Both the position numbers and the translations under genes were made by a program. The notes under the pieces are model-generated. The model searched no databases. It had not been told where the DNA came from and was given only the letters and a program-made list of their open reading frames with translations. A stretch of 53,795 nucleotides of DNA. It comes from a virus. The stretch covers positions 1-53,795 of the IMG/VR virus record IMGVR_UViG_3300025093_000026; one strand, written 5' to 3'. Shown in pieces: positions 1-53,795 of the stretch; the stretch's first letter is position 1, and each line of letters opens with the position of its first letter.

Positions 1-2
1 TT

Positions 3-3000
3 AAATTCTCGCAAAAAATATATCCACGAAATGAAAATTCTTTCTTATCTGGAACAAGAACTAGAATTAATTACGCTGAAACGCTTGATAATACTGGCTC
101 AAACGGATTAGGACAAAGAGACTTTAGGACAATATGGCGCGATAATCCTGATAGTAGAACAAGAGCAACCATACCTGGTGCTACTTCTCCCGTGGAAGCT
201 TTAAATATTTTTGGACAGCAATTAACAAATGGCGCCACGCAGCCACCAGCAATTGCTTTGTGGGCTAATGATCCTTTGAGTGTTTGGCCGCTAGATGGTG
301 TTAATACGGCCGACTCAGACAATAAGATTAAAACAACCAACGCAGATCTAAGAGGGAGCTTACACAAAGGGCCTACTTACCGTCGAGTATATCTATCACA
401 GTCAGATGGAACCTGTGGAATTCCATTAATTAATATTAAATTAGCAGGCCCCCGCTACCATGGCACAGACGATGAAGTTGCACTAGGTTCAACACAGGGT
501 AGTTGTGAAATTAATTGGACAGCCAATACTGATCGTGGAATTAATCCGTGGTATGACAATTACGAAGAATATGCTAGTGATTTAAAATTAGCAGGCAAAA
601 ATTCAACTATTATTCCTGAATTTAACATATCAAAAGTAGTTCCGTATTATTATGTTGATAACAAAGGTGATCTTAGTGTTGATTTGCCAAAAAATTTCCT
701 TCATTTGGATGGCGCGAATATAACGTCTAGTCAAACCGAAGAAAATTATAATCAGGCATTCTTTAAGGAATATAGCTTCTCTGATTTTATGAATCATTTT
801 GATGTTGTCCTTAACGATCATAAAGAGTTTTCTGATATATCTGAAATTTCTTTGTCCTGTGAGGGATATAAAAAGCTAATTCCATATAACGGTTTTTATC
901 CTGTGAATAGAACACTACAGTTGGCATCTTTAATGTCGCAATCTTATGGAGATCATATCACAGGAGTTTCAACACAGCCAGCTGATACTTGTAGTGGTAC
1001 GTCTAGACTTGATTGGGTAGATTATGGAAACGCACAACCAGCACTACAGGGTTTAATACAACCGTTTTTTGCGCCTGGAATCTTATATAACACTATTAAA
1101 TCAGGAATTGCTGTCGATTGGCCAGTCTACACAGGAAGTAGTCCAGTAATACAGCAGGGATCTGGTGCTACAGCGACTGCATTTCTGTCTTCGTCTAGTA
1201 ATTACAGAGTACAATTTGAGTCATTATACGATATGAGCCTAATACCAACAGGCAGTAGAGTTTATACGTCTGCTAATGGACTTATTCAAGATTATTTTGT
1301 ATACGACGGAAATAAAACTCACAACCTTTATGAATTAGCAATAAACAATTATTTAGCAGAATCAGTCAACCTATTTCTAAAAGATGGAAAATTAACTGAT
1401 TTTGTATCGAAGCCTATGGCTGAAGTTTCTTTTGAGACAGGTAAAGTTTACAGAATGAAGATTGAGTTAGAAATGAAATCTGGTTCGGTGATGACACAGG
1501 GCGCCCAAGTAAATGTAATAAATGTTACTGACAATGATGTGTCAGGATCTAGAGGAAGAATTTACGGACCTGCCGTGAGATTTTCAACTTCCAGTTTATC
1601 TGGCGATTTTGCTAGCTTTAATACGTGTGATCCTGCATATGCTCCATACACACCGCCGTATTTTTATGGAAAGGCAATTCTTAATCTAGATTATAAAAAT
1701 ACTGTAGATGATACGCCGACCCCAACTTTAGATATGATTTTTAATGCCCTTACACAATCATATTCCAACACATTTGATACAAATATACCAAGCTTTTCTG
1801 CTTCTGGCATTCCTTTTGCATCGAAAATTAATCCGGATTCACCCGCTATACAAACAATGATGCCACTCACAGCGTCATTAAATATATTTGGTAAAAGAAT
1901 GTTAGAGAAAGCAATGTACGATTCTGATGGAAAACTATCTTCTTTGCAAGACAGCGAGTTTGATTCATCGAAATTTGAACAATGGGTCATATCGACCAAG
2001 TATGAATGCCCGGTATTGGAGTTTAACAGCTACACTGGCTCATACTCAGCCAGAGGTATGTGGAACAATTATGGTCATATTCCAACTGATTCTCAAGGAC
2101 TAACTCTTAAAATCTTGGGCCCATCGGATAAAGAAAAAGCCGAGGATAATGTAAAAGACCTAAAACAAATTATATTTGGCAGAGAAGATGTTTCAACGCA
2201 AAACATAAGTAAAAAAATTGGACAGTTGGCTGATGACAAGAAGCATTCTATTTCAGAAGCTATTGTTGCAATACCATTCTTAGATACAGTGCCAGACAAG
2301 AGTATTAGAAAATATTTAATTAATTCACCTCTTCGAGATGGTCGAAAATTCTTTAAGATATATAAGCGCGGTATGAATAATCCAAGTGTTGTTGATCTGA
2401 GCAATAAAATGAAGAAATACGTATTTCCACCAAAATTTGATTTTGTCAATATGGAAAACGGAGCTGTTGATCCATTTGTTATGTTTGTGTTTGAATTTGA
2501 GCACAAACTAAAAAGAGAAGAATTGCAAGATATTTGGCAAGGAATAATGCCTGAATGTAGTCGTAAAGTTGTAAAGCAGAAGTCAACTTTAACAGTACCA
2601 ACTCAAGATAATGAATTGTTGGCTGATTTCTTAAAACAATGTGCTAGCAATATTTCAAATGATGATGTAGTTACTAATACATTTGATAATTTTAAATGGA
2701 TGGTTTTCAAAGTCAAGCAGCGCGCCCGCAATAATTATTCTGGAATCACACAAGATATGAGAGATGATCAGAGGCTCGACAAAACTCAAAGAGAAGTAGG
2801 GCAAGACTTGGCATTCTCTTATAACTGGCCGTATGATTATTGCTCTTTAGTAGAATTATCAAACATAACAACAGAATTAACAATTGCAGCGGAGAGTGAA
2901 AATGGAGCCGTCCAGCAGGACCTAGAGACTGCGGAACCTACAGCGCCAGTAGCAGGTAGACTATCTGCTGGTACACCAACAATTAACAATGGGAATAATT

Positions 3001-3005
3001 ATTAA
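3..3005 (+). CDS. Large virion-type protein, 5' truncated by window edge
   Basis: The reading frame is open from the first bases of the window to TAA at 3003-3005, so the true start lies upstream and at least 1000 residues are present. The first internal ATG or GTG codons are not credible starts because coding sequence continues before them. I recognise no enzyme motif. The composition (many Ser, Thr, Asn, Tyr; few charged clusters; no signal peptide) is that of a phage structural protein. The C-terminal 40 residues are rich in Ala, Pro, Thr and Asn and look like a flexible tail. It is followed after 2 bases by the 401-residue gene, within a run of virion-like genes reaching 15.6 kb. Baseplate, tail or fibre component is an inference from size and context only. 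Confidence 0.75.
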   Translation, partial: KFSQKIYPRNENSFLSGTRTRINYAETLDNTGSNGLGQRDFRTIWRDNPDSRTRATIPGATSPVEALNIFGQQLTNGATQPPAIALWANDPLSVWPLDGVNTADSDNKIKTTNADLRGSLHKGPTYRRVYLSQSDGTCGIPLINIKLAGPRYHGTDDEVALGSTQGSCEINWTANTDRGINPWYDNYEEYASDLKLAGKNSTIIPEFNISKVVPYYYVDNKGDLSVDLPKNFLHLDGANITSSQTEENYNQAFFKEYSFSDFMNHFDVVLNDHKEFSDISEISLSCEGYKKLIPYNGFYPVNRTLQLASLMSQSYGDHITGVSTQPADTCSGTSRLDWVDYGNAQPALQGLIQPFFAPGILYNTIKSGIAVDWPVYTGSSPVIQQGSGATATAFLSSSSNYRVQFESLYDMSLIPTGSRVYTSANGLIQDYFVYDGNKTHNLYELAINNYLAESVNLFLKDGKLTDFVSKPMAEVSFETGKVYRMKIELEMKSGSVMTQGAQVNVINVTDNDVSGSRGRIYGPAVRFSTSSLSGDFASFNTCDPAYAPYTPPYFYGKAILNLDYKNTVDDTPTPTLDMIFNALTQSYSNTFDTNIPSFSASGIPFASKINPDSPAIQTMMPLTASLNIFGKRMLEKAMYDSDGKLSSLQDSEFDSSKFEQWVISTKYECPVLEFNSYTGSYSARGMWNNYGHIPTDSQGLTLKILGPSDKEKAEDNVKDLKQIIFGREDVSTQNISKKIGQLADDKKHSISEAIVAIPFLDTVPDKSIRKYLINSPLRDGRKFFKIYKRGMNNPSVVDLSNKMKKYVFPPKFDFVNMENGAVDPFVMFVFEFEHKLKREELQDIWQGIMPECSRKVVKQKSTLTVPTQDNELLADFLKQCASNISNDDVVTNTFDNFKWMVFKVKQRARNNYSGITQDMRDDQRLDKTQREVGQDLAFSYNWPYDYCSLVELSNITTELTIAAESENGAVQQDLETAEPTAPVAGRLSAGTPTINNGNNY

Positions 3006-3007
3006 AG

Positions 3008-4213
3008 ATGGCATTTTTAGATCAAAAAGAAGAAGTATTTGATATTAAACTAACTCCAACTGGCGTAAGATTACTCCAGCATGGAGCCTTTAAGCCTACT
3101 TATTATTGTTTTTATGATGATGATGTTTTATATGATAGTAGTTATGGCGGAGATAGTTCTGAATTACAGAATAATATTGAAAAAAGAATTCAAGATGTCC
3201 CGCGTCATGACGTAAGAAGAGTGGGTTACAGTGTAGAGGAAGAGATAAATAAAAGTACAAAAGAAGATTTTTACATCTCTGAACATGATCTCTTTCAAAG
3301 CATTACTCTAGGAGGCGTATTTGGATCAGGATCTAATCCTAGTTTGTTTTCTTTATATCTTGGTGCCTTAGATCCATCACAATTATTTGCAGGCCCTGAA
3401 ACATATGCAAAAGCAACATTAGAAGTCTTGGGATCATATGACGGTCTTTTCGGAGTTCCTTCCTTGAGGCAGCCCGATAATAAGAAGTTTTTCCAAATTG
3501 GACCGCTAGGAACAATGGCTCTCACGGGAAAAAATGTTTTCCCAAAATGGAATATTGATTTTTTGAACGCTCCTTTGAGTGGAACATATGAGACCAATAA
3601 TGATCTTGGTGTTGAAAATTATGTTTTACAGTGTGATCTTCAGTACAGGATTCATTTAAAGCAGACTGAAATGCCAGAAACTATTGAAGCAGATTTTAAT
3701 AATGAAGATCCTCTTGGATCAATTTCTTTTGAGCGTGTTGGCACTTCTCTTGAAGAATTGAATGTATCCCCAGTATCTCTGGATGGAAGTTATATTGAAG
3801 TCGTAGATGATTACTTATTTATAAAAGTTGCCGAAGAAGGTACTAGATTTTTGCAAGAAAATTTTGATATAGAAATGTTTATAGTCGAGAAGGATGCGTC
3901 AGGAGATAATGGTTATATTGAAAGAAAATTATATTTCGATAATGAAGATATAAATCTAAAAGACATTTTTGCTCAAGGAAATGGAGTAGATGATACGGTT
4001 AAACAATATAACAGTAATTTTATTAAACATTATTTTGATATACTAGTTGATCACGAAATTCCTGAAGAAATATATTGTAAAGCATTAAATGAAGATAAAT
4101 TAGAACAAACTTATGCAGATCAAGCACTCTTTAAGTGTAAAAAAGTAAGAGAGAGTGTTAATATGGATCCCTACAGCCTACCAGACGAAAGTAAAGATAT
4201 ATGTGAAGATTAA
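3008..4213 (+). CDS. Virion-type protein with N-terminal LTPTG-R domain
   Basis: This 401-residue protein starts 2 bases after the preceding stop, indicating translational coupling. Its first 45 residues read as a compact module: MAFLDQ, then D-x-x-LT-x-x-G-x-R-x-L, then G-x-F-K-P-x-YY-x-F-YDDDVLYD. The same pattern (MGFLD, LDAVLT-x-x-GRRR, G-x-FKI, GDNEINY) opens the 335-residue protein at 12380. From memory this small N-terminal module recurs in uncharacterised structural proteins of marine myoviruses; I cannot name a function. The remainder is acidic, with many Asp and Glu, and ends in an acidic Cys-containing tail. It may attach to a common docking site in the virion; that is inference. 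Confidence 0.8.
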   Translation: MAFLDQKEEVFDIKLTPTGVRLLQHGAFKPTYYCFYDDDVLYDSSYGGDSSELQNNIEKRIQDVPRHDVRRVGYSVEEEINKSTKEDFYISEHDLFQSITLGGVFGSGSNPSLFSLYLGALDPSQLFAGPETYAKATLEVLGSYDGLFGVPSLRQPDNKKFFQIGPLGTMALTGKNVFPKWNIDFLNAPLSGTYETNNDLGVENYVLQCDLQYRIHLKQTEMPETIEADFNNEDPLGSISFERVGTSLEELNVSPVSLDGSYIEVVDDYLFIKVAEEGTRFLQENFDIEMFIVEKDASGDNGYIERKLYFDNEDINLKDIFAQGNGVDDTVKQYNSNFIKHYFDILVDHEIPEEIYCKALNEDKLEQTYADQALFKCKKVRESVNMDPYSLPDESKDICED

Positions 4214-4227
4214 AGGAAATTTTTTAA

Positions 4228-7200
4228 ATGAATTCAAATACATCACTAGTCATAAAAGGATCAGGAAAAAACATTCTTATTCCGCAGCCGTTGATAACAA
4301 AAGTTGTTGTTGATAAGGATGCGAATGGAGGTAATTTTATTTTTACTCTTGATTTTAAGTTCCAGAGACCATTACAAAAGAAAAATACTTCTGGTATAAG
4401 TGGCATCAATGAAGCTTTGAATGATACAATAAAATTTGCAATCATTAAGTTTGAAGTTGGAAATAAATCTTCAGTAAAATTAACAAAAAATTTAATCAAA
4501 GATTTATGGGGTGCACGTTTTTTTCCTTTGGCGAGTAATTTAGTTTCTGGTATGAACATTCATGATGAATTAACCGGAGCGACAATTAAAATTATGTCGC
4601 TAAAAGAAATCAATGACACATATCATCCCGTGGTTCAAAATACTAGAGACCAAGGAAAAGGATTGAGTTTTAATGTAACAGATATCCAATTTAAATCAAT
4701 GTCTGATAATCCGGATCATGTTTCATTTTGCGTGATGCCTTATTTAGATTTGCAATCCATAGAGACAAATACTACAACAACGAAAACCAAATCTTTGCTT
4801 TTATCACAAGAAATAGGAGTCTCTAATTACAAAAAAAGATTAAACAAGCATAATAATAAAAAAGTACTTGATTTATATAAGTTTGATTATTTGATAACGC
4901 TAGATAAAGGAATAGTAATTAAAGATGGATTTTTATTTAGGCGCCGCGATAACAACAATATCTGGACAGGTGAGACTCATATAACAAAAGATGGAAATTA
5001 TAGAACTGGAAAATTTTTTAATGATCATAATTTAGCTGAAGATGAAAGAAACATTGAGCTGAAAAAGGTACCTTTACCGTGCACCAAGATTCATGATAGA
5101 AGAGTTTTATCAAAAACAGGAGGAGAACTTTCTGATACCTTCGCAGAGCTTTTTGAAGTTTATCGAAGGAAAAATCCCATTGCGGAGATACAAAAAAGAG
5201 CTGGCCTTAATCTAGATCTCATAACGTATAAGTCAGAGTTTCCAAATAACTTTATGCATGATTTTTCTTGCATTGATAAAGATTATAATTACAATACTAT
5301 TTTTACTGTTGACGTCTCGAATCTCTTACTATCAAAAACGAGGTTTCCTGGAATATTACAGAGTATTATGGAAGATGATGAAAGACTAGCTTCAAAAATA
5401 CGCAAAGATATATTGTCTTTGACTTCAATAAAGAAGTGTCAAATTTACCGTCATCCGGTAACAGATTTTAGTGTTGGTGGAACAAATCTAACACCAAATT
5501 CGGCAGTATTGGAAAATGTAAATCGTACAACTTTAAATGAAGATGTGACTATTAATAATTCACCTAAATTTCCTACTTTGGTAAAAGAATTTGATCCGGG
5601 AGTTGGTGGTGCCGGCTTTGAGATTGAAGATTTTGATTTCCAAATTAATAATGGCTTGAGAGTTTTTACATTTAAAGAAAATTTTAAAGATAAAATGGAC
5701 GCTAAATTTCAATATGAAGCAGAATTATTGGTAGATGATGGAGTTTACCATTATATAAGAAAATTAGCTTTAAAATTACGTGATTTGTGGATTATGTTTT
5801 CCGATGAAAGTACAAAAGTATTAGATAATAATAGTATTTTTTGGAATTCTAGGGCCAAACAATATAATATTTTTGCAATCGATAAAACGTATGGAGTTAA
5901 TTATACGGATAATCATCTTAAGAATGTTATTAGGCCTTTGGTTGAGACTTTAGAAAAAGTTATGAGAATAGCAGCTTGTCGACCAATTAACCATATTGCT
6001 CTAAAAGAAGCTTTCATAAAAGCAACAAATTATGTTTCTGCTGATCCCGAAAGTCTAAAAAGTGCCTATAATGCTATTGAGGATATAGTAGCTAGCTTTA
6101 TGTCGTTAGCCGGCCTAAACACAAATAAATCTGCTTTAAATATAAGTGATAATGGATTTGGTGTGCCAAGAATTGAAAATACTGCTGTATGCTATGGCGT
6201 TGGAATACTCTATCCTGATGCAACAGTAGCAGAACTTGTACCAACTAGAGAAATTAAAAATACTTTTAAACACAGAGAATCTTTCGAATCATTGCTTTAC
6301 ATAGATAAAGCGGCTGGATATGAGTACATGCTGCAGCAAGATAATATAAACTCTCAGGGGGTACAGATGGTATCCGAAGAGGATTTTAAGCGCAGATTTA
6401 CAAGTGAAATGTCAAAATATTATGACTTAACAGCCTTGCAACAGACAAACAAGAAAACAGGGCCCGCATTTAACATTGACCAAAATAAAACTAGATTCTT
6501 TACCCCATTGATGTTTGCGCTTGAAGACAAGAAAAGTGTTTTGCCACAAGAAATAAATTCAACAACAAGGCGTCAAATGAAAAGCGCACTCCTTGATATA
6601 CTTTTTTATAAACAAAATTCAAGACAAACAAATTTTAATAGTGAAAGATATATAAACTTGTTGTTAGAATTGACCGGAATAGATATAGAAGAAAATACTA
6701 TAGCGATGCAAAGCAATAATACTCAGACAAGATCGCTAACCAATGTTGATCTTTTGTCAACTCGCACAGGAGATTTTGAAGAACAAGATTGGAAAACTAG
6801 CCTAGTAGAACAAAACGTCGATTTAGACAATAACGCAAGACTTAGACAATATAAGACAACTCAAGAGCTAGCCAATAAAGATCAAATAATTACTAATTTA
6901 ATTTTGAGTAGTAAAGTTTTATCTAATAAAGTTAGCTTAGGTAACAGTTACGAAAAAACAACTAGCTTTCTTAAGAGAAAGATTGCAGATATTAATACGC
7001 CTGCACAAATAATTAATTCTCTATTAACACTAGTGGGTGACCAAGCTCTACAATCAAGTGAAAGAGGATCAGAAAGTAGCGATAGCATAATATCTTCTTT
7101 GAGAAAAACAGACTTTTCTTTGTCTTCTTTAGATGTAAAATTACTTGATGATTATGGTCTATGGTGGTTTAATTATGACAACATAGTTGAGCTTTATTAT

Positions 7201-7644
7201 TGTAAAGAATATGATTCAAAAACTGGTTTCACTTGGATGCCTTTGACTTTTGATATCTATGAAGAAAAGGTAAAAAATGGAAAAAACCTGTTGTGTAAAT
7301 TTATGCAAAAAACAGATCCTACTTTAAATCAAGTAAATAATGAATTTTTAAATTTACCAATTTTTAATGAATATTTTGTAATTAAAACAAGCACTGCGGC
7401 TAACGATACGTTTAGTCGAGCCCAAAAAGATGGAAATATTAATTTTCAAACTAGTTTATATAATCTAGTAGATATGACCAATCAATACTCGTCAGATTTT
7501 TACCAATTTGTAAAGACAGACGTAGTTTCTATTCTTGGTCGACCTGAAAGTAAAAACGTTAAAGCCTTAATAAAAAATAAAAATACTAATATAATTAATA
7601 TTATACAGCCGATAGATAGAACAAATAAAATCAATAATTTTTAA
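4228..7644 (+). CDS. Large unrecognised phage protein, 1138 residues
   Basis: This long gene begins with ATG 14 bases after the preceding stop, behind an AAGGAAAT ribosome-binding site. I recognise no catalytic motif, signal peptide or membrane span. The N-terminal 250 residues alternate short hydrophobic and polar stretches suggestive of beta structure. The central part (about residues 500-660) has helical segments, and the C-terminal third is rich in Asn, Thr and Lys. Codon use is strongly AT-biased like its neighbours. Its place between other giant virion-like genes suggests a baseplate or tail component, but nothing in the sequence proves this. Confidence 0.75.
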   Translation: MNSNTSLVIKGSGKNILIPQPLITKVVVDKDANGGNFIFTLDFKFQRPLQKKNTSGISGINEALNDTIKFAIIKFEVGNKSSVKLTKNLIKDLWGARFFPLASNLVSGMNIHDELTGATIKIMSLKEINDTYHPVVQNTRDQGKGLSFNVTDIQFKSMSDNPDHVSFCVMPYLDLQSIETNTTTTKTKSLLLSQEIGVSNYKKRLNKHNNKKVLDLYKFDYLITLDKGIVIKDGFLFRRRDNNNIWTGETHITKDGNYRTGKFFNDHNLAEDERNIELKKVPLPCTKIHDRRVLSKTGGELSDTFAELFEVYRRKNPIAEIQKRAGLNLDLITYKSEFPNNFMHDFSCIDKDYNYNTIFTVDVSNLLLSKTRFPGILQSIMEDDERLASKIRKDILSLTSIKKCQIYRHPVTDFSVGGTNLTPNSAVLENVNRTTLNEDVTINNSPKFPTLVKEFDPGVGGAGFEIEDFDFQINNGLRVFTFKENFKDKMDAKFQYEAELLVDDGVYHYIRKLALKLRDLWIMFSDESTKVLDNNSIFWNSRAKQYNIFAIDKTYGVNYTDNHLKNVIRPLVETLEKVMRIAACRPINHIALKEAFIKATNYVSADPESLKSAYNAIEDIVASFMSLAGLNTNKSALNISDNGFGVPRIENTAVCYGVGILYPDATVAELVPTREIKNTFKHRESFESLLYIDKAAGYEYMLQQDNINSQGVQMVSEEDFKRRFTSEMSKYYDLTALQQTNKKTGPAFNIDQNKTRFFTPLMFALEDKKSVLPQEINSTTRRQMKSALLDILFYKQNSRQTNFNSERYINLLLELTGIDIEENTIAMQSNNTQTRSLTNVDLLSTRTGDFEEQDWKTSLVEQNVDLDNNARLRQYKTTQELANKDQIITNLILSSKVLSNKVSLGNSYEKTTSFLKRKIADINTPAQIINSLLTLVGDQALQSSERGSESSDSIISSLRKTDFSLSSLDVKLLDDYGLWWFNYDNIVELYYCKEYDSKTGFTWMPLTFDIYEEKVKNGKNLLCKFMQKTDPTLNQVNNEFLNLPIFNEYFVIKTSTAANDTFSRAQKDGNINFQTSLYNLVDMTNQYSSDFYQFVKTDVVSILGRPESKNVKALIKNKNTNIINIIQPIDRTNKINNF

Positions 7645-7654
7645 AGGATAGTCG

Positions 7655-10600
7655 ATGCTCAAGGGAACCAGAATAGCTTATTTAGATACGTGGACAACAC
7701 AATATGTTCCACACTTGTTGGATGAACCCCGTGCTAGAAATTTAGGCCAGCTTGGAAATATTGACGAAATGAGCAACAAGGCTTTTGAAGGGCCTACCCC
7801 TGCAAAAAAATGGGAAACATTTATGTCAATGTTTCTTGGGTCTCAAAATTCAATTCCAAGCATATATTCTGATAACTTTATTAATGCATTTATTTCTGTA
7901 GATGGCCTGTACATTGATAATATTAATTTTGCTCCGTTTTTTTTCTTAACAGATCCATATGGTCTTGAAGCAGCTTTTCTCGTAAAGCAGTTTTTTCTTA
8001 ATGGCCCAGATCTTTTGAGATACCATTTTGGCTTTTATATGGCAGACTTCCAGAAGTGGAGAGATATAAACGCGGGAAATCCTGATCCAAGTTTTGGTCC
8101 GGACGGTGCACCATCACCAGGAACTTGGGTTAATACTAATATTAATATGACTTCTGAGGATGTTCTAGCAGAAACAGACAATATCGCACCCTTTGGATGG
8201 TTTGAATATATCGGATCAAACGAAGATGAAGTGGATACTTCAAGTTTTATTTGGGGAGACGTCCGCGAAGTTTTTGGCGATCCCGCTTTTAATGGGCCTA
8301 CCAAACTTGAAGCTTTTAAGATTAGAACAGCGGACAATTTATTAGCAAAAAGAAGTCAAACACGAGCGCCTTGGTATTATAGTCAGCTTAATCTAACTGC
8401 GCACCCTGACCTTCTAAATGCTTTTTTCTCAAGCTATTATGATACTGACCCCGGGAGCGCCACCACCACCGGCGCCGATCCAAACGAATTAAATTTTCTT
8501 CCCTTACAAGGCTTGTTTACACCGCCAAATGAGTCCTCGCTCGGGGCCCCCGATGACCCGGAAGATCCAACTGGAGAAGGAGATTTTAAACAAGCTAGTA
8601 TGTGCTGGATGTTTAATAACATAATAACAGCTCCTCCATTTACAACACAATTAATGGGATTTGATAATACTGGATGGGACTGGCAGTCCTCCCTTGGGGC
8701 CGACACCTCTATTGCCCCAGCGCAAGCAAATATATTTTTTAGGAAACAAAATAATGTAGATGATGATCCATATAATTTGTATAGCACCATCCAAGGATTT
8801 GAAGGACAAGCTTTTATTCCTCCTGGAATTGGGGATGATTGGAAAAATCTTGCAGATTTAATGCGTCGCCACGGAAATTTAAGTGGACTTAAAAAGTCTC
8901 CAGCTTATGCTTATGTATCACCTCAAAAATTATTTATAAATGGCGGCTTATATAAAGGTTTGTTCGCTCCGGTAGGAAAAGGCTTTGTTAGGCTCCCCAA
9001 GCCGGGGGGGAGCGGCGATGGGGCCATACCGGTACCGGAGGAGGACCCCGCCGCATCAGAAGTATTCAATAAAATAAACATTTTGCTTGGAGAGGAGGGT
9101 GCAAACGTAGATATCGATCCTGCTAATATTCAAGATCCTATGGATTGGGATATCGAAAATTTGCGCAAATCCGATCAAGATTTGGCAAATGTTCCTAAAA
9201 GTCCTTCAATTTATAGAACGTTTAGTACCGAAGAGACCAGTCCTTTACAATATGCTAACGATTCCGCTTGGAGGCATACTGATCATTACTTTGAGCATTA
9301 TTTGCCATTTAATGGTGCAGAAGAAGCTGCTGCAGCCAAAGAAAAGTATCTTGCTCATTTCCAACAAGACAACTCAAGTCAGGTACCTGATACTAGTTTT
9401 AAAACAAAATATTGGAAGCACAAAGCAATATATTCCTATACCTACACTCCATACGAAGAAACAATTTCTATTGTTGCTGGGTCAACTCCTTCTGGCTATG
9501 ATATAGAATTGTTTTTGCCCAACTTTCATGCTTTATTGGAAGAATCAAGAACAATTCTAAATGCGGCAGATTATAATTCTGGCGGCGAAGAACAATTAGC
9601 CAATAGAGATGCTTATATTCATTCAACTTTGAATTATCGTCTAGGTCATAATCATTTGCGACCTATTTTGCAATTAGGTGGACAGATTGATTTTGATCCG
9701 AGTAAAGCAAATATGGGTTCTTGGGATGGCGACCAATCTCTTATTCCTTCTGAATTTGGAAGTTATGGGGCCCCCGATTGGGCTGGTGACAATTTTAATA
9801 TTGGAGAGATGCCATCTTGGAAGAAAGTTCCTTATTTATTTGAATGGCAAAAAGTGTTTCGAGAGAATTATCAAAATATATTTGCAGACGAAGAAATGCT
9901 TAAGTCAACACTGGATTATAAAGAAGTTATACTTATGCCCAAAGTAATGAAAAGGTATAAAGAAATAGGCTATAGCTTCAAGCACATTATGCCACACTAT
10001 GTTCAGTTTGAATTTGGATCTTTTAATAATTCGAACACAAAAACAAAATCGATTTCTGAAAACACACCAGAAATAAGAATGTCTGATATATTAAATGAGA
10101 CTGGGTTTATGCCTTTGGTGATAGCTTTCTACAAATACTATAAAAAAACAGAAATCCAACCAGAGTACAATGAAACTTTGGCTGGGAGTTGGCGTGGACA
10201 AATACAAATGAGTTCTAGAGATCCTAAATTTAGGTGGCCCCTCGCACGCTATAACTCTATAAATGGTATCGAAGATTGGGGCAAGAAAAGAACAGCAGAA
10301 TTTCACACCATTTTTAATTTAGATAATTTTTTCAAGTTCTGGATGGGAGACCAAGGCTTTCTTCCTGTTAAAGTAGGCTCCGGAGACGCTGATGATTTAT
10401 TTGAAGCCTTAAAAGAAATGGACTTTCCCAATGATAACGGAGGAGACTTTGGTACAGAAACTATAGCTCCATTTATAGGTGATTTATATAATATGCAGAT
10501 CATCGATGTCAGACCGGAAGAAGAATGGGACACTAGTGCGATATGGAAAGAAATATTGCAGCTGTCAGAGAATGTGGGTACAGGGACAAACGAATTAATT

Positions 10601-12280
10601 ACGCATGTTTATAATTTAGTAGAAGAAAAGCTACGATCCTATAAAGAAATGATCAGCGGCCGGCCTGCTTATAGCGAATTGTTATTTTTTGAAATTGAAA
10701 AATATAGAGGCGATATCCAAGGTTTAGACGAAGACCAGATAAAACAAAATCTTGTACAAACATTTTATATTCCAAATTCTAATGAATTTGATGAAGATGG
10801 AGTTATGCACTTCATCGACTCACAAGTTGTATTTGGGCAGCCGTATACTTATGTTATAAAAGAAATCAAGTATGTTATGGGATCCCTATATCAATATGCT
10901 TCACGTATGATTACTCCTGGATTTAGTGCTGATGCTGGCACAAATCCATTTGGACAGAAAGATAATCTTGATGATGTATCTAAGTATACTCTTGGGCTTT
11001 TAGAATATGACGAAGGCAATGCTAATCCTGGCGATGTAACATTTAAACAAGAAGGAATAACTGCTATTGGTACGGCTCCCGATAATCAATCTGGATTGAC
11101 AGCAGTAAAAGTAAAGAAAAATTTGCAGGCAGAATGTTTAACAACCGTTCGAACACAGCCTAGCCACAAGATGCTGCCTCTACCTTTTGCAACAGCAAAA
11201 GCAATAATAAAAGAACTTCCTCCCACACCACCCCGTGTTGATATAATTCCTTATCAAGAAAAAGCTGATCGCCTGTACATCGCTTTTCAGGCAACGACGG
11301 ATGATTTTTATGCTGTTCCTGTTGGTCTAACAGAAGAAGAAAATAATGTTTCAACTCAAATAGCAAAATATGATGATTACGGAATTGAAGGGCCGGCAAA
11401 TTTAGAAAATCCTGATGAACTAGATGTACCAACAGATCAACTAGAACAAATCGGCGATATACCAAAAGCTGTTCATTACAAGAGCGAAGGTGATATATTT
11501 GCTTTTGAGTCTTATCGTATCTCTGAAGAAGATAGGCCTTTCGGACCAATTAGTTATTTAGATTTTGGTGATGAAACTATTTCTCAAAAAACAACTTTGA
11601 GCTTTAAAGAAAGGACAACTTTTATTGATACCTTAAAACCAAATGTAAACTATTATTATATCTTTAGAAGCATTGATACTCCTCGCAGTGGCTTGATTGG
11701 CAATATATTGAGGAGAAACTGGTCTAATCCAACTAATGTGCATAGAGTTAAATTAGTAAAAAATCGAGATACAGTTTATCTAGATATGGAAGTTCAGCCT
11801 CTAAGATATTTTATGGTGCAAGCAAAAATCAACGATAAAGTGCCTTCGAAGCCATTTAAAAAATATCTAATGCTCAAGCCCTCCTTGGAACAGAGTATAT
11901 TAAATACTGATGATCAAGCTGGAGGAATTAATTATTGGAGCAATGATATATATCCTTCCATTAAGGAGTGGGTATTTGGAGCAATTGGAGCTGATGCTGC
12001 AATGATTCCTCTAGGTACTACAAACAAAACTATTTTTGGAACAGCAAAAAATTCATCTGGAGCAGGACAAAACAAAAATGTTGGAAAATTTAAATTAAGA
12101 CTAACATCAAAGAGAACTGGTAGAAGAGTAGACATTATGATTGGCTGTCCCACGCCAAAACTTTATGATGGCTTAAACGAGGTATTAAGCAATACACAAT
12201 TTATGTTCGACACCTCCACGGAAGATATATCTGCAACAACAGCTGCAATCTTATCTGCTATAACCATAGAAGACGATTAA
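7655..12280 (+). CDS. Giant virion-type protein, 1541 residues
   Basis: This is the largest gene in the window, starting at ATG after an AAAGGATAG ribosome-binding site. I recognise no enzyme motif. It is rich in aromatic residues, Asp, Pro and Asn, as expected of a large beta-rich structural protein. Around residues 1320-1360 a stretch containing LKPNVNYYY resembles a fibronectin-type-III-like strand pattern, but only weakly. Two short low-complexity, locally GC-rich linkers (about 8450-8570 and 8995-9060) rich in Gly, Pro, Thr and Glu interrupt an otherwise AT-rich gene and probably separate domains. Next to it lie other virion-like genes, so a baseplate or host-contact component is plausible. 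Confidence 0.75.
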   Translation: MLKGTRIAYLDTWTTQYVPHLLDEPRARNLGQLGNIDEMSNKAFEGPTPAKKWETFMSMFLGSQNSIPSIYSDNFINAFISVDGLYIDNINFAPFFFLTDPYGLEAAFLVKQFFLNGPDLLRYHFGFYMADFQKWRDINAGNPDPSFGPDGAPSPGTWVNTNINMTSEDVLAETDNIAPFGWFEYIGSNEDEVDTSSFIWGDVREVFGDPAFNGPTKLEAFKIRTADNLLAKRSQTRAPWYYSQLNLTAHPDLLNAFFSSYYDTDPGSATTTGADPNELNFLPLQGLFTPPNESSLGAPDDPEDPTGEGDFKQASMCWMFNNIITAPPFTTQLMGFDNTGWDWQSSLGADTSIAPAQANIFFRKQNNVDDDPYNLYSTIQGFEGQAFIPPGIGDDWKNLADLMRRHGNLSGLKKSPAYAYVSPQKLFINGGLYKGLFAPVGKGFVRLPKPGGSGDGAIPVPEEDPAASEVFNKINILLGEEGANVDIDPANIQDPMDWDIENLRKSDQDLANVPKSPSIYRTFSTEETSPLQYANDSAWRHTDHYFEHYLPFNGAEEAAAAKEKYLAHFQQDNSSQVPDTSFKTKYWKHKAIYSYTYTPYEETISIVAGSTPSGYDIELFLPNFHALLEESRTILNAADYNSGGEEQLANRDAYIHSTLNYRLGHNHLRPILQLGGQIDFDPSKANMGSWDGDQSLIPSEFGSYGAPDWAGDNFNIGEMPSWKKVPYLFEWQKVFRENYQNIFADEEMLKSTLDYKEVILMPKVMKRYKEIGYSFKHIMPHYVQFEFGSFNNSNTKTKSISENTPEIRMSDILNETGFMPLVIAFYKYYKKTEIQPEYNETLAGSWRGQIQMSSRDPKFRWPLARYNSINGIEDWGKKRTAEFHTIFNLDNFFKFWMGDQGFLPVKVGSGDADDLFEALKEMDFPNDNGGDFGTETIAPFIGDLYNMQIIDVRPEEEWDTSAIWKEILQLSENVGTGTNELITHVYNLVEEKLRSYKEMISGRPAYSELLFFEIEKYRGDIQGLDEDQIKQNLVQTFYIPNSNEFDEDGVMHFIDSQVVFGQPYTYVIKEIKYVMGSLYQYASRMITPGFSADAGTNPFGQKDNLDDVSKYTLGLLEYDEGNANPGDVTFKQEGITAIGTAPDNQSGLTAVKVKKNLQAECLTTVRTQPSHKMLPLPFATAKAIIKELPPTPPRVDIIPYQEKADRLYIAFQATTDDFYAVPVGLTEEENNVSTQIAKYDDYGIEGPANLENPDELDVPTDQLEQIGDIPKAVHYKSEGDIFAFESYRISEEDRPFGPISYLDFGDETISQKTTLSFKERTTFIDTLKPNVNYYYIFRSIDTPRSGLIGNILRRNWSNPTNVHRVKLVKNRDTVYLDMEVQPLRYFMVQAKINDKVPSKPFKKYLMLKPSLEQSILNTDDQAGGINYWSNDIYPSIKEWVFGAIGADAAMIPLGTTNKTIFGTAKNSSGAGQNKNVGKFKLRLTSKRTGRRVDIMIGCPTPKLYDGLNEVLSNTQFMFDTSTEDISATTAAILSAITIEDD

Positions 12281-12332
12281 GTGTTGCTTACCTTAAAACA
12301 ATTTTTAGCAACAGTTTGATTTTATTTAAATT

Positions 12333-12362
12333 TTGAGTACTAATTATATTAAAATCTATACA
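12333..12362 (+). promoter_or_regulatory. Weak sigma70-like promoter candidate
   Basis: In the AT-rich gap upstream of the 335-residue gene, TTGAGT (12333-12338) and TATACA (12357-12362) lie 18 bases apart. The match is partial and the background is very AT-rich, so this is only a candidate. Confidence 0.2.
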
Positions 12363-12379
12363 AACGGAGTATATTAAAA

Positions 12380-13387
12380 ATGGGTTTCTTAGACAATTCT
12401 GGCGATATTATACTAGATGCAGTGCTTACCACTGAAGGTCGCCGCCGTATGGCAAGAGGAGATGGATCCTTTAAAATTACGCACTGGGCGCCAGGCGATA
12501 ATGAAATTAATTATGCAAACTATAATGCAAACCATCCCAGCGGTTCTGCGTATTATGACCTAGAAATTATGAAGACTCCAATTTTGGAACCCACGTCAAA
12601 CCCAGATCAATTAATCAATCGCTTAATGACAATAAGTCGAAATGATTTGTTATATCTCCCAATCATGAAACTCGTGACAGGATTAGATATTAGTTCTACT
12701 GTTAATGATGGTAAGATCAACGGAGAGAACTATGCGCTTGAACCAAACGCACAGCTTTTCTATGTCACTGTTGACTTGGCTACTTCTACTAGTCAAGGAT
12801 CCGATAATAAAGAACTTTATACAAAGAAGGGTGTTATTCGAGGTGATGGAATCGTTCGAGGCGCCGCAGCAACATCAGGAATTATGTGGGACCAAGGATT
12901 GGATACACTTGAAATTCCTCAATCACTTAGCTTAGACGCTGGCCTTGTAGAAACACAATACCAGATGATTATGGATGGTCGACTCGGCGCAATTGCTAAT
13001 CCACCGACATCTAATAACACTAGAGTCCTAAGTCCCAATTTCACGGATCAAAATAGACAAACAACATATTATGTTTCTTTGACTACCAATCCAAATATCA
13101 TTACTAGAATGCAGCCACCAAATCCAAATCTTAATCCCACCGAGCGTGTCTCTGTGATCAACGGACCACTAGGCACAAGAGGACAAATAGGCGTTAGAGC
13201 TTCTACGGAAATGCGATCATCAGACGCTCTATTTACTCGCTTGGGACAGACCATAACTAATCCAACAATTGATGGAATTACGTTTACTGGCTCATTTAGA
13301 ACAATTGACACAGTTATAAAAGTTGTTGGTATGACAACTGGTTATCAAATTAATGTGCCGATTAGATATATTAAATTAATAGGATAA
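12380..13387 (+). CDS. Virion-type protein with N-terminal LT-x-x-GRR module
   Basis: This 335-residue protein opens with MGFLD, then I-x-LDAVLT-x-x-GRRRMARGDGSFKI and GDNEINY, the same module seen at the start of the 3008 gene. I recall this opening from many marine-phage structural proteins of unknown function. The body is rich in Thr, Asn, Pro and Ile and ends in a beta-like stretch, consistent with a fibre or baseplate accessory subunit. The start is supported by a CGGAG Shine-Dalgarno sequence about 12 bases upstream. A 99-base gap precedes it, the longest so far in the window, so a promoter may lie there. It is probably co-transcribed with the two genes that follow. Confidence 0.8.
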   Translation: MGFLDNSGDIILDAVLTTEGRRRMARGDGSFKITHWAPGDNEINYANYNANHPSGSAYYDLEIMKTPILEPTSNPDQLINRLMTISRNDLLYLPIMKLVTGLDISSTVNDGKINGENYALEPNAQLFYVTVDLATSTSQGSDNKELYTKKGVIRGDGIVRGAAATSGIMWDQGLDTLEIPQSLSLDAGLVETQYQMIMDGRLGAIANPPTSNNTRVLSPNFTDQNRQTTYYVSLTTNPNIITRMQPPNPNLNPTERVSVINGPLGTRGQIGVRASTEMRSSDALFTRLGQTITNPTIDGITFTGSFRTIDTVIKVVGMTTGYQINVPIRYIKLIG

Positions 13388-13391
13388 TATA

Positions 13392-14474
13392 ATGATTTCT
13401 ACAAAAACATTTTTAAATAACGATATCACAACAACTAAAACACTGATTAATCAGGCTGTTACAGTAACGGGTTCAATCTTATCTGGTACATACGCAGCAG
13501 ATTCTAACGTCAAGCCTATACCAAATGGATTAGGCTTGAAGCTCTACGATTTTCCTTACCTAAGCTCTTCAGCTAACTTTCTTTTTGACTTGACAGTTGG
13601 ATTTGCTAGAGATTCTGTTGCAGCAGGAAAAACTCCTCAACAAACAACGACCGAAGGTTTTAAAAATAGTAAAATCGCTATATACGAAAACAGTGCTCAA
13701 GTTCACGTTGGATATGATGCTAATGGCTCTATTCTTCAATTTGATAATGATGGAATCATTAACGATAACTTGAATAAAATGGACTCTTGTTTATTTTTTA
13801 ATTTCAATAAACAATTAGCTAGCGATGAATTCTCAAAAGGCTTGTTCACTATTGAATTAGGAGTGGGAAGTTATGCCGATCCATTCTCATCAGTAGTTGT
13901 TTTGCAAGACTTGTCCGGATCTAATGGATTTTTTACGAATTCTCCAGCAGGACATTACGGAACATTGTTCTTGACAAATTCAGTGGGCACTGCAACTGCC
14001 GGCGCCTCTGCGCAGCGCGCAGGAATTGTTTTCTATCAAGCTGGCGTCGCAGTAGTTACATCGTCGGTATTTACTGATCAAATGTTGTCTTCCTCGGTTG
14101 CAGATTGGATTCCGGGCGCAACTGCTCAAGATATTATTACTGCAATGACAGGTACTTCAATTACTGGAAATTGTGAGGCTCTGCGTCATAGAATTAGAAA
14201 TGTAAGTTTCGTTAATGCAACAGAAATTAATTCAACAATAATGTTCTGCCGCGGCAACTCAAATGAATTCAATTTTAGTTCTAACCCAACATACCTTTCT
14301 GGTAGTAAAATTAGAGTAAAAGGAGAAGATCCTAATACAAATCCAAGAACTTATTGGACAACAATTGGACTATATTCAGCAGACAATCGTCTTATGGCTG
14401 TTGCAAAAACTTCAGAACCTCTCTTTAAGGATCCAACAACTGAATTAACTTTAAGAATTCGTTTAGATTACTAG
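13392..14474 (+). CDS. Virion-type protein, first of a related pair
   Basis: This 360-residue protein starts 4 bases after the preceding stop, behind AGGATAATATA. It is rich in Ser, Thr, Ala and Asn, with alternating hydrophobic residues. Its last 90 residues match the next gene product in layout: an N-E-F-N-F-S-SNPTY segment, a short loop, T-x-IG-L-Y-S-x-x-x-x-L-MAVA, then L-T-L-x-I-R-LDY at the very end. The shared C-terminal half suggests duplication. A fibre or decoration role is inferred from composition and position. Confidence 0.75.
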   Translation: MISTKTFLNNDITTTKTLINQAVTVTGSILSGTYAADSNVKPIPNGLGLKLYDFPYLSSSANFLFDLTVGFARDSVAAGKTPQQTTTEGFKNSKIAIYENSAQVHVGYDANGSILQFDNDGIINDNLNKMDSCLFFNFNKQLASDEFSKGLFTIELGVGSYADPFSSVVVLQDLSGSNGFFTNSPAGHYGTLFLTNSVGTATAGASAQRAGIVFYQAGVAVVTSSVFTDQMLSSSVADWIPGATAQDIITAMTGTSITGNCEALRHRIRNVSFVNATEINSTIMFCRGNSNEFNFSSNPTYLSGSKIRVKGEDPNTNPRTYWTTIGLYSADNRLMAVAKTSEPLFKDPTTELTLRIRLDY

Positions 14475-14484
14475 GATAAACAAA

Positions 14485-15645
14485 ATGTCATTTTATAAGT
14501 TTGGTAAAAATGATTTATATACCAACGTTATAACAACTTATCCGGAAGTTAATTTTTTTATATACGGCACAAAAAGATACTTAGCAAACCAGGATAGGTC
14601 AAAAGTTAATTCCAACAATCCTTCTGGTCATGTTAATCTATACGAGTTAAATGTTAATAGAGATTCGGATAATTTGATTTATCCTTTTATGCCTAAAGAT
14701 TCTACTCTTACGACATTTAAAAAAATAACAACTGATAGCTTTGCATCTCAAAGTTATGGCACTATTGTTACCGGTTCATTTCCTTTAACTGCTAGTATTA
14801 CTACTATCCTTTATACTGCATCTGCAACGCCACTATCTGTTATGTCTAGAAAATATGTTGAAGCATGCGTCAATATTCTTAATAACAACGTTGTTAATTC
14901 TCCACATTATCAATTCTCATCTAGTTTGGGCGATAAAAGCTCGCAAGAGTTGACATTGATTGATATCCCCACGATAATTCGCGGAGATGGAATTAAGAAA
15001 GGCACTGTAACATTAGATTTTTTTGTTTCTGGCTCCTCATTGGGCAAGCTGGTCGACAAGAATAGGAATGGCGAATTAATTCAAATTGATGGTCATATAC
15101 CTTCAAACGATGAAAAGGTCGCCGGCGTTGTTCTATATGAAGAAGGTATAATTATTCTAACTGGTAGCTGGGATTTGTCTACTACACATACAGAAAGATA
15201 TAGAGGTGATACTCTAGCAGCTAGCGCTCCAAAATGGAATGCTTTTGCACGCTTAACAGAACTAACTCCGTCATCTTCATATCAGATTAAATTTAGTGGC
15301 TCACAGCAAACATCTGTTTTAACTATGATGGCTCGTGCTCCAGCGAGCGAATTAAATTTAAGTCATAATCCGACATATGTACAATATAATAATGAGTTGT
15401 CAGGAAATACGGTCTCTGTCTTAACTTCATCAACAAGTTTTTATGAGACTTCAGAAAGAGTAATTAAGAATACGGTATCTTCATCTTTTATGTGCCATAG
15501 TGAAAGTTTCAAAAGACAAACATTCATAACCAAAATTGGAATTTATGATAAAGAAAAGAATCTAATCGCTATAGCAAACATGGCACGTGCAGTTAAAAAA
15601 ACGGAAGATAGAGATCTAACTTTTAAACTTAAGTTAGATATATAG
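14485..15645 (+). CDS. Virion-type protein, second of a related pair
   Basis: This 386-residue protein shares its C-terminal plan with the preceding gene: LNLSHNPTY, then TKIGIYDKEKNLIAIA, then DLTFKLKLDI at the end. The N-terminal third differs and has YGTKRY and NLYELNV segments. It starts after AGGATAAACAAA, 10 bases from the previous stop. I recognise no catalytic motif. The pair probably form related subunits of one virion structure. The stop is only 12 bases before the RuvC-like gene, so structural and recombination genes are in one transcriptional run. Confidence 0.75.
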   Translation: MSFYKFGKNDLYTNVITTYPEVNFFIYGTKRYLANQDRSKVNSNNPSGHVNLYELNVNRDSDNLIYPFMPKDSTLTTFKKITTDSFASQSYGTIVTGSFPLTASITTILYTASATPLSVMSRKYVEACVNILNNNVVNSPHYQFSSSLGDKSSQELTLIDIPTIIRGDGIKKGTVTLDFFVSGSSLGKLVDKNRNGELIQIDGHIPSNDEKVAGVVLYEEGIIILTGSWDLSTTHTERYRGDTLAASAPKWNAFARLTELTPSSSYQIKFSGSQQTSVLTMMARAPASELNLSHNPTYVQYNNELSGNTVSVLTSSTSFYETSERVIKNTVSSSFMCHSESFKRQTFITKIGIYDKEKNLIAIANMARAVKKTEDRDLTFKLKLDI

Positions 15646-15657
15646 TATAATATCAAT

Positions 15658-16188
15658 ATGATTTTAGGTTTAGATATTAGCACTAGCATAACAGGTGCGA
15701 CCGTTATTGATGAGAATGGCAAAGTTACTTACAACGAAGCTTGGGACTTAAGAAAGTATAAAGAATTCTTTCAAAAAGCAGAAGTTGTTAAAGGTAAGAT
15801 TTGGGAACTAGAGGATACTTTTTTTATCAAAGAGATTTACATTGAACAATCACTTCAAAGCTTTAGAAGTGGCTTCTCCTCAGCGAAAACACTTTCTACA
15901 CTATCTCGCTTTAATGGCGTCGTTTCGTGGCTATGTTATGATATATTAAAACTGAAGCCTGAGTACATTGCTGCGACCTCCGCAAGAAAAAAGTGCGGCA
16001 TCAAAGTTCCAAAAGGAACCAAAGCAAAACAAGTTATAATACAATATGTACTTGACAATGTACCATCTGTTCTTATAGAATATACTAAGCACGGCAATCC
16101 AAAACCGCATTGTTTTGACAAGGCAGATAGTTGGGTTATAGCCAATGCGGGGTATGTATGTCAGACGGAAAAAAGCGCGCAATCCTAA
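15658..16188 (+). CDS. RuvC-like Holliday junction resolvase
   Basis: This 176-residue protein has the layout of the RuvC branch of the RNase H-like nuclease fold: GLDIS at the N-terminus (Asp6), a strand ending in YIEQSL (Glu63), and a C-terminal helix with CFDKADSW (Asp154 and Asp157). These acidic residues would bind two divalent metals. The length is typical of RuvC (about 170). Its role would be cutting four-way junctions and branched replicative DNA before packaging, the task done in T4 by endonuclease VII. The 3' end overlaps the primase gene by 31 bases. The ATG at 15658 lies close to a TATAAT string with no clear Shine-Dalgarno sequence. Confidence 0.85.
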   Translation: MILGLDISTSITGATVIDENGKVTYNEAWDLRKYKEFFQKAEVVKGKIWELEDTFFIKEIYIEQSLQSFRSGFSSAKTLSTLSRFNGVVSWLCYDILKLKPEYIAATSARKKCGIKVPKGTKAKQVIIQYVLDNVPSVLIEYTKHGNPKPHCFDKADSWVIANAGYVCQTEKSAQS

Positions 16189-17099
16189 GAAATGTTTTAG
16201 GTTATTATCATCAGGCTGGAAACGAGCTTCTCTTTGCTTGTCCAAAATGTAATCATCACAAAAATAAACTATCAGTTAATATTGATCGTGATGTTTTTAA
16301 ATGCTGGGTTTGTGAATATTCCGGTCGTTCAATCTATCGGCTTGTGCGCCGCTACGGAAACTACGAACAGCGAAAAGAATGGGGACAGCTAACACAACAA
16401 ATTGATGTCTCAACTTTCGCAGAAGTTTTGTTACAAGACGATAACTTTGTAGAAGAAGAACAAACACTTGATTTACCAGAGCAGTTTGTATCTCTCGCAA
16501 ACAAAAATCTTCCAAAAACTTCTCTATATGCTCTAAATTATTTGGAAAGCCGCGGCATCTTCAAGCAAGATATCGTCAAATGGAAAATCGGCTATTGTGA
16601 CGACGGTGATTTTGGATCACGGATTATTGTTCCTTCTTTTGGCTTGACCGGAAAAGCAAACTTTTTTATCGCTAGGACATATGGAGATGATTGGAGAAAG
16701 TATAAAAATCCCCAAGCAAGCAAAGATATCATTTTCAATGAACTGTATCTTGACTTTGATGAAGATATGATTTTGGTTGAGGGCGTTTTTGACGCTATAA
16801 AAGCAGGAGACAACGCTGTTCCAATTCTTGGCTCAACCCTTCGCGAACATTCCAAACTATTCCAAAAGATTGTGGAAAATGATACACCAGTCTATATTGC
16901 TTTAGATCCAGATGTGGACAGAAAAACGTTGAGAATTATAAAACTTTTGTTAGAATACGACATTGAAGTTCATAAAATTAATATTTTACCTTACAACGAT
17001 GTTGGCGAAATGTCCAGGCAACAGTTCCTAAAGAGAAAAGAAGAAGCTACATTTATCAAATCTTATGACTATTTAATTAATGAAATCTTTAATTTATAA
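16158..17099 (+). CDS. DnaG-type DNA primase
   Basis: The protein (313 residues from ATG 16158) begins with a zinc-binding domain: C28-x2-C31 and C49-x2-C52. The catalytic Toprim part follows, with MILVEGVFDA (conserved Glu) and YIALDPDVDRKT (the D-x-D pair). It would make RNA primers for lagging-strand synthesis. An upstream in-frame TTG at 16131 is possible, but ATG 16158 follows a GGGG sequence at about 5 bases and gives an N-terminus starting at MSDGKK, so I chose it. There is no C-terminal helicase domain, so a separate helicase must be encoded elsewhere. It overlaps the resolvase gene. Confidence 0.88.
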   Translation: MSDGKKRAILRNVLGYYHQAGNELLFACPKCNHHKNKLSVNIDRDVFKCWVCEYSGRSIYRLVRRYGNYEQRKEWGQLTQQIDVSTFAEVLLQDDNFVEEEQTLDLPEQFVSLANKNLPKTSLYALNYLESRGIFKQDIVKWKIGYCDDGDFGSRIIVPSFGLTGKANFFIARTYGDDWRKYKNPQASKDIIFNELYLDFDEDMILVEGVFDAIKAGDNAVPILGSTLREHSKLFQKIVENDTPVYIALDPDVDRKTLRIIKLLLEYDIEVHKINILPYNDVGEMSRQQFLKRKEEATFIKSYDYLINEIFNL

Positions 17100-17111
17100 G
17101 GAGATTGATTA

Positions 17112-17210
17112 ATGAAAAAATTTTTACACAGATTAGCAAATTTATTTAACGACAAACATTGTTGCTGCTGCTGTGGCTGCTGTTCTTGCGCCGACTGCGG
17201 AGACTGCTAG
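17112..17210 (+). CDS. Cysteine-cluster micropeptide, 32 residues
   Basis: A very short ORF starts at ATG 17112, after an excellent TAAGGAGATTGATTA ribosome-binding site, and stops at TAG 17208-17210, directly abutting the next gene (GTG 17211). The first 16 residues form a short amphipathic basic helix (MKKFLHRLANLFNDKH). The second half contains ten cysteines in 16 residues (CCCCCGCCSCADCGDC). This is a metallothionein-like or multi-disulfide pattern. The strong ribosome-binding site and exact fit between neighbours argue that it is translated. Function unknown; metal binding or redox chemistry is inference. Confidence 0.6.
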   Translation: MKKFLHRLANLFNDKHCCCCCGCCSCADCGDC

Positions 17211-17711
17211 GTGAAACTTATATTTGAAAGCTGGCGAAAGTTTTTAAAAGAAGAAGCCTCTGAAGAAAAGATTGAAGACGTTGTCGTAGACATCTTAAAA
17301 GACGAAGGCGGCGCCGCAGGATTAGATCCTATTGAGAAAGCCGTTGAGGAGTTAGATTTACCAGAAGGTTTTGATTTAAAAGACTTTCTAAAAGGTCTTA
17401 GAGGTGTTGGGCAACACGAAGATGGCGACTACATCTTGGAAGACGGTGAAGAAATTCACGTAAAAGAAGGCATTGAAATTTTCTTGGAAGCGCAAGAAGA
17501 AATGCTTGACGAAAAAAGAAAAAGATCTAAAAAAAGAACAAAGAAGAAACGTAAAGCTAAAAAGAAAAAGAAAGGTAAAAAAGATGCTTGTTATCATAAA
17601 GTAAGATCAAGATATAGCGTCTGGCCTTCTGCGTATGCATCAGGTGCTCTTGTAAAGTGTCGTAAAGTCGGCGCTAAGAATTGGGGCACAGGCGGGAAGA
17701 AAAAGAAATGA
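17211..17711 (+). CDS. Lysine-rich cargo-like protein with MKLIFESW leader
   Basis: This 166-residue protein starts at GTG 17211, right after the micropeptide stop. It has three parts: a leader MKLIFESWRKFLKEE; an acidic middle (about residues 18-95); and a basic region of Lys and Arg runs leading to a C-terminal motif, CYHKVRSRYSVWPSAYASG and then CRKVGAKNWG. I recall closely similar C-terminal motifs in small proteins of marine phages and algal viruses, function unknown. The leader resembles the T4 internal-protein leader (MKTYQEFIAEA) in length and helix pattern and holds L-K-E, a possible prohead protease site. The end overlaps the next gene by four bases (ATGA). Confidence 0.78.
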   Translation: MKLIFESWRKFLKEEASEEKIEDVVVDILKDEGGAAGLDPIEKAVEELDLPEGFDLKDFLKGLRGVGQHEDGDYILEDGEEIHVKEGIEIFLEAQEEMLDEKRKRSKKRTKKKRKAKKKKKGKKDACYHKVRSRYSVWPSAYASGALVKCRKVGAKNWGTGGKKKK

Positions 17712-18064
17712 AAATCTCTGAAGAAGAATTAAACCAAATTATCAGAGAAGAAGTTCTAAAATATTTGGAAGAAAAGAAAAAAAAGAAGAAGAAAAAGAAG
17801 AAAAGAAAATTAACCGCTAAGCCAAGCTCTGAAAAAAGCCTTCGTGATTGGTTTGGAAGAAAAGGCGCAAAAGGTAAAAAAGGCGGATGGGTTGATTGTA
17901 ACACTTGCCGCAAAGATAAAAAAACAGGCCGCAAGAAATGTAAATCTTGTGGAAGATCAACCGGAGAGAAGAGAGCAAAATATCCATCTTGTCGTCCAAC
18001 ACCGGGCGCTTGTGGTAAAAAAGGAAATTACGGCAAAAAATCAAAAGCCGGGAAAAAAGGATAA
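17708..18064 (+). CDS. Lys-rich Cys-containing cargo-like protein with MKIS leader
   Basis: The start is ATG 17708, overlapping the upstream stop (ATGA), giving 118 residues. The leader MKISEEELNQIIREEV is a member of the shared module. A run of about twelve lysines and arginines follows, then a compact Cys-rich body: SLRDWFGRKG, DCNTC, KSCGR, YPSCRPTPGAC and a Gly/Lys tail. The paired cysteines suggest a zinc-binding knuckle. The protein is extremely basic and would bind nucleic acid. I recall this body as a small conserved protein of marine viruses without a known role. Possible cleavage sites are I-R-E and L-E-E in the leader. Confidence 0.8.
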   Translation: MKISEEELNQIIREEVLKYLEEKKKKKKKKKKRKLTAKPSSEKSLRDWFGRKGAKGKKGGWVDCNTCRKDKKTGRKKCKSCGRSTGEKRAKYPSCRPTPGACGKKGNYGKKSKAGKKG

Positions 18065-18069
18065 CCATT

Positions 18070-18393
18070 ATGAAAATCACAAAAGAATATCTAGAACAGA
18101 TCATCAAAGAAGAAATTGAGGCAGTTTTAAATGAAGAAGAAGGACTTAACGAGGCTTCGTGGCACTGGACGGAAAGTAAAGACTTGTGTATGAGACTCTC
18201 AGAAAATTGGGCGGTGGACTGGGATTCAGGCTTACAAAAATATCGCGCAAGAAAAGGCGGAGATCAAAAACAGTGTTGTATGTGCGGTGGAGCGCCAGCG
18301 GGGACGGAGCGTAATCCAGATGGCACACTCAAGGGCGTTGATTATTTTGACCCCAAAGATCCAGCACAAAAGAAAGCCTGCTTAGGATTTTAA
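18070..18393 (+). CDS. Small Cys-containing protein with MKITK leader
   Basis: This 107-residue protein begins MKITKEYLEQIIKEEIEAVL, almost identical to the leader of the next gene. The body has Trp residues near position 33, then QCCMCGG and a C-terminal KKACLGF, consistent with a small metal site. It is less basic than its neighbours. Possible prohead-protease sites are I-K-E and L-N-E within residues 11-26. It sits 5 bases after the previous stop and 23 bases before the next start, in an evident co-transcribed set. Confidence 0.75.
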   Translation: MKITKEYLEQIIKEEIEAVLNEEEGLNEASWHWTESKDLCMRLSENWAVDWDSGLQKYRARKGGDQKQCCMCGGAPAGTERNPDGTLKGVDYFDPKDPAQKKACLGF

Positions 18394-18416
18394 AAATAAT
18401 ATCTGAGGAATAAACA

Positions 18417-18815
18417 ATGAAAATCACAAAAGAATATCTACAAGAAATTATTAAAGAAGAATTAGAGGCTGCTCTTAATGAAGAAGAGTTCTACGAAGTT
18501 GATGCTAAAGATATAAACGAAGAATTCTGTCCAGTTTGCGCTCCATTAGAAGAGAAGAAAAAAAAGAAGAAAAAGAAGAAAGCCTGTAAGCCATCCAAAG
18601 GCAAAAGATTTGCTAAAAGAGTTGATGGTAGATGCATCTCACACGGTCAAGCAGGAAAAGCAAAAGATGGTGGTGATAGAATACGCCCCGGTACAGCAAA
18701 AGGTGATGCTTATTGCGCAAGATCAGCAGGCATCAAAAAATGTAAAAATCCACCGTGCGCAAATACACTTTCTAGAAAGAAGTGGAAATGCCGCGGCAAA
18801 AAATCAATGAAATGA
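18417..18815 (+). CDS. Basic Cys-rich cargo-like protein with MKITK leader
   Basis: This 132-residue protein starts after TGAGGAATAAACA and opens with MKITKEYLQEIIKEELEAAL. An acidic linker with CPVC is followed by a Lys run, then a basic body containing RIRPGTAKGDAYCARSAG and LSRKKWKCRGKKS. I recall this body from marine phages and large algal viruses; its function is not established. The high Lys content, several Cys residues and shared leader suggest a packaged nucleic-acid-binding protein. Its stop is only 5 bases before the tmRNA 5' end, so the tmRNA is probably processed from the same transcript. Confidence 0.78.
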   Translation: MKITKEYLQEIIKEELEAALNEEEFYEVDAKDINEEFCPVCAPLEEKKKKKKKKKACKPSKGKRFAKRVDGRCISHGQAGKAKDGGDRIRPGTAKGDAYCARSAGIKKCKNPPCANTLSRKKWKCRGKKSMK

Positions 18816-18820
18816 ATTAC

Positions 18821-19130
18821 GGGGGTGAACTGGTATCGACTGGATATTGAAAATTTAATGTGCAAGGCTGTGTGAGTGTGGCACAGTAAAAACACTCAAC
18901 AATTTAAACGCCAACGATAACGTTAGCTTTGATTACGCCCTAGCGGCTTAATTACGGGGTTGTAGTCGCCTTGTTAACCAAGACTACGAAAAAAGTTTTT
19001 GGCTTCTTTAAAGAGCCAATAGTTAGCGAAATAAGAGAAGTTTGTCAGAGTTCATAAACTGACTAACCTTGTGAACGACATTATTTTAGAAATATTTAGG
19101 ACCCGGGTTCGACTCCCGGCATCTCCACCA
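18821..19130 (+). ncRNA. ssrA: One-piece tmRNA, tag ANDNVSFDYALAA
   Basis: The 5' end GGGGGTG (18821-18827) pairs with CATCTCC (19120-19126) as a 7-bp acceptor stem, followed by A and an encoded CCA (19128-19130). The third pair is G-U, the alanine identity element. The T arm is CCGGG, loop TTCGACT, CCCGG (19103-19119), and CTGGTATCGAC near the 5' end matches the conserved tmRNA start. The tag frame runs from GCC at 18910 to TAA at 18949-18951, encoding ANDNVSFDYALAA, with the canonical ALAA degradation signal. Downstream inverted repeats (GTAGTC with GACTAC; TGGCT with AGCCA; GTCAG with CTGAC) fit the pseudoknot region. It would rescue stalled ribosomes and tag the products for proteolysis. 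Length is 310 nt. Confidence 0.96.
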
Positions 19131-19139
19131 CTTAAAATT

Positions 19140-19499
19140 ATGAAAAATTTAAAACCAATTTTTATTAACAATAGCAAACTGCCTGTATGGCTATCAAAAT
19201 TAGCACCAATTGAAATATGGGCTTTATCATTTTTTATTTTTGTTTGGTGTCGTGGTGAAATTAACGAACAAACAAAGAGACACGAAACAATTCATTTCCA
19301 ACAGCAAATAGAACTTTTATTTGTTGGGCAATGGATTTTATATGGTATTTTTCATTTATATGGTCTTATAAAAGAAAAGGGCGATAGCAAAAAAGCTTAC
19401 TATCATAATCCTTTTGAATTAGAGGCATATGGGAATGATATCAAAGAAGATTATCTACCAAAAAGAAAAAGATTTTCTTGGGTTAAGTATGTAGGTTAG
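19140..19499 (+). CDS. Small HExxH-containing membrane-associated protein
   Basis: This 119-residue protein begins at ATG 19140, nine bases after the tmRNA 3' end; the frame is open further upstream but that part is tmRNA sequence. It carries H48-E-T-I-H52-FQQ, a zinc-metallopeptidase signature, followed after a hydrophobic segment (about 57-76) by HNPFELEAYGND, whose glutamates (E92 or E94) could be the third ligand. Residues 24-37 are also hydrophobic. This layout, HExxHxxQ then a distal FE-x-EAY, recurs in small uncharacterised bacterial and phage proteins. Protease activity is not shown. Confidence 0.7.
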   Translation: MKNLKPIFINNSKLPVWLSKLAPIEIWALSFFIFVWCRGEINEQTKRHETIHFQQQIELLFVGQWILYGIFHLYGLIKEKGDSKKAYYHNPFELEAYGNDIKEDYLPKRKRFSWVKYVG

Positions 19500-19515
19500 C
19501 TAACTAATTAATATT

Positions 19516-19953
19516 ATGGCAGTAGATGCGAGAACAGGACAGCCAATATATGGCTATCAAAGTGTTGGTTTGAACCATGTCGGCTCTTATCAGGCATCTG
19601 CGCGCCCATTTCTCACATCTTCTTTAAATGTACCTGCCTCTTCTGGTACACCAACAGTAGTATCATTTGAGAGCGTTTCAAAGTTTGTTATCATAACAAA
19701 TACACTACCAGGAAGCGCAACCAATGTTCCTTTGCGATTTGGCTTTTCAGAGGCAGGTGTCAAAGGAACTGTTGATAATAACTACGGTATTCTCAATAAT
19801 GGCGAGAGCTTTGAAGCAGATTTTAAAGTAACCAGAGTATACTTATTGAGTGATTCAACTAATGAATGCTCGGCTTCAGTTATTGCTGGATTAACTGGAA
19901 TTGCTGCTAATCACTTAATGAGCAACTGGTCTGGTTCGGCGGGAGTAGGATAA
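19516..19953 (+). CDS. Virion-type protein with VGLNHVGSYQ motif
   Basis: This 145-residue protein starts MAVDARTGQPIYG and contains VGLNHVGSYQAS. It is a clear relative of the 180-residue protein at 41211, which starts MAVDAKTGQPIFG and has VGLNHVGSYQSS. The rest is Ser/Thr/Gly-rich with alternating hydrophobic residues, typical of a beta-sandwich virion subunit. The copy at 41211 sits directly before the scaffold and capsid genes, so a capsid-surface or decoration role is likely for both; this is inference. The stop overlaps the next start by one base. Confidence 0.78.
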   Translation: MAVDARTGQPIYGYQSVGLNHVGSYQASARPFLTSSLNVPASSGTPTVVSFESVSKFVIITNTLPGSATNVPLRFGFSEAGVKGTVDNNYGILNNGESFEADFKVTRVYLLSDSTNECSASVIAGLTGIAANHLMSNWSGSAGVG

Positions 19954-21497
19954 TGGGATTTACTGATTTAAGCACTAATAGTACTTCGGACAACCGCGGC
20001 GCCATAAAGGTAAATGTTGACTCACCAACCACCGCTTTTGGAGAAATGTTGATTGCTAATCTCATCCCAAATGCTCAGGGTGATTTTGTATACAATATTA
20101 ATGCGCAAGTTTTTACAACATCCTCTTTTGCCGGCGCAACAGTAGCTCAAGCTGATGGAATGTGTGTATTAAGCAGTGGCACATCAGCCTCTGGTTCTGC
20201 GACGGTTCGGCTAAGACGAGGGTTGGAATACCGCCCCGGTCAAGGATCGGCAATGAGAGCCACAGCACTTTACGATACTCCAGATGCGGGAAATGCACAA
20301 TTCATCGGCGCCGGCACAGCAGAGTGCGGATATTTTATCGGATATTTTGGAACTAGTTTCGGTATCCTTCACTCCGTATCGGGCTCCAGAGAAATTAGAA
20401 GATTGGATATCACAACTGGTGCCGGTACTGAAGATGTGACAGTCACTTTGAATGGAAATTCGCAAGTTGTTTCAGTTGTGGGCGGCGATAGCCCAGAACA
20501 AACCGCTTATCAATTGGCTAATGGAAATGTTGATTATAGTCAGCTGGGATCGGGTGGCTGGCTCTCAGATGCTCAATCTGGTTCTGTATATTATATCTCC
20601 GCTAGATCTGCCGACAGCTTTGATGGAGCTTATAGTGTGTCCGGAACTGATATAGTCGGCTCATTCACTCAGGTTCAAGACAGTGCCGCTCAGGCAAATA
20701 CTTTTATTGCTTCCGGCTCTTTCAATATTGACAGGCTTGATGGAACTGGACCCTCGGGTATGGTATTTAATCCCCAGAAAGGAAATGTTTTTCAAATTGA
20801 ATTTCAATATTTGGGATTTGGAAATGCTATATTTTCAATAGAAGATCCTACGTCCGGAAAGTTAGTACCATTCCATCGGATTGAAAATGCGAATTCACGA
20901 ACAGATCCAGTTCTTAAAAATCCTAACGTATTTGCTTTAGCCACGTCTGCTAATATTGGAGGTACTACCAGCAGAACATTGAAAACAGTATCAATGGCTA
21001 CGTTCACAGAAGGATCTGTTCAAAAGCTTGATCCTAAATTTTCAAAAAGCTGGAGTGTCTCTGGATTAAATGAATCAACATATGTGCCTTTGGCAATGTT
21101 AAAATCAAACAGAGTATATTTAAATCAGAGCAACTTTGGCGAATTTGACCTTTTAAGATTGTCTCTATCTAACGAAACTGCCGGCGTTAGTGGAAAAACT
21201 ATTTCAATTGGGCTGTTTTTAGATGCGACAGTATCTGGTGAAGTTAATTGGCAATATGTAAATGAAAATGAAAGCATCGTGTCATATGCAACGCTAGATC
21301 CGTCCACGCAAACTATAGACAATGTAGCCTCGCTTACCCCGTTTTATGAAATTATTGCGGGACCCTCTGGAACTCAGACGGATTTCCTTGAGGAGCTAAA
21401 ATTAATTTTTCAAATTGGACGTCCAGTAATAATCGCAATAAAAACAACAGGCGCTGCTAACGGCACAATAGCCGTGAACTGGTTTGAACAGCAATAA
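19953..21497 (+). CDS. Virion surface or fibre-type protein, 514 residues
   Basis: The gene starts at ATG 19953, overlapping the preceding stop (TAATG). It contains LEYRPGQGSAMRATALYDTP, then GYFIGYFGTSFGIL and REIRRLDIT. I recall this combination from large structural proteins of marine phages and algal viruses, where it is thought to be a virion surface or fibre component, but I cannot name a family. Between about residues 150 and 260 there is a Ser/Gly-rich region, and the C-terminal third is beta-rich. Coupling to the 19516 gene suggests the two products act together. No catalytic motif is apparent. Confidence 0.75.
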   Translation: MGFTDLSTNSTSDNRGAIKVNVDSPTTAFGEMLIANLIPNAQGDFVYNINAQVFTTSSFAGATVAQADGMCVLSSGTSASGSATVRLRRGLEYRPGQGSAMRATALYDTPDAGNAQFIGAGTAECGYFIGYFGTSFGILHSVSGSREIRRLDITTGAGTEDVTVTLNGNSQVVSVVGGDSPEQTAYQLANGNVDYSQLGSGGWLSDAQSGSVYYISARSADSFDGAYSVSGTDIVGSFTQVQDSAAQANTFIASGSFNIDRLDGTGPSGMVFNPQKGNVFQIEFQYLGFGNAIFSIEDPTSGKLVPFHRIENANSRTDPVLKNPNVFALATSANIGGTTSRTLKTVSMATFTEGSVQKLDPKFSKSWSVSGLNESTYVPLAMLKSNRVYLNQSNFGEFDLLRLSLSNETAGVSGKTISIGLFLDATVSGEVNWQYVNENESIVSYATLDPSTQTIDNVASLTPFYEIIAGPSGTQTDFLEELKLIFQIGRPVIIAIKTTGAANGTIAVNWFEQQ

Positions 21498-21536
21498 CAA
21501 AAAACTTAAAACTACTTAATATTAAAGGATTATCAT

Positions 21537-21842
21537 ATGAAAATTACAAAACAACAACTAAAACAAATCATCAAAGAAGAGATTTCTAAAGTATTTGCCG
21601 AGGGAGACTACGGCAGTGTAAAGGATCGACAATCTGATAACTATTATGCAGTGCGCCTAGAGTTAATTGCTGGAATGGACATACCAAAAGAATTAGTCAC
21701 AGACGAGCTAATCATGGCAATTTTACGTGATCCTCGTTACTCAGAGGGCGATTCAATTGACGCCGAGCAAGGCACCGCTCCACGCGGCTATGGATTTACA
21801 CTCCAAGACATATATGATCTTATAGACAGCTTGAAGTCTTAA
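21537..21842 (+). CDS. Small acidic protein with MKITK leader
   Basis: This 101-residue protein has the leader MKITKQQLKQIIKEEISKVF, preceded by a strong AAAGGATTATCAT ribosome-binding site. Unlike the lysine-rich proteins at 17.2-18.8 kb, its body is acidic, with no cysteines and a predicted helical C-terminus (LQDIYDLIDSL). Possible prohead-protease sites are I-K-E (residues 12-14) and F-A-E-G just after the leader. It shows that the leader is attached to chemically different bodies. Function unknown. Confidence 0.72.
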   Translation: MKITKQQLKQIIKEEISKVFAEGDYGSVKDRQSDNYYAVRLELIAGMDIPKELVTDELIMAILRDPRYSEGDSIDAEQGTAPRGYGFTLQDIYDLIDSLKS

Positions 21843-21858
21843 ATAGGAATATTCTAAT

Positions 21859-22101
21859 ATGAAAATTACAAAACAAAAATTAAACAAAATCATAAACGAA
21901 GAAATTCAACGTCACCATATTCTACAAGAAGCAAATCGTGCTGTTTTAGTTGAGAACAATAATCCAGCTCTAAGAAAAGTATTGAAAGAACGCTTTGAAA
22001 AGTTAGGCGGCTATTACTTTGAAGCGCTTGAAGAAGGCGACAAAGAATTAGCAAAAACTCTTCAAGAAGAAATGACCAGAATATTTGAGGACCTAACGTA
22101 A
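21859..22101 (+). CDS. Small helical protein with MKITK leader
   Basis: This 80-residue protein starts 16 bases after the previous stop and has the leader MKITKQKLNKIINEEIQR. The body is almost entirely charged helix (KERFEKLGGYYFEALEEG, then ELAKTLQEEM). I-N-E and LEE in the protein would fit a T4-type prohead protease. No enzyme or metal motif is seen. Function unknown; grouped with the putative capsid-cargo proteins by its leader. Confidence 0.72.
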   Translation: MKITKQKLNKIINEEIQRHHILQEANRAVLVENNNPALRKVLKERFEKLGGYYFEALEEGDKELAKTLQEEMTRIFEDLT

Positions 22102-22111
22102 TGGGGTAGTA

Positions 22112-22573
22112 TTGTATTACGCATTTTTCTTTATAGCAGGCTTGTTATACACAAACTTGCTAGAATGGACATTACACAAATACGTACTACACGGCTTAGG
22201 CAAAAACAAAAAAAGCAACTGGTCTTCTCACTGGAGCGTCCATCATAAAAAATCAAGAAAGAATGATTTTTACGATGACGATTATGAGAAAAGTTGGCAC
22301 TCCCCAGGATCACGTTCAGAAATTATGGGCTTAATATTACTAGCATTATTACATTTACCACTAGCTTTCTTATCTTTGCCTTTCTATATTGGTCTCCTTT
22401 ACGGAGGTCTAGGTTATTATTTTGTCCACAAGAAAGCACATTTAGACCCTGAATGGGCAAAAAGACACGTCCCTTGGCATTACGATCATCATATGGGAAA
22501 AAATCAAGATGCTAATTGGGGAGTTACAACCGATTGGGTTGATAAATTAGCAGGAACAAGAATTAAATATTGA
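22112..22573 (+). CDS. Fatty-acid-hydroxylase-like di-iron membrane protein
   Basis: This 153-residue protein starts at TTG 22112, since no ATG lies between the in-frame stop at 22094 and the conserved region; GGGG at 22103-22106 is a plausible ribosome-binding site. It has the histidine clusters of the fatty acid hydroxylase / sterol desaturase superfamily: H22-x4-H27, H40-x3-HH, HKKAH and HVPWHYDHHMG, with hydrophobic segments at residues 1-17 and about 68-110. Such enzymes use two irons to hydroxylate or desaturate lipids. In a phage this would be an auxiliary metabolic gene acting on host membrane lipid or lipid A; the substrate is unknown. It is short for the family but all histidine groups are present. 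Confidence 0.8.
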   Translation: MYYAFFFIAGLLYTNLLEWTLHKYVLHGLGKNKKSNWSSHWSVHHKKSRKNDFYDDDYEKSWHSPGSRSEIMGLILLALLHLPLAFLSLPFYIGLLYGGLGYYFVHKKAHLDPEWAKRHVPWHYDHHMGKNQDANWGVTTDWVDKLAGTRIKY

Positions 22574-22597
22574 CTTTATTATCTGTTGTTAATATAA
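22569..22597 (+). promoter_or_regulatory. Sigma70-type promoter for the SbcD-SbcC fusion gene
   Basis: TTGACT (22569-22574) and TATAAT (22592-22597) are separated by exactly 17 bases, close to the host vegetative consensus. The -35 element overlaps the stop codon of the hydroxylase-like gene. Transcription would start near 22604, just ahead of the ribosome-binding site TGGAGA. This is the best sigma70 match I found and suggests early expression by host polymerase. Confidence 0.7.
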
Positions 22598-22621
22598 TAG
22601 ACTTGAACGAATGGAGATCTT

Positions 22622-25600
22622 ATGCGTTTTGCGCACATAGCGGATACTCATATCCGAAATTTAAAATATCATAAAGAATATAGAGAAGTTTTTAGTCAAC
22701 TGTACGAAAACCTCCGAGAACAAAAACCAGACTACATAATTCATTGCGGAGATATCGCACACACGAAAACTCAGATTAGTCCTGAGTATGTTGAGATGTG
22801 TTCTGATTTCCTCAAGAATTTAGCAGACATAGCACCAACTTACGTTATTCTTGGTAATCACGATGGGAACCTACGCAACTCAAGCCGTCAGGACGCCCTT
22901 ACACCTATCGCCAACGCATTACAACACGAAAACCTATACCTACTTCGTGATGCGGGAGAAACGCCCTTAAACGACCGTTTCTCGCTAAATGTGCTGTCTG
23001 TATTTGATGAGGACAATTGGGTTGAGCCATCTGATCCAAATCGTGTAAATATTGCTTTATATCACGGATCTATTTCAAACTGCGAAACAGATCTTGGATG
23101 GAGAATGGAGAGAGGTGAAAATGATATTAGCATCTTTAATAATTTTGACTATGGTTTTCTTGGCGATATACACAAAACCAATCAAATCTTGGACAAGAAA
23201 GGCAAGATACGTTATCCTGGCTCAACGGTCCAACAGAACCACGGAGAAACCAACGACAAAGGATACTTGCTCTGGGACATTGAAGACAAAGAAAATTACA
23301 CATGTAAGCACTTTGTTTTAAAAAATCCAAAGCCTTTTATCACAATTCCTTTGACGCCCACTGGTAGGATCTCTAAAAGAGTAGAGATACAAAGTGGCGC
23401 CCGTCTACGTCTTGTATCTGAAAATCACTTGCCCCTAGATGTAATTCGCAAGGCAATTGATGTCGCGAAGACTAGGTTTAAACCCGAGGCTATTACATAT
23501 TTAAATCGTGCGCAAGGAGATCGTGTAAATCTAGAAGACATAACTAATTCTTTAGTCAAGGAAGATTTGCGAGATATTAATGTTCAGGAGGAGTTAATTG
23601 AAGAATATTTGCAGGAGTATCAGGTTGATTCCGAGACGACTAAGAAGGTTCTTGACCTTAATAGAGCTTACAAAAAAAGAGTTGAAGAGGAGGAGGAGAT
23701 CTCACGCAACGTCAACTGGCGTTTGAAAAAGGTAGAGTGGGACAACCTTTTCAACTATGGAGAAAGCAACTCTATTAACTTTGAAAACTTAAACGGCATT
23801 GTTGGTATTTTTGGTAAGAACTTTTCTGGAAAGTCCAGCATTGTTGATTCAATTCTGTATACAATGTTCAACACAACATCAAAGAATAATCGCAAAAACC
23901 TCAACATTATCAACCAGAATAGAGATTATTGTAGAGGCTACGTTGAGATCGATGTTGGCACAAAGACGTATAGAATTGAGCGCGTTAGCACAAAGTACAT
24001 CAAGAAGCTTAAAGGTAATGTAACACAAGAAGCAAAGACTGACTTAGAGTTTAGCGTTTACGATAACGCCATTCAAGAAGAGAAAAGCCTTAATGGTACA
24101 TCCAGAAATCAAACAGACAAAAACATCAAAAAGATTTTTGGTACAATGGAAGACTTTCTTTTGACTTCAATGGCTTCTCAGTTGGGATCCCTTTCCTATA
24201 TTAGCGAAGGCTCAACCCGACGTAAGGAAATCCTTGCTAAGTTCTTGGACCTTGAAGTCTTTGAACGCAAGTTCAGGATGGCGAAAGAAGAAGCAGCGGA
24301 TACAAAAGCTCTCCTACGTCGCTGGCAGAACAGAATGTTTGATGAGGAGATTGAGGAAGCAGAAGAAGTTTATAGTGAAAACAATATTAAACTTGAGCAA
24401 AAAGAGCTACACTGTAGCAATCTCAAGCAACAACTTAAAACAAAGCAAGATGAACTACAAGCCATCTCTTTAAAACTCAACGACATTCCTGAAGATGTAG
24501 TTGATATCAAGAATTTAATGTCTGATATCAGCGAGCAGAATAAATTGTTAAGAGGGTACGAAAATGAGAGGGTAAGTCTTGTAGCAGAAATCGCAGCAAA
24601 AGAAAAATACATCTTTGAAGTAGAAGAGTTCTTAGAAGAGTTTCCTGCTGACGAAGTACAAAAGCGACAAGAAGAGATTAAAGAAAGAATTGAAAGGATC
24701 AAAGATCTAGAAAATGATATTGAAAAGTTACAAGAAAAGATCAAAAGACAGAAAAAGAAAATTAAATTGCTGGACGAAGTTCCGTGCGGAGATGAGTTTC
24801 CAACTTGTAAGTTTATTGGTGACGCGCATAAATCTAAGGTTCAGCTAGGGACGACAACTGTTTCTTTGAAAGACCTTTCTTTATCCAAGGATAAAACGCA
24901 AGAAGATTTAGATGCTCTAAATCCAGAAGAAAATCAAGAGACCCTAGACAACTATGTGGTATTCCAAAATAAGTTGTCTGAGGCTAAAATTGATTTACAC
25001 GTACTGAGCGTTGAGATGGAGAGAAATAAGACCGAGGTTTTCAAAACAGAAATTTTGTTATCAGATCTTAACAAACAAAAAGATTTCTACAATGAAAACA
25101 GGGACTTGATTGAAAATTACGAACTTCTACAGGAAGAACAAAACGAACTAAACAAAGAAACAAAAACTTTAAGCAACGATCTAGAGAAGTGCCAGAAAAA
25201 TATTCTTGCGCTCTGTAAAGAAAACGGTACGTTACAAGAGCGTGTTGAAAAAGCTAAAAGGGATAAAGAAGAATTCTTGACATTAGAGAACAGTTTCTCT
25301 GCTTATGATTTGTTTATGCGCTGTATGCATTCTAACGGTATTTCTTACGATATCATTAAGAAGCGCTTGCCTCTTATCAATGCAGAGATTTCAAAAGTTA
25401 TCGCCAACATTGTTGACTTTGAAATCTTCTTTGAGAACGAAGATAAGAAACTTGATATTTTGATTAAGCATCCAGGCTATGATGCTCGTCCTATTGAGAT
25501 GGGATCTGGTGCTGAGAAAACAATTGCAGCAATGGCTATTCGTCTTGCTCTCTTAAATGTATCAACTTTGCCAAAGGGAGATATCTTTGTTTTGGATGAG

Positions 25601-25774
25601 CCAGGAACAGCTTTAGATGAAGAAAATATGGAAGGTTTTGTAAGAATCCTTGATATGATCAAAACTCAATTCAAGACTGTGCTCTTGATTTCTCATCTGG
25701 ACACATTGAAAGATACCGTGGACACTCAAATTATGATTGAGAAGAAAAATGGTTTTGCTTCAGTTAATCAATAA
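22622..25774 (+). CDS. SbcD-SbcC (Mre11-Rad50) fusion, T4 gp47-gp46 equivalent
   Basis: One 1050-residue polypeptide joins nuclease and ATPase. The N-terminal part (about 1-340) is an SbcD/Mre11 calcineurin-like phosphoesterase: D8-x-H10, GD44-x-x-H, GNH80D, LYHG and GDIH. The C-terminal part is SbcC/Rad50: Walker A GKNFSGKSS near residue 395, long coiled coil (about 560-900) with a hook-like C722GDEFPTC729, ABC signature GSGAEKT near 961, and Walker B FVLDEP near 989. In T4 these are two proteins (gp47, gp46) forming a complex for end resection, recombination-dependent replication and host DNA breakdown. The hook cysteines are spaced wider than the usual C-x-x-C. I see no stop or frameshift between the halves. 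Confidence 0.93.
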   Translation: MRFAHIADTHIRNLKYHKEYREVFSQLYENLREQKPDYIIHCGDIAHTKTQISPEYVEMCSDFLKNLADIAPTYVILGNHDGNLRNSSRQDALTPIANALQHENLYLLRDAGETPLNDRFSLNVLSVFDEDNWVEPSDPNRVNIALYHGSISNCETDLGWRMERGENDISIFNNFDYGFLGDIHKTNQILDKKGKIRYPGSTVQQNHGETNDKGYLLWDIEDKENYTCKHFVLKNPKPFITIPLTPTGRISKRVEIQSGARLRLVSENHLPLDVIRKAIDVAKTRFKPEAITYLNRAQGDRVNLEDITNSLVKEDLRDINVQEELIEEYLQEYQVDSETTKKVLDLNRAYKKRVEEEEEISRNVNWRLKKVEWDNLFNYGESNSINFENLNGIVGIFGKNFSGKSSIVDSILYTMFNTTSKNNRKNLNIINQNRDYCRGYVEIDVGTKTYRIERVSTKYIKKLKGNVTQEAKTDLEFSVYDNAIQEEKSLNGTSRNQTDKNIKKIFGTMEDFLLTSMASQLGSLSYISEGSTRRKEILAKFLDLEVFERKFRMAKEEAADTKALLRRWQNRMFDEEIEEAEEVYSENNIKLEQKELHCSNLKQQLKTKQDELQAISLKLNDIPEDVVDIKNLMSDISEQNKLLRGYENERVSLVAEIAAKEKYIFEVEEFLEEFPADEVQKRQEEIKERIERIKDLENDIEKLQEKIKRQKKKIKLLDEVPCGDEFPTCKFIGDAHKSKVQLGTTTVSLKDLSLSKDKTQEDLDALNPEENQETLDNYVVFQNKLSEAKIDLHVLSVEMERNKTEVFKTEILLSDLNKQKDFYNENRDLIENYELLQEEQNELNKETKTLSNDLEKCQKNILALCKENGTLQERVEKAKRDKEEFLTLENSFSAYDLFMRCMHSNGISYDIIKKRLPLINAEISKVIANIVDFEIFFENEDKKLDILIKHPGYDARPIEMGSGAEKTIAAMAIRLALLNVSTLPKGDIFVLDEPGTALDEENMEGFVRILDMIKTQFKTVLLISHLDTLKDTVDTQIMIEKKNGFASVNQ

Positions 25775-25787
25775 GCCTCTGTAGAAT

Positions 25788-25797
25788 ACTATTTATT
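25788..25797 (+). promoter_or_regulatory. ACTATTTATT box upstream of holin-like gene
   Basis: ACTATTTATT lies 23 bases before ATG 25811 and only 3 bases before the GGAGGG ribosome-binding site. That is tight for a conventional -10 element, so a different role is possible. Confidence 0.3.
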
Positions 25798-25810
25798 AGT
25801 GGAGGGCTTT

Positions 25811-26005
25811 ATGATGAAACAAGCAAAAGCATGGCTAGACAAACACGTTGAGAGATTTATATCCCGCAAGTTTTTAGCGTGGGGCACAGCTACTTATTTA
25901 GTCTTAATGGGTGGCGTAACTAGTGATGATTGGGTCGCAGTCACACTAGCTTATATTGGATCTCAAGCACTTGTTGATCTAGCTACAAAGTGGAAACACG
26001 GTTGA
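25811..26005 (+). CDS. Small two-span membrane protein, holin-like
   Basis: This 64-residue protein starts at ATG 25811 (ATG 25814 is an alternative) behind GGAGGG. A basic amphipathic N-terminus precedes two hydrophobic segments, roughly residues 20-35 and 41-58, with a short polar turn (TSDD) and a basic tail (KWKHG). Size and topology fit a class II holin, but no endolysin is seen nearby. Two more membrane-anchored small proteins follow, so a lysis cassette is a reasonable but unproven reading. Confidence 0.6.
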   Translation: MMKQAKAWLDKHVERFISRKFLAWGTATYLVLMGGVTSDDWVAVTLAYIGSQALVDLATKWKHG

Positions 26006-26012
26006 TCTTAAT

Positions 26013-26399
26013 ATGTTGATATTAAAGAAAATTTTAGTCTGGCTCAAGCATCACTGGTATATTCCTTTAGCAGTGGTGCTTGGGTTAGTCTGTCTTGCGC
26101 TTTGCCCAATGGCAGCCAAGTCTAAATATTTTCAAATGCTTTTGAACACAAGATACAATTACCGAAAAGAAATTGATATCATCAACAAAAACAATGAGTT
26201 AGAAAAACAAAAGACAATGGATGCCATTGAGCGTCATAAAGAAAGCCTAGCAAAAATTGAAGAAGATTTCAATATCAAGATGGACGAACTACCAAAGAAA
26301 GAGAAGAAAAGAGTTGAGGCTATAGTTAAAGAATACGATAATGATCCCGATAAGTTAGCAAAAGAGATTGCTGATATTTTAGGAGCAGACAATGTTTAA
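26013..26399 (+). CDS. Membrane-anchored coiled-coil protein
   Basis: This 128-residue protein has a single N-terminal membrane span (about residues 16-33) followed by a long charged helix (about 50-110). The topology resembles inner-membrane spanins (Rz-like), though no sequence signature proves this. It lacks a clear ribosome-binding site and overlaps the next gene by 8 bases. It could alternatively be a superinfection or membrane-modifying factor. Confidence 0.6.
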   Translation: MLILKKILVWLKHHWYIPLAVVLGLVCLALCPMAAKSKYFQMLLNTRYNYRKEIDIINKNNELEKQKTMDAIERHKESLAKIEEDFNIKMDELPKKEKKRVEAIVKEYDNDPDKLAKEIADILGADNV

Positions 26400-26856
26400 A
26401 AAAGTATTTATAATTTTTCTCGCCTTATGTTTTGTCTGCGCAACCACAAATGCCGCAGCACAAGATTTAGAAAATGAAGCTGGAAAAGTTACAGCTATTA
26501 ACGAAGGCGAACAGGCTCCTTTTTCTGGTATTTTATTGGACTCAATAGCAGGGGCAAAGTTCATAGCCAAAAGTAAGTACTGCGCCGAGGAACTTGAACT
26601 AAAAATAAAAAAAGACTTTGAGGTTGAACTAACCAACAAACAACTAGCGATTGACTTACTACAGATCCAGTACGATGCCCTAAAAGATACACACGAACAA
26701 TTGCTGGTTCAAAAAGAAAAAGAGATTGACCAACTCAACGAAATCATCAAAGATGAAATAGATGATCACTCACATTGGTGGTTTGCTGGCGGAATTGTGG
26801 CTGGTGTCCTTCTTTCAATTGGTATCTTCTACGCAGCAGTGGAGGTACAAAATTAA
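26392..26856 (+). CDS. Exported coiled-coil protein with C-terminal membrane span
   Basis: This 154-residue protein has a clear signal peptide (MFKKVFIIFLALCFVC, then A-T-T-N-A-A-A-Q, probable cleavage near residue 23), a segment GKVTAINEGEQAPFSGILLD that I recall from other marine phage proteins, a coiled coil (about 65-125), and a C-terminal membrane span beginning WWFAGGIVAG. A periplasmic helix anchored in the membrane would suit a lysis or envelope-modifying role. Stop and next start overlap (TTAATG). Confidence 0.65.
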   Translation: MFKKVFIIFLALCFVCATTNAAAQDLENEAGKVTAINEGEQAPFSGILLDSIAGAKFIAKSKYCAEELELKIKKDFEVELTNKQLAIDLLQIQYDALKDTHEQLLVQKEKEIDQLNEIIKDEIDDHSHWWFAGGIVAGVLLSIGIFYAAVEVQN

Positions 26857-27884
26857 TGAAAAGAGGACAGCTCAGAGCAGTTTCAAGTCGACCGGCATTG
26901 ATCAAGATGATCAACGAAGAAGCCGAAGAAATCATGGAGGAGTCTGTCAACGAAGTTGTACAAGCTGCCATCCAAGAAGCGCTAGCAGAGCAATTGAATT
27001 TAACAGGTAACCTAACACTTCTTGATAATAATAAAATTTATTTTGGTACAGACGGTGATGGCTCTATAGAATATGATGTCGAAGTAGGTCGTAACAACCC
27101 CGAAGGAAATGGATATCTTTTTATATCTGGATCTTCAACAGGATTGAGACTTGGAGGTTCAAAAATAATTTTAGATACCGCAACGGTTTCTAGTGGTGAA
27201 TTAGCGAATACAGGTAGTTTTCTTGGCATAGATTCAAGCGGACAGTTAGTGTTAACTTCCTCATCTCCTATGCAATATGATTCTCTTCCTATTGCCGCTG
27301 GTAACAACATTGCTTTTAATACGGATGAAAATGGAGTTGTTACAATTTCTTACTTACCCGCGCATGCTTCTGATCCGATTCCCGATGATGATTCAGAGGC
27401 AGCTTCAATAGTGACAGGTGGTGCACTTTATTGGAGAGCCGGCTCTGGCTATAGAATGTCGCTTCATAGTACAGGATATCTTGGCGTAGGTATAACTGGA
27501 AGTGCCAATGTGACACACAGAATTACGCTTCCTGATATAGATGGTCCCGCAGGTCAGATTAAAGCAAATGGATTTTTATCTTATTCTACAAAGCGTTTAA
27601 AAAAGGATATTAAACCTCTGCAAAATTCTCTGGAGGTTATTAAAAGTCTTCAAGGTGTATCTTATAATTGGAAACAAAGTGGGCGAAAAGATTATGGCTT
27701 TATCGCTGAAGAGGTAGGCAAGATTCTGCCTGGTATTGTTCAATGGGAAGACAACGGTAAGGACGCTAGTAGTATGGACTATAGCAAGATAATTTCTTTT
27801 TTGGTTGAGGCTGTAAAAGAACAACAGAGCCAAATAGAAACATTAAATCAACGACTTGACTTAGACGACAAAAATAAGTCTTAA
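26856..27884 (+). CDS. Tail fibre or spike protein with S74 chaperone domain
   Basis: The start is ATG 26856, overlapping the previous stop; an upstream in-frame codon at 26775 lies inside that gene and is rejected. The 342-residue protein has a charged helical N-terminus (about 1-50), a beta-rich middle, and a C-terminal Peptidase_S74 intramolecular chaperone domain: STKRLKKDI (Ser with Lys five residues later, the catalytic pair), GFIAEEV and DYSKIISFLVEAVKEQQ. S74 domains help trimeric fibres fold and then cut themselves off. It is the first of three S74 proteins in a row. Confidence 0.88.
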   Translation: MKRGQLRAVSSRPALIKMINEEAEEIMEESVNEVVQAAIQEALAEQLNLTGNLTLLDNNKIYFGTDGDGSIEYDVEVGRNNPEGNGYLFISGSSTGLRLGGSKIILDTATVSSGELANTGSFLGIDSSGQLVLTSSSPMQYDSLPIAAGNNIAFNTDENGVVTISYLPAHASDPIPDDDSEAASIVTGGALYWRAGSGYRMSLHSTGYLGVGITGSANVTHRITLPDIDGPAGQIKANGFLSYSTKRLKKDIKPLQNSLEVIKSLQGVSYNWKQSGRKDYGFIAEEVGKILPGIVQWEDNGKDASSMDYSKIISFLVEAVKEQQSQIETLNQRLDLDDKNKS

Positions 27885-27991
27885 AAAAATACATTTAGTC
27901 TAGCGTTTACGGGGCTCATATGAATTCTTATTGGCTATTTACTGTAGCCGGATTGGTGTATCTGCTATAAGCAATATGCCATATTCGACTC

Positions 27992-28029
27992 ATAACATTT
28001 TATAAATTCAAAAAAGGAGGAAATGTTAT
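27992..28029 (+). promoter_or_regulatory. Hairpin presenting the ribosome-binding site of the fibre gene
   Basis: ATAACATTT (27992-28000) and AAATGTTAT (28021-28029) form a perfect 9-bp stem whose 20-base loop contains AAGGAGG. The start codon follows at 28031. The Shine-Dalgarno sequence is displayed in the loop rather than hidden in the stem. It may stabilise the mRNA 5' region or be a regulator site; function is inferred. Confidence 0.5.
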
Positions 28030-28030
28030 T

Positions 28031-31000
28031 ATGGGATTCAGTAAATTAGAACAAGAAGGTCTAGTAATGACCGCAACAGGCAGCATGTCTGTTCCTGCAG
28101 ACGGACAAGGCAATCAAGTCGGTTCCGTTATGTACTACCGTGGTGGCGATATGCGCTTCAAGCTTGACAACTCAGGCGAGCATACCGTTGCAAAGAAATC
28201 AGAGCTTGACGCACTTCAGGCTGACGTTGATCAGAATGAAGCAGATGCTGATGCAGCAATCGCAGCGCTTCAAGCTGATGTCGATCAGAACGAAGCTGAT
28301 GCAGATGCAGCAATCGCTGCTCTACAAGCAGATGTTGATCAGAACGAGGCAGATGCTGACGCAGCAATCGCTGCTCTACAGGCTGATGTCGACCAGAATG
28401 AAGCAGACAGCGATGCAGCAGAAGCTTCACTCACAACACGTGTTGCAGCAGAAGAAGTAGCTCGTGCAGCAGCAATTACTGCACTTCAGGCTGACGTTGA
28501 TCAGAATGAAGCTGACAGTGATGCAGCAGAGGCAAGCCTAACAACTCGCGTTGCAGCTGAGGAAGTAGCTCGTGCAGCTGCTATTACAGCACTTCAGGCT
28601 GACGTTGATCAGAATGAGGCAGATAGCGATGCAGCAGAGGCTTCACTCACAACTCGCGTTGCAGCTGAAGAGTCAGCTCGTGCAACAGCTGATGCATCTG
28701 TCATCACCCTTCTTAAGGGCGACGTCGGTGCTAGCTACGATACTCTTGGCAAACTTGAGGATATGATTCAGGTTGAAGAAGGTCGTATTGACGCAATTCT
28801 CGCATCTGCAGACGCTGACAAGGACACTTTTGTTGAGATCGTTTCCTTAATCAACGCTGTTGATCTTACAAATGATAACGCTCTTGCATCAGCTGTCACA
28901 AGCTTGTCAAACAGCATCAGCGCTGTTCAGTCTGATGTTGATCAGAACGAGTCTGATAGCGATGCAGCAGAGGCTTCACTCTCAACACGTGTTGCAGCAG
29001 AAGAAGTAGCTCGTGCAGCAGGCGACACAGCTCTAAGCAGCTCCCTCGTTTCTGAGGTTAACCGTGCTTCTGCAGCAGAAGCAGGTCTCGCAGCAGACCT
29101 CGCCGCCGAGGTTACAGGTCGCACAGCAGCTGATGCTTCACTAAGCACTCGCGTTGGCATTGAAGAAGCAGCTCGCGCAGCTGCTGACAGCTCATTAAGT
29201 ACTCGCGTTGGTGACGAAGAGTCCGCTCGTGCAGCAGCTGATACTTCACTTACAACTCGCCTTGCAGCAGAAGAGTCTGCACGTGCAGCTGCAATCACAG
29301 CTCTACAGGCAGATGTTGACCAGAATGAAGCAGACGCAGATGCAGCAATTGCCGCACTACAGGCTGACGTTGATCAGAACGAGGCAGATGCTGACGCAGC
29401 AATTGCAGCACTTCAGGCAGATGTCGACCAGAACGAGGCAGACAGTGACGCAGCTGAGGCTAGCTTGACAACTCGTGTTGCAGCAGAAGAGTCTGCACGT
29501 GCAGCAGCAATTACTGCACTACAGGCTGACGTTGACCAGAACGAGGTAGATAGCGATGCAGCAGAGGCTAGCTTGACAACTCGTGTTGCAGCAGAAGAGT
29601 CCGCTCGTGCAGCTGCAATCACCGCACTTCAGGCAGATGTTGACCAGAATGAGGCAGACGCAGACGCAGCAATCGCCGCACTCCAAGCTGATGTTGATCA
29701 GAACGAGGCAGACAGCGATGCAGCAGAAGCTTCACTCACAACAAGAGTTGCAGCTGAGGAATCAGCACGTGCAGCCGGTGACAGTGCTCTAAGCAGCTCC
29801 TTGGCTTCCGAGGTCAGCCGCGCAGCAGCAGCAGAAGCATCTATTGCAACAGACTTAGGTAACGAAGTTACCGGTCGTATTGCAGCAGATACCTCACTAA
29901 GCACTCGTATCGGTGTTGAAGAGTCCGCTCGCTCAACAGCTGATGCTTCACTCACAACTCGTATTGCAGCCGAGGAATCAGCTCGTGCAGCAGCAATCAC
30001 AGCCCTACAGGCTGACGTTGATCAGAACGAAGCTGATGCAGATGCAGCAATCGCAGCACTTCAGGCTGACGTTGATCAGAATGAGGCAGACAGTGATGCA
30101 GCAGAAGCAAGCTTAACAACAAGAGTTGCAGCTGAAGAATCAGCACGCGCAACAGCTGATGCATCTGTCATTACTCTTCTTAAGGGTGATGCAGGTGGTA
30201 GCTATGACACCCTCGGCAAACTTGAAGACATGATTCAAGTTGAGGAAGGTCGTATTGATGCAATTCTTGCATCCGCTGACGCCGACAAAGATACTTTTGT
30301 CGAGATCGTTTCATTGATTAATGCAGTTGATCTTACAAATGATAACGCTCTTGCATCAGCTGTCACAAGCTTATCAAATAGCATTAGTGCAGTTCAGTCT
30401 GACGTTGATCAGAATGAGTCTGACAGTGATGCAGCAGAGGCAAGCTTGACAACCCGCGTTGCAGCAGAAGAGGCAGCACGTGCAGCCGGTGACACTGCTC
30501 TAAGCAGCTCCTTGGTTTCTGAGGTTAACCGCGCAGCAGCAGCCGAGCTATCTCTCGCAGCAGATCTCGCTTCTGAGATTGCAGGTCGCACAGCAGCTGA
30601 TACTTCACTAAGCACTCGCATAGGTGTCGAAGAGGCAGCTCGCGCAGCAGCTGATACAAGCTTGGCATCAAGCATCTCTTCAGAGGAAGCAGCTCGTATT
30701 GCAGGCGACAACAGCTTGACAACTGCCATGGCAGCTCTTCAGGCTGACGTTGACCAGAATGAGGTTGACAGTGACGCAGCAGAAGCAAGCTTGACAACAA
30801 GACTTGCAGCAGAAGAGGCAGCTCGCGCAGCAGCAATCACTGCACTTCAGGCTGATGTTGATCAGAACGAGGCAGATGCAGACGCATCACTTGCACTCAA
30901 GGCAAATCTTGCTGGAGGTAATAACTTCACAGGTGTACAGGATTTTGCTGATGCTGTTTCTATGCACGCTAACCTCACATTAGATGATGGCTTGGTAGTT

Positions 31001-31303
31001 AAGGCTGGCGAGTTCCTCACCTATTCTGAGCGTTCATTGAAGACCAACATTGCTCCAGTTAACGATGCACTAGGCATGGTTCAGAAGATGCAGGGTGTCT
31101 CCTACGATCTTAAGTCAACTGGTAAGTCTGAGATTGGCTTCATCGCTGATGATATGGCTAATGTTGCTCCAGAGGTTTGTGGTTTCCACGCCAACGGTAA
31201 AGCAGCTGGTATCAACTACGGTCGCTTGACTTCAATTCTTGTTGAGGCTGTCAAGGCTCAGCAGGCACAGATTGAAGAACTCAAAGATCTGTTGAAAAAA
31301 TAA
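28031..31303 (+). CDS. Long coiled-coil tail fibre with S74 chaperone domain
   Basis: This 1090-residue protein follows a strong AAGGAGG site. A short N-terminal domain (about 1-55, probably virion-binding) leads into about 900 residues of heptad-like repeats: eighteen copies of a unit around DVDQNE (ALQADVDQNEADADAAIA and variants), alternating with SL-TTR-VAAEE-ARAA units. A non-repeat globular insert, LLKGD then YDTLGKLEDMIQVEEGRID, occurs twice, 489 residues apart. The C-terminus is an S74 domain: SERSLKTNI, GFIADDM, INYGRL. A trimeric coiled-coil fibre is strongly suggested. GC content and C-ending codons are higher than in neighbouring genes, as in the capsid gene, suggesting high expression. 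Confidence 0.92.
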   Translation: MGFSKLEQEGLVMTATGSMSVPADGQGNQVGSVMYYRGGDMRFKLDNSGEHTVAKKSELDALQADVDQNEADADAAIAALQADVDQNEADADAAIAALQADVDQNEADADAAIAALQADVDQNEADSDAAEASLTTRVAAEEVARAAAITALQADVDQNEADSDAAEASLTTRVAAEEVARAAAITALQADVDQNEADSDAAEASLTTRVAAEESARATADASVITLLKGDVGASYDTLGKLEDMIQVEEGRIDAILASADADKDTFVEIVSLINAVDLTNDNALASAVTSLSNSISAVQSDVDQNESDSDAAEASLSTRVAAEEVARAAGDTALSSSLVSEVNRASAAEAGLAADLAAEVTGRTAADASLSTRVGIEEAARAAADSSLSTRVGDEESARAAADTSLTTRLAAEESARAAAITALQADVDQNEADADAAIAALQADVDQNEADADAAIAALQADVDQNEADSDAAEASLTTRVAAEESARAAAITALQADVDQNEVDSDAAEASLTTRVAAEESARAAAITALQADVDQNEADADAAIAALQADVDQNEADSDAAEASLTTRVAAEESARAAGDSALSSSLASEVSRAAAAEASIATDLGNEVTGRIAADTSLSTRIGVEESARSTADASLTTRIAAEESARAAAITALQADVDQNEADADAAIAALQADVDQNEADSDAAEASLTTRVAAEESARATADASVITLLKGDAGGSYDTLGKLEDMIQVEEGRIDAILASADADKDTFVEIVSLINAVDLTNDNALASAVTSLSNSISAVQSDVDQNESDSDAAEASLTTRVAAEEAARAAGDTALSSSLVSEVNRAAAAELSLAADLASEIAGRTAADTSLSTRIGVEEAARAAADTSLASSISSEEAARIAGDNSLTTAMAALQADVDQNEVDSDAAEASLTTRLAAEEAARAAAITALQADVDQNEADADASLALKANLAGGNNFTGVQDFADAVSMHANLTLDDGLVVKAGEFLTYSERSLKTNIAPVNDALGMVQKMQGVSYDLKSTGKSEIGFIADDMANVAPEVCGFHANGKAAGINYGRLTSILVEAVKAQQAQIEELKDLLKK
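28209..30890 (+). repeat. Coding repeat array around DVDQNE
   Basis: The DNA encodes eighteen degenerate copies of a unit containing DVDQNE. Copies differ mainly at third codon positions, so the array is kept by selection on protein while the DNA drifts. A larger unit is duplicated with a period of 1467 bases (compare 28684 with 30151). Confidence 0.85.
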
Positions 31304-31347
31304 GCAATTTTTAATTGCTAACTCGGTTAGTTTTTATTAGTCGAGTA

Positions 31348-31377
31348 GGTCCCGCCTGGGTTAGCCTGGGCGGGACC
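31348..31377 (+). terminator. Stem-loop after the long fibre gene
   Basis: GGTCCCGCC (31348-31356) pairs with GGCGGGACC (31369-31377), a 9-bp GC-rich stem, 45 bases after the fibre stop. There is no long T run after it, so it may be a weak terminator or an mRNA-stabilising hairpin. Confidence 0.6.
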
Positions 31378-31428
31378 TTGCTTTATTCAAAATTATATTA
31401 GTTCAAAAACAATTAAGGAGGGTTTAAA

Positions 31429-32511
31429 GTGGCTAATTCTGATTTAACAAGATACAAAAAATACGTAGATTTTGAAGATATTTCTGCGTTACCAGCACCA
31501 ACAAATGATGGTGCCTTATATTATGCTAGCAATACATTTAGATTAAATAATAAAATATCTGTCACAGGTGCAATTTCTGGCTCTGCTCTTTCATCATCTG
31601 GTGAAGTACGTGTTGGAGGCGATATGGTTGTCCAAGATGCTATTACGACCAATGGTCAGTATGCACATATTTCTGCCCAAGGCGCGAATGGTCAAATTTA
31701 TACTATGGGTCAATATGGAAGAATCCGCACTTATGGTTCCGATGCTTATATTAGGACTACTGGTCAAAATGCTAGCATCTATACAGCAGGCTCTGATGCA
31801 AACATCTATACACAAGGCTCAAATGCCAAGATTTACACATCAGGCTCTGATGCCTGGATCGAAACTCATGGCTATGAAGCCGAGATTAGAACTAATGGTC
31901 AGTATGCACATATTTCTGCCCAAGGCGCGAATGGTCAAATTTATACTATGGGTCAATATGGAAGAATCCGCACTTATGGTTCCGATGCTTATATTAGGAC
32001 TACTGGTCAAAATGCTAGCATCTATACAGCAGGCTCTGATGCAAGCATCTATACACAAGGCTCAAATGCTTATATTTCATCATCTCACGATATCTATGCC
32101 AAAGATGATATTGAGGTCGGAGGCGCCATCTCGGTAGGCAAAAATGCTGCTCCGGATAATGGATATGCAATCGACGTTGCCACAGGAGCTGGTTCAGTTC
32201 GTGCAGATGAGTTCGTTACTTATTCTGATCGTGCACTTAAGACAAATATCCAGAAAATGAATAATTGCCTTGAGAAGGTTATGAAGCTTGAGCCAACTAC
32301 CTATGACAAAGTTGCAACAGGTAAAAGTGAGATTGGCTTCATTGCTCAGGATGTTGCGAAGATTGTTCCAGAGATCTGTGCTCTTGATACCAATGGCGAA
32401 GGTCGTGGTATTGATTATTCCAGGATGTCAACTTTGCTTGTTGGCGCACTCAAAGCTCAACAAGAACAAATTGAACAGCTCAAAGAGATTATTAATAAAT
32501 TACAAAAATAA
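31429..32511 (+). CDS. Beta-repeat spike or fibre with S74 chaperone domain
   Basis: This 360-residue protein starts at GTG 31429 behind AAGGAGGG. After an N-terminal region (1-75) come some sixteen short repeats of about 8-9 residues of the type G-(S/Q)-x-A-x-I-x-T (for example GSDAYIRTTGQNASIYTAG), the pattern of a triple beta-helix or beta-solenoid shaft. The C-terminus is an S74 domain: SDRALKTNI, GFIAQDV, IDYSRM. The N-terminal segment (ISALPAPTNDGALYY) may dock on the virion. Two nearly identical DNA blocks inside the shaft show recent internal duplication. It may be a receptor-binding tip. Confidence 0.88.
   Translation: MANSDLTRYKKYVDFEDISALPAPTNDGALYYASNTFRLNNKISVTGAISGSALSSSGEVRVGGDMVVQDAITTNGQYAHISAQGANGQIYTMGQYGRIRTYGSDAYIRTTGQNASIYTAGSDANIYTQGSNAKIYTSGSDAWIETHGYEAEIRTNGQYAHISAQGANGQIYTMGQYGRIRTYGSDAYIRTTGQNASIYTAGSDASIYTQGSNAYISSSHDIYAKDDIEVGGAISVGKNAAPDNGYAIDVATGAGSVRADEFVTYSDRALKTNIQKMNNCLEKVMKLEPTTYDKVATGKSEIGFIAQDVAKIVPEICALDTNGEGRGIDYSRMSTLLVGALKAQQEQIEQLKEIINKLQK
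31651..32069 (+). repeat. Direct repeat of 176 bp inside the spike gene
   Basis: Positions 31651-31826 and 31894-32069 are identical except for one base (A at 31802 versus G at 32045), with an offset of 243 bases, exactly 81 codons. The near-perfect identity points to recent duplication or ongoing recombination that changes shaft length without breaking the frame. Confidence 0.93.
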
Positions 32512-32534
32512 TTTTATTTAATTAGTGCTAAAAT

Positions 32535-32561
32535 AACCCCGGCTATAGTCTAGCCGGGGTT
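32535..32561 (+). terminator. Rho-independent-type terminator after the spike gene
   Basis: AACCCCGGCTA (32535-32545), loop TAGTC, and TAGCCGGGGTT (32551-32561) form an 11-bp perfect stem, followed by TCTATTTAT. It closes the fibre cluster 24 bases after the stop and lies 15 bases before the next start codon. Confidence 0.88.
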
Positions 32562-32575
32562 TCTATTTATAACGT

Positions 32576-33154
32576 ATGTCAAAGAAACGAAAATTCAGAA
32601 AACTTGCTCTCAAAACAGAAGTTGTTGCTATTGAAGCTGAAGAGGTAGAAGAGCAAGATAGTCAGTATAGTATTGAGTTTAATAAAGATTTTAGACTAGA
32701 GATGGCTTTTCTATCTGATAAAAAGTCTAAAGATGCAGAAGAAGATGAAGGAGAAGATAAGCCATTAGAAGTTTCGAATGAATTCTTAAAGAAGCTTCAT
32801 CGTGAGCTAGCAAGAATCTTACATCCAGACCTTAATCCAAATTCAGATGATGATGATTTTAAAAAAATGCAGAGTGCATATGAACAAGGCGATGGCGCCA
32901 CTTTGATTGCTATGGCTGTAAAATACGATATAGAATTTGATTTGGATGATGAGAGTTTGCAAATTATCGAGGAACAAATAGAAGAAAAACAAAAGAACCT
33001 TGAAGATAAAAAAGAAACGTGTCGCTGGGTTTGGGGATCTTCAGACAAAAATGATAATCTAAGGTCACGTATTATAGAAACTATGGGCATTGATCAAGAT
33101 GAGTTCAGTGAATGGCTGGAGAAAAATAAACTAAATGATATTAACAAAAAATAA
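32576..33154 (+). CDS. J-domain (DnaJ-like) protein
   Basis: This 192-residue protein has an acidic N-terminus and then FLKKLHRELARILHPDLN with H83-P84-D85, followed by DFKKMQSAYEQG. This matches helices II and III of a J-domain, with a basic helix II and the invariant HPD loop that stimulates Hsp70 ATPase. The C-terminal part has a coiled coil (about 130-150), then WVWGSS and a short helical end. It lies at the head of the packaging and head operon, two genes before terminase. No Shine-Dalgarno sequence is visible between the terminator and ATG 32576. It could recruit host DnaK for head or terminase assembly; the partner is unknown. Confidence 0.72.
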   Translation: MSKKRKFRKLALKTEVVAIEAEEVEEQDSQYSIEFNKDFRLEMAFLSDKKSKDAEEDEGEDKPLEVSNEFLKKLHRELARILHPDLNPNSDDDDFKKMQSAYEQGDGATLIAMAVKYDIEFDLDDESLQIIEEQIEEKQKNLEDKKETCRWVWGSSDKNDNLRSRIIETMGIDQDEFSEWLEKNKLNDINKK

Positions 33155-33169
33155 TCAATAGGATAAAAT

Positions 33170-33559
33170 ATGTCAATGGATAAAGACTGGGATCACATAG
33201 CAAGAATTGAGAAAGCCATCAATCAAAAATATGGCGAAGAAGCAATTGTAAATCCAAGCTCGGGATGGACCGAGGAAAAAGAAAAGGAATATCTTGAGCA
33301 ATTAAAAGATATGAACGATAAACAAGCCTCACTAGACGAGCAACAAGAGAAGGTTGAGGCTGATGGGTTTTTAATTAATAAAAAACTACTTACTAGAGAA
33401 ACTACAATTTTTAATTGTCCAGTTTGTACAAAAAGATTAAGAACAGTCAAAGATGATATATATAATAGTAAATTTGATTGTTGCCATAAATGCTACATAA
33501 AATATGTTGAAGACAGAGAAGAACGCTGGCTGAATGGCTGGAGACCAGGAGATAAATAA
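33170..33559 (+). CDS. Small zinc-finger protein upstream of terminase
   Basis: This 129-residue protein has a charged helical N-terminal half and a C-terminal CPVC with later CCHKC, a four-cysteine zinc-ribbon-like arrangement (about residues 83-108). It ends in DREERWLNGWRPGDK. I recall similar small proteins next to terminase genes in marine T4-like phages, with no assigned role. It may be a DNA-binding packaging accessory, for example a small-terminase analogue, but the sequence does not prove this. Confidence 0.7.
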   Translation: MSMDKDWDHIARIEKAINQKYGEEAIVNPSSGWTEEKEKEYLEQLKDMNDKQASLDEQQEKVEADGFLINKKLLTRETTIFNCPVCTKRLRTVKDDIYNSKFDCCHKCYIKYVEDREERWLNGWRPGDK

Positions 33560-34057
33560 ATGTCACAGAAAGATTTAGATGTTGTAAGAGGAATTATGCA
33601 GGCAGCTGCTGATTCATATGATGGTGCCCTTGATGAGAAAGGTGAGCCAGTTAAGATTGGTCTCAAAAGAGACGAAGGTCACCCTGTTCTAGATACTAGA
33701 GTTATGGATGGATTTAAGTGCCAAGTAGATGGCGCCAAACTAATCGTTAAGTACCAGTCAGATATTCTCTTGAAAGATGTTTACAGCGGTAATCTAGAAA
33801 GTGATCTCGAACAAACATTCGCAGATATCGTAAAACATCTAAAAAAGCAATATAAGAAAATTACTGGTAATGCTTTGAGATTAAAAGCAGAAGGTGAGTG
33901 TGAGGCTCTAGTTCAATCAACAAGCCGTGTTAGAGTTTTTGTTCTAGCAACCAAGGTTTATAATATTGAAAATCTAAAAGAAGTAGAAAATAGACTTCAG
34001 CCTAGTGAAGACGGCTTAGATAAGAGCTTTAAAAAATTCTTGATGCAGAAAGGCTAA
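33560..34057 (+). CDS. Conserved protein directly upstream of terminase
   Basis: This 165-residue protein starts immediately after the previous stop (TAA at 33557-33559) and ends one base before the terminase start. It is mixed alpha and beta: a beta-rich centre (FKCQVDGAKLIVKYQ) and a helix followed by RVRVFVLATKVY. I recognise no catalytic motif. Tight coupling to the large terminase suggests a packaging or head role; whether it is the small terminase subunit cannot be told from sequence alone. Confidence 0.7.
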   Translation: MSQKDLDVVRGIMQAAADSYDGALDEKGEPVKIGLKRDEGHPVLDTRVMDGFKCQVDGAKLIVKYQSDILLKDVYSGNLESDLEQTFADIVKHLKKQYKKITGNALRLKAEGECEALVQSTSRVRVFVLATKVYNIENLKEVENRLQPSEDGLDKSFKKFLMQKG

Positions 34058-34058
34058 G

Positions 34059-35633
34059 ATGTCGTTCCAACTCTCCAGGGACCAGATTTTAAAAGAAATT
34101 GTAAAGTCTGGTAAAGATCCAATTTATTTTATTAACAACTATGCAAGGATTTCTCATCCACAGCATGGTCTGATTCCCTTTAACACATATCCATTTCAGA
34201 CGGAACTACTTCAAGATTTTAACGATCACCGTTTCAATGTTATTTTAAAAGCTCGCCAGCTTGGTATCTCAACAATTACAGCAGCTTATGTTGCCTGGAT
34301 GATGCTTTTCCACAAGGAAAAGAATGTTCTTGTTATTGCCACACAGTTCAAGACTGCATCAAACTTGGTCAAAAAAGTAAAGGCAATACATAAGAATTTA
34401 CCACAATGGCTCAAGATTGCCGAGATCTCAATTGACAACAGAACTTCATTTGAGTTAACTAATGGCTCGCAGATCAAAGCAACTTCAACTTCTGCTGACG
34501 CTGGTCGTTCTGAAGCTCTTTCTCTGCTTGTGATTGACGAGGCTGCCCACATTGATGGTCTAGGAGAACTATGGACAGGTTTGTATCCAACACTATCAAC
34601 TGGTGGGCGCTGTATTGCTCTCTCAACTCCAAATGGCGTTGGTAACTGGTTTCACCAAACTTGCATTGATGCCGAGCAAGAAAACAATGACTTTTTCCTT
34701 ACAACTCTTAAATGGGATGTACATCCGGACAGAGACGAAGAATGGTTTCAGAAAGAAACCAAGAATATGTCCAGAAGACAAATCGCACAGGAGCTTGAAT
34801 GTAACTTCAATATGTCTGGCGAAACTGTCTTCCACGCAGATGATATGAAGATTATTGAAGAGGGCCTAAAAGAGCCAAAATATAAAACTGGTTTTGATCG
34901 CAATTTTTGGATTTGGGAAGAATACCAACCAGGATCAACATATCTTTTATCGGCTGACGTAGCCCGTGGTGACGGAAAAGACTATTCTACGTTTCATATT
35001 TTTAAGATTGAAACAATGGAGATTGTTGCAGAATACCAAGGAAAAGCTACACCAGATATATTTGCCAATATGCTAAATGAAACTGGAAAAGAATATGGTA
35101 ACTGTATGGTTGCTGTAGAGAATAATACAGTCGGATGGACTGTCCTAGATAAATTGCTTGATTTTGGATATCCAAATATCTATTACGCATATAAATCAAA
35201 TCATGAATATGTTGATCCTGTCTTGGGAGAACAAAAAAGCAATGCTGTTATGGGCTTCTCGATGACTTCTAAGACACGTCCACTAGTTATTGCTAAATTA
35301 GAAGAATTCATTAGAAATAAACTAGTTACGATATATTCAAGAAGAATTTTTAATGAAATGAAAACATTTGTTTGGCAGAGCGGCCGGCCCCAAGCTATGC
35401 GAGGCTATAACGATGATCTCGTTATGGCATTTGCGATCGGGTGCTGGGTTAAAGATGCTGCTTTTGAGGTAAATCAGAGAGACATAGAATATAGAAAAGC
35501 TTTCTTAAATTGTATGAAAAAAAATGATACGATTATTAATACTTCAATTCCGGGACAGCCTGGATATAAACACATTAGAAAAACAGATAAAAAAAGAGCG
35601 CATCTAAATAATATTTGGTTACTCAAGGGATAA
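34059..35633 (+). CDS. terL: Terminase large subunit, T4 gp17-like
   Basis: This 524-residue protein has a Walker A-like KARQLGIST (64-72), Walker B LLVIDEA (D160-E161), and the coupling motif ALSTPNGVG. The C-terminal RNase H-like nuclease has Asp in LLSADVARGDG, Glu in VAVENN, and Asp in YNDDLVMAFAI. It is somewhat shorter than T4 gp17 (610 residues) but all catalytic elements are present. It would pump DNA through the portal and cut the concatemer. It is preceded by two small coupled genes and followed 8 bases later by the portal gene. Confidence 0.97.
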   Translation: MSFQLSRDQILKEIVKSGKDPIYFINNYARISHPQHGLIPFNTYPFQTELLQDFNDHRFNVILKARQLGISTITAAYVAWMMLFHKEKNVLVIATQFKTASNLVKKVKAIHKNLPQWLKIAEISIDNRTSFELTNGSQIKATSTSADAGRSEALSLLVIDEAAHIDGLGELWTGLYPTLSTGGRCIALSTPNGVGNWFHQTCIDAEQENNDFFLTTLKWDVHPDRDEEWFQKETKNMSRRQIAQELECNFNMSGETVFHADDMKIIEEGLKEPKYKTGFDRNFWIWEEYQPGSTYLLSADVARGDGKDYSTFHIFKIETMEIVAEYQGKATPDIFANMLNETGKEYGNCMVAVENNTVGWTVLDKLLDFGYPNIYYAYKSNHEYVDPVLGEQKSNAVMGFSMTSKTRPLVIAKLEEFIRNKLVTIYSRRIFNEMKTFVWQSGRPQAMRGYNDDLVMAFAIGCWVKDAAFEVNQRDIEYRKAFLNCMKKNDTIINTSIPGQPGYKHIRKTDKKRAHLNNIWLLKG

Positions 35634-35641
35634 ATAATTAA

Positions 35642-37600
35642 ATGGCTAATAGAAATTCAAATCCAAGAAATCCACAACACGAATTATTTCGTAAATTAAC
35701 TAAATTATTATCTGGACCAATTGGAACCTCAAGGCAGCAACAGCCTCGTTCATTGCGTCGTATGCAGCTGGATAATTATTCCACAAAGTTTAAGTCAGCA
35801 AGCGGACAAGAGTTTAAAAAGTCGGCATATGGCCAGAAAGGTAATTATACCGCAAATTATATGGCTAATCAAAATCGTGCCGATCGTTATCACGATTTTG
35901 ATCAAATGGAATATACTCCCGAGATTGCATCTGCTTTAGATATTTACGCGGATGAAATTACAACTTCAACTGAAATTTCTCCTTTAATGAAAATTATTAC
36001 TCACGATGAAGAAATTAAAATTGAACTTGAGCACCTTTTCCATAAAGTTTTAAATATTGAATATAATATTTTTGGCTGGGCAAGATCCTTGTGTAAATAT
36101 GGAGATTTCTTTCTTTATTTAGATATTGATGAGGACCAAGGTGTACAATACGCGATAGGTCTCCCTTCAAATGAAGTGGAAAGATTGGAAGGAGAAGATG
36201 AAAATAATCCAAATTACATCCAGTACCAATGGAATTCTGCCGGCCTAACATTAGAAAATTGGCAGGTTGCTCATTTTCGTGTATTGGGGAATGATAAGTA
36301 TACACCATATGGAACATCTGTCCTTGAACCAGCTCGTCGTATTTGGCGTCAATTAACTTTAATGGAAGATGCCATGATGGCATATAGAATTGTGCGTTCT
36401 CCTGAAAGAAGAGTTTTCTATGTTGATGTAGGAAATATGCCTCCACAAGATATTGAACAATATGTTCAGAGAGTTATGACACAGATGAAAAGAAATCAAG
36501 TTGTTGATGCTGATAGTGGCCGCGTTGACTTACGTTATAACCCGATGTCAGTGGAAGAAGACTACTTCATTCCAGTAAGGGGAGGTCAGTCAACAAAAGT
36601 TGAAACTTTATCTGGTGGCCAATTTACAGGCGATATTGATGACATTAAATATCTTCGTGACAAACTATTCTCGGCATTGAAAATACCACAATCATATTTG
36701 ACTATGGGCGAGGGCGGAGAAGAAGATAAGACAACTTTAGCTCAGAAAGATATTCGTTTTGCAAGAACTGTGCAAAGATTGCAAAGATCTCTCACATCTG
36801 AACTTGAAAAAATAGCAGTTGTCCATTTATTTTCTAGAGGGTATAGAGGCAAAGATTTGACTTCCTTTACTCTTTCATTAAATAATCCATCAAAACTAGC
36901 ACTTATGCAAGAGTTAGAAACTTGGAGAACCAAGTTCGAAATCGCCGGTAGCGCAACCGAAGGTTACTTCAGCAAGAGATGGGTTGCTAAAAATATCTTT
37001 AATCTATCTGAGGACCAGATTTTAAGAAATGATAGAGAGCTTTTCTTCGATAAGAAACACGCCGCACTATTAGAAAAAGCTGCTGAAGAAATTACTGCTG
37101 CTGGTGAGCCAACTGATGAATTAGGTGGCGATTTGGGAGGTGGCCTCGGGGGCGACCTAGGTGGTGACTTAGGTGGTGACTTGGGCGCCGACCTAGGTGG
37201 CGATCTGGACACAGAGCCAGAGGGTGAAGAAACTCCGGGCGCAGAAACAGAAGCTCCAGAGCCAGAAGCTCCAGCTGGCGAAGAATCATCTCTCTTGGCC
37301 GCTCCCGGTAAAAGAGATATTAGAGAATATGAAAAATCGACATATAGGCCGGTTAAGCATGATAAGAGAACCAAGACAGTACCATATAGAAAAAATATAG
37401 GTTCAATGACCAAGCCAGAAGGTGGCACAAAGTCTTCTCAAAGAAGTAAATTTCCTGGATCTGAGATCTCGCGTCTAGGATATGGCGTTTCTGAAAGTAT
37501 TGAACCTAATTATAATAATGAAGAACAAAAACTTCTTGAAGCAAATATAGAAATTAAAAATCTAATTACTCTTTTGGAAACAAAATATGAGCAAACTTAA
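35642..37600 (+). CDS. Portal protein, T4 gp20-like
   Basis: This 652-residue protein follows the terminase and has the T4-type portal layout: a basic N-terminus, YADEITTSTEISP, RSLCKYGDFFLYLDI, RRVFYVDVGNMPP, and IPQSYLTMGEGGEE. The ring of these subunits forms the packaging and ejection channel. It is longer than T4 gp20 (524). The extra C-terminal region has a low-complexity stretch of GGDLGG repeats (about residues 493-525), a Glu/Pro/Ala-rich linker, a basic region, and a final helix. The end overlaps the next gene by 14 bases. Confidence 0.94.
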   Translation: MANRNSNPRNPQHELFRKLTKLLSGPIGTSRQQQPRSLRRMQLDNYSTKFKSASGQEFKKSAYGQKGNYTANYMANQNRADRYHDFDQMEYTPEIASALDIYADEITTSTEISPLMKIITHDEEIKIELEHLFHKVLNIEYNIFGWARSLCKYGDFFLYLDIDEDQGVQYAIGLPSNEVERLEGEDENNPNYIQYQWNSAGLTLENWQVAHFRVLGNDKYTPYGTSVLEPARRIWRQLTLMEDAMMAYRIVRSPERRVFYVDVGNMPPQDIEQYVQRVMTQMKRNQVVDADSGRVDLRYNPMSVEEDYFIPVRGGQSTKVETLSGGQFTGDIDDIKYLRDKLFSALKIPQSYLTMGEGGEEDKTTLAQKDIRFARTVQRLQRSLTSELEKIAVVHLFSRGYRGKDLTSFTLSLNNPSKLALMQELETWRTKFEIAGSATEGYFSKRWVAKNIFNLSEDQILRNDRELFFDKKHAALLEKAAEEITAAGEPTDELGGDLGGGLGGDLGGDLGGDLGADLGGDLDTEPEGEETPGAETEAPEPEAPAGEESSLLAAPGKRDIREYEKSTYRPVKHDKRTKTVPYRKNIGSMTKPEGGTKSSQRSKFPGSEISRLGYGVSESIEPNYNNEEQKLLEANIEIKNLITLLETKYEQT

Positions 37601-38387
37601 ACATAATAAAAAAAGAAATACTGGTATCTTATACGAAACACTTATTCGTGAATTAACACGTGCGTCCGCAAGATCTGACAAAAAGAGAAGTGATCTAGTT
37701 TTAGGCATACTTAAAGAATTCTTTAACAGAAGCACTGTGCTTGGTCAAGAATTAGAATTATATAAAACTTTAAACGAAAAAAATGGCTATCAAAAAGAAA
37801 TGGCAGAAAAAATCTTAACAGAAACAAAGAAGCGCCATTCCTCACTTGATAAAAAAAGATTATTTAAAGAGCAATCAAGCGTAATTAAGCAGATAAATTA
37901 TAAGCTTGGTAGCACAATGTTTGAGAATTATGTTCCAAATTTCAAAAATTATGCAACGATTTATCAGGTACTTAATGGTGCTCCAAATGTTCAACAACAA
38001 GTAAGACTGGAAGAATCCATCATAAGCGAGATGGCCGCGACACCCGTAGATAAGGAAAGCAAATACAAAGCAATTGATAACTTATCTTATAAGACATTTC
38101 TAAATAAATTTAATGAAAAGTATAGTGATAAATTACTCAGAGAACAAAAAGAACTTTTATCTTTGTATGCAACGAGCTTCAAAGGAAGTGATTTAGAATT
38201 AAAAATATTTTTAAATGAAGAGGTTAGTAGATTAAAAGACAGTGTTTCTAAATTACAAATTGGACAAAAAAATGAAATCCTAGAAGTATTAGAATCATTT
38301 GCAAAGAAAAAAATTGATAAAACAATTTTGGATAAAGTGCTGAAAGTACAACAGTTAGTTAGCGAGATAACAAAGCATGGCAATTAA
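37587..38387 (+). CDS. Helical protein between portal and protease
   Basis: This 266-residue protein is almost wholly helical and Lys-rich, beginning MSKLKHNKKRNTGILYETLIRELT. I recall relatives starting with the same type of segment between portal and protease genes of marine myoviruses, without assigned function. It overlaps the portal by 14 bases and the next gene by 11. A role as prohead core or assembly factor is a guess from context. Confidence 0.72.
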   Translation: MSKLKHNKKRNTGILYETLIRELTRASARSDKKRSDLVLGILKEFFNRSTVLGQELELYKTLNEKNGYQKEMAEKILTETKKRHSSLDKKRLFKEQSSVIKQINYKLGSTMFENYVPNFKNYATIYQVLNGAPNVQQQVRLEESIISEMAATPVDKESKYKAIDNLSYKTFLNKFNEKYSDKLLREQKELLSLYATSFKGSDLELKIFLNEEVSRLKDSVSKLQIGQKNEILEVLESFAKKKIDKTILDKVLKVQQLVSEITKHGN

Positions 38388-38943
38388 AGTTACATTAGAA
38401 AAGCCAGATAGTCTGGTTGTCACAATTAAAGACAAGAAAACAATTGAAGAAACTGTTAAGCTTAAAGCGCGCAAAAGTCTTAACGGAGATATTATGATTT
38501 TTGATCACAGCGATATTGATATTGTGATTATGCCACAAAAGAAGAAGATCTTAACCTTTGGCAAAGAATACCTAAGTGATCAAGTCTATGAAGCACAAAA
38601 TCGTCTTTTTACATTTCTAAGAAAAAGAGGCATAATCGATTATGATAGCATTGCAGGTGGCAGTGTTTTTTATTCTATGGAAGCTACGATACAAGAATCT
38701 AAATTGTACAATGAAGTACAGCATGCTCTTTTGGGAGTAGCAAGGTTTATTGATAAAGAGAGGCCATTGATGGAATTTGAGAAGGCTTTCGAGCACGAAG
38801 AAGAGAAACGTCTCAACGAGCCTCCACCGGGCGAGTTTACAGATTTCGATCCGGAAAGGCATGCCGAAACAAAAGGCTCTATCAATACAGGCTTGGCTCC
38901 ATATGGTATATCACAAGCAGCAGTATATCGTTTAGAGGAATAA
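38377..38943 (+). CDS. Conserved head-cluster protein of unknown function
   Basis: This 188-residue protein has a beta-rich N-terminus (about 1-65, with MIFDHSDIDIVIMP), a helical middle, and a Pro/Glu-rich C-terminal part (EPPPGEFTDFDPERH). No signal peptide or catalytic motif is seen. It overlaps the preceding gene by 11 bases and the next by one, so it belongs to the head operon. Function unknown. Confidence 0.7.
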   Translation: MAIKVTLEKPDSLVVTIKDKKTIEETVKLKARKSLNGDIMIFDHSDIDIVIMPQKKKILTFGKEYLSDQVYEAQNRLFTFLRKRGIIDYDSIAGGSVFYSMEATIQESKLYNEVQHALLGVARFIDKERPLMEFEKAFEHEEEKRLNEPPPGEFTDFDPERHAETKGSINTGLAPYGISQAAVYRLEE

Positions 38944-39248
38944 TGGAAACTTTACATTTTATTCTCTGTGCCTATGGAATGACATTCATTTTGGTATACG
39001 GCTCAATCTTCAACAACCTTCGCCCAACTAAAGGTAAGTTAGGGGAATTATTCCATTGTCCCTTGTGCCTGGGCTTTTGGGTGGGTATATTTTTATGGGC
39101 TGTGAATGGCGCAACCGAACTATTTAGTTTTGATCACAGTTTAATCACAGCATTTTTATGCGGCTGCTTGTCTGCCGGAACTTCATACTTTCTCAGTATG
39201 TTGTTAAAAGACTTTGGACTAAATTTAAATATAAGGACAGAAAAATGA
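38943..39248 (+). CDS. Small membrane protein with CPLCLGFWVG motif
   Basis: This 101-residue protein has three hydrophobic segments (about 5-22, 42-58, 69-90) and the motif CPLCLGFWVG between the first two, as in the DUF1360 type of small membrane proteins found in bacteria and phages. A membrane protein inside a head-assembly cluster is unexpected. T4 proheads form on the inner membrane, so a membrane anchor for assembly is conceivable, but this is speculation. The start overlaps the previous stop (TAATG). Confidence 0.72.
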   Translation: METLHFILCAYGMTFILVYGSIFNNLRPTKGKLGELFHCPLCLGFWVGIFLWAVNGATELFSFDHSLITAFLCGCLSAGTSYFLSMLLKDFGLNLNIRTEK

Positions 39249-39310
39249 GAAGACGTAATTTAGCAGAAACTAGAAGATGCTGTGCAGGCAGCATAATCGT
39301 GCGAGGGTGA
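39245..39310 (+). CDS. Possible micropeptide, 21 residues
   Basis: ATG at 39245 overlaps the membrane-protein stop (ATGA), and the frame runs to TGA at 39308-39310, encoding an Arg-rich peptide with CC. The overlap favours translation by re-initiation. No homology is known to me and no ribosome-binding site is evident. The last codons lie in a small hairpin (GCGAGG with CCTCGC, 39301-39317). This may be chance. Confidence 0.3.
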   Translation: MRRRNLAETRRCCAGSIIVRG

Positions 39311-39343
39311 GCCTCGCTTAACATATTTTAAAGGAGAATTAAA

Positions 39344-39466
39344 ATGGCTGAGAAAAAAAGCGATAAGAAGAATACAGGTCATGGACCTGGAAAAGTTTTG
39401 AAACCGGGCAACGTTTGTCCTTCAAGTTGGTGGAAAGGTACTGGATCTAAGAAAACTAAGAAATAA
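39344..39466 (+). CDS. Small basic protein, 40 residues, before prohead protease
   Basis: ATG 39344 follows an excellent AAAGGAGAATTAAA ribosome-binding site, and the stop TAA (39464-39466) overlaps the protease start (TAATG). The protein is Lys/Gly-rich: MAEKKSDKKNTGHGPGKVLK, then VCPSSWWKG and a basic end. The strong ribosome-binding site and coupled overlap support a real gene. It might be another packaged peptide or a protease cofactor; nothing proves either. Confidence 0.65.
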   Translation: MAEKKSDKKNTGHGPGKVLKPGNVCPSSWWKGTGSKKTKK

Positions 39467-40110
39467 TGTCAAAAAAACTATTACAAGAATATTTTGAACT
39501 TTGTCCTGATGGGCAATGCGCTTTTGATATCTTAACGGAATCAGAAAGAAAGCGTGTTGCCAATGATGGAGCAGTCTATCTTGTAGGAGTTTGTCAGCGC
39601 GCCGGTACAAAAAATGGAAATGGCAGAATCTATAAGAAAGAAACTCTTCAAAGAGAAGTAGAGAATTACCAAAAGGCAATCAAAGAAAGAAGATCGCTTG
39701 GAGAGCTAGACCATCCAGACGATAGCGTGATCAACCTTAAAAATGCCGCCCACCTAGTTTCAAAGATGTGGTGGGATGGTGATAATGTAATGGGAAAGAT
39801 TGAAGTTTTGGATACTCCTTCTGGCAGAATCCTAAAAGATTTAATTAAAGCCGGCGTTAAGCTTGGTATTTCTTCCCGAGGTCTTGGAACCGTAAAAGAA
39901 TCCCAAGGCTACGTAATGGTTGAAGATGATTTTCAGCTGATTTGCTTTGATATTGTATCAGAGCCTTCAACACCCGGCGCTTATTTAGCACCAAAAGCTA
40001 GTGCATCTATTTCAACTCCAAAAATGGATGCTGGAATAAGTGCTTATTTAAATGAAAATAAAGAAAAAACAAACTTGAATAATCTTATTCAAGATATTTT
40101 AAAGGATTAA
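39466..40110 (+). CDS. Prohead protease, T4 gp21-like
   Basis: This 214-residue protein carries GELDHP (His83) and GISSRGLG (Ser136/137), the catalytic His and Ser region of the T4 gp21 family, which shares the herpesvirus assemblin fold. The N-terminal LQEYFELCPDG and NGNGRIY strands also fit. T4 gp21 cleaves scaffold, capsid and internal proteins after (L/I)-x-E during maturation. Candidate substrates around it include the scaffold, the capsid N-terminus (L57-K-E59) and the MKITK-leader proteins. Confidence 0.95.
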   Translation: MSKKLLQEYFELCPDGQCAFDILTESERKRVANDGAVYLVGVCQRAGTKNGNGRIYKKETLQREVENYQKAIKERRSLGELDHPDDSVINLKNAAHLVSKMWWDGDNVMGKIEVLDTPSGRILKDLIKAGVKLGISSRGLGTVKESQGYVMVEDDFQLICFDIVSEPSTPGAYLAPKASASISTPKMDAGISAYLNENKEKTNLNNLIQDILKD

Positions 40111-40114
40111 TATT

Positions 40115-40522
40115 ATGAAAATTACAAAAGAACAATTGAATAAGATCATTAAAGAAGAAGTCCAGGCTGTTCTTAGCGAGGGTGGTGCTATGGGACATTA
40201 CGAGGGATTAAGTGATGCCGCGAAAGTAGAGTTTCGTGAGTTTATAGAGGCTTGGTTTAATCAAGCGGCCGCTCGATATCGCAATGATCCAACTTCTCCT
40301 TACAAAGCAGAACAGCTTGCCCGGGATCTGATGATGGGCGCCAAGGGTAAAAAACAAGATCCTTACTCAGCGAGCGTAGATTTTAATTTTATGGTAAAAA
40401 ACTTGGATCCAGCAGACCAGGACGCTGCAAGGAACCTTTTAAGTAGTATGGCTAAAGGAGTTGAAAAAAATCCGGCTTTAGCAACCTCGTCAAAAGAATT
40501 ATTATCTAACTCCGGACTATAA
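40115..40522 (+). CDS. Head-cluster protein with MKITK leader
   Basis: This 135-residue protein starts 4 bases after the protease stop, with MKITKEQLNKIIKEEVQAVL-SEGG, the same leader as the 17.7-22.1 kb proteins some 20 kb away. The leader contains I-K-E and L-S-E-G, plausible protease sites. The body is helical (SDAAKVEFREFIEAWFNQAA, then DPADQDAARNLL). Its place right beside the prohead protease is the strongest contextual hint that the leader acts in prohead assembly. Confidence 0.78.
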   Translation: MKITKEQLNKIIKEEVQAVLSEGGAMGHYEGLSDAAKVEFREFIEAWFNQAAARYRNDPTSPYKAEQLARDLMMGAKGKKQDPYSASVDFNFMVKNLDPADQDAARNLLSSMAKGVEKNPALATSSKELLSNSGL

Positions 40523-40545
40523 AACAAATTATTAAAAGATTAATT

Positions 40546-40956
40546 ATGAAAAAGAATGAATTAAGAAAAATGCTTAAGCCTCTTATCAAAGAATGTATTA
40601 AAGAATGCATCTTTGAAGAAGGTGTTCTATCTGGAATTATTACAGAAGTTGCCAAAGGAATGTCCAATCAACGAATTGTTGCCGAGGGTTTAACCATTGA
40701 AAGCAAATCAAATACTCCTGATCCAAAAGAACTTGAAAGAAAAGCAGAAGCTTTAGAAGCTCAAAGGCAAGATAAAATCAAGAGATTAAACGAAACAATG
40801 TCTTTTGGTGGAGTAGATGTCTTTGAAGGCACAAAAGAAATATTACCAGAAGGTAATCAACATAGTCCTCTAGCTGGAACAGACCCTAATGATTCTGGCG
40901 TTGATATATCAGGAATTATGAAAATTGCCAACGGCAAATGGAAACACTTAATTTAA
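40546..40956 (+). CDS. Head-cluster protein with divergent leader
   Basis: This 136-residue protein begins MKKNELRKMLKPLIKECIKE, then C-I-FEEG. The opening is a divergent version of the leader helix, with I-F-E as a possible cleavage site. The body has a charged helix (residues 55-85), then a flexible Gly/Asn/Asp region and a C-terminal ISGIMKIANGKWKHLI. It may be a core or internal protein. No enzyme motif is seen. Confidence 0.7.
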   Translation: MKKNELRKMLKPLIKECIKECIFEEGVLSGIITEVAKGMSNQRIVAEGLTIESKSNTPDPKELERKAEALEAQRQDKIKRLNETMSFGGVDVFEGTKEILPEGNQHSPLAGTDPNDSGVDISGIMKIANGKWKHLI

Positions 40957-40966
40957 AGGATTAAAA

Positions 40967-41200
40967 ATGGCTGAGAAAACAGTTAACGTAGTTGTAAACA
41001 TAAAACAAACAAAAGGCGATCCTTATCGCCTAATCAAACGCTTCACCAAAAAAGTCAAAAAAGAACGCATACTTGAGGACTATTTATCTAGAAGATATTA
41101 CGAGAAGCCCTCAGCCAAAAGAAGAAGAGAAAAAGCGAAAAAGCTTCGTAACGCTCAAAAAGCCGAGGCAGCAAGAAACAAAAAACTAGACATAAGGTAG
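40967..41200 (+). CDS. rpsU: Ribosomal protein bS21 homologue
   Basis: This 77-residue, highly basic protein aligns well with bS21. A beta-type start (VNVVVNIKQTKGDPYRLIKR) is followed by FTKKVKKERILEDYLSRRYY, EKPSAKRRREKAKK and a basic helical tail. In E. coli S21 the equivalent is [20 protein letters not shown], then EFYEKPT. bS21 sits near the anti-Shine-Dalgarno end of 16S rRNA and helps initiation, and several large phages are known to encode it. Start ATG 40967 follows AAAGGATTAAAA. Being among head genes, it is probably expressed late. Confidence 0.9.
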   Translation: MAEKTVNVVVNIKQTKGDPYRLIKRFTKKVKKERILEDYLSRRYYEKPSAKRRREKAKKLRNAQKAEAARNKKLDIR

Positions 41201-41210
41201 GTAATTAAAA

Positions 41211-41753
41211 ATGGCAGTAGATGCAAAAACAGGACAACCAATATTTGGTCGCTACAGTGTTGGCCTAAATCACGTTGGTTCATATCAATCTTCTGGTACT
41301 CCTTGGATTACTGGGTCTACAATTACCGCCGACGCAGCGTCTGGCTCGGTTCATACTTTTGAGCTTCCAATGATTGCAAAAAGTATTACTGTCCAGACGG
41401 TACCCAATGATACATATACAACCCCAGCTGCAGCCGGCCCAAACCCAGCCGAAGGTGTTGCCTTTTACTTTGGCGAATCATTGGCAACAGATGGCACTCG
41501 TGTTGAAGGAAAAAATTCATTTCCATCAACTTTTGTCGGCGCCCCAGCTCAATTAGTCAATAGACATGCTTTGACAGTTAGATTCCCGAGTGGCTCACAG
41601 GAAATAGGAGTAAGAACTGATAAAATTAATATCGCTATTTTCGCCGGCGCCTCCGCGGTTTCTGCATCATATCAAATATATGCGGAATTAACAAATATTC
41701 CCGCAGCCAGAATGCCCTATAACTATATCTCTGGTTCTGGAGTAAATACTTAA
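41211..41753 (+). CDS. Virion-type protein with VGLNHVGSYQ motif, head cluster copy
   Basis: This 180-residue protein, starting MAVDAKTGQPIFG and containing VGLNHVGSYQSSGTPW, is a relative of the 145-residue protein at 19516. The body is Ser/Thr/Ala/Pro-rich and beta-like. It lies between bS21 and the scaffold gene and is probably a capsid decoration or accessory protein; that is inference from position and composition. A 73-base gap separates it from the scaffold and contains an ACTATTTATT element. Confidence 0.78.
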   Translation: MAVDAKTGQPIFGRYSVGLNHVGSYQSSGTPWITGSTITADAASGSVHTFELPMIAKSITVQTVPNDTYTTPAAAGPNPAEGVAFYFGESLATDGTRVEGKNSFPSTFVGAPAQLVNRHALTVRFPSGSQEIGVRTDKINIAIFAGASAVSASYQIYAELTNIPAARMPYNYISGSGVNT

Positions 41754-41786
41754 AAATATCACTTTTGTCATTTAGGTGTTATATAA

Positions 41787-41796
41787 ACTATTTATT
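41787..41796 (+). promoter_or_regulatory. ACTATTTATT box upstream of scaffold
   Basis: ACTATTTATT lies 40 bases before the scaffold ATG and 18 bases before its AAGGAG site. The same box precedes several other virion genes. Its complement reads AATAAATAGT, similar to the T4 late -10 element TATAAATA but on the opposite strand. Confidence 0.35.
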
Positions 41797-41826
41797 TCTA
41801 TAAACTTAAGCTTAAGGAGTTGATAA

Positions 41827-43035
41827 ATGTCAAATTTGCTTACTGACGCACTAATTGATGCCGAAGCGCTGCGGGAAACCGCTTTGAAAAACGCAGAGGC
41901 TATTTTACTTGAAAAATTTTCTGATCAAATTAAGGATGCTGTTGAAACAATACTAACTGAGGCGCCTGAAGACGAAGAGCTGCCTATGGATGATGAAGCT
42001 GCAGCAGAAGAAATGGATGTCGAGGAAGAAGTTCCTGAGATGCCTTTGGCAAGCGCTGAAGGTGTAGAAATGTGTCCTTGCCCAGATAACGAAAAAGAAG
42101 AAATTATCGATTTCGACCAGCTTGAAGCCGAGCTTGATAAGATGGAAGCTTCCGAAGAAGATATGGAAACTTCCGAAGAAGCAGCAGAGGATATGCCTCT
42201 GGAAGAAGAATTGCTCGATATAAATGAAGAAGAATTAGAAGAGATGGCATATGCCCATTCGGAAGAAGTTGATCTTGAAGAAGAGCTACTAGAAGAGCTA
42301 GCTGACATGTTGAACGAAGAAGATGATCCGATGGGGAAAGATGCAGAAGCTCAAGAGGCCGCAGAAGAGGCTGCCGAGAAAGGTGGTGAAAGTTCTGATC
42401 TTGAGGCCACATCACAGCCGGGCGTACAGAAAGAAAACTTAAGCACTGACGATGATCAATTGTTAGAAGATTTAATTGAAGCCTTGAAGGTAGATATTGA
42501 CCCACTAAAGACAGAAAAATCTGGTTGGATGAATACACCACAAGGCACATTCCAATTGGCAGAAGAAGAGCTTCTAGCGATGCTAGAAGATTCAGAAGTT
42601 CGCGAACAACGCGATGAAATGAAGAAAGCTCTTAAAAGGCTAGAAGAAACAACAGATAAGTTAAAGAAAGAAAAGAAAGAATTACTTTCAATAACGTCTA
42701 GAATGAAGAAACAAATTAAAGAAAGCAATTTAACAAATTCCAAATTGCTTTACACAAACAAGGTATTGATGAGCGACTCCCTAAATGAGCGGCAGAAATT
42801 TAAAATTGCCGAAGCTCTATCAAATGCCGAAACTGTTGAAGAAGCAAAGACAATTTATGAGACTCTTCAAAGCGCAACGGGCAGCACAGTTGAAAAAAAG
42901 AAGCCAGAATCGTTGAGCGAAGCGGTTAACAAAACTACTTCAACATTAATTCTTTCTCATCGCAAACGCGACAAGGAAGAAAAAACTCAAAATAGTTCAT
43001 CAGAAAGATGGAAGATTTTGGCTGGCTTAAAATAA
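41827..43035 (+). CDS. Prohead scaffold, T4 gp22-like
   Basis: This 402-residue protein directly precedes the major capsid gene. Its first half is extremely acidic (long Glu/Asp stretches with many LEE and MEE sites). The second half is a charged coiled coil (about 245-300) and ends in a basic tail with RWKILAGLK. This is the usual layout of a T4-type assembly core protein, destroyed by the prohead protease to make room for DNA. The abundance of L-x-E sites fits this. Identification is by position, composition and protease context, not by a conserved motif. Confidence 0.85.
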   Translation: MSNLLTDALIDAEALRETALKNAEAILLEKFSDQIKDAVETILTEAPEDEELPMDDEAAAEEMDVEEEVPEMPLASAEGVEMCPCPDNEKEEIIDFDQLEAELDKMEASEEDMETSEEAAEDMPLEEELLDINEEELEEMAYAHSEEVDLEEELLEELADMLNEEDDPMGKDAEAQEAAEEAAEKGGESSDLEATSQPGVQKENLSTDDDQLLEDLIEALKVDIDPLKTEKSGWMNTPQGTFQLAEEELLAMLEDSEVREQRDEMKKALKRLEETTDKLKKEKKELLSITSRMKKQIKESNLTNSKLLYTNKVLMSDSLNERQKFKIAEALSNAETVEEAKTIYETLQSATGSTVEKKKPESLSEAVNKTTSTLILSHRKRDKEEKTQNSSSERWKILAGLK

Positions 43036-43060
43036 CAACAAACAATAAGGAGATATAAAA

Positions 43061-44818
43061 ATGTCAGTTTTAGAGAAATTAACAGAAGGAATCGTAGATC
43101 GTTCCCTCGCAAAGGAAGGTGCTGCCCTAGTTGAAAAGTGGGAGCGTACCGGTCTTCTTGAGGGTCTCGATACCGATCACACAAAGAATGGTATGGCTCG
43201 CTTGCTTGAGAATCAGGCAGCCCAGCTTCTTAAAGAGGCATCCTCAATGGCAGGTGGCGACGTTCAGGGTTTCGCATCTGTTGCATTCCCCCTCGTCCGC
43301 AGAGTCTTCGGCGGCCTAATTGCAAACGATCTTGTTTCAGTTCAGCCAATGAGCCTCCCCTCCGGTCTCATTTTCTTTATGGATTTTGAGTACAATGATA
43401 CCCGCTTTGGCCTCACAGAAGGTGAGTCAGTTTACGGTGGTGGCGTTGTTGGTTCAGAGCTAACTGGTGGTGTTACAGACCTCACTGAGAATGGTGGTGG
43501 TTTCTACAACCTCCAGAATGGCTACTCATCAGCTACTGGTTCTGAAACACAGTCACTTACCGCTTCCGCAACACAGGCTGCTTGGGCACCTGTTACTGCT
43601 TCAATTGCTGGTACTGCCGCTAACTGGACAGCAGCTCAGTTGTCTTCAGTTTCATACGACGTTGATCTTCTTAACAGTGATCTTCACGTCATTCAGGTTA
43701 CAGCTTCTGTACCTGGCGGAACTAGTGATGCTAATGGCCCCCTTAACCGTCTAGACTTGATTGACATTCACCCTGCAATCACAGGCGCCGACTTTGCAGG
43801 AGCTACATTGGTTCGTCGACTTACTCGCATTGTAAGTGTTGGTGGAGTTGAGAGATTGGTTATGACCCTTCAGACATCTGCATCCGACTCATTCAACGAA
43901 AATGCAAGTGGTTCTTTCGCTCTAGAGTACCCTGTTGCTGATCTATACAGCGATGCAGACGCTCTCGGCGCAGTTGTCGGTGATGTGTTCCCTCTAGAAG
44001 GCGCTAGCGATGTAGGTGGCGATTTTGATGGAGATAACAGAGGTATTATCCCGGAGATTAACATCAAGGTTGACTCAATCGCAGTCACAGCACAGACCAA
44101 GAAGCTCAAGGCAAAGTGGACCCCCGAACTCGGTCAGGACCTCAATGCTTACCACAACCTTGACGCAGAGGTTGAGCTTACTCAGATCCTCTCAGAGCAG
44201 ATCGCTCTTGAGATTGACCGTGAGATCGTCAACGACCTCATCCAGGGCGCTACAGCCGGTACTTACTACTGGTCACGCTCCCCAGGTCTCTTCGTTAACC
44301 GTACAACCGGCGCAGAGGTTGGTGCTGACACATCAGCTCCTGACTTCACCGGTACAGTTAGCGAGTGGTACGAGACTCTAGTTGAGACAATCAATGACGT
44401 TTCCGCTCAGATCCACAGAAAGACTCTCCGTGGTGGTGCTAACTTCCTAGTTACTTCACCTGAGATGGCTAACATCCTTGAGTTCACTTCTGGTTTCCGC
44501 GCTAGCATCACCGCTGATGCAGATCGTGGTACAGTTGGTGCAGTCAACGTTGGCTCAATTTCTAAGAAGTTTGATGTCTGGGTTGATCCTTACTTCCCCC
44601 GTAACCTAGTTCTTGTTGGTCGTAAGGGCGGCAGCTTCCTTGAGAGTGGCTTTGTATACGCTCCGTATGTGCCTCTCCAGGTTACCCCGACAATCTTCGG
44701 TACTGAGGATTTCGTCCCACGTAAGGGCGTAATGACTCGTTACGCGAAGAAGATGGTCCGTCCAGATATGTACGGTCTTGTCATTTGTCGCGGACTTCTT
44801 GGTGAGTCTGGCGCTTAA
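43061..44818 (+). CDS. Major capsid protein, T4 gp23-like
   Basis: This 585-residue protein has the gp23 pattern: a helical propeptide (about 1-59) ending L57-K-E59 before Ala60, then FPLVRRVFGGLIANDLVSVQPM-like sequence, matching the T4 segment around VRRAIPNLIAFDICGVQPM. Cleavage after Glu59 would leave a mature subunit of about 526 residues, near the T4 mature size. The codons are C-ending and GC-richer than in most of the window, as expected for the most abundant protein. A strong ribosome-binding site (AAGGAGATATAAAA) precedes it and a terminator follows. Confidence 0.96.
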   Translation: MSVLEKLTEGIVDRSLAKEGAALVEKWERTGLLEGLDTDHTKNGMARLLENQAAQLLKEASSMAGGDVQGFASVAFPLVRRVFGGLIANDLVSVQPMSLPSGLIFFMDFEYNDTRFGLTEGESVYGGGVVGSELTGGVTDLTENGGGFYNLQNGYSSATGSETQSLTASATQAAWAPVTASIAGTAANWTAAQLSSVSYDVDLLNSDLHVIQVTASVPGGTSDANGPLNRLDLIDIHPAITGADFAGATLVRRLTRIVSVGGVERLVMTLQTSASDSFNENASGSFALEYPVADLYSDADALGAVVGDVFPLEGASDVGGDFDGDNRGIIPEINIKVDSIAVTAQTKKLKAKWTPELGQDLNAYHNLDAEVELTQILSEQIALEIDREIVNDLIQGATAGTYYWSRSPGLFVNRTTGAEVGADTSAPDFTGTVSEWYETLVETINDVSAQIHRKTLRGGANFLVTSPEMANILEFTSGFRASITADADRGTVGAVNVGSISKKFDVWVDPYFPRNLVLVGRKGGSFLESGFVYAPYVPLQVTPTIFGTEDFVPRKGVMTRYAKKMVRPDMYGLVICRGLLGESGA

Positions 44819-44842
44819 TAACAATTAGCGTAGCTTAATGTG

Positions 44843-44875
44843 CCCCGCCTTGGGAATCCTTGGCGGGGTTTTTTT
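44843..44875 (+). terminator. Rho-independent terminator after major capsid gene
   Basis: CCCCGCC (44843-44849) pairs with GGCGGGG (44862-44868), followed directly by seven Ts (44869-44875). This is a textbook intrinsic terminator 25 bases after the capsid stop. Confidence 0.95.
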
Positions 44876-44907
44876 ATATCCAAATTGAGATTTTTGCTTA
44901 ATATTTG

Positions 44908-44917
44908 ACTATTTATT
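44908..44917 (+). promoter_or_regulatory. ACTATTTATT box upstream of PAPEP-repeat gene
   Basis: ACTATTTATT lies just after the capsid terminator and 30 bases before the next ATG, a position where a new promoter is needed. Confidence 0.4.
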
Positions 44918-44937
44918 AAGTAATAAGGAGATCTATC

Positions 44938-45225
44938 ATGGGTAGAAAGAAGAAAAGACTTAGATTATTAGCAAGACAGGCAGCTGCAGCTCCTGCACCA
45001 GCTCCTGCACCAGAGCCTGTTGTTGAGGTAACTCCTGCACCAGAGCCTGTTGTTGAGGTAGCACCCGCCCCAGAGCCCGAGCCTGTCGTCGAAACAGCTC
45101 CAGAGTGTGCTCTTGAGCACGAGCATACTGAGGATTGTTCTTCTGAAGAACAGGAGATGCCTAAAAAAGATAGATACTCAAAGCGTGGCTCAAAGAAATC
45201 AACAAAAAGAGCTAAAAAAGATTGA
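44938..45225 (+). CDS. Small protein with PAPEPVVEV repeats
   Basis: This 95-residue protein has three parts: a basic start MGRKKKRLRLLARQ; a low-complexity Pro/Ala/Glu/Val region with PAPEPVVEV repeats (about 18-56); and a short segment with Cys and His (CALEHEHTEDC), followed by a Lys/Arg-rich tail. Two basic ends joined by an extended acidic linker suggest a tether between nucleic acid or capsid surfaces. I recall no function. It lies between the capsid terminator and the neck genes. Confidence 0.75.
   Translation: MGRKKKRLRLLARQAAAAPAPAPAPEPVVEVTPAPEPVVEVAPAPEPEPVVETAPECALEHEHTEDCSSEEQEMPKKDRYSKRGSKKSTKRAKKD
45001..45060 (+). repeat. Tandem 30-bp repeat
   Basis: Two 30-base units (45001-45030 and 45031-45060) differ by a single base and encode ten residues each of the PAPEPVVEV type. 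A third, degenerate unit follows. Confidence 0.9.
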
Positions 45226-45239
45226 TACTCTAGTCGCAG

Positions 45240-45249
45240 ACTATTTATA
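45240..45249 (+). promoter_or_regulatory. ACTATTTATA box upstream of neck gene
   Basis: ACTATTTATA occurs 34 bases before the ATG of the neck protein gene, in the short gap after the PAPEP-repeat gene. Confidence 0.35.
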
Positions 45250-45273
45250 TAGTAAGTCGCGGAGATCAAATGA

Positions 45274-46542
45274 ATGGCATTACCAGTTTTAACACCTGTA
45301 TCGGAAACGCCGGCTACGATTTTGCCGGAAACAGGATCACTATCGATAGCAAGTGATTCCGCTAGCTATCCATATGGAGTATATGTATCCAATACAGATT
45401 TTATTTCTGGCGCCCTAGACCAAGTTAACTATACATATAGAAAACTTGGCGGTGATGTTCTAGATATTGAGCTAACTGAAAAGAATGTTTACGCTGCATA
45501 TGAAGAAGCAGTATTAGAATATTCATATTTAGTCAACATTCATCAAGCAAAAAATACTCTAGGTTCTGCCCTCGGCGCCACAACAGGTACATTTGATCAT
45601 GATGGAGAACATAAATCAGATTCTCCAATGGCTAGTATGCCAAATGTTGCCCTCAACTATCCTAAGTTTGAGTTTGGTTATGTTAAGCAGATTAGCGATA
45701 AGACAGCAACTGAAGTAGGTATTGGAGGCACAGATCCAATTTATTCTGGTTCTTTCAATACAGTACCAGGAAAGCAAGATTACGATTTACAAACCATACT
45801 TTCTGCGTCGGCAACTAATTCCAGCTCATCTTTCTATAATAAAATAGGTAATAAGAGAGTTACGATTCGTCGTGTGTTTTATAAGACACCACATTCAATG
45901 TGGCGCTTCTATGGCTATTATGGCGGAATTAATGCTATTGGTAACCTTTCAACATATGGTATGTATGCTGACGACTCGACATATGAAGTCATTCCTCCGT
46001 GGCAAAATAAACTTCAGGCTATGGCTTATGAAGACGCAATTTATACAAGAAATTCTCATTATTCTTATGAGATTAAAAATAATAATATTCGAATCTTTCC
46101 AAGACCCGGCACCTATACTCAGAGAAAGTTCTGGGTTGAGTTTACAGTAAAGTCAGATCCTTGGGAAGAGGCAGGTTCTACTGAGACTGGCACAGATGGT
46201 GTCAACAATATGAATACATTGCCGTTTGCGAATATTCCATATGAAAATATTAATTCTATTGGCAAACAATGGATCCGTCGTTTTGCTCTAGCATTAATTA
46301 AAGAAATGCTTGGACAGGTGCGTGGTAAATTTGCTACAATTCCGATTCCGGGAGATAATGTAACTTTAAATCACTCTGAGTTATTAAATCAAGCAAAAGA
46401 AGAAAAAGAAAAACTAAGAGAAGAGCTTAAGACTGTATTGGACGAGATGACTTACAGCAAGATTGAGCAGACTCAGGCAGAAATGGTCAAGGCAGCAAAT
46501 GAAATTTTAATGACAATACCTTATGGTGTATACGTGGGGTAG
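45274..46542 (+). CDS. Neck or head-completion protein, T4 gp13-like
   Basis: This 422-residue protein follows the capsid gene and precedes tail genes. It contains FISGALDQVNYTYRKLGGDV, an LTEKNVYAAYEEAVLEYSY helix, IRRVFYKTPHSMWRFYG, and a long C-terminal helix with EEKEKLREELKTVLDEM. I recall this arrangement from the gp13-type neck proteins of marine T4-like phages. It would seal the portal after packaging and help join the tail. The exact T4 counterpart is less certain than the role. Confidence 0.72.
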   Translation: MALPVLTPVSETPATILPETGSLSIASDSASYPYGVYVSNTDFISGALDQVNYTYRKLGGDVLDIELTEKNVYAAYEEAVLEYSYLVNIHQAKNTLGSALGATTGTFDHDGEHKSDSPMASMPNVALNYPKFEFGYVKQISDKTATEVGIGGTDPIYSGSFNTVPGKQDYDLQTILSASATNSSSSFYNKIGNKRVTIRRVFYKTPHSMWRFYGYYGGINAIGNLSTYGMYADDSTYEVIPPWQNKLQAMAYEDAIYTRNSHYSYEIKNNNIRIFPRPGTYTQRKFWVEFTVKSDPWEEAGSTETGTDGVNNMNTLPFANIPYENINSIGKQWIRRFALALIKEMLGQVRGKFATIPIPGDNVTLNHSELLNQAKEEKEKLREELKTVLDEMTYSKIEQTQAEMVKAANEILMTIPYGVYVG

Positions 46543-46546
46543 TATT

Positions 46547-47044
46547 ATGGCTAATGATGAAAATAAATGGTCACAGCCAGCGTCTCCTCCTCCACCTCTG
46601 TTTTTAAATCAAAAAGAGCGAGACTTAGTTAAGCAGGTCAATGATGAATTAATCGAAAGAGTTATTGGCCAAACAATTGTATATTATCCAATTGATGTTG
46701 AAAATAGTGACTTCCATCCTTTATATGGGGAAGCAATAGAAAAAACTTTTTTGCCACCAATTAGAGTTATGGCTTTGATAGAATGGGGCAATTTACCAAC
46801 AGAAACAACTCAAGTTTATGGTGTAGATAAGACAGGTAATTTAACTGCTCATTTCCACCATAGAAGACTCACAGATGATCAAGATATTTATGTTCGAGAA
46901 GGTGATTTTATTTTATACGGCGGTATCTTTTATGAAATAGTAAATGTTGACTTTCCAAAACAAATCTTTGGACAAGTTGATCACCAAATGGAAGTTTCTG
47001 CGAAATGTTTAAGAGCACGCAAGGGGTTATTCGATGCCACATGA
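46547..47044 (+). CDS. Neck or head-closure protein
   Basis: The chosen start is ATG 46547 (165 residues) after GTGGGGTAGTATT; an in-frame ATG at 46523 lies inside the upstream gene and is less likely. The protein has a Pro-rich N-terminus (PASPPPPLFL), then VIGQTIVYYPID, and a beta-rich C-terminal half with REGDFILYGGIFYEIVNVDF. The position between the gp13-like and gp15-like genes matches T4 gp14, the neck protein. It overlaps the next gene by 11 bases. Confidence 0.7.
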   Translation: MANDENKWSQPASPPPPLFLNQKERDLVKQVNDELIERVIGQTIVYYPIDVENSDFHPLYGEAIEKTFLPPIRVMALIEWGNLPTETTQVYGVDKTGNLTAHFHHRRLTDDQDIYVREGDFILYGGIFYEIVNVDFPKQIFGQVDHQMEVSAKCLRARKGLFDAT

Positions 47045-47921
47045 TAAAGATAAGCCAGATTATTCTTTTACTGATGTAGAGGATACAAGTATTATTAATG
47101 AACAAATAATACCGCCATCTACATTCGAAAATATCGACTTTGCTGTTTTTGAATTTTTTGATAATAATCTAAATATCTCCGCAACAACCAATGAGGGATT
47201 TAAGAAGGTTCCACTGTTTTGGGTTACACCAGAAAGATCTTATGCAAGAAAGTTTAGAGATCTACGCGACAACAATGGAATGGTTATCTATCCTCTGATA
47301 ACAGTTGAAAGGCAGGGCATAAACAAAGATAGGTCAAAGAGAGGCAAATACTATGCAGCTCTAGACCGTGTAAGAAGTATGAGCCAGGGTCAGCTAACTA
47401 TTTCGCGAAGAATAAATCAAGATGAAACAAACAAATTTGCAACAGCTGATGCTTATAGGAAAAGCAACCTTACTCCGCCTGATCCAAACCAAAAACGAAA
47501 AAATAAAAAAGTTGTCTATGAGACGATAACGGTTCCATATCCGATATATGTCGATATGTCTTACGAGATAACGCTATTCGCAGAGTATCAACAGCAAATG
47601 AATGAAATGGTCAATGCTATTGTGGATGGTACGAATCCAAGCAACTATTTTGTTATGGAAAGAAATAGCCACGTCTATGAAGCATTTGTCGATCCAAACT
47701 TCTCTGTTGACAATAACATCAGCGCCCTGCAAGAAAACCAAAGATTGTATAAAACAAAAATAACAACAAAGGTCTTCGCGTATACAATAGGGTCAGATAA
47801 AAACGAGAACTTGCCTAAGATAATTAAGAGACAAAACGCTGTTGAAGTTAAAATTGGAAGAGAAAGAGTTATCTTTGATTCTAAGAATCCTTTTGACGAT
47901 GATGGTTTTTACAGAGATTAA
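47034..47921 (+). CDS. Tail terminator / sheath stabiliser, T4 gp15-like
   Basis: This 295-residue protein contains VPLFWVTPERSYARKF, PLITVERQGINKD, and YVDMSYEITLFAEYQQQMNE followed by SNYFVMERNSHVYEA. T4 gp15 has a similar central pattern (a parallel MIYELSIFTRY-x-DDM segment before a positioned helix). It would cap the tail and join it to the neck. It overlaps the upstream gene by 11 bases and is followed by a 71-base gap before the sheath gene. Confidence 0.75.
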   Translation: MPHDKDKPDYSFTDVEDTSIINEQIIPPSTFENIDFAVFEFFDNNLNISATTNEGFKKVPLFWVTPERSYARKFRDLRDNNGMVIYPLITVERQGINKDRSKRGKYYAALDRVRSMSQGQLTISRRINQDETNKFATADAYRKSNLTPPDPNQKRKNKKVVYETITVPYPIYVDMSYEITLFAEYQQQMNEMVNAIVDGTNPSNYFVMERNSHVYEAFVDPNFSVDNNISALQENQRLYKTKITTKVFAYTIGSDKNENLPKIIKRQNAVEVKIGRERVIFDSKNPFDDDGFYRD

Positions 47922-47941
47922 TTCTTTTCGAAAATTTCTTT

Positions 47942-47951
47942 ACTATTTACT
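47942..47951 (+). promoter_or_regulatory. ACTATTTACT box upstream of sheath gene
   Basis: ACTATTTACT occurs 51 bases before the sheath ATG, in the gap between the tail terminator and sheath genes. It differs by one base from the recurring ACTATTTATT. Confidence 0.35.
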
Positions 47952-47992
47952 TTATAGCAATCTACTACTACAAATTCATAGGAGATTAATAA

Positions 47993-50962
47993 ATGCCCGC
48001 AGATAAGTTTCGTTTTATTTCACCCGGTGTGTTTCTCACCGAGGTCGACCAATCACAAATTCCAAATAATGATTTGGGACAGCGTGGTCCACTAGTTATT
48101 GGACGCGCAAAAAAAGGACCAGCATTTCAACCATCACGTGTTACATCATTTGATGAGTTCACGCAATTGTTCGGTACACCAGTTCCTGGAGCAGGAGCCG
48201 GTAAAGATGCTTGGAGAAATCCTGCGAGATCAACTCCTATGTATGGCACATATGCAGCTGAGGCTTACTTAGCAAATAATCAGCCAGTAACATATATGCG
48301 CCTCTTGGGTGCCCAGCATCCTAGTGTCACTGGCGATGATGCTGGCTCAAATGGCTGGAAAGTTCCTGCAATGAATACTGCATCCGGCGGAGGCGCCTAT
48401 GGCTTGTTTATATTCCCTACAGCCTCCGGAGCTGATATTACAGTAACCGGTACTTTAGCAGCCATCTGGTATGCAAATGAAGATGTCAAGATTACGCTAT
48501 CTGGCCATCCTGCTGACGGAGCCTCCGCAGCTACAGGATCTGTTGATACAAACGCAGCGCTGCTAAAGGGCATCGGAACCAAGAAAGACTTTATTGTTAA
48601 AATTGATAATAATGGCACCGTTGAAACAAAAGCTTTCAACTTTACCAGAAATGATGTAAATTACATTAGAAACGTTTTCAACACAGATCCTACAAGATTG
48701 AATACAAATCTGTATCCTTCTAACTCTCCAATGCTGAAAGAATACGTGCTAGGTCAAACATTCGAGACAGCTGTTTCAAAACTTAGCAGTGATGGGGGAT
48801 ATCTTGGTATGATGTTGGAGTTAGCTACAGCAGATGGTACTACGGCATCAGGTGGAAATTTTGCTGGCTTAGCTGACGACGATGGTGGGCCTCAAACGGC
48901 AAAAACTGGATGGTTTTTCTCACAAGATATCGGAGAGTCAGGCAGCTTTAATCCTTTGACGAGCACAACAAATCTATTTAAGATTCATGCTCTTCAGGGT
49001 ACAGGCGAACAAACACAAGCAGAAATCAAGATTTCTATTAGAGATCTGCGTTTCCCTTCTGCGGTAGAACAAGCTTCAAATCCTTATCCGACTTTCACAC
49101 TAGAAGTTAGAAAACTTAGTGACACTGATCGCTCCAAAGTTGTTTATGAAACTTTCACTGGATTGAATCTAAATCCTGCTTCTACTAAATACATTGGTGC
49201 TGTTATTGGTGATAAGTACACAGAGTATAACGCTGTGACACTAAGAACAGAAGAGAGAGGTGATTATGATAACAAATCTAAATTTATTAGAGTTGAAGTA
49301 TCACCAGAAGTTTCTGATGGCACTGCATTACCTTCATTGATGCCGTTTGGTGTTGTTGGGCCTCCCAAGTTTAATACATTTGAAATTACTCGCCGCGGCA
49401 CACCCGTCGACGGCGCGGAGATAATCACTGGCTCAATTGATGGCTCAAATGTATTTGTTAAGCCAAATAATATGCCAAATCAGACTAACAATGCTAATTA
49501 CACAGCCAGCAATACTACTGTGGTAATGAACTTGGGTATGGGCTTGACTTCATCAATTGCAGTACTGCATTGTGAGTTCCCATCAATTCCCTTGATCGCA
49601 AGTGCATCGGATTCAACAACTGCCAATTCTCAGACAAATGCTTATTTTGGTACTGATCTGCAGTCAAGCGTTGGTGGCAAGTTAACTGCTACTGACATTG
49701 TTGATTTAAATCGTATCCTACCAACTGGATTAGATGAAACCAGCGCCCTCACAGATTATCAGTACGTGTTTACATTAGATAATGTACGCAATAGTTCTGG
49801 CGATGGCACTGGAAATTGGTCTTATGCGTCTGGCTCTAGAAATGTAGGATCTCTTACGACACGAAGCTGGACAGCTGCCAGTGGCGCTGCAAACCTAGTC
49901 AATGTTCAGGGAATTAGCAAATTCACAACCGTTCTTTACGGAGGGTTTGATGGATTAGATATTAGAGAGTTAAATCCGTTTAGAAATACTCTTCTTGGAG
50001 GTACGAACGTCGATAGTGCTAAATATACCGACGCCAGCGAAACACAAAACTACGCTGTACATTCAATTCAGCGCGCCCTCAACACTGTTAAGGATCCAGA
50101 GTATGTTGACTTTAACTTAGCTGCAATGCCTGGCATTACAAATGAGGCACTTACTGATGAGCTAGTTGATCTTTGTGAAGAAAGAGCAGATGCTCTTGCT
50201 GTTATTGATATTCAAGACGACTATCAGCCTCGTCATGAGGGATCCTCGAATAGTTACCCAGAAATGCCAGATGTTGATGCTGCATTAACTACCTGGAGAA
50301 CCCGCGACTTAAATTCAAGCTACGGAGCTGCATTCTTCCCTTGGGTACAGTCAAGAGATGCCAGATCAGGACAGCTTATTTGGCTTCCTCCTTCTGTTCC
50401 AGCATTGGGAACAATCGGCTCAAGCGCTGCAAGAAGTGAACTTTGGTTTGCCCCGGCAGGATTTAACCGAGGCGGCCTTACAAATGGCGCTGCAGGACTA
50501 TCTATTGTTAACGTTCGCAAGAAGCTTACTTCAAAAGATCGCGATCGCCTATACGATAGCAGAATTAACCCGATTGCTTCCTTCCCATCAGAAGGTATTG
50601 TAATCTTTGGTCAGAAGACACTGCAGGTAGAAGCTTCAGCGCTTGACAGAATTAATGTCAGAAGACTTCTTATTCACCTTAAGAAGAAGATTTCTATCAT
50701 TGCAAACAATATCTTGTTTGACCAGAACATTCCAGCTACCTGGGCTAGATTTAGAGGTCAAGTTGATCCGTTCCTTAACGATGTCAAGACTCGTTTTGGT
50801 CTTACGGATTACAAAGTTGTTCTCGACGAGAAGACAACTACTCCAGATCTAATTGATAGAAACATCTTGTATGCTAAGATTTACTTGAAGCCTGCAAGAG
50901 CAATTGAGTTTATTGCACTGGACTTTTTCATTACGTCCACAGGTGCTTCTTTCGAAGATTAA
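47993..50962 (+). CDS. Tail sheath protein, T4 gp18-like
   Basis: This 989-residue protein has the sheath N-terminus (FISPGVFLTEVDQSQ, then GPLVIGRAKKGPA and SFDEFTQLFG). Its C-terminal core includes SSYGAAFFPWVQ, WLPPSVPALG, LYDSRINPIASFP, GIVIFGQKTLQ, and INVRRLLIHLKKKI. It is longer than T4 gp18 (659), with extra material in the middle (about 120-600), probably surface-exposed domains. Contraction of the sheath drives the tube through the envelope. A strong AGGAGATTAATAA site precedes the start. Confidence 0.96.
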   Translation: MPADKFRFISPGVFLTEVDQSQIPNNDLGQRGPLVIGRAKKGPAFQPSRVTSFDEFTQLFGTPVPGAGAGKDAWRNPARSTPMYGTYAAEAYLANNQPVTYMRLLGAQHPSVTGDDAGSNGWKVPAMNTASGGGAYGLFIFPTASGADITVTGTLAAIWYANEDVKITLSGHPADGASAATGSVDTNAALLKGIGTKKDFIVKIDNNGTVETKAFNFTRNDVNYIRNVFNTDPTRLNTNLYPSNSPMLKEYVLGQTFETAVSKLSSDGGYLGMMLELATADGTTASGGNFAGLADDDGGPQTAKTGWFFSQDIGESGSFNPLTSTTNLFKIHALQGTGEQTQAEIKISIRDLRFPSAVEQASNPYPTFTLEVRKLSDTDRSKVVYETFTGLNLNPASTKYIGAVIGDKYTEYNAVTLRTEERGDYDNKSKFIRVEVSPEVSDGTALPSLMPFGVVGPPKFNTFEITRRGTPVDGAEIITGSIDGSNVFVKPNNMPNQTNNANYTASNTTVVMNLGMGLTSSIAVLHCEFPSIPLIASASDSTTANSQTNAYFGTDLQSSVGGKLTATDIVDLNRILPTGLDETSALTDYQYVFTLDNVRNSSGDGTGNWSYASGSRNVGSLTTRSWTAASGAANLVNVQGISKFTTVLYGGFDGLDIRELNPFRNTLLGGTNVDSAKYTDASETQNYAVHSIQRALNTVKDPEYVDFNLAAMPGITNEALTDELVDLCEERADALAVIDIQDDYQPRHEGSSNSYPEMPDVDAALTTWRTRDLNSSYGAAFFPWVQSRDARSGQLIWLPPSVPALGTIGSSAARSELWFAPAGFNRGGLTNGAAGLSIVNVRKKLTSKDRDRLYDSRINPIASFPSEGIVIFGQKTLQVEASALDRINVRRLLIHLKKKISIIANNILFDQNIPATWARFRGQVDPFLNDVKTRFGLTDYKVVLDEKTTTPDLIDRNILYAKIYLKPARAIEFIALDFFITSTGASFED

Positions 50963-50973
50963 TTTAACAAATA

Positions 50974-50983
50974 ACTATATATT
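50974..50983 (+). promoter_or_regulatory. ACTATATATT box upstream of tube gene
   Basis: ACTATATATT lies 41 bases before the tail tube ATG and is one base different from the recurring ACTATTTATT. Confidence 0.3.
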
Positions 50984-51014
50984 AGTATAAACTACTACAG
51001 GAGACTAACTAAAA

Positions 51015-51662
51015 ATGCCAACACCAACTTTTTGGAATACAGCGATGACCGAGCCTAAGAGACAATTTAGGTTCTTTATTAGGTTCGGACAAATGGGCGA
51101 TGGCCCAACATTTGCGTGCAAAACTGTTTCAAAGCCGAAAGCTCAGCTTGATTCAACTCCACATAAATTTTTAAATCATACGTTTAATTATCCAAATCGT
51201 GTGATCTGGCAGCCAATTTCAGTTAGTCTTGTCGATATGGTTCAGCCTGATATGCAGGCCACATTCCTTGGAGTACTAAGACAAGCTGGCTATACATGGC
51301 CTGAAGATCTGGACTCTGCATCAACTAATATTACAAAGGCTCAAGCTACTTCTCCATTTGACAAAGTGACAATCACTCAAACCGGTCGTCCTTTGCCTGT
51401 GGGGGGAATTGGAGGCAATACCGCTGCTTTTGCAGAGGCAGATGTTATTGATGAATGGGAACTTCATAATGCATTTATGGGCGGCACCATTGACTTTGGT
51501 GGCGAGCTATCCTATGAGCAAGATGGTATGGTTGAGGTTAAATTTGATTTAATTTACGATTATGCATATATGACGAAGGCAGGTGGCCAGGCCGATGGTT
51601 GGGCTCCTGCAGCTGCAGATGGCGTATCAGCTACGTTTGCTAGCTCATTGGATGATGGATGA
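51015..51662 (+). CDS. Tail tube protein, T4 gp19-like
   Basis: This 215-residue protein directly follows the sheath gene and contains EPKRQFRFFIRFG, HTFNYPNRVIWQPISVSLVD, and a later DEWELHNAFMGG-x-IDFGGELSYEQDG, the usual tube-protein beta-sandwich segments. It would stack as hexamer rings inside the sheath. Its length is slightly above T4 gp19 (163). The start follows CAGGAGACTAACTAAAA. Confidence 0.92.
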   Translation: MPTPTFWNTAMTEPKRQFRFFIRFGQMGDGPTFACKTVSKPKAQLDSTPHKFLNHTFNYPNRVIWQPISVSLVDMVQPDMQATFLGVLRQAGYTWPEDLDSASTNITKAQATSPFDKVTITQTGRPLPVGGIGGNTAAFAEADVIDEWELHNAFMGGTIDFGGELSYEQDGMVEVKFDLIYDYAYMTKAGGQADGWAPAAADGVSATFASSLDDG

Positions 51663-51708
51663 TCAATCCAAGCCAAGCTATATAATTAATTAAAAACAAG
51701 AGGTAAAA

Positions 51709-52569
51709 ATGGAAACCAGAAATAATAGTGCACGGCATGCTGCTCCCGCAGTAGCTGCATCCGTTGCACCCCCTGTTTCTCCTGGTGTTGAAAACACCGT
51801 TAGTGCGGAAAGTGGCGATTTACTAAACTTTATTCAGCCAACTGAATATGTAGATTTGCCTACAAAAGGTATGTTCTATCCTACAGGACATCCGCTTCAC
51901 AACAAAAGCTCAATTGAAATCAAAATGATGACAGCAAAAGAAGAGGATATTTTAACAAATCGCTCTTTAATTAAAAAAGGTGTTGCATTAGATAAAATGA
52001 TTCAAAGCTTGTTGGTTGACAAAAGAATCAATGTCAAAGATTTATTTGTTGGAGATAAGAATGCGATTGTTATCAATGCTCGTATTTCTGCATATGGTCA
52101 GGAATATAAAACAAACGTAGCTTGTCCTGAATGCGGAACAAGACAAAATTATGAGTTTGAACTAGAAGAGTTCGATGGCGAAGGAACTACTTTGCAGCTC
52201 CCAGAGGGTGTTGAGCAAAATGAACGTGGTAACTTTATAATTACATTGCCAAAGAGCGGTATTAGAGTCGAGACAAGGCTTTTGAATGGTCATGACGAAA
52301 CTCAATCAAAGAGTAAAAAAGCTCAAAACCTAACACTATTGGAAAGCTTCAATAAGTTTGTTGTTTCTCTTAATAACGTAGAGGAAAGAAGCAAAATTAA
52401 TCAATTCTTAGAAGTTATGCCTGCAAGAGATTCAAAATATTTAAGAGAAAAATATGCTGAATTGGTGCCAAATGTTGATATGAAACAATATTTTGAATGT
52501 CAAAATTGTGACTATTCTTCTGACATGGAGGTGCCGCTTTCTGCGGAGTTTTTTTGGCCTAGATCTTGA
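51709..52569 (+). CDS. Tail assembly chaperone / hub protein, T4 gp26-like
   Basis: This 286-residue protein contains YVDLPTKGMFYPTGHPLH, MMTAKEEDILTNRSLIKKG, CPECG with a later CQNCD (a four-Cys zinc site), and ends LSAEFFWPRS. I recall this family as gp26-like in T4-related phages, placed between tube and tape measure genes, where tail-assembly chaperones of other phages lie. Just before its stop are seven Ts (52549-52555), and an open reading frame continues in a shifted frame to 52741. That suggests an extended product, as in lambda G/GT or Mu. Confidence 0.85.
   Translation: METRNNSARHAAPAVAASVAPPVSPGVENTVSAESGDLLNFIQPTEYVDLPTKGMFYPTGHPLHNKSSIEIKMMTAKEEDILTNRSLIKKGVALDKMIQSLLVDKRINVKDLFVGDKNAIVINARISAYGQEYKTNVACPECGTRQNYEFELEEFDGEGTTLQLPEGVEQNERGNFIITLPKSGIRVETRLLNGHDETQSKSKKAQNLTLLESFNKFVVSLNNVEERSKINQFLEVMPARDSKYLREKYAELVPNVDMKQYFECQNCDYSSDMEVPLSAEFFWPRS
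52549..52555 (+). other. Candidate programmed frameshift site (seven Ts)
   Basis: The codons GAG-TTT-TTT-TGG precede the stop of the gp26-like gene. A -2 slip (or +1) on the T run enters the frame reading GLDLDYSEAMYEQ and continuing to TAA at 52741. The location between tube and tape measure fits a programmed shift. Phage Mu uses a -2 shift in the equivalent gene. Confidence 0.5.
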
Positions 52570-52582
52570 TTATTCTGAAGCT

Positions 52583-52741
52583 ATGTATGAACAATTATTC
52601 TCTCTTGTCTATCACGGAAAGATAAGTCTTATTGAAGCCTATAGTCTTCCGGTTGGTTTAAGGGTGTGGTTTATAAAAAGACTAAAACGCCAGTTTGATG
52701 AAGAAAAAGAGCATTATGAGAATGCTAGAAAGCGTAGATAA
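52583..52741 (+). CDS. Short downstream ORF, extension or partner of tail chaperone
   Basis: If translated alone from ATG 52583, this gives 52 residues (MYEQLFSLVYHGKISLIEAY, then a segment with RVWFIKRLKRQ and a charged end). The frame is open back through the T run into the gp26-like gene, so it may instead be the C-terminal extension of a frameshift product. No good ribosome-binding site precedes ATG 52583, which favours the frameshift reading. Analogous short extensions recruit the tape measure in other phages. Confidence 0.6.
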   Translation: MYEQLFSLVYHGKISLIEAYSLPVGLRVWFIKRLKRQFDEEKEHYENARKRR

Positions 52742-52812
52742 TCCTACAATATTTAGAATAAAAGCTTTTTATCATAAAAAACTAATTACTATACTACGTT
52801 GAGGATTAGCCG

Positions 52813-53124
52813 ATGAAAGAAATCATAATTGATTTAAACGAATACAAGACATTAAGCGAAGCAGCAACATATGCAAGTATGGGTGCACAAATAAAATATA
52901 TCTTGCAGGCTATGTTTGGAGGCTTTTCAATTCCTTTAAAAGTTAAGGGCAACAGAAGAGAGCTTGATAGTTTTATTAAAACATTATCAAATGAAAGAAA
53001 ATATATGTCTGCTTATTTAAAGTATGGCTTAGATGATCCTCGTACACAAAAGAATAAATATTTGTTGGCTAACGCTGTCAAGGGTTTTGAAAAAGAAACT
53101 GGCATAAAATGGCCATTTAAATAA
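52813..53124 (+). CDS. Conserved small protein before tape measure
   Basis: This 103-residue protein begins MKEIIIDLNEYKTLSEAATY, then AQIKYILQAMFGG, and ends ETGIKWPFK. I recall highly similar proteins at the same place in many marine myoviruses, with no assigned function. The body is helical and basic. The start follows GAGGATTAGCCG. It may act in tail assembly with the tape measure. Confidence 0.78.
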   Translation: MKEIIIDLNEYKTLSEAATYASMGAQIKYILQAMFGGFSIPLKVKGNRRELDSFIKTLSNERKYMSAYLKYGLDDPRTQKNKYLLANAVKGFEKETGIKWPFK

Positions 53125-53138
53125 GGAAAACAATTTGA

Positions 53139-53795
53139 ATGCCAACACCAGAAGAAATTCAAAGATTAAATGATGCAATCGATAATCTAAATCAAACTAG
53201 GCAGCGAGAGCTAGATATAATTCGAGCTGTCAACGAAGCGCGAGGCGAAGAAACTAGAACCGCCCAGGCACAACTTCAACTTCTAGACCAACAAGCTGCA
53301 AGCTCTAGAGAAGCTGCAGCTCAGATGGCACAATTATTAGCTGAAACTAATAATATTACGGATGCAACAGAGAGAGCAGAGAAAGCATATAATGAAGTTG
53401 TGCGACAAATGCAAGAGTTGCAAGATCGTCAGAGCCAGGGTATTGAATTAAGCCGACAGGAGCAAGAAGAACTGGCAAGACTTACTGCTCTTCGTGACCA
53501 AGGTCGCGATTCTATAATAGATAATATGCAAGCTTTGCAAGAACACGAGCAGCGTGTTGCAGAAAATATTGAGAGACAAGCAGAATTAACGAATAGTACT
53601 ATAAGACTATCAGATGGCTTTGATGATTTATTTAGAAGCACACTTAGATTAAATGCCGAATGGAGAGATCAGGGCTTGGGAGGATCCATCGCCGCAGTTT
53701 TAACTGGAGGCGCTGATATGGGTGAACTCTTAGATGATATGGCAGATAAATTTACCGCGCTATCCAATCCAGTTGAACTTTTAGGCAACATGCTT
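53139..53795 (+). CDS. Tape measure protein, N-terminal part (3' truncated)
   Basis: The frame opens at ATG 53139, behind AAGGAAAACAATTTGA, and stays open to the window end (219 codons seen). The visible part is a long charged coiled coil rich in Gln, Glu, Ala and Arg (many heptad-like leucines), ending in SIAAVLTGGADMGELLDDMA, a short hydrophobic stretch. A coiled-coil start directly after tail chaperone genes is typical of a tape measure protein. Full length is unknown, so the call rests on context and composition. Confidence 0.82.
   Translation, partial: MPTPEEIQRLNDAIDNLNQTRQRELDIIRAVNEARGEETRTAQAQLQLLDQQAASSREAAAQMAQLLAETNNITDATERAEKAYNEVVRQMQELQDRQSQGIELSRQEQEELARLTALRDQGRDSIIDNMQALQEHEQRVAENIERQAELTNSTIRLSDGFDDLFRSTLRLNAEWRDQGLGGSIAAVLTGGADMGELLDDMADKFTALSNPVELLGNML

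Follow-up and report, generated by a model that had tools for sequence, protein, structure and literature searches.

The closest described counterpart of the genes considered here is the system that loads internal proteins into the head of phage T4. The internal proteins IPI, IPII and IPIII and the Alt protein carry a short N-terminal peptide on otherwise unrelated mature parts (PMC9026906, PMC9391042); this capsid targeting sequence (CTS), or propeptide, is 10-19 residues long and is removed after targeting, and the gp21 protease cuts after the motif L/I-X-E (PMC9026906). Alt is an injected ADP-ribosyltransferase (PMC5512222), IPI inhibits a restriction enzyme, and IPIII is needed on one E. 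coli strain (PMC9391042) and affects head morphogenesis (PMC9026906). Capsid targeting sequences have been proposed to act in evolution as a device by which diverse proteins can be packaged (PMC9026906). As a positive control, the pattern MK[ST][FY]xx[FY] gave eight matches in T4, and the matches to MKT[YF]xEF are ipII, ipIII, ipI and gene 61.1; thus, a shared N terminus of such kind marks internal head proteins in this phage. Two other systems are similar in part. In SPN3US and other phiKZ-type phages, the prohead protease trims the N termini of many head and ejection proteins after x-x-E (PMC10052503), but the SPN3US motif is A-x-E and most of its propeptides have 111-254 residues, whereas the leaders described here form a shared tag of 14-22 residues that ends in L/I-x-E, and the A-x-E motif is not met in them. 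Polyvalent proteins have been proposed to be injected as effectors and have ADP-ribosyltransferase, GNAT and further activities (PMC5512222), and an ART-PolyVal domain (a polyvalent-type ADP-ribosyltransferase) also occurs behind one of our leaders; they are multidomain chains, whereas here mostly separate small proteins are tagged, alongside a few long multi-module ORFs that have internal tags.

The window, that is, the whole stretch of DNA analysed, is a virus record of 53,795 bases from a T4-like phage, with the portal gene at 35642, the capsid protein gene at 43061, and further head and tail genes. Its terminase is nearest to those of Flavobacterium phage immuto and Microcystis phage Mel-JY01 (~45% identity). 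The genes of interest are listed below, where classes A and B are two kinds of N-terminal leader, the body is what follows the leader, and ↓ marks the predicted cut.

17211..17711, + strand: putative cargo gene, class B leader MKLIFESWRKFLKE (residues 1-14, 17211-17252); GTG start, site at E14
17708..18064, + strand: putative cargo gene, class A leader MKISEEELNQIIREEVLKYLE↓E (17708-17773); basic Cys-rich body with an SLRDWFG module
18070..18393, + strand: putative cargo gene, class A leader MKITKEYLEQIIKEEIEAVLNE↓ (18070-18135); body with Cys/Trp
18417..18815, + strand: putative cargo gene, class A leader MKITKEYLQEIIKEELEAALNE↓ (18417-18482); basic Cys-rich body, homologous body in G027
21537..21842, + strand: putative cargo gene, class A leader MKITKQQLKQIIKEEISKVFAE↓G (21537-21602)
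21859..22101, + strand: putative cargo gene, class A leader MKITKQKLNKIINEEIQRHHILQE↓A (21859-21930); helical acidic body
39466..40110, + strand: prohead protease, gp21-type, Peptidase S77 (PF03420, E=2e-33; phrog_207, E=3e-60)
40115..40522, + strand: putative cargo gene, class A leader MKITKEQLNKIIKEEVQAVLSE↓G (40115-40180); body also behind a class B leader (L332:2947-3324)
40546..40956, + strand: clade-conserved head-region gene, leader-like helical N terminus; homologues at the same place in G011, G016 and G027
41827..43035, + strand: probable gp22-like scaffold, from position and acidic helical composition
43061..44818, + strand: major capsid protein gp23 (phrog_138, E=5e-71; N-terminal comparison)

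The original prediction was that six genes of the window, at 17708, 18070, 18417, 21537, 21859 and 40115, begin with variants of one leader, each with an (I/L)-x-E or similar site. Both points hold: the leader is present at all six starts; in each, residues 12-14 are I-x-E, and a further [LIVF]-x-E ends at residue 22 (24 in 21859). A single window leader used as query retrieves four others in the same record (E=1e-8 to 0.016), and the similarity is beyond chance, since the leader pattern is found in 45 of 47 related records, the reversed control gives 0, and 1.05 Mb of control viral contigs, drawn with a random 14-mer, contain neither class A nor class B ORFs. The leader of 17211 had been taken for a related variant; it belongs instead to a different, second class, and it was by following this gene that class B was found. 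The 17211 protein has an acidic middle and a basic C terminus with a CYHKV...WPSAYASGALVKCRK module, which is 93% identical to cyanophage S-SM2 T4-GC119. For 40115, a structure model of low confidence (pLDDT 57) has a separate helix at residues 5-21 followed by a linker, and a search of its protein against phages gave no useful match.

The consensus of class A is MKITKxxLxxIIKEExxxxLxE and that of class B is MKLLxENWRxYLxE. With related bodies removed and counting fetched loci only, class A heads 297 non-redundant bodies, or 428 after further loci were fetched, and class B heads 214. The two classes keep company: class A loci contain 335 class A and 39 class B ORFs, class B loci contain 36 and 221, respectively, and among class B records >150 kb, each of the six tested has 3-13 class A genes and the S77 protease, while no class A gene was found in 12 random contigs >75 kb. 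The leader DNA pattern has at least 120 matches in the viral contig collection. Among bacteria and archaea (one genome per species, 84,980 species), it matches nine stretches, which lie on six contigs that all come from metagenome assemblies, and both assemblies that were searched contain phage protease and gp23 genes. The class A profile has 32 matches in G022 (293 kb), 12 in G001 and 15 in the uncultured phage LR756508 (484 kb), and none in T4, KVP40 or S-WAM2. The leaders belong to large T4 relatives known almost solely from environmental DNA, in which one or the other heads dozens of otherwise unrelated proteins. No description of the leader was found in the accessible literature; subscription journals were outside the search.

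It is probable, judging from sequence, that the leaders are capsid targeting sequences which the S77 gp21-type protease cuts off, and that the bodies are left in the head and most likely ejected with the DNA. The tag helix would insert into the scaffold core as the prohead assembles; the protease would then cut at L/I-x-E and the tag would leave with the core fragments, while the body would stay in the head until ejection with the DNA. The ejected bodies would most likely be host-takeover, counter-defence or DNA-binding proteins, with the two unrelated tags used interchangeably across hundreds of distinct ones. The inference is strong for packaging and cleavage, in the absence of virion or cleavage data; docking of the tag to the scaffold is inferred, as is injection, which is less firmly supported than packaging and cleavage. 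The modular capsid-cargo tag originally proposed is thus supported by site statistics, tag swapping and effector-type domains, with its virion presence, cleavage and injection remaining inferences.

Tag swapping is seen directly when class A and class B proteins are compared by their bodies alone: 33 pairs are homologous, involving 21 class A and 24 class B bodies. Clean swaps include L089 (A) and L058 (B), with 76% identity over 50 residues; L113:1071 (A) and L304:7074 (B), with 66% identity; the HD proteins L113:1322 (A) and L328:913 (B), with 38% over 193 residues; and window 40115 (A) and L332:2947 (B), with 28% over 86 residues. Some other pairs stem from long multi-module ORFs with internal tags. 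In particular, the best-scoring pair, window 18417 and G027/L186, was rejected as a clean swap, as the latter is a long class B-headed ORF with an internal class A-type start. Class A bodies have a median of 88 aa and are mostly acidic, with a basic minority, and mostly of no known function; the recognised domains are leucine-rich repeats, pentapeptide repeats, HD, GNAT and EF-hand. Class B domains comprise zeta-toxin kinases, Nudix, ART-PolyVal, SAM lyase, HD and GNAT, together with an exonuclease, an amidase, an M23 peptidase and a kinase-like protein. Another class B protein looked ADP-ribosyltransferase-like by eye, but this is not claimed (model pLDDT 43, no Pfam match and no PDB match). 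Tagged genes cluster in tandem arrays, with 21 adjacent pairs in G022 against 1.7 expected. A T4-type late promoter TATAAATA lies within 100 bases upstream of only 1 of 298 leader genes, and hence was not used as evidence.

One may argue that the tagged proteins are parts of the prohead core or of the head structure, with the tag removed by gp21 and the bodies serving in assembly or DNA condensation rather than being delivered. Several bodies are indeed basic and Cys-rich (17211, 17708, 18417), the conserved 40546 gene of the head region has a leader-like N terminus, and the effect of T4 IPIII on head morphogenesis is a precedent. Nevertheless, we regard this as unlikely: a single genome such as G022 carries up to ~32 unrelated class A bodies by profile matches, and only 23% of tagged bodies are common to related genomes as opposed to 41% of other small genes, which is unsuited to core assembly parts. 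Furthermore, some bodies are enzymes, for example zeta-toxin kinases, SAM lyase, and HD and GNAT proteins.

Evidence for a cleavage site comes from where the conservation stops. Class A conservation ends at residue 22, with L favoured at residue 20 and E at 22, and a [LIVMF]xE motif ending at residues 18-26 is present in 292 of 420 class A leaders, against 136 ± 8 (maximum 163) in within-sequence shuffles; the other 128 have no site in this interval. The shuffled value also shows that E-rich helices yield L-x-E easily; like those 128 leaders, and like the lack of a known function for most bodies, this counts against the reading. The residue after the class A site is A or G in 34% of cases, compared with 13% for motifs of this kind elsewhere in the bodies. 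Moreover, there are two alternative end points: where residue 15 is A or S (IIKE↓A/S), a downstream site is present in only 17 of 56 leaders, as opposed to 263 of 334 leaders with E15 (p=2.5e-12), and the effect is seen inside both leader sub-types (p ~1e-4 each). These p-values are too small because the sequences are related, although the effect is large. P3 is L, I, V or M in class A leaders with a site. In class B, the site lies exactly at residue 14 in 174 of 211 leaders, and position 12 is L, I, V or M in ~90%; class B selection had used residues 1-9 only.

It is also conceivable that the leader stays uncut and works as a docking helix for a non-capsid target, such as host RNA polymerase, a membrane or a phage compartment, and has nothing to do with the protease. 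The class A leader is amphipathic (mean moment 0.35 versus 0.24 when shuffled), and many tagged genes of G022 are far from its head genes, both of which would suit such a helix. Yet it would leave unaccounted for the sharp end of conservation at L/I-x-E with its two end points, as well as the fact that homologous bodies bear a further, unrelated tag that ends in the same way; together with the T4 precedent, this makes it improbable. A DNA-level element for translation start or for recombination, by which genes are plugged into arrays, would fit the tandem arrangement but was already disfavoured and hardly merits belief, since different synonymous codons encode the conserved leader residues (Ile ATT/ATC/ATA, Thr ACA/ACT/ACC, several Leu codons), so that selection is on the peptide and not on the DNA, and the end at a protease motif would go unexplained.

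Capsid targeting followed by cleavage presupposes a suitable protease. The original prediction had set the common occurrence of the leader in genomes without a prohead protease as a refuting result and had called for a profile search with a check of co-occurrence. Among leader records of at least 28 kb, the S77 protease is found in 32 of 47, and all 15 negatives also lack gp23, three of them, >110 kb, ending before the gp21 gene. Hence no leader record is known that has the T4 capsid gene but not the protease, and the refuting case did not arise; fragments with neither gene were left out of this comparison with T4. In records of at least 75 kb, S77 is present in 21 of 27 with class A versus 3 of 12 random ones (p=0.0035). 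The S77 protease is general in T4-like phages; its co-occurrence is therefore necessary, but not very specific, evidence. That the leaders and the protease share a strand carries no information, as almost every gene is on that strand.

A gp21-like protease beside a leader gene had also been reported, and in the window the S77 gene does end at 40110, 4 bases before 40115. This adjacency is not conserved and is rejected as a general rule: in both G011 and G027, the interval from the protease to the 40546 homologue lacks a leader gene. As for 40546, said earlier to have a related leader, its N terminus is leader-like, but the class A profile matches it only weakly, in the G016 homologue (E=0.01), and no homologue was found among 50,697 phage records; its product is a candidate prohead core protein. 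The 41827 gene keeps its position ahead of gp23 in G011, G016, G027 and G022, and a profile search with its product gave no match. In gp23 itself, a cut is predicted at LLKE↓A in the N-terminal region of the window protein, and the N termini of the clade and its cultured relatives, placed by eye, read QLLKE↓A, QLLRE↓Q, QVLRE↓A, QLISE↓A and similar, where T4 gp23 is cut.

Thus, the sequences themselves show that tags are shared, that these stop sharply at a protease motif, that leaders of both lengths do so, that they co-occur with the T4 head module, and that tags are swapped. Like the T4 CTS, the leaders end at L/I-x-E, occur in genomes with S77 gp21 and gp23 and T4 heads, and precede an ADP-ribosyltransferase among other cargo, T4 cargo including counter-defence proteins as well. 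The system would work like the T4 CTS as a much expanded version of it, but the tags are not detectably homologous: neither the class A nor the class B profile finds anything in T4, whose leaders read MKTYQEF/MKTFKEF. Class B has a general pattern likeness to the T4 leader, and nothing more. There are two tag classes per genome here and one in T4, ~5-40 tagged genes per large genome rather than 3-5, a wider range of bodies, and some ORFs with internal tags.

These comparisons suggest that the viruses pack and inject a far larger protein kit than T4. On balance, we favour the view that a widespread, mostly uncultured large T4-like lineage has a general protein delivery system, with two interchangeable, protease-removed capsid tags, tens of effectors per virion (kinases, ADP-ribosyltransferases, SAM lyase, HD hydrolases, DNA binders), and fast cargo turnover under constant tags. 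Proteins that enter with the phage DNA act before phage gene expression and are the first answer to host defences; to our knowledge, few such proteins are known. If the tags mark injected proteins, an N-terminal search would list hundreds of unannotated environmental phage genes as candidate effectors, new tags would be available for loading proteins into phage heads, and the idea of the CTS as an evolutionary packaging device (PMC9026906) would become testable at scale.

A tblastn search of 50,697 phage records with the 23-residue leader alone gave no match, which reflects a limit of sensitivity, since the leader profile later matched immuto (1) and LR756508 (15). The immuto match is a good one (E=8e-6) to protein QQO91870.1, with the leader MKKSQLRQIIKE↓ALDAS.... 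A segment of this protein is also present in Methylophilales phage Melnitz, where it follows MKTFLQFE, a sequence similar to the T4 type of leader.

A window gene with a class B leader, a short N-terminal sequence read as a cleavable capsid-loading tag, contains a basic module shared with cyanophages:

17574-17702: basic module, 43 residues, GKKDACYHKV..SRYSVWPSAYASGALVKCRKVGAKNWGT

The module was found in 365 phage records, for the most part cyanophages, and is 93% identical to T4-GC119 of cyanophage S-SM2, despite only ~33% identity between the window terminase and those of module-bearing cyanophages. Leader-like helices are also not confined to N-termini, being internal or C-terminal in some ORFs of other fetched loci, as if multiple tagged modules had been fused and the protease then split them apart:

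L246:793-1896
L059:4014-4706
L026:1518-2264

Directly 3' of the gp21 prohead protease gene lies a clade-specific gene without a match in the cultured phages searched:

40546-40956: product with a long, helical, leader-like N-terminus

This product is a candidate prohead core protein, and its gene is a possible source from which the tag arose.

Among cultured phages, two proteins are relevant:

L223:967-1131: phage T4 gene 61.1
L204:14172-14930: class A-like protein QQO91870.1 of Flavobacterium phage immuto, MKKSQLRQIIKEALDAS

The N-terminus of T4 gp61.1, MKTFKEFIKE/D (slash, predicted cut), resembles those of the T4 internal proteins, and on sequence alone gp61.1 may be an additional small head cargo protein of T4. 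QQO91870.1, the single class A-like protein of immuto, offers a test case within reach.

Three related virus records (G016, G022 and G038) share another window gene:

22112-22573: histidine-rich membrane protein

By eye, its product resembles a fatty-acid hydroxylase or a sterol desaturase.
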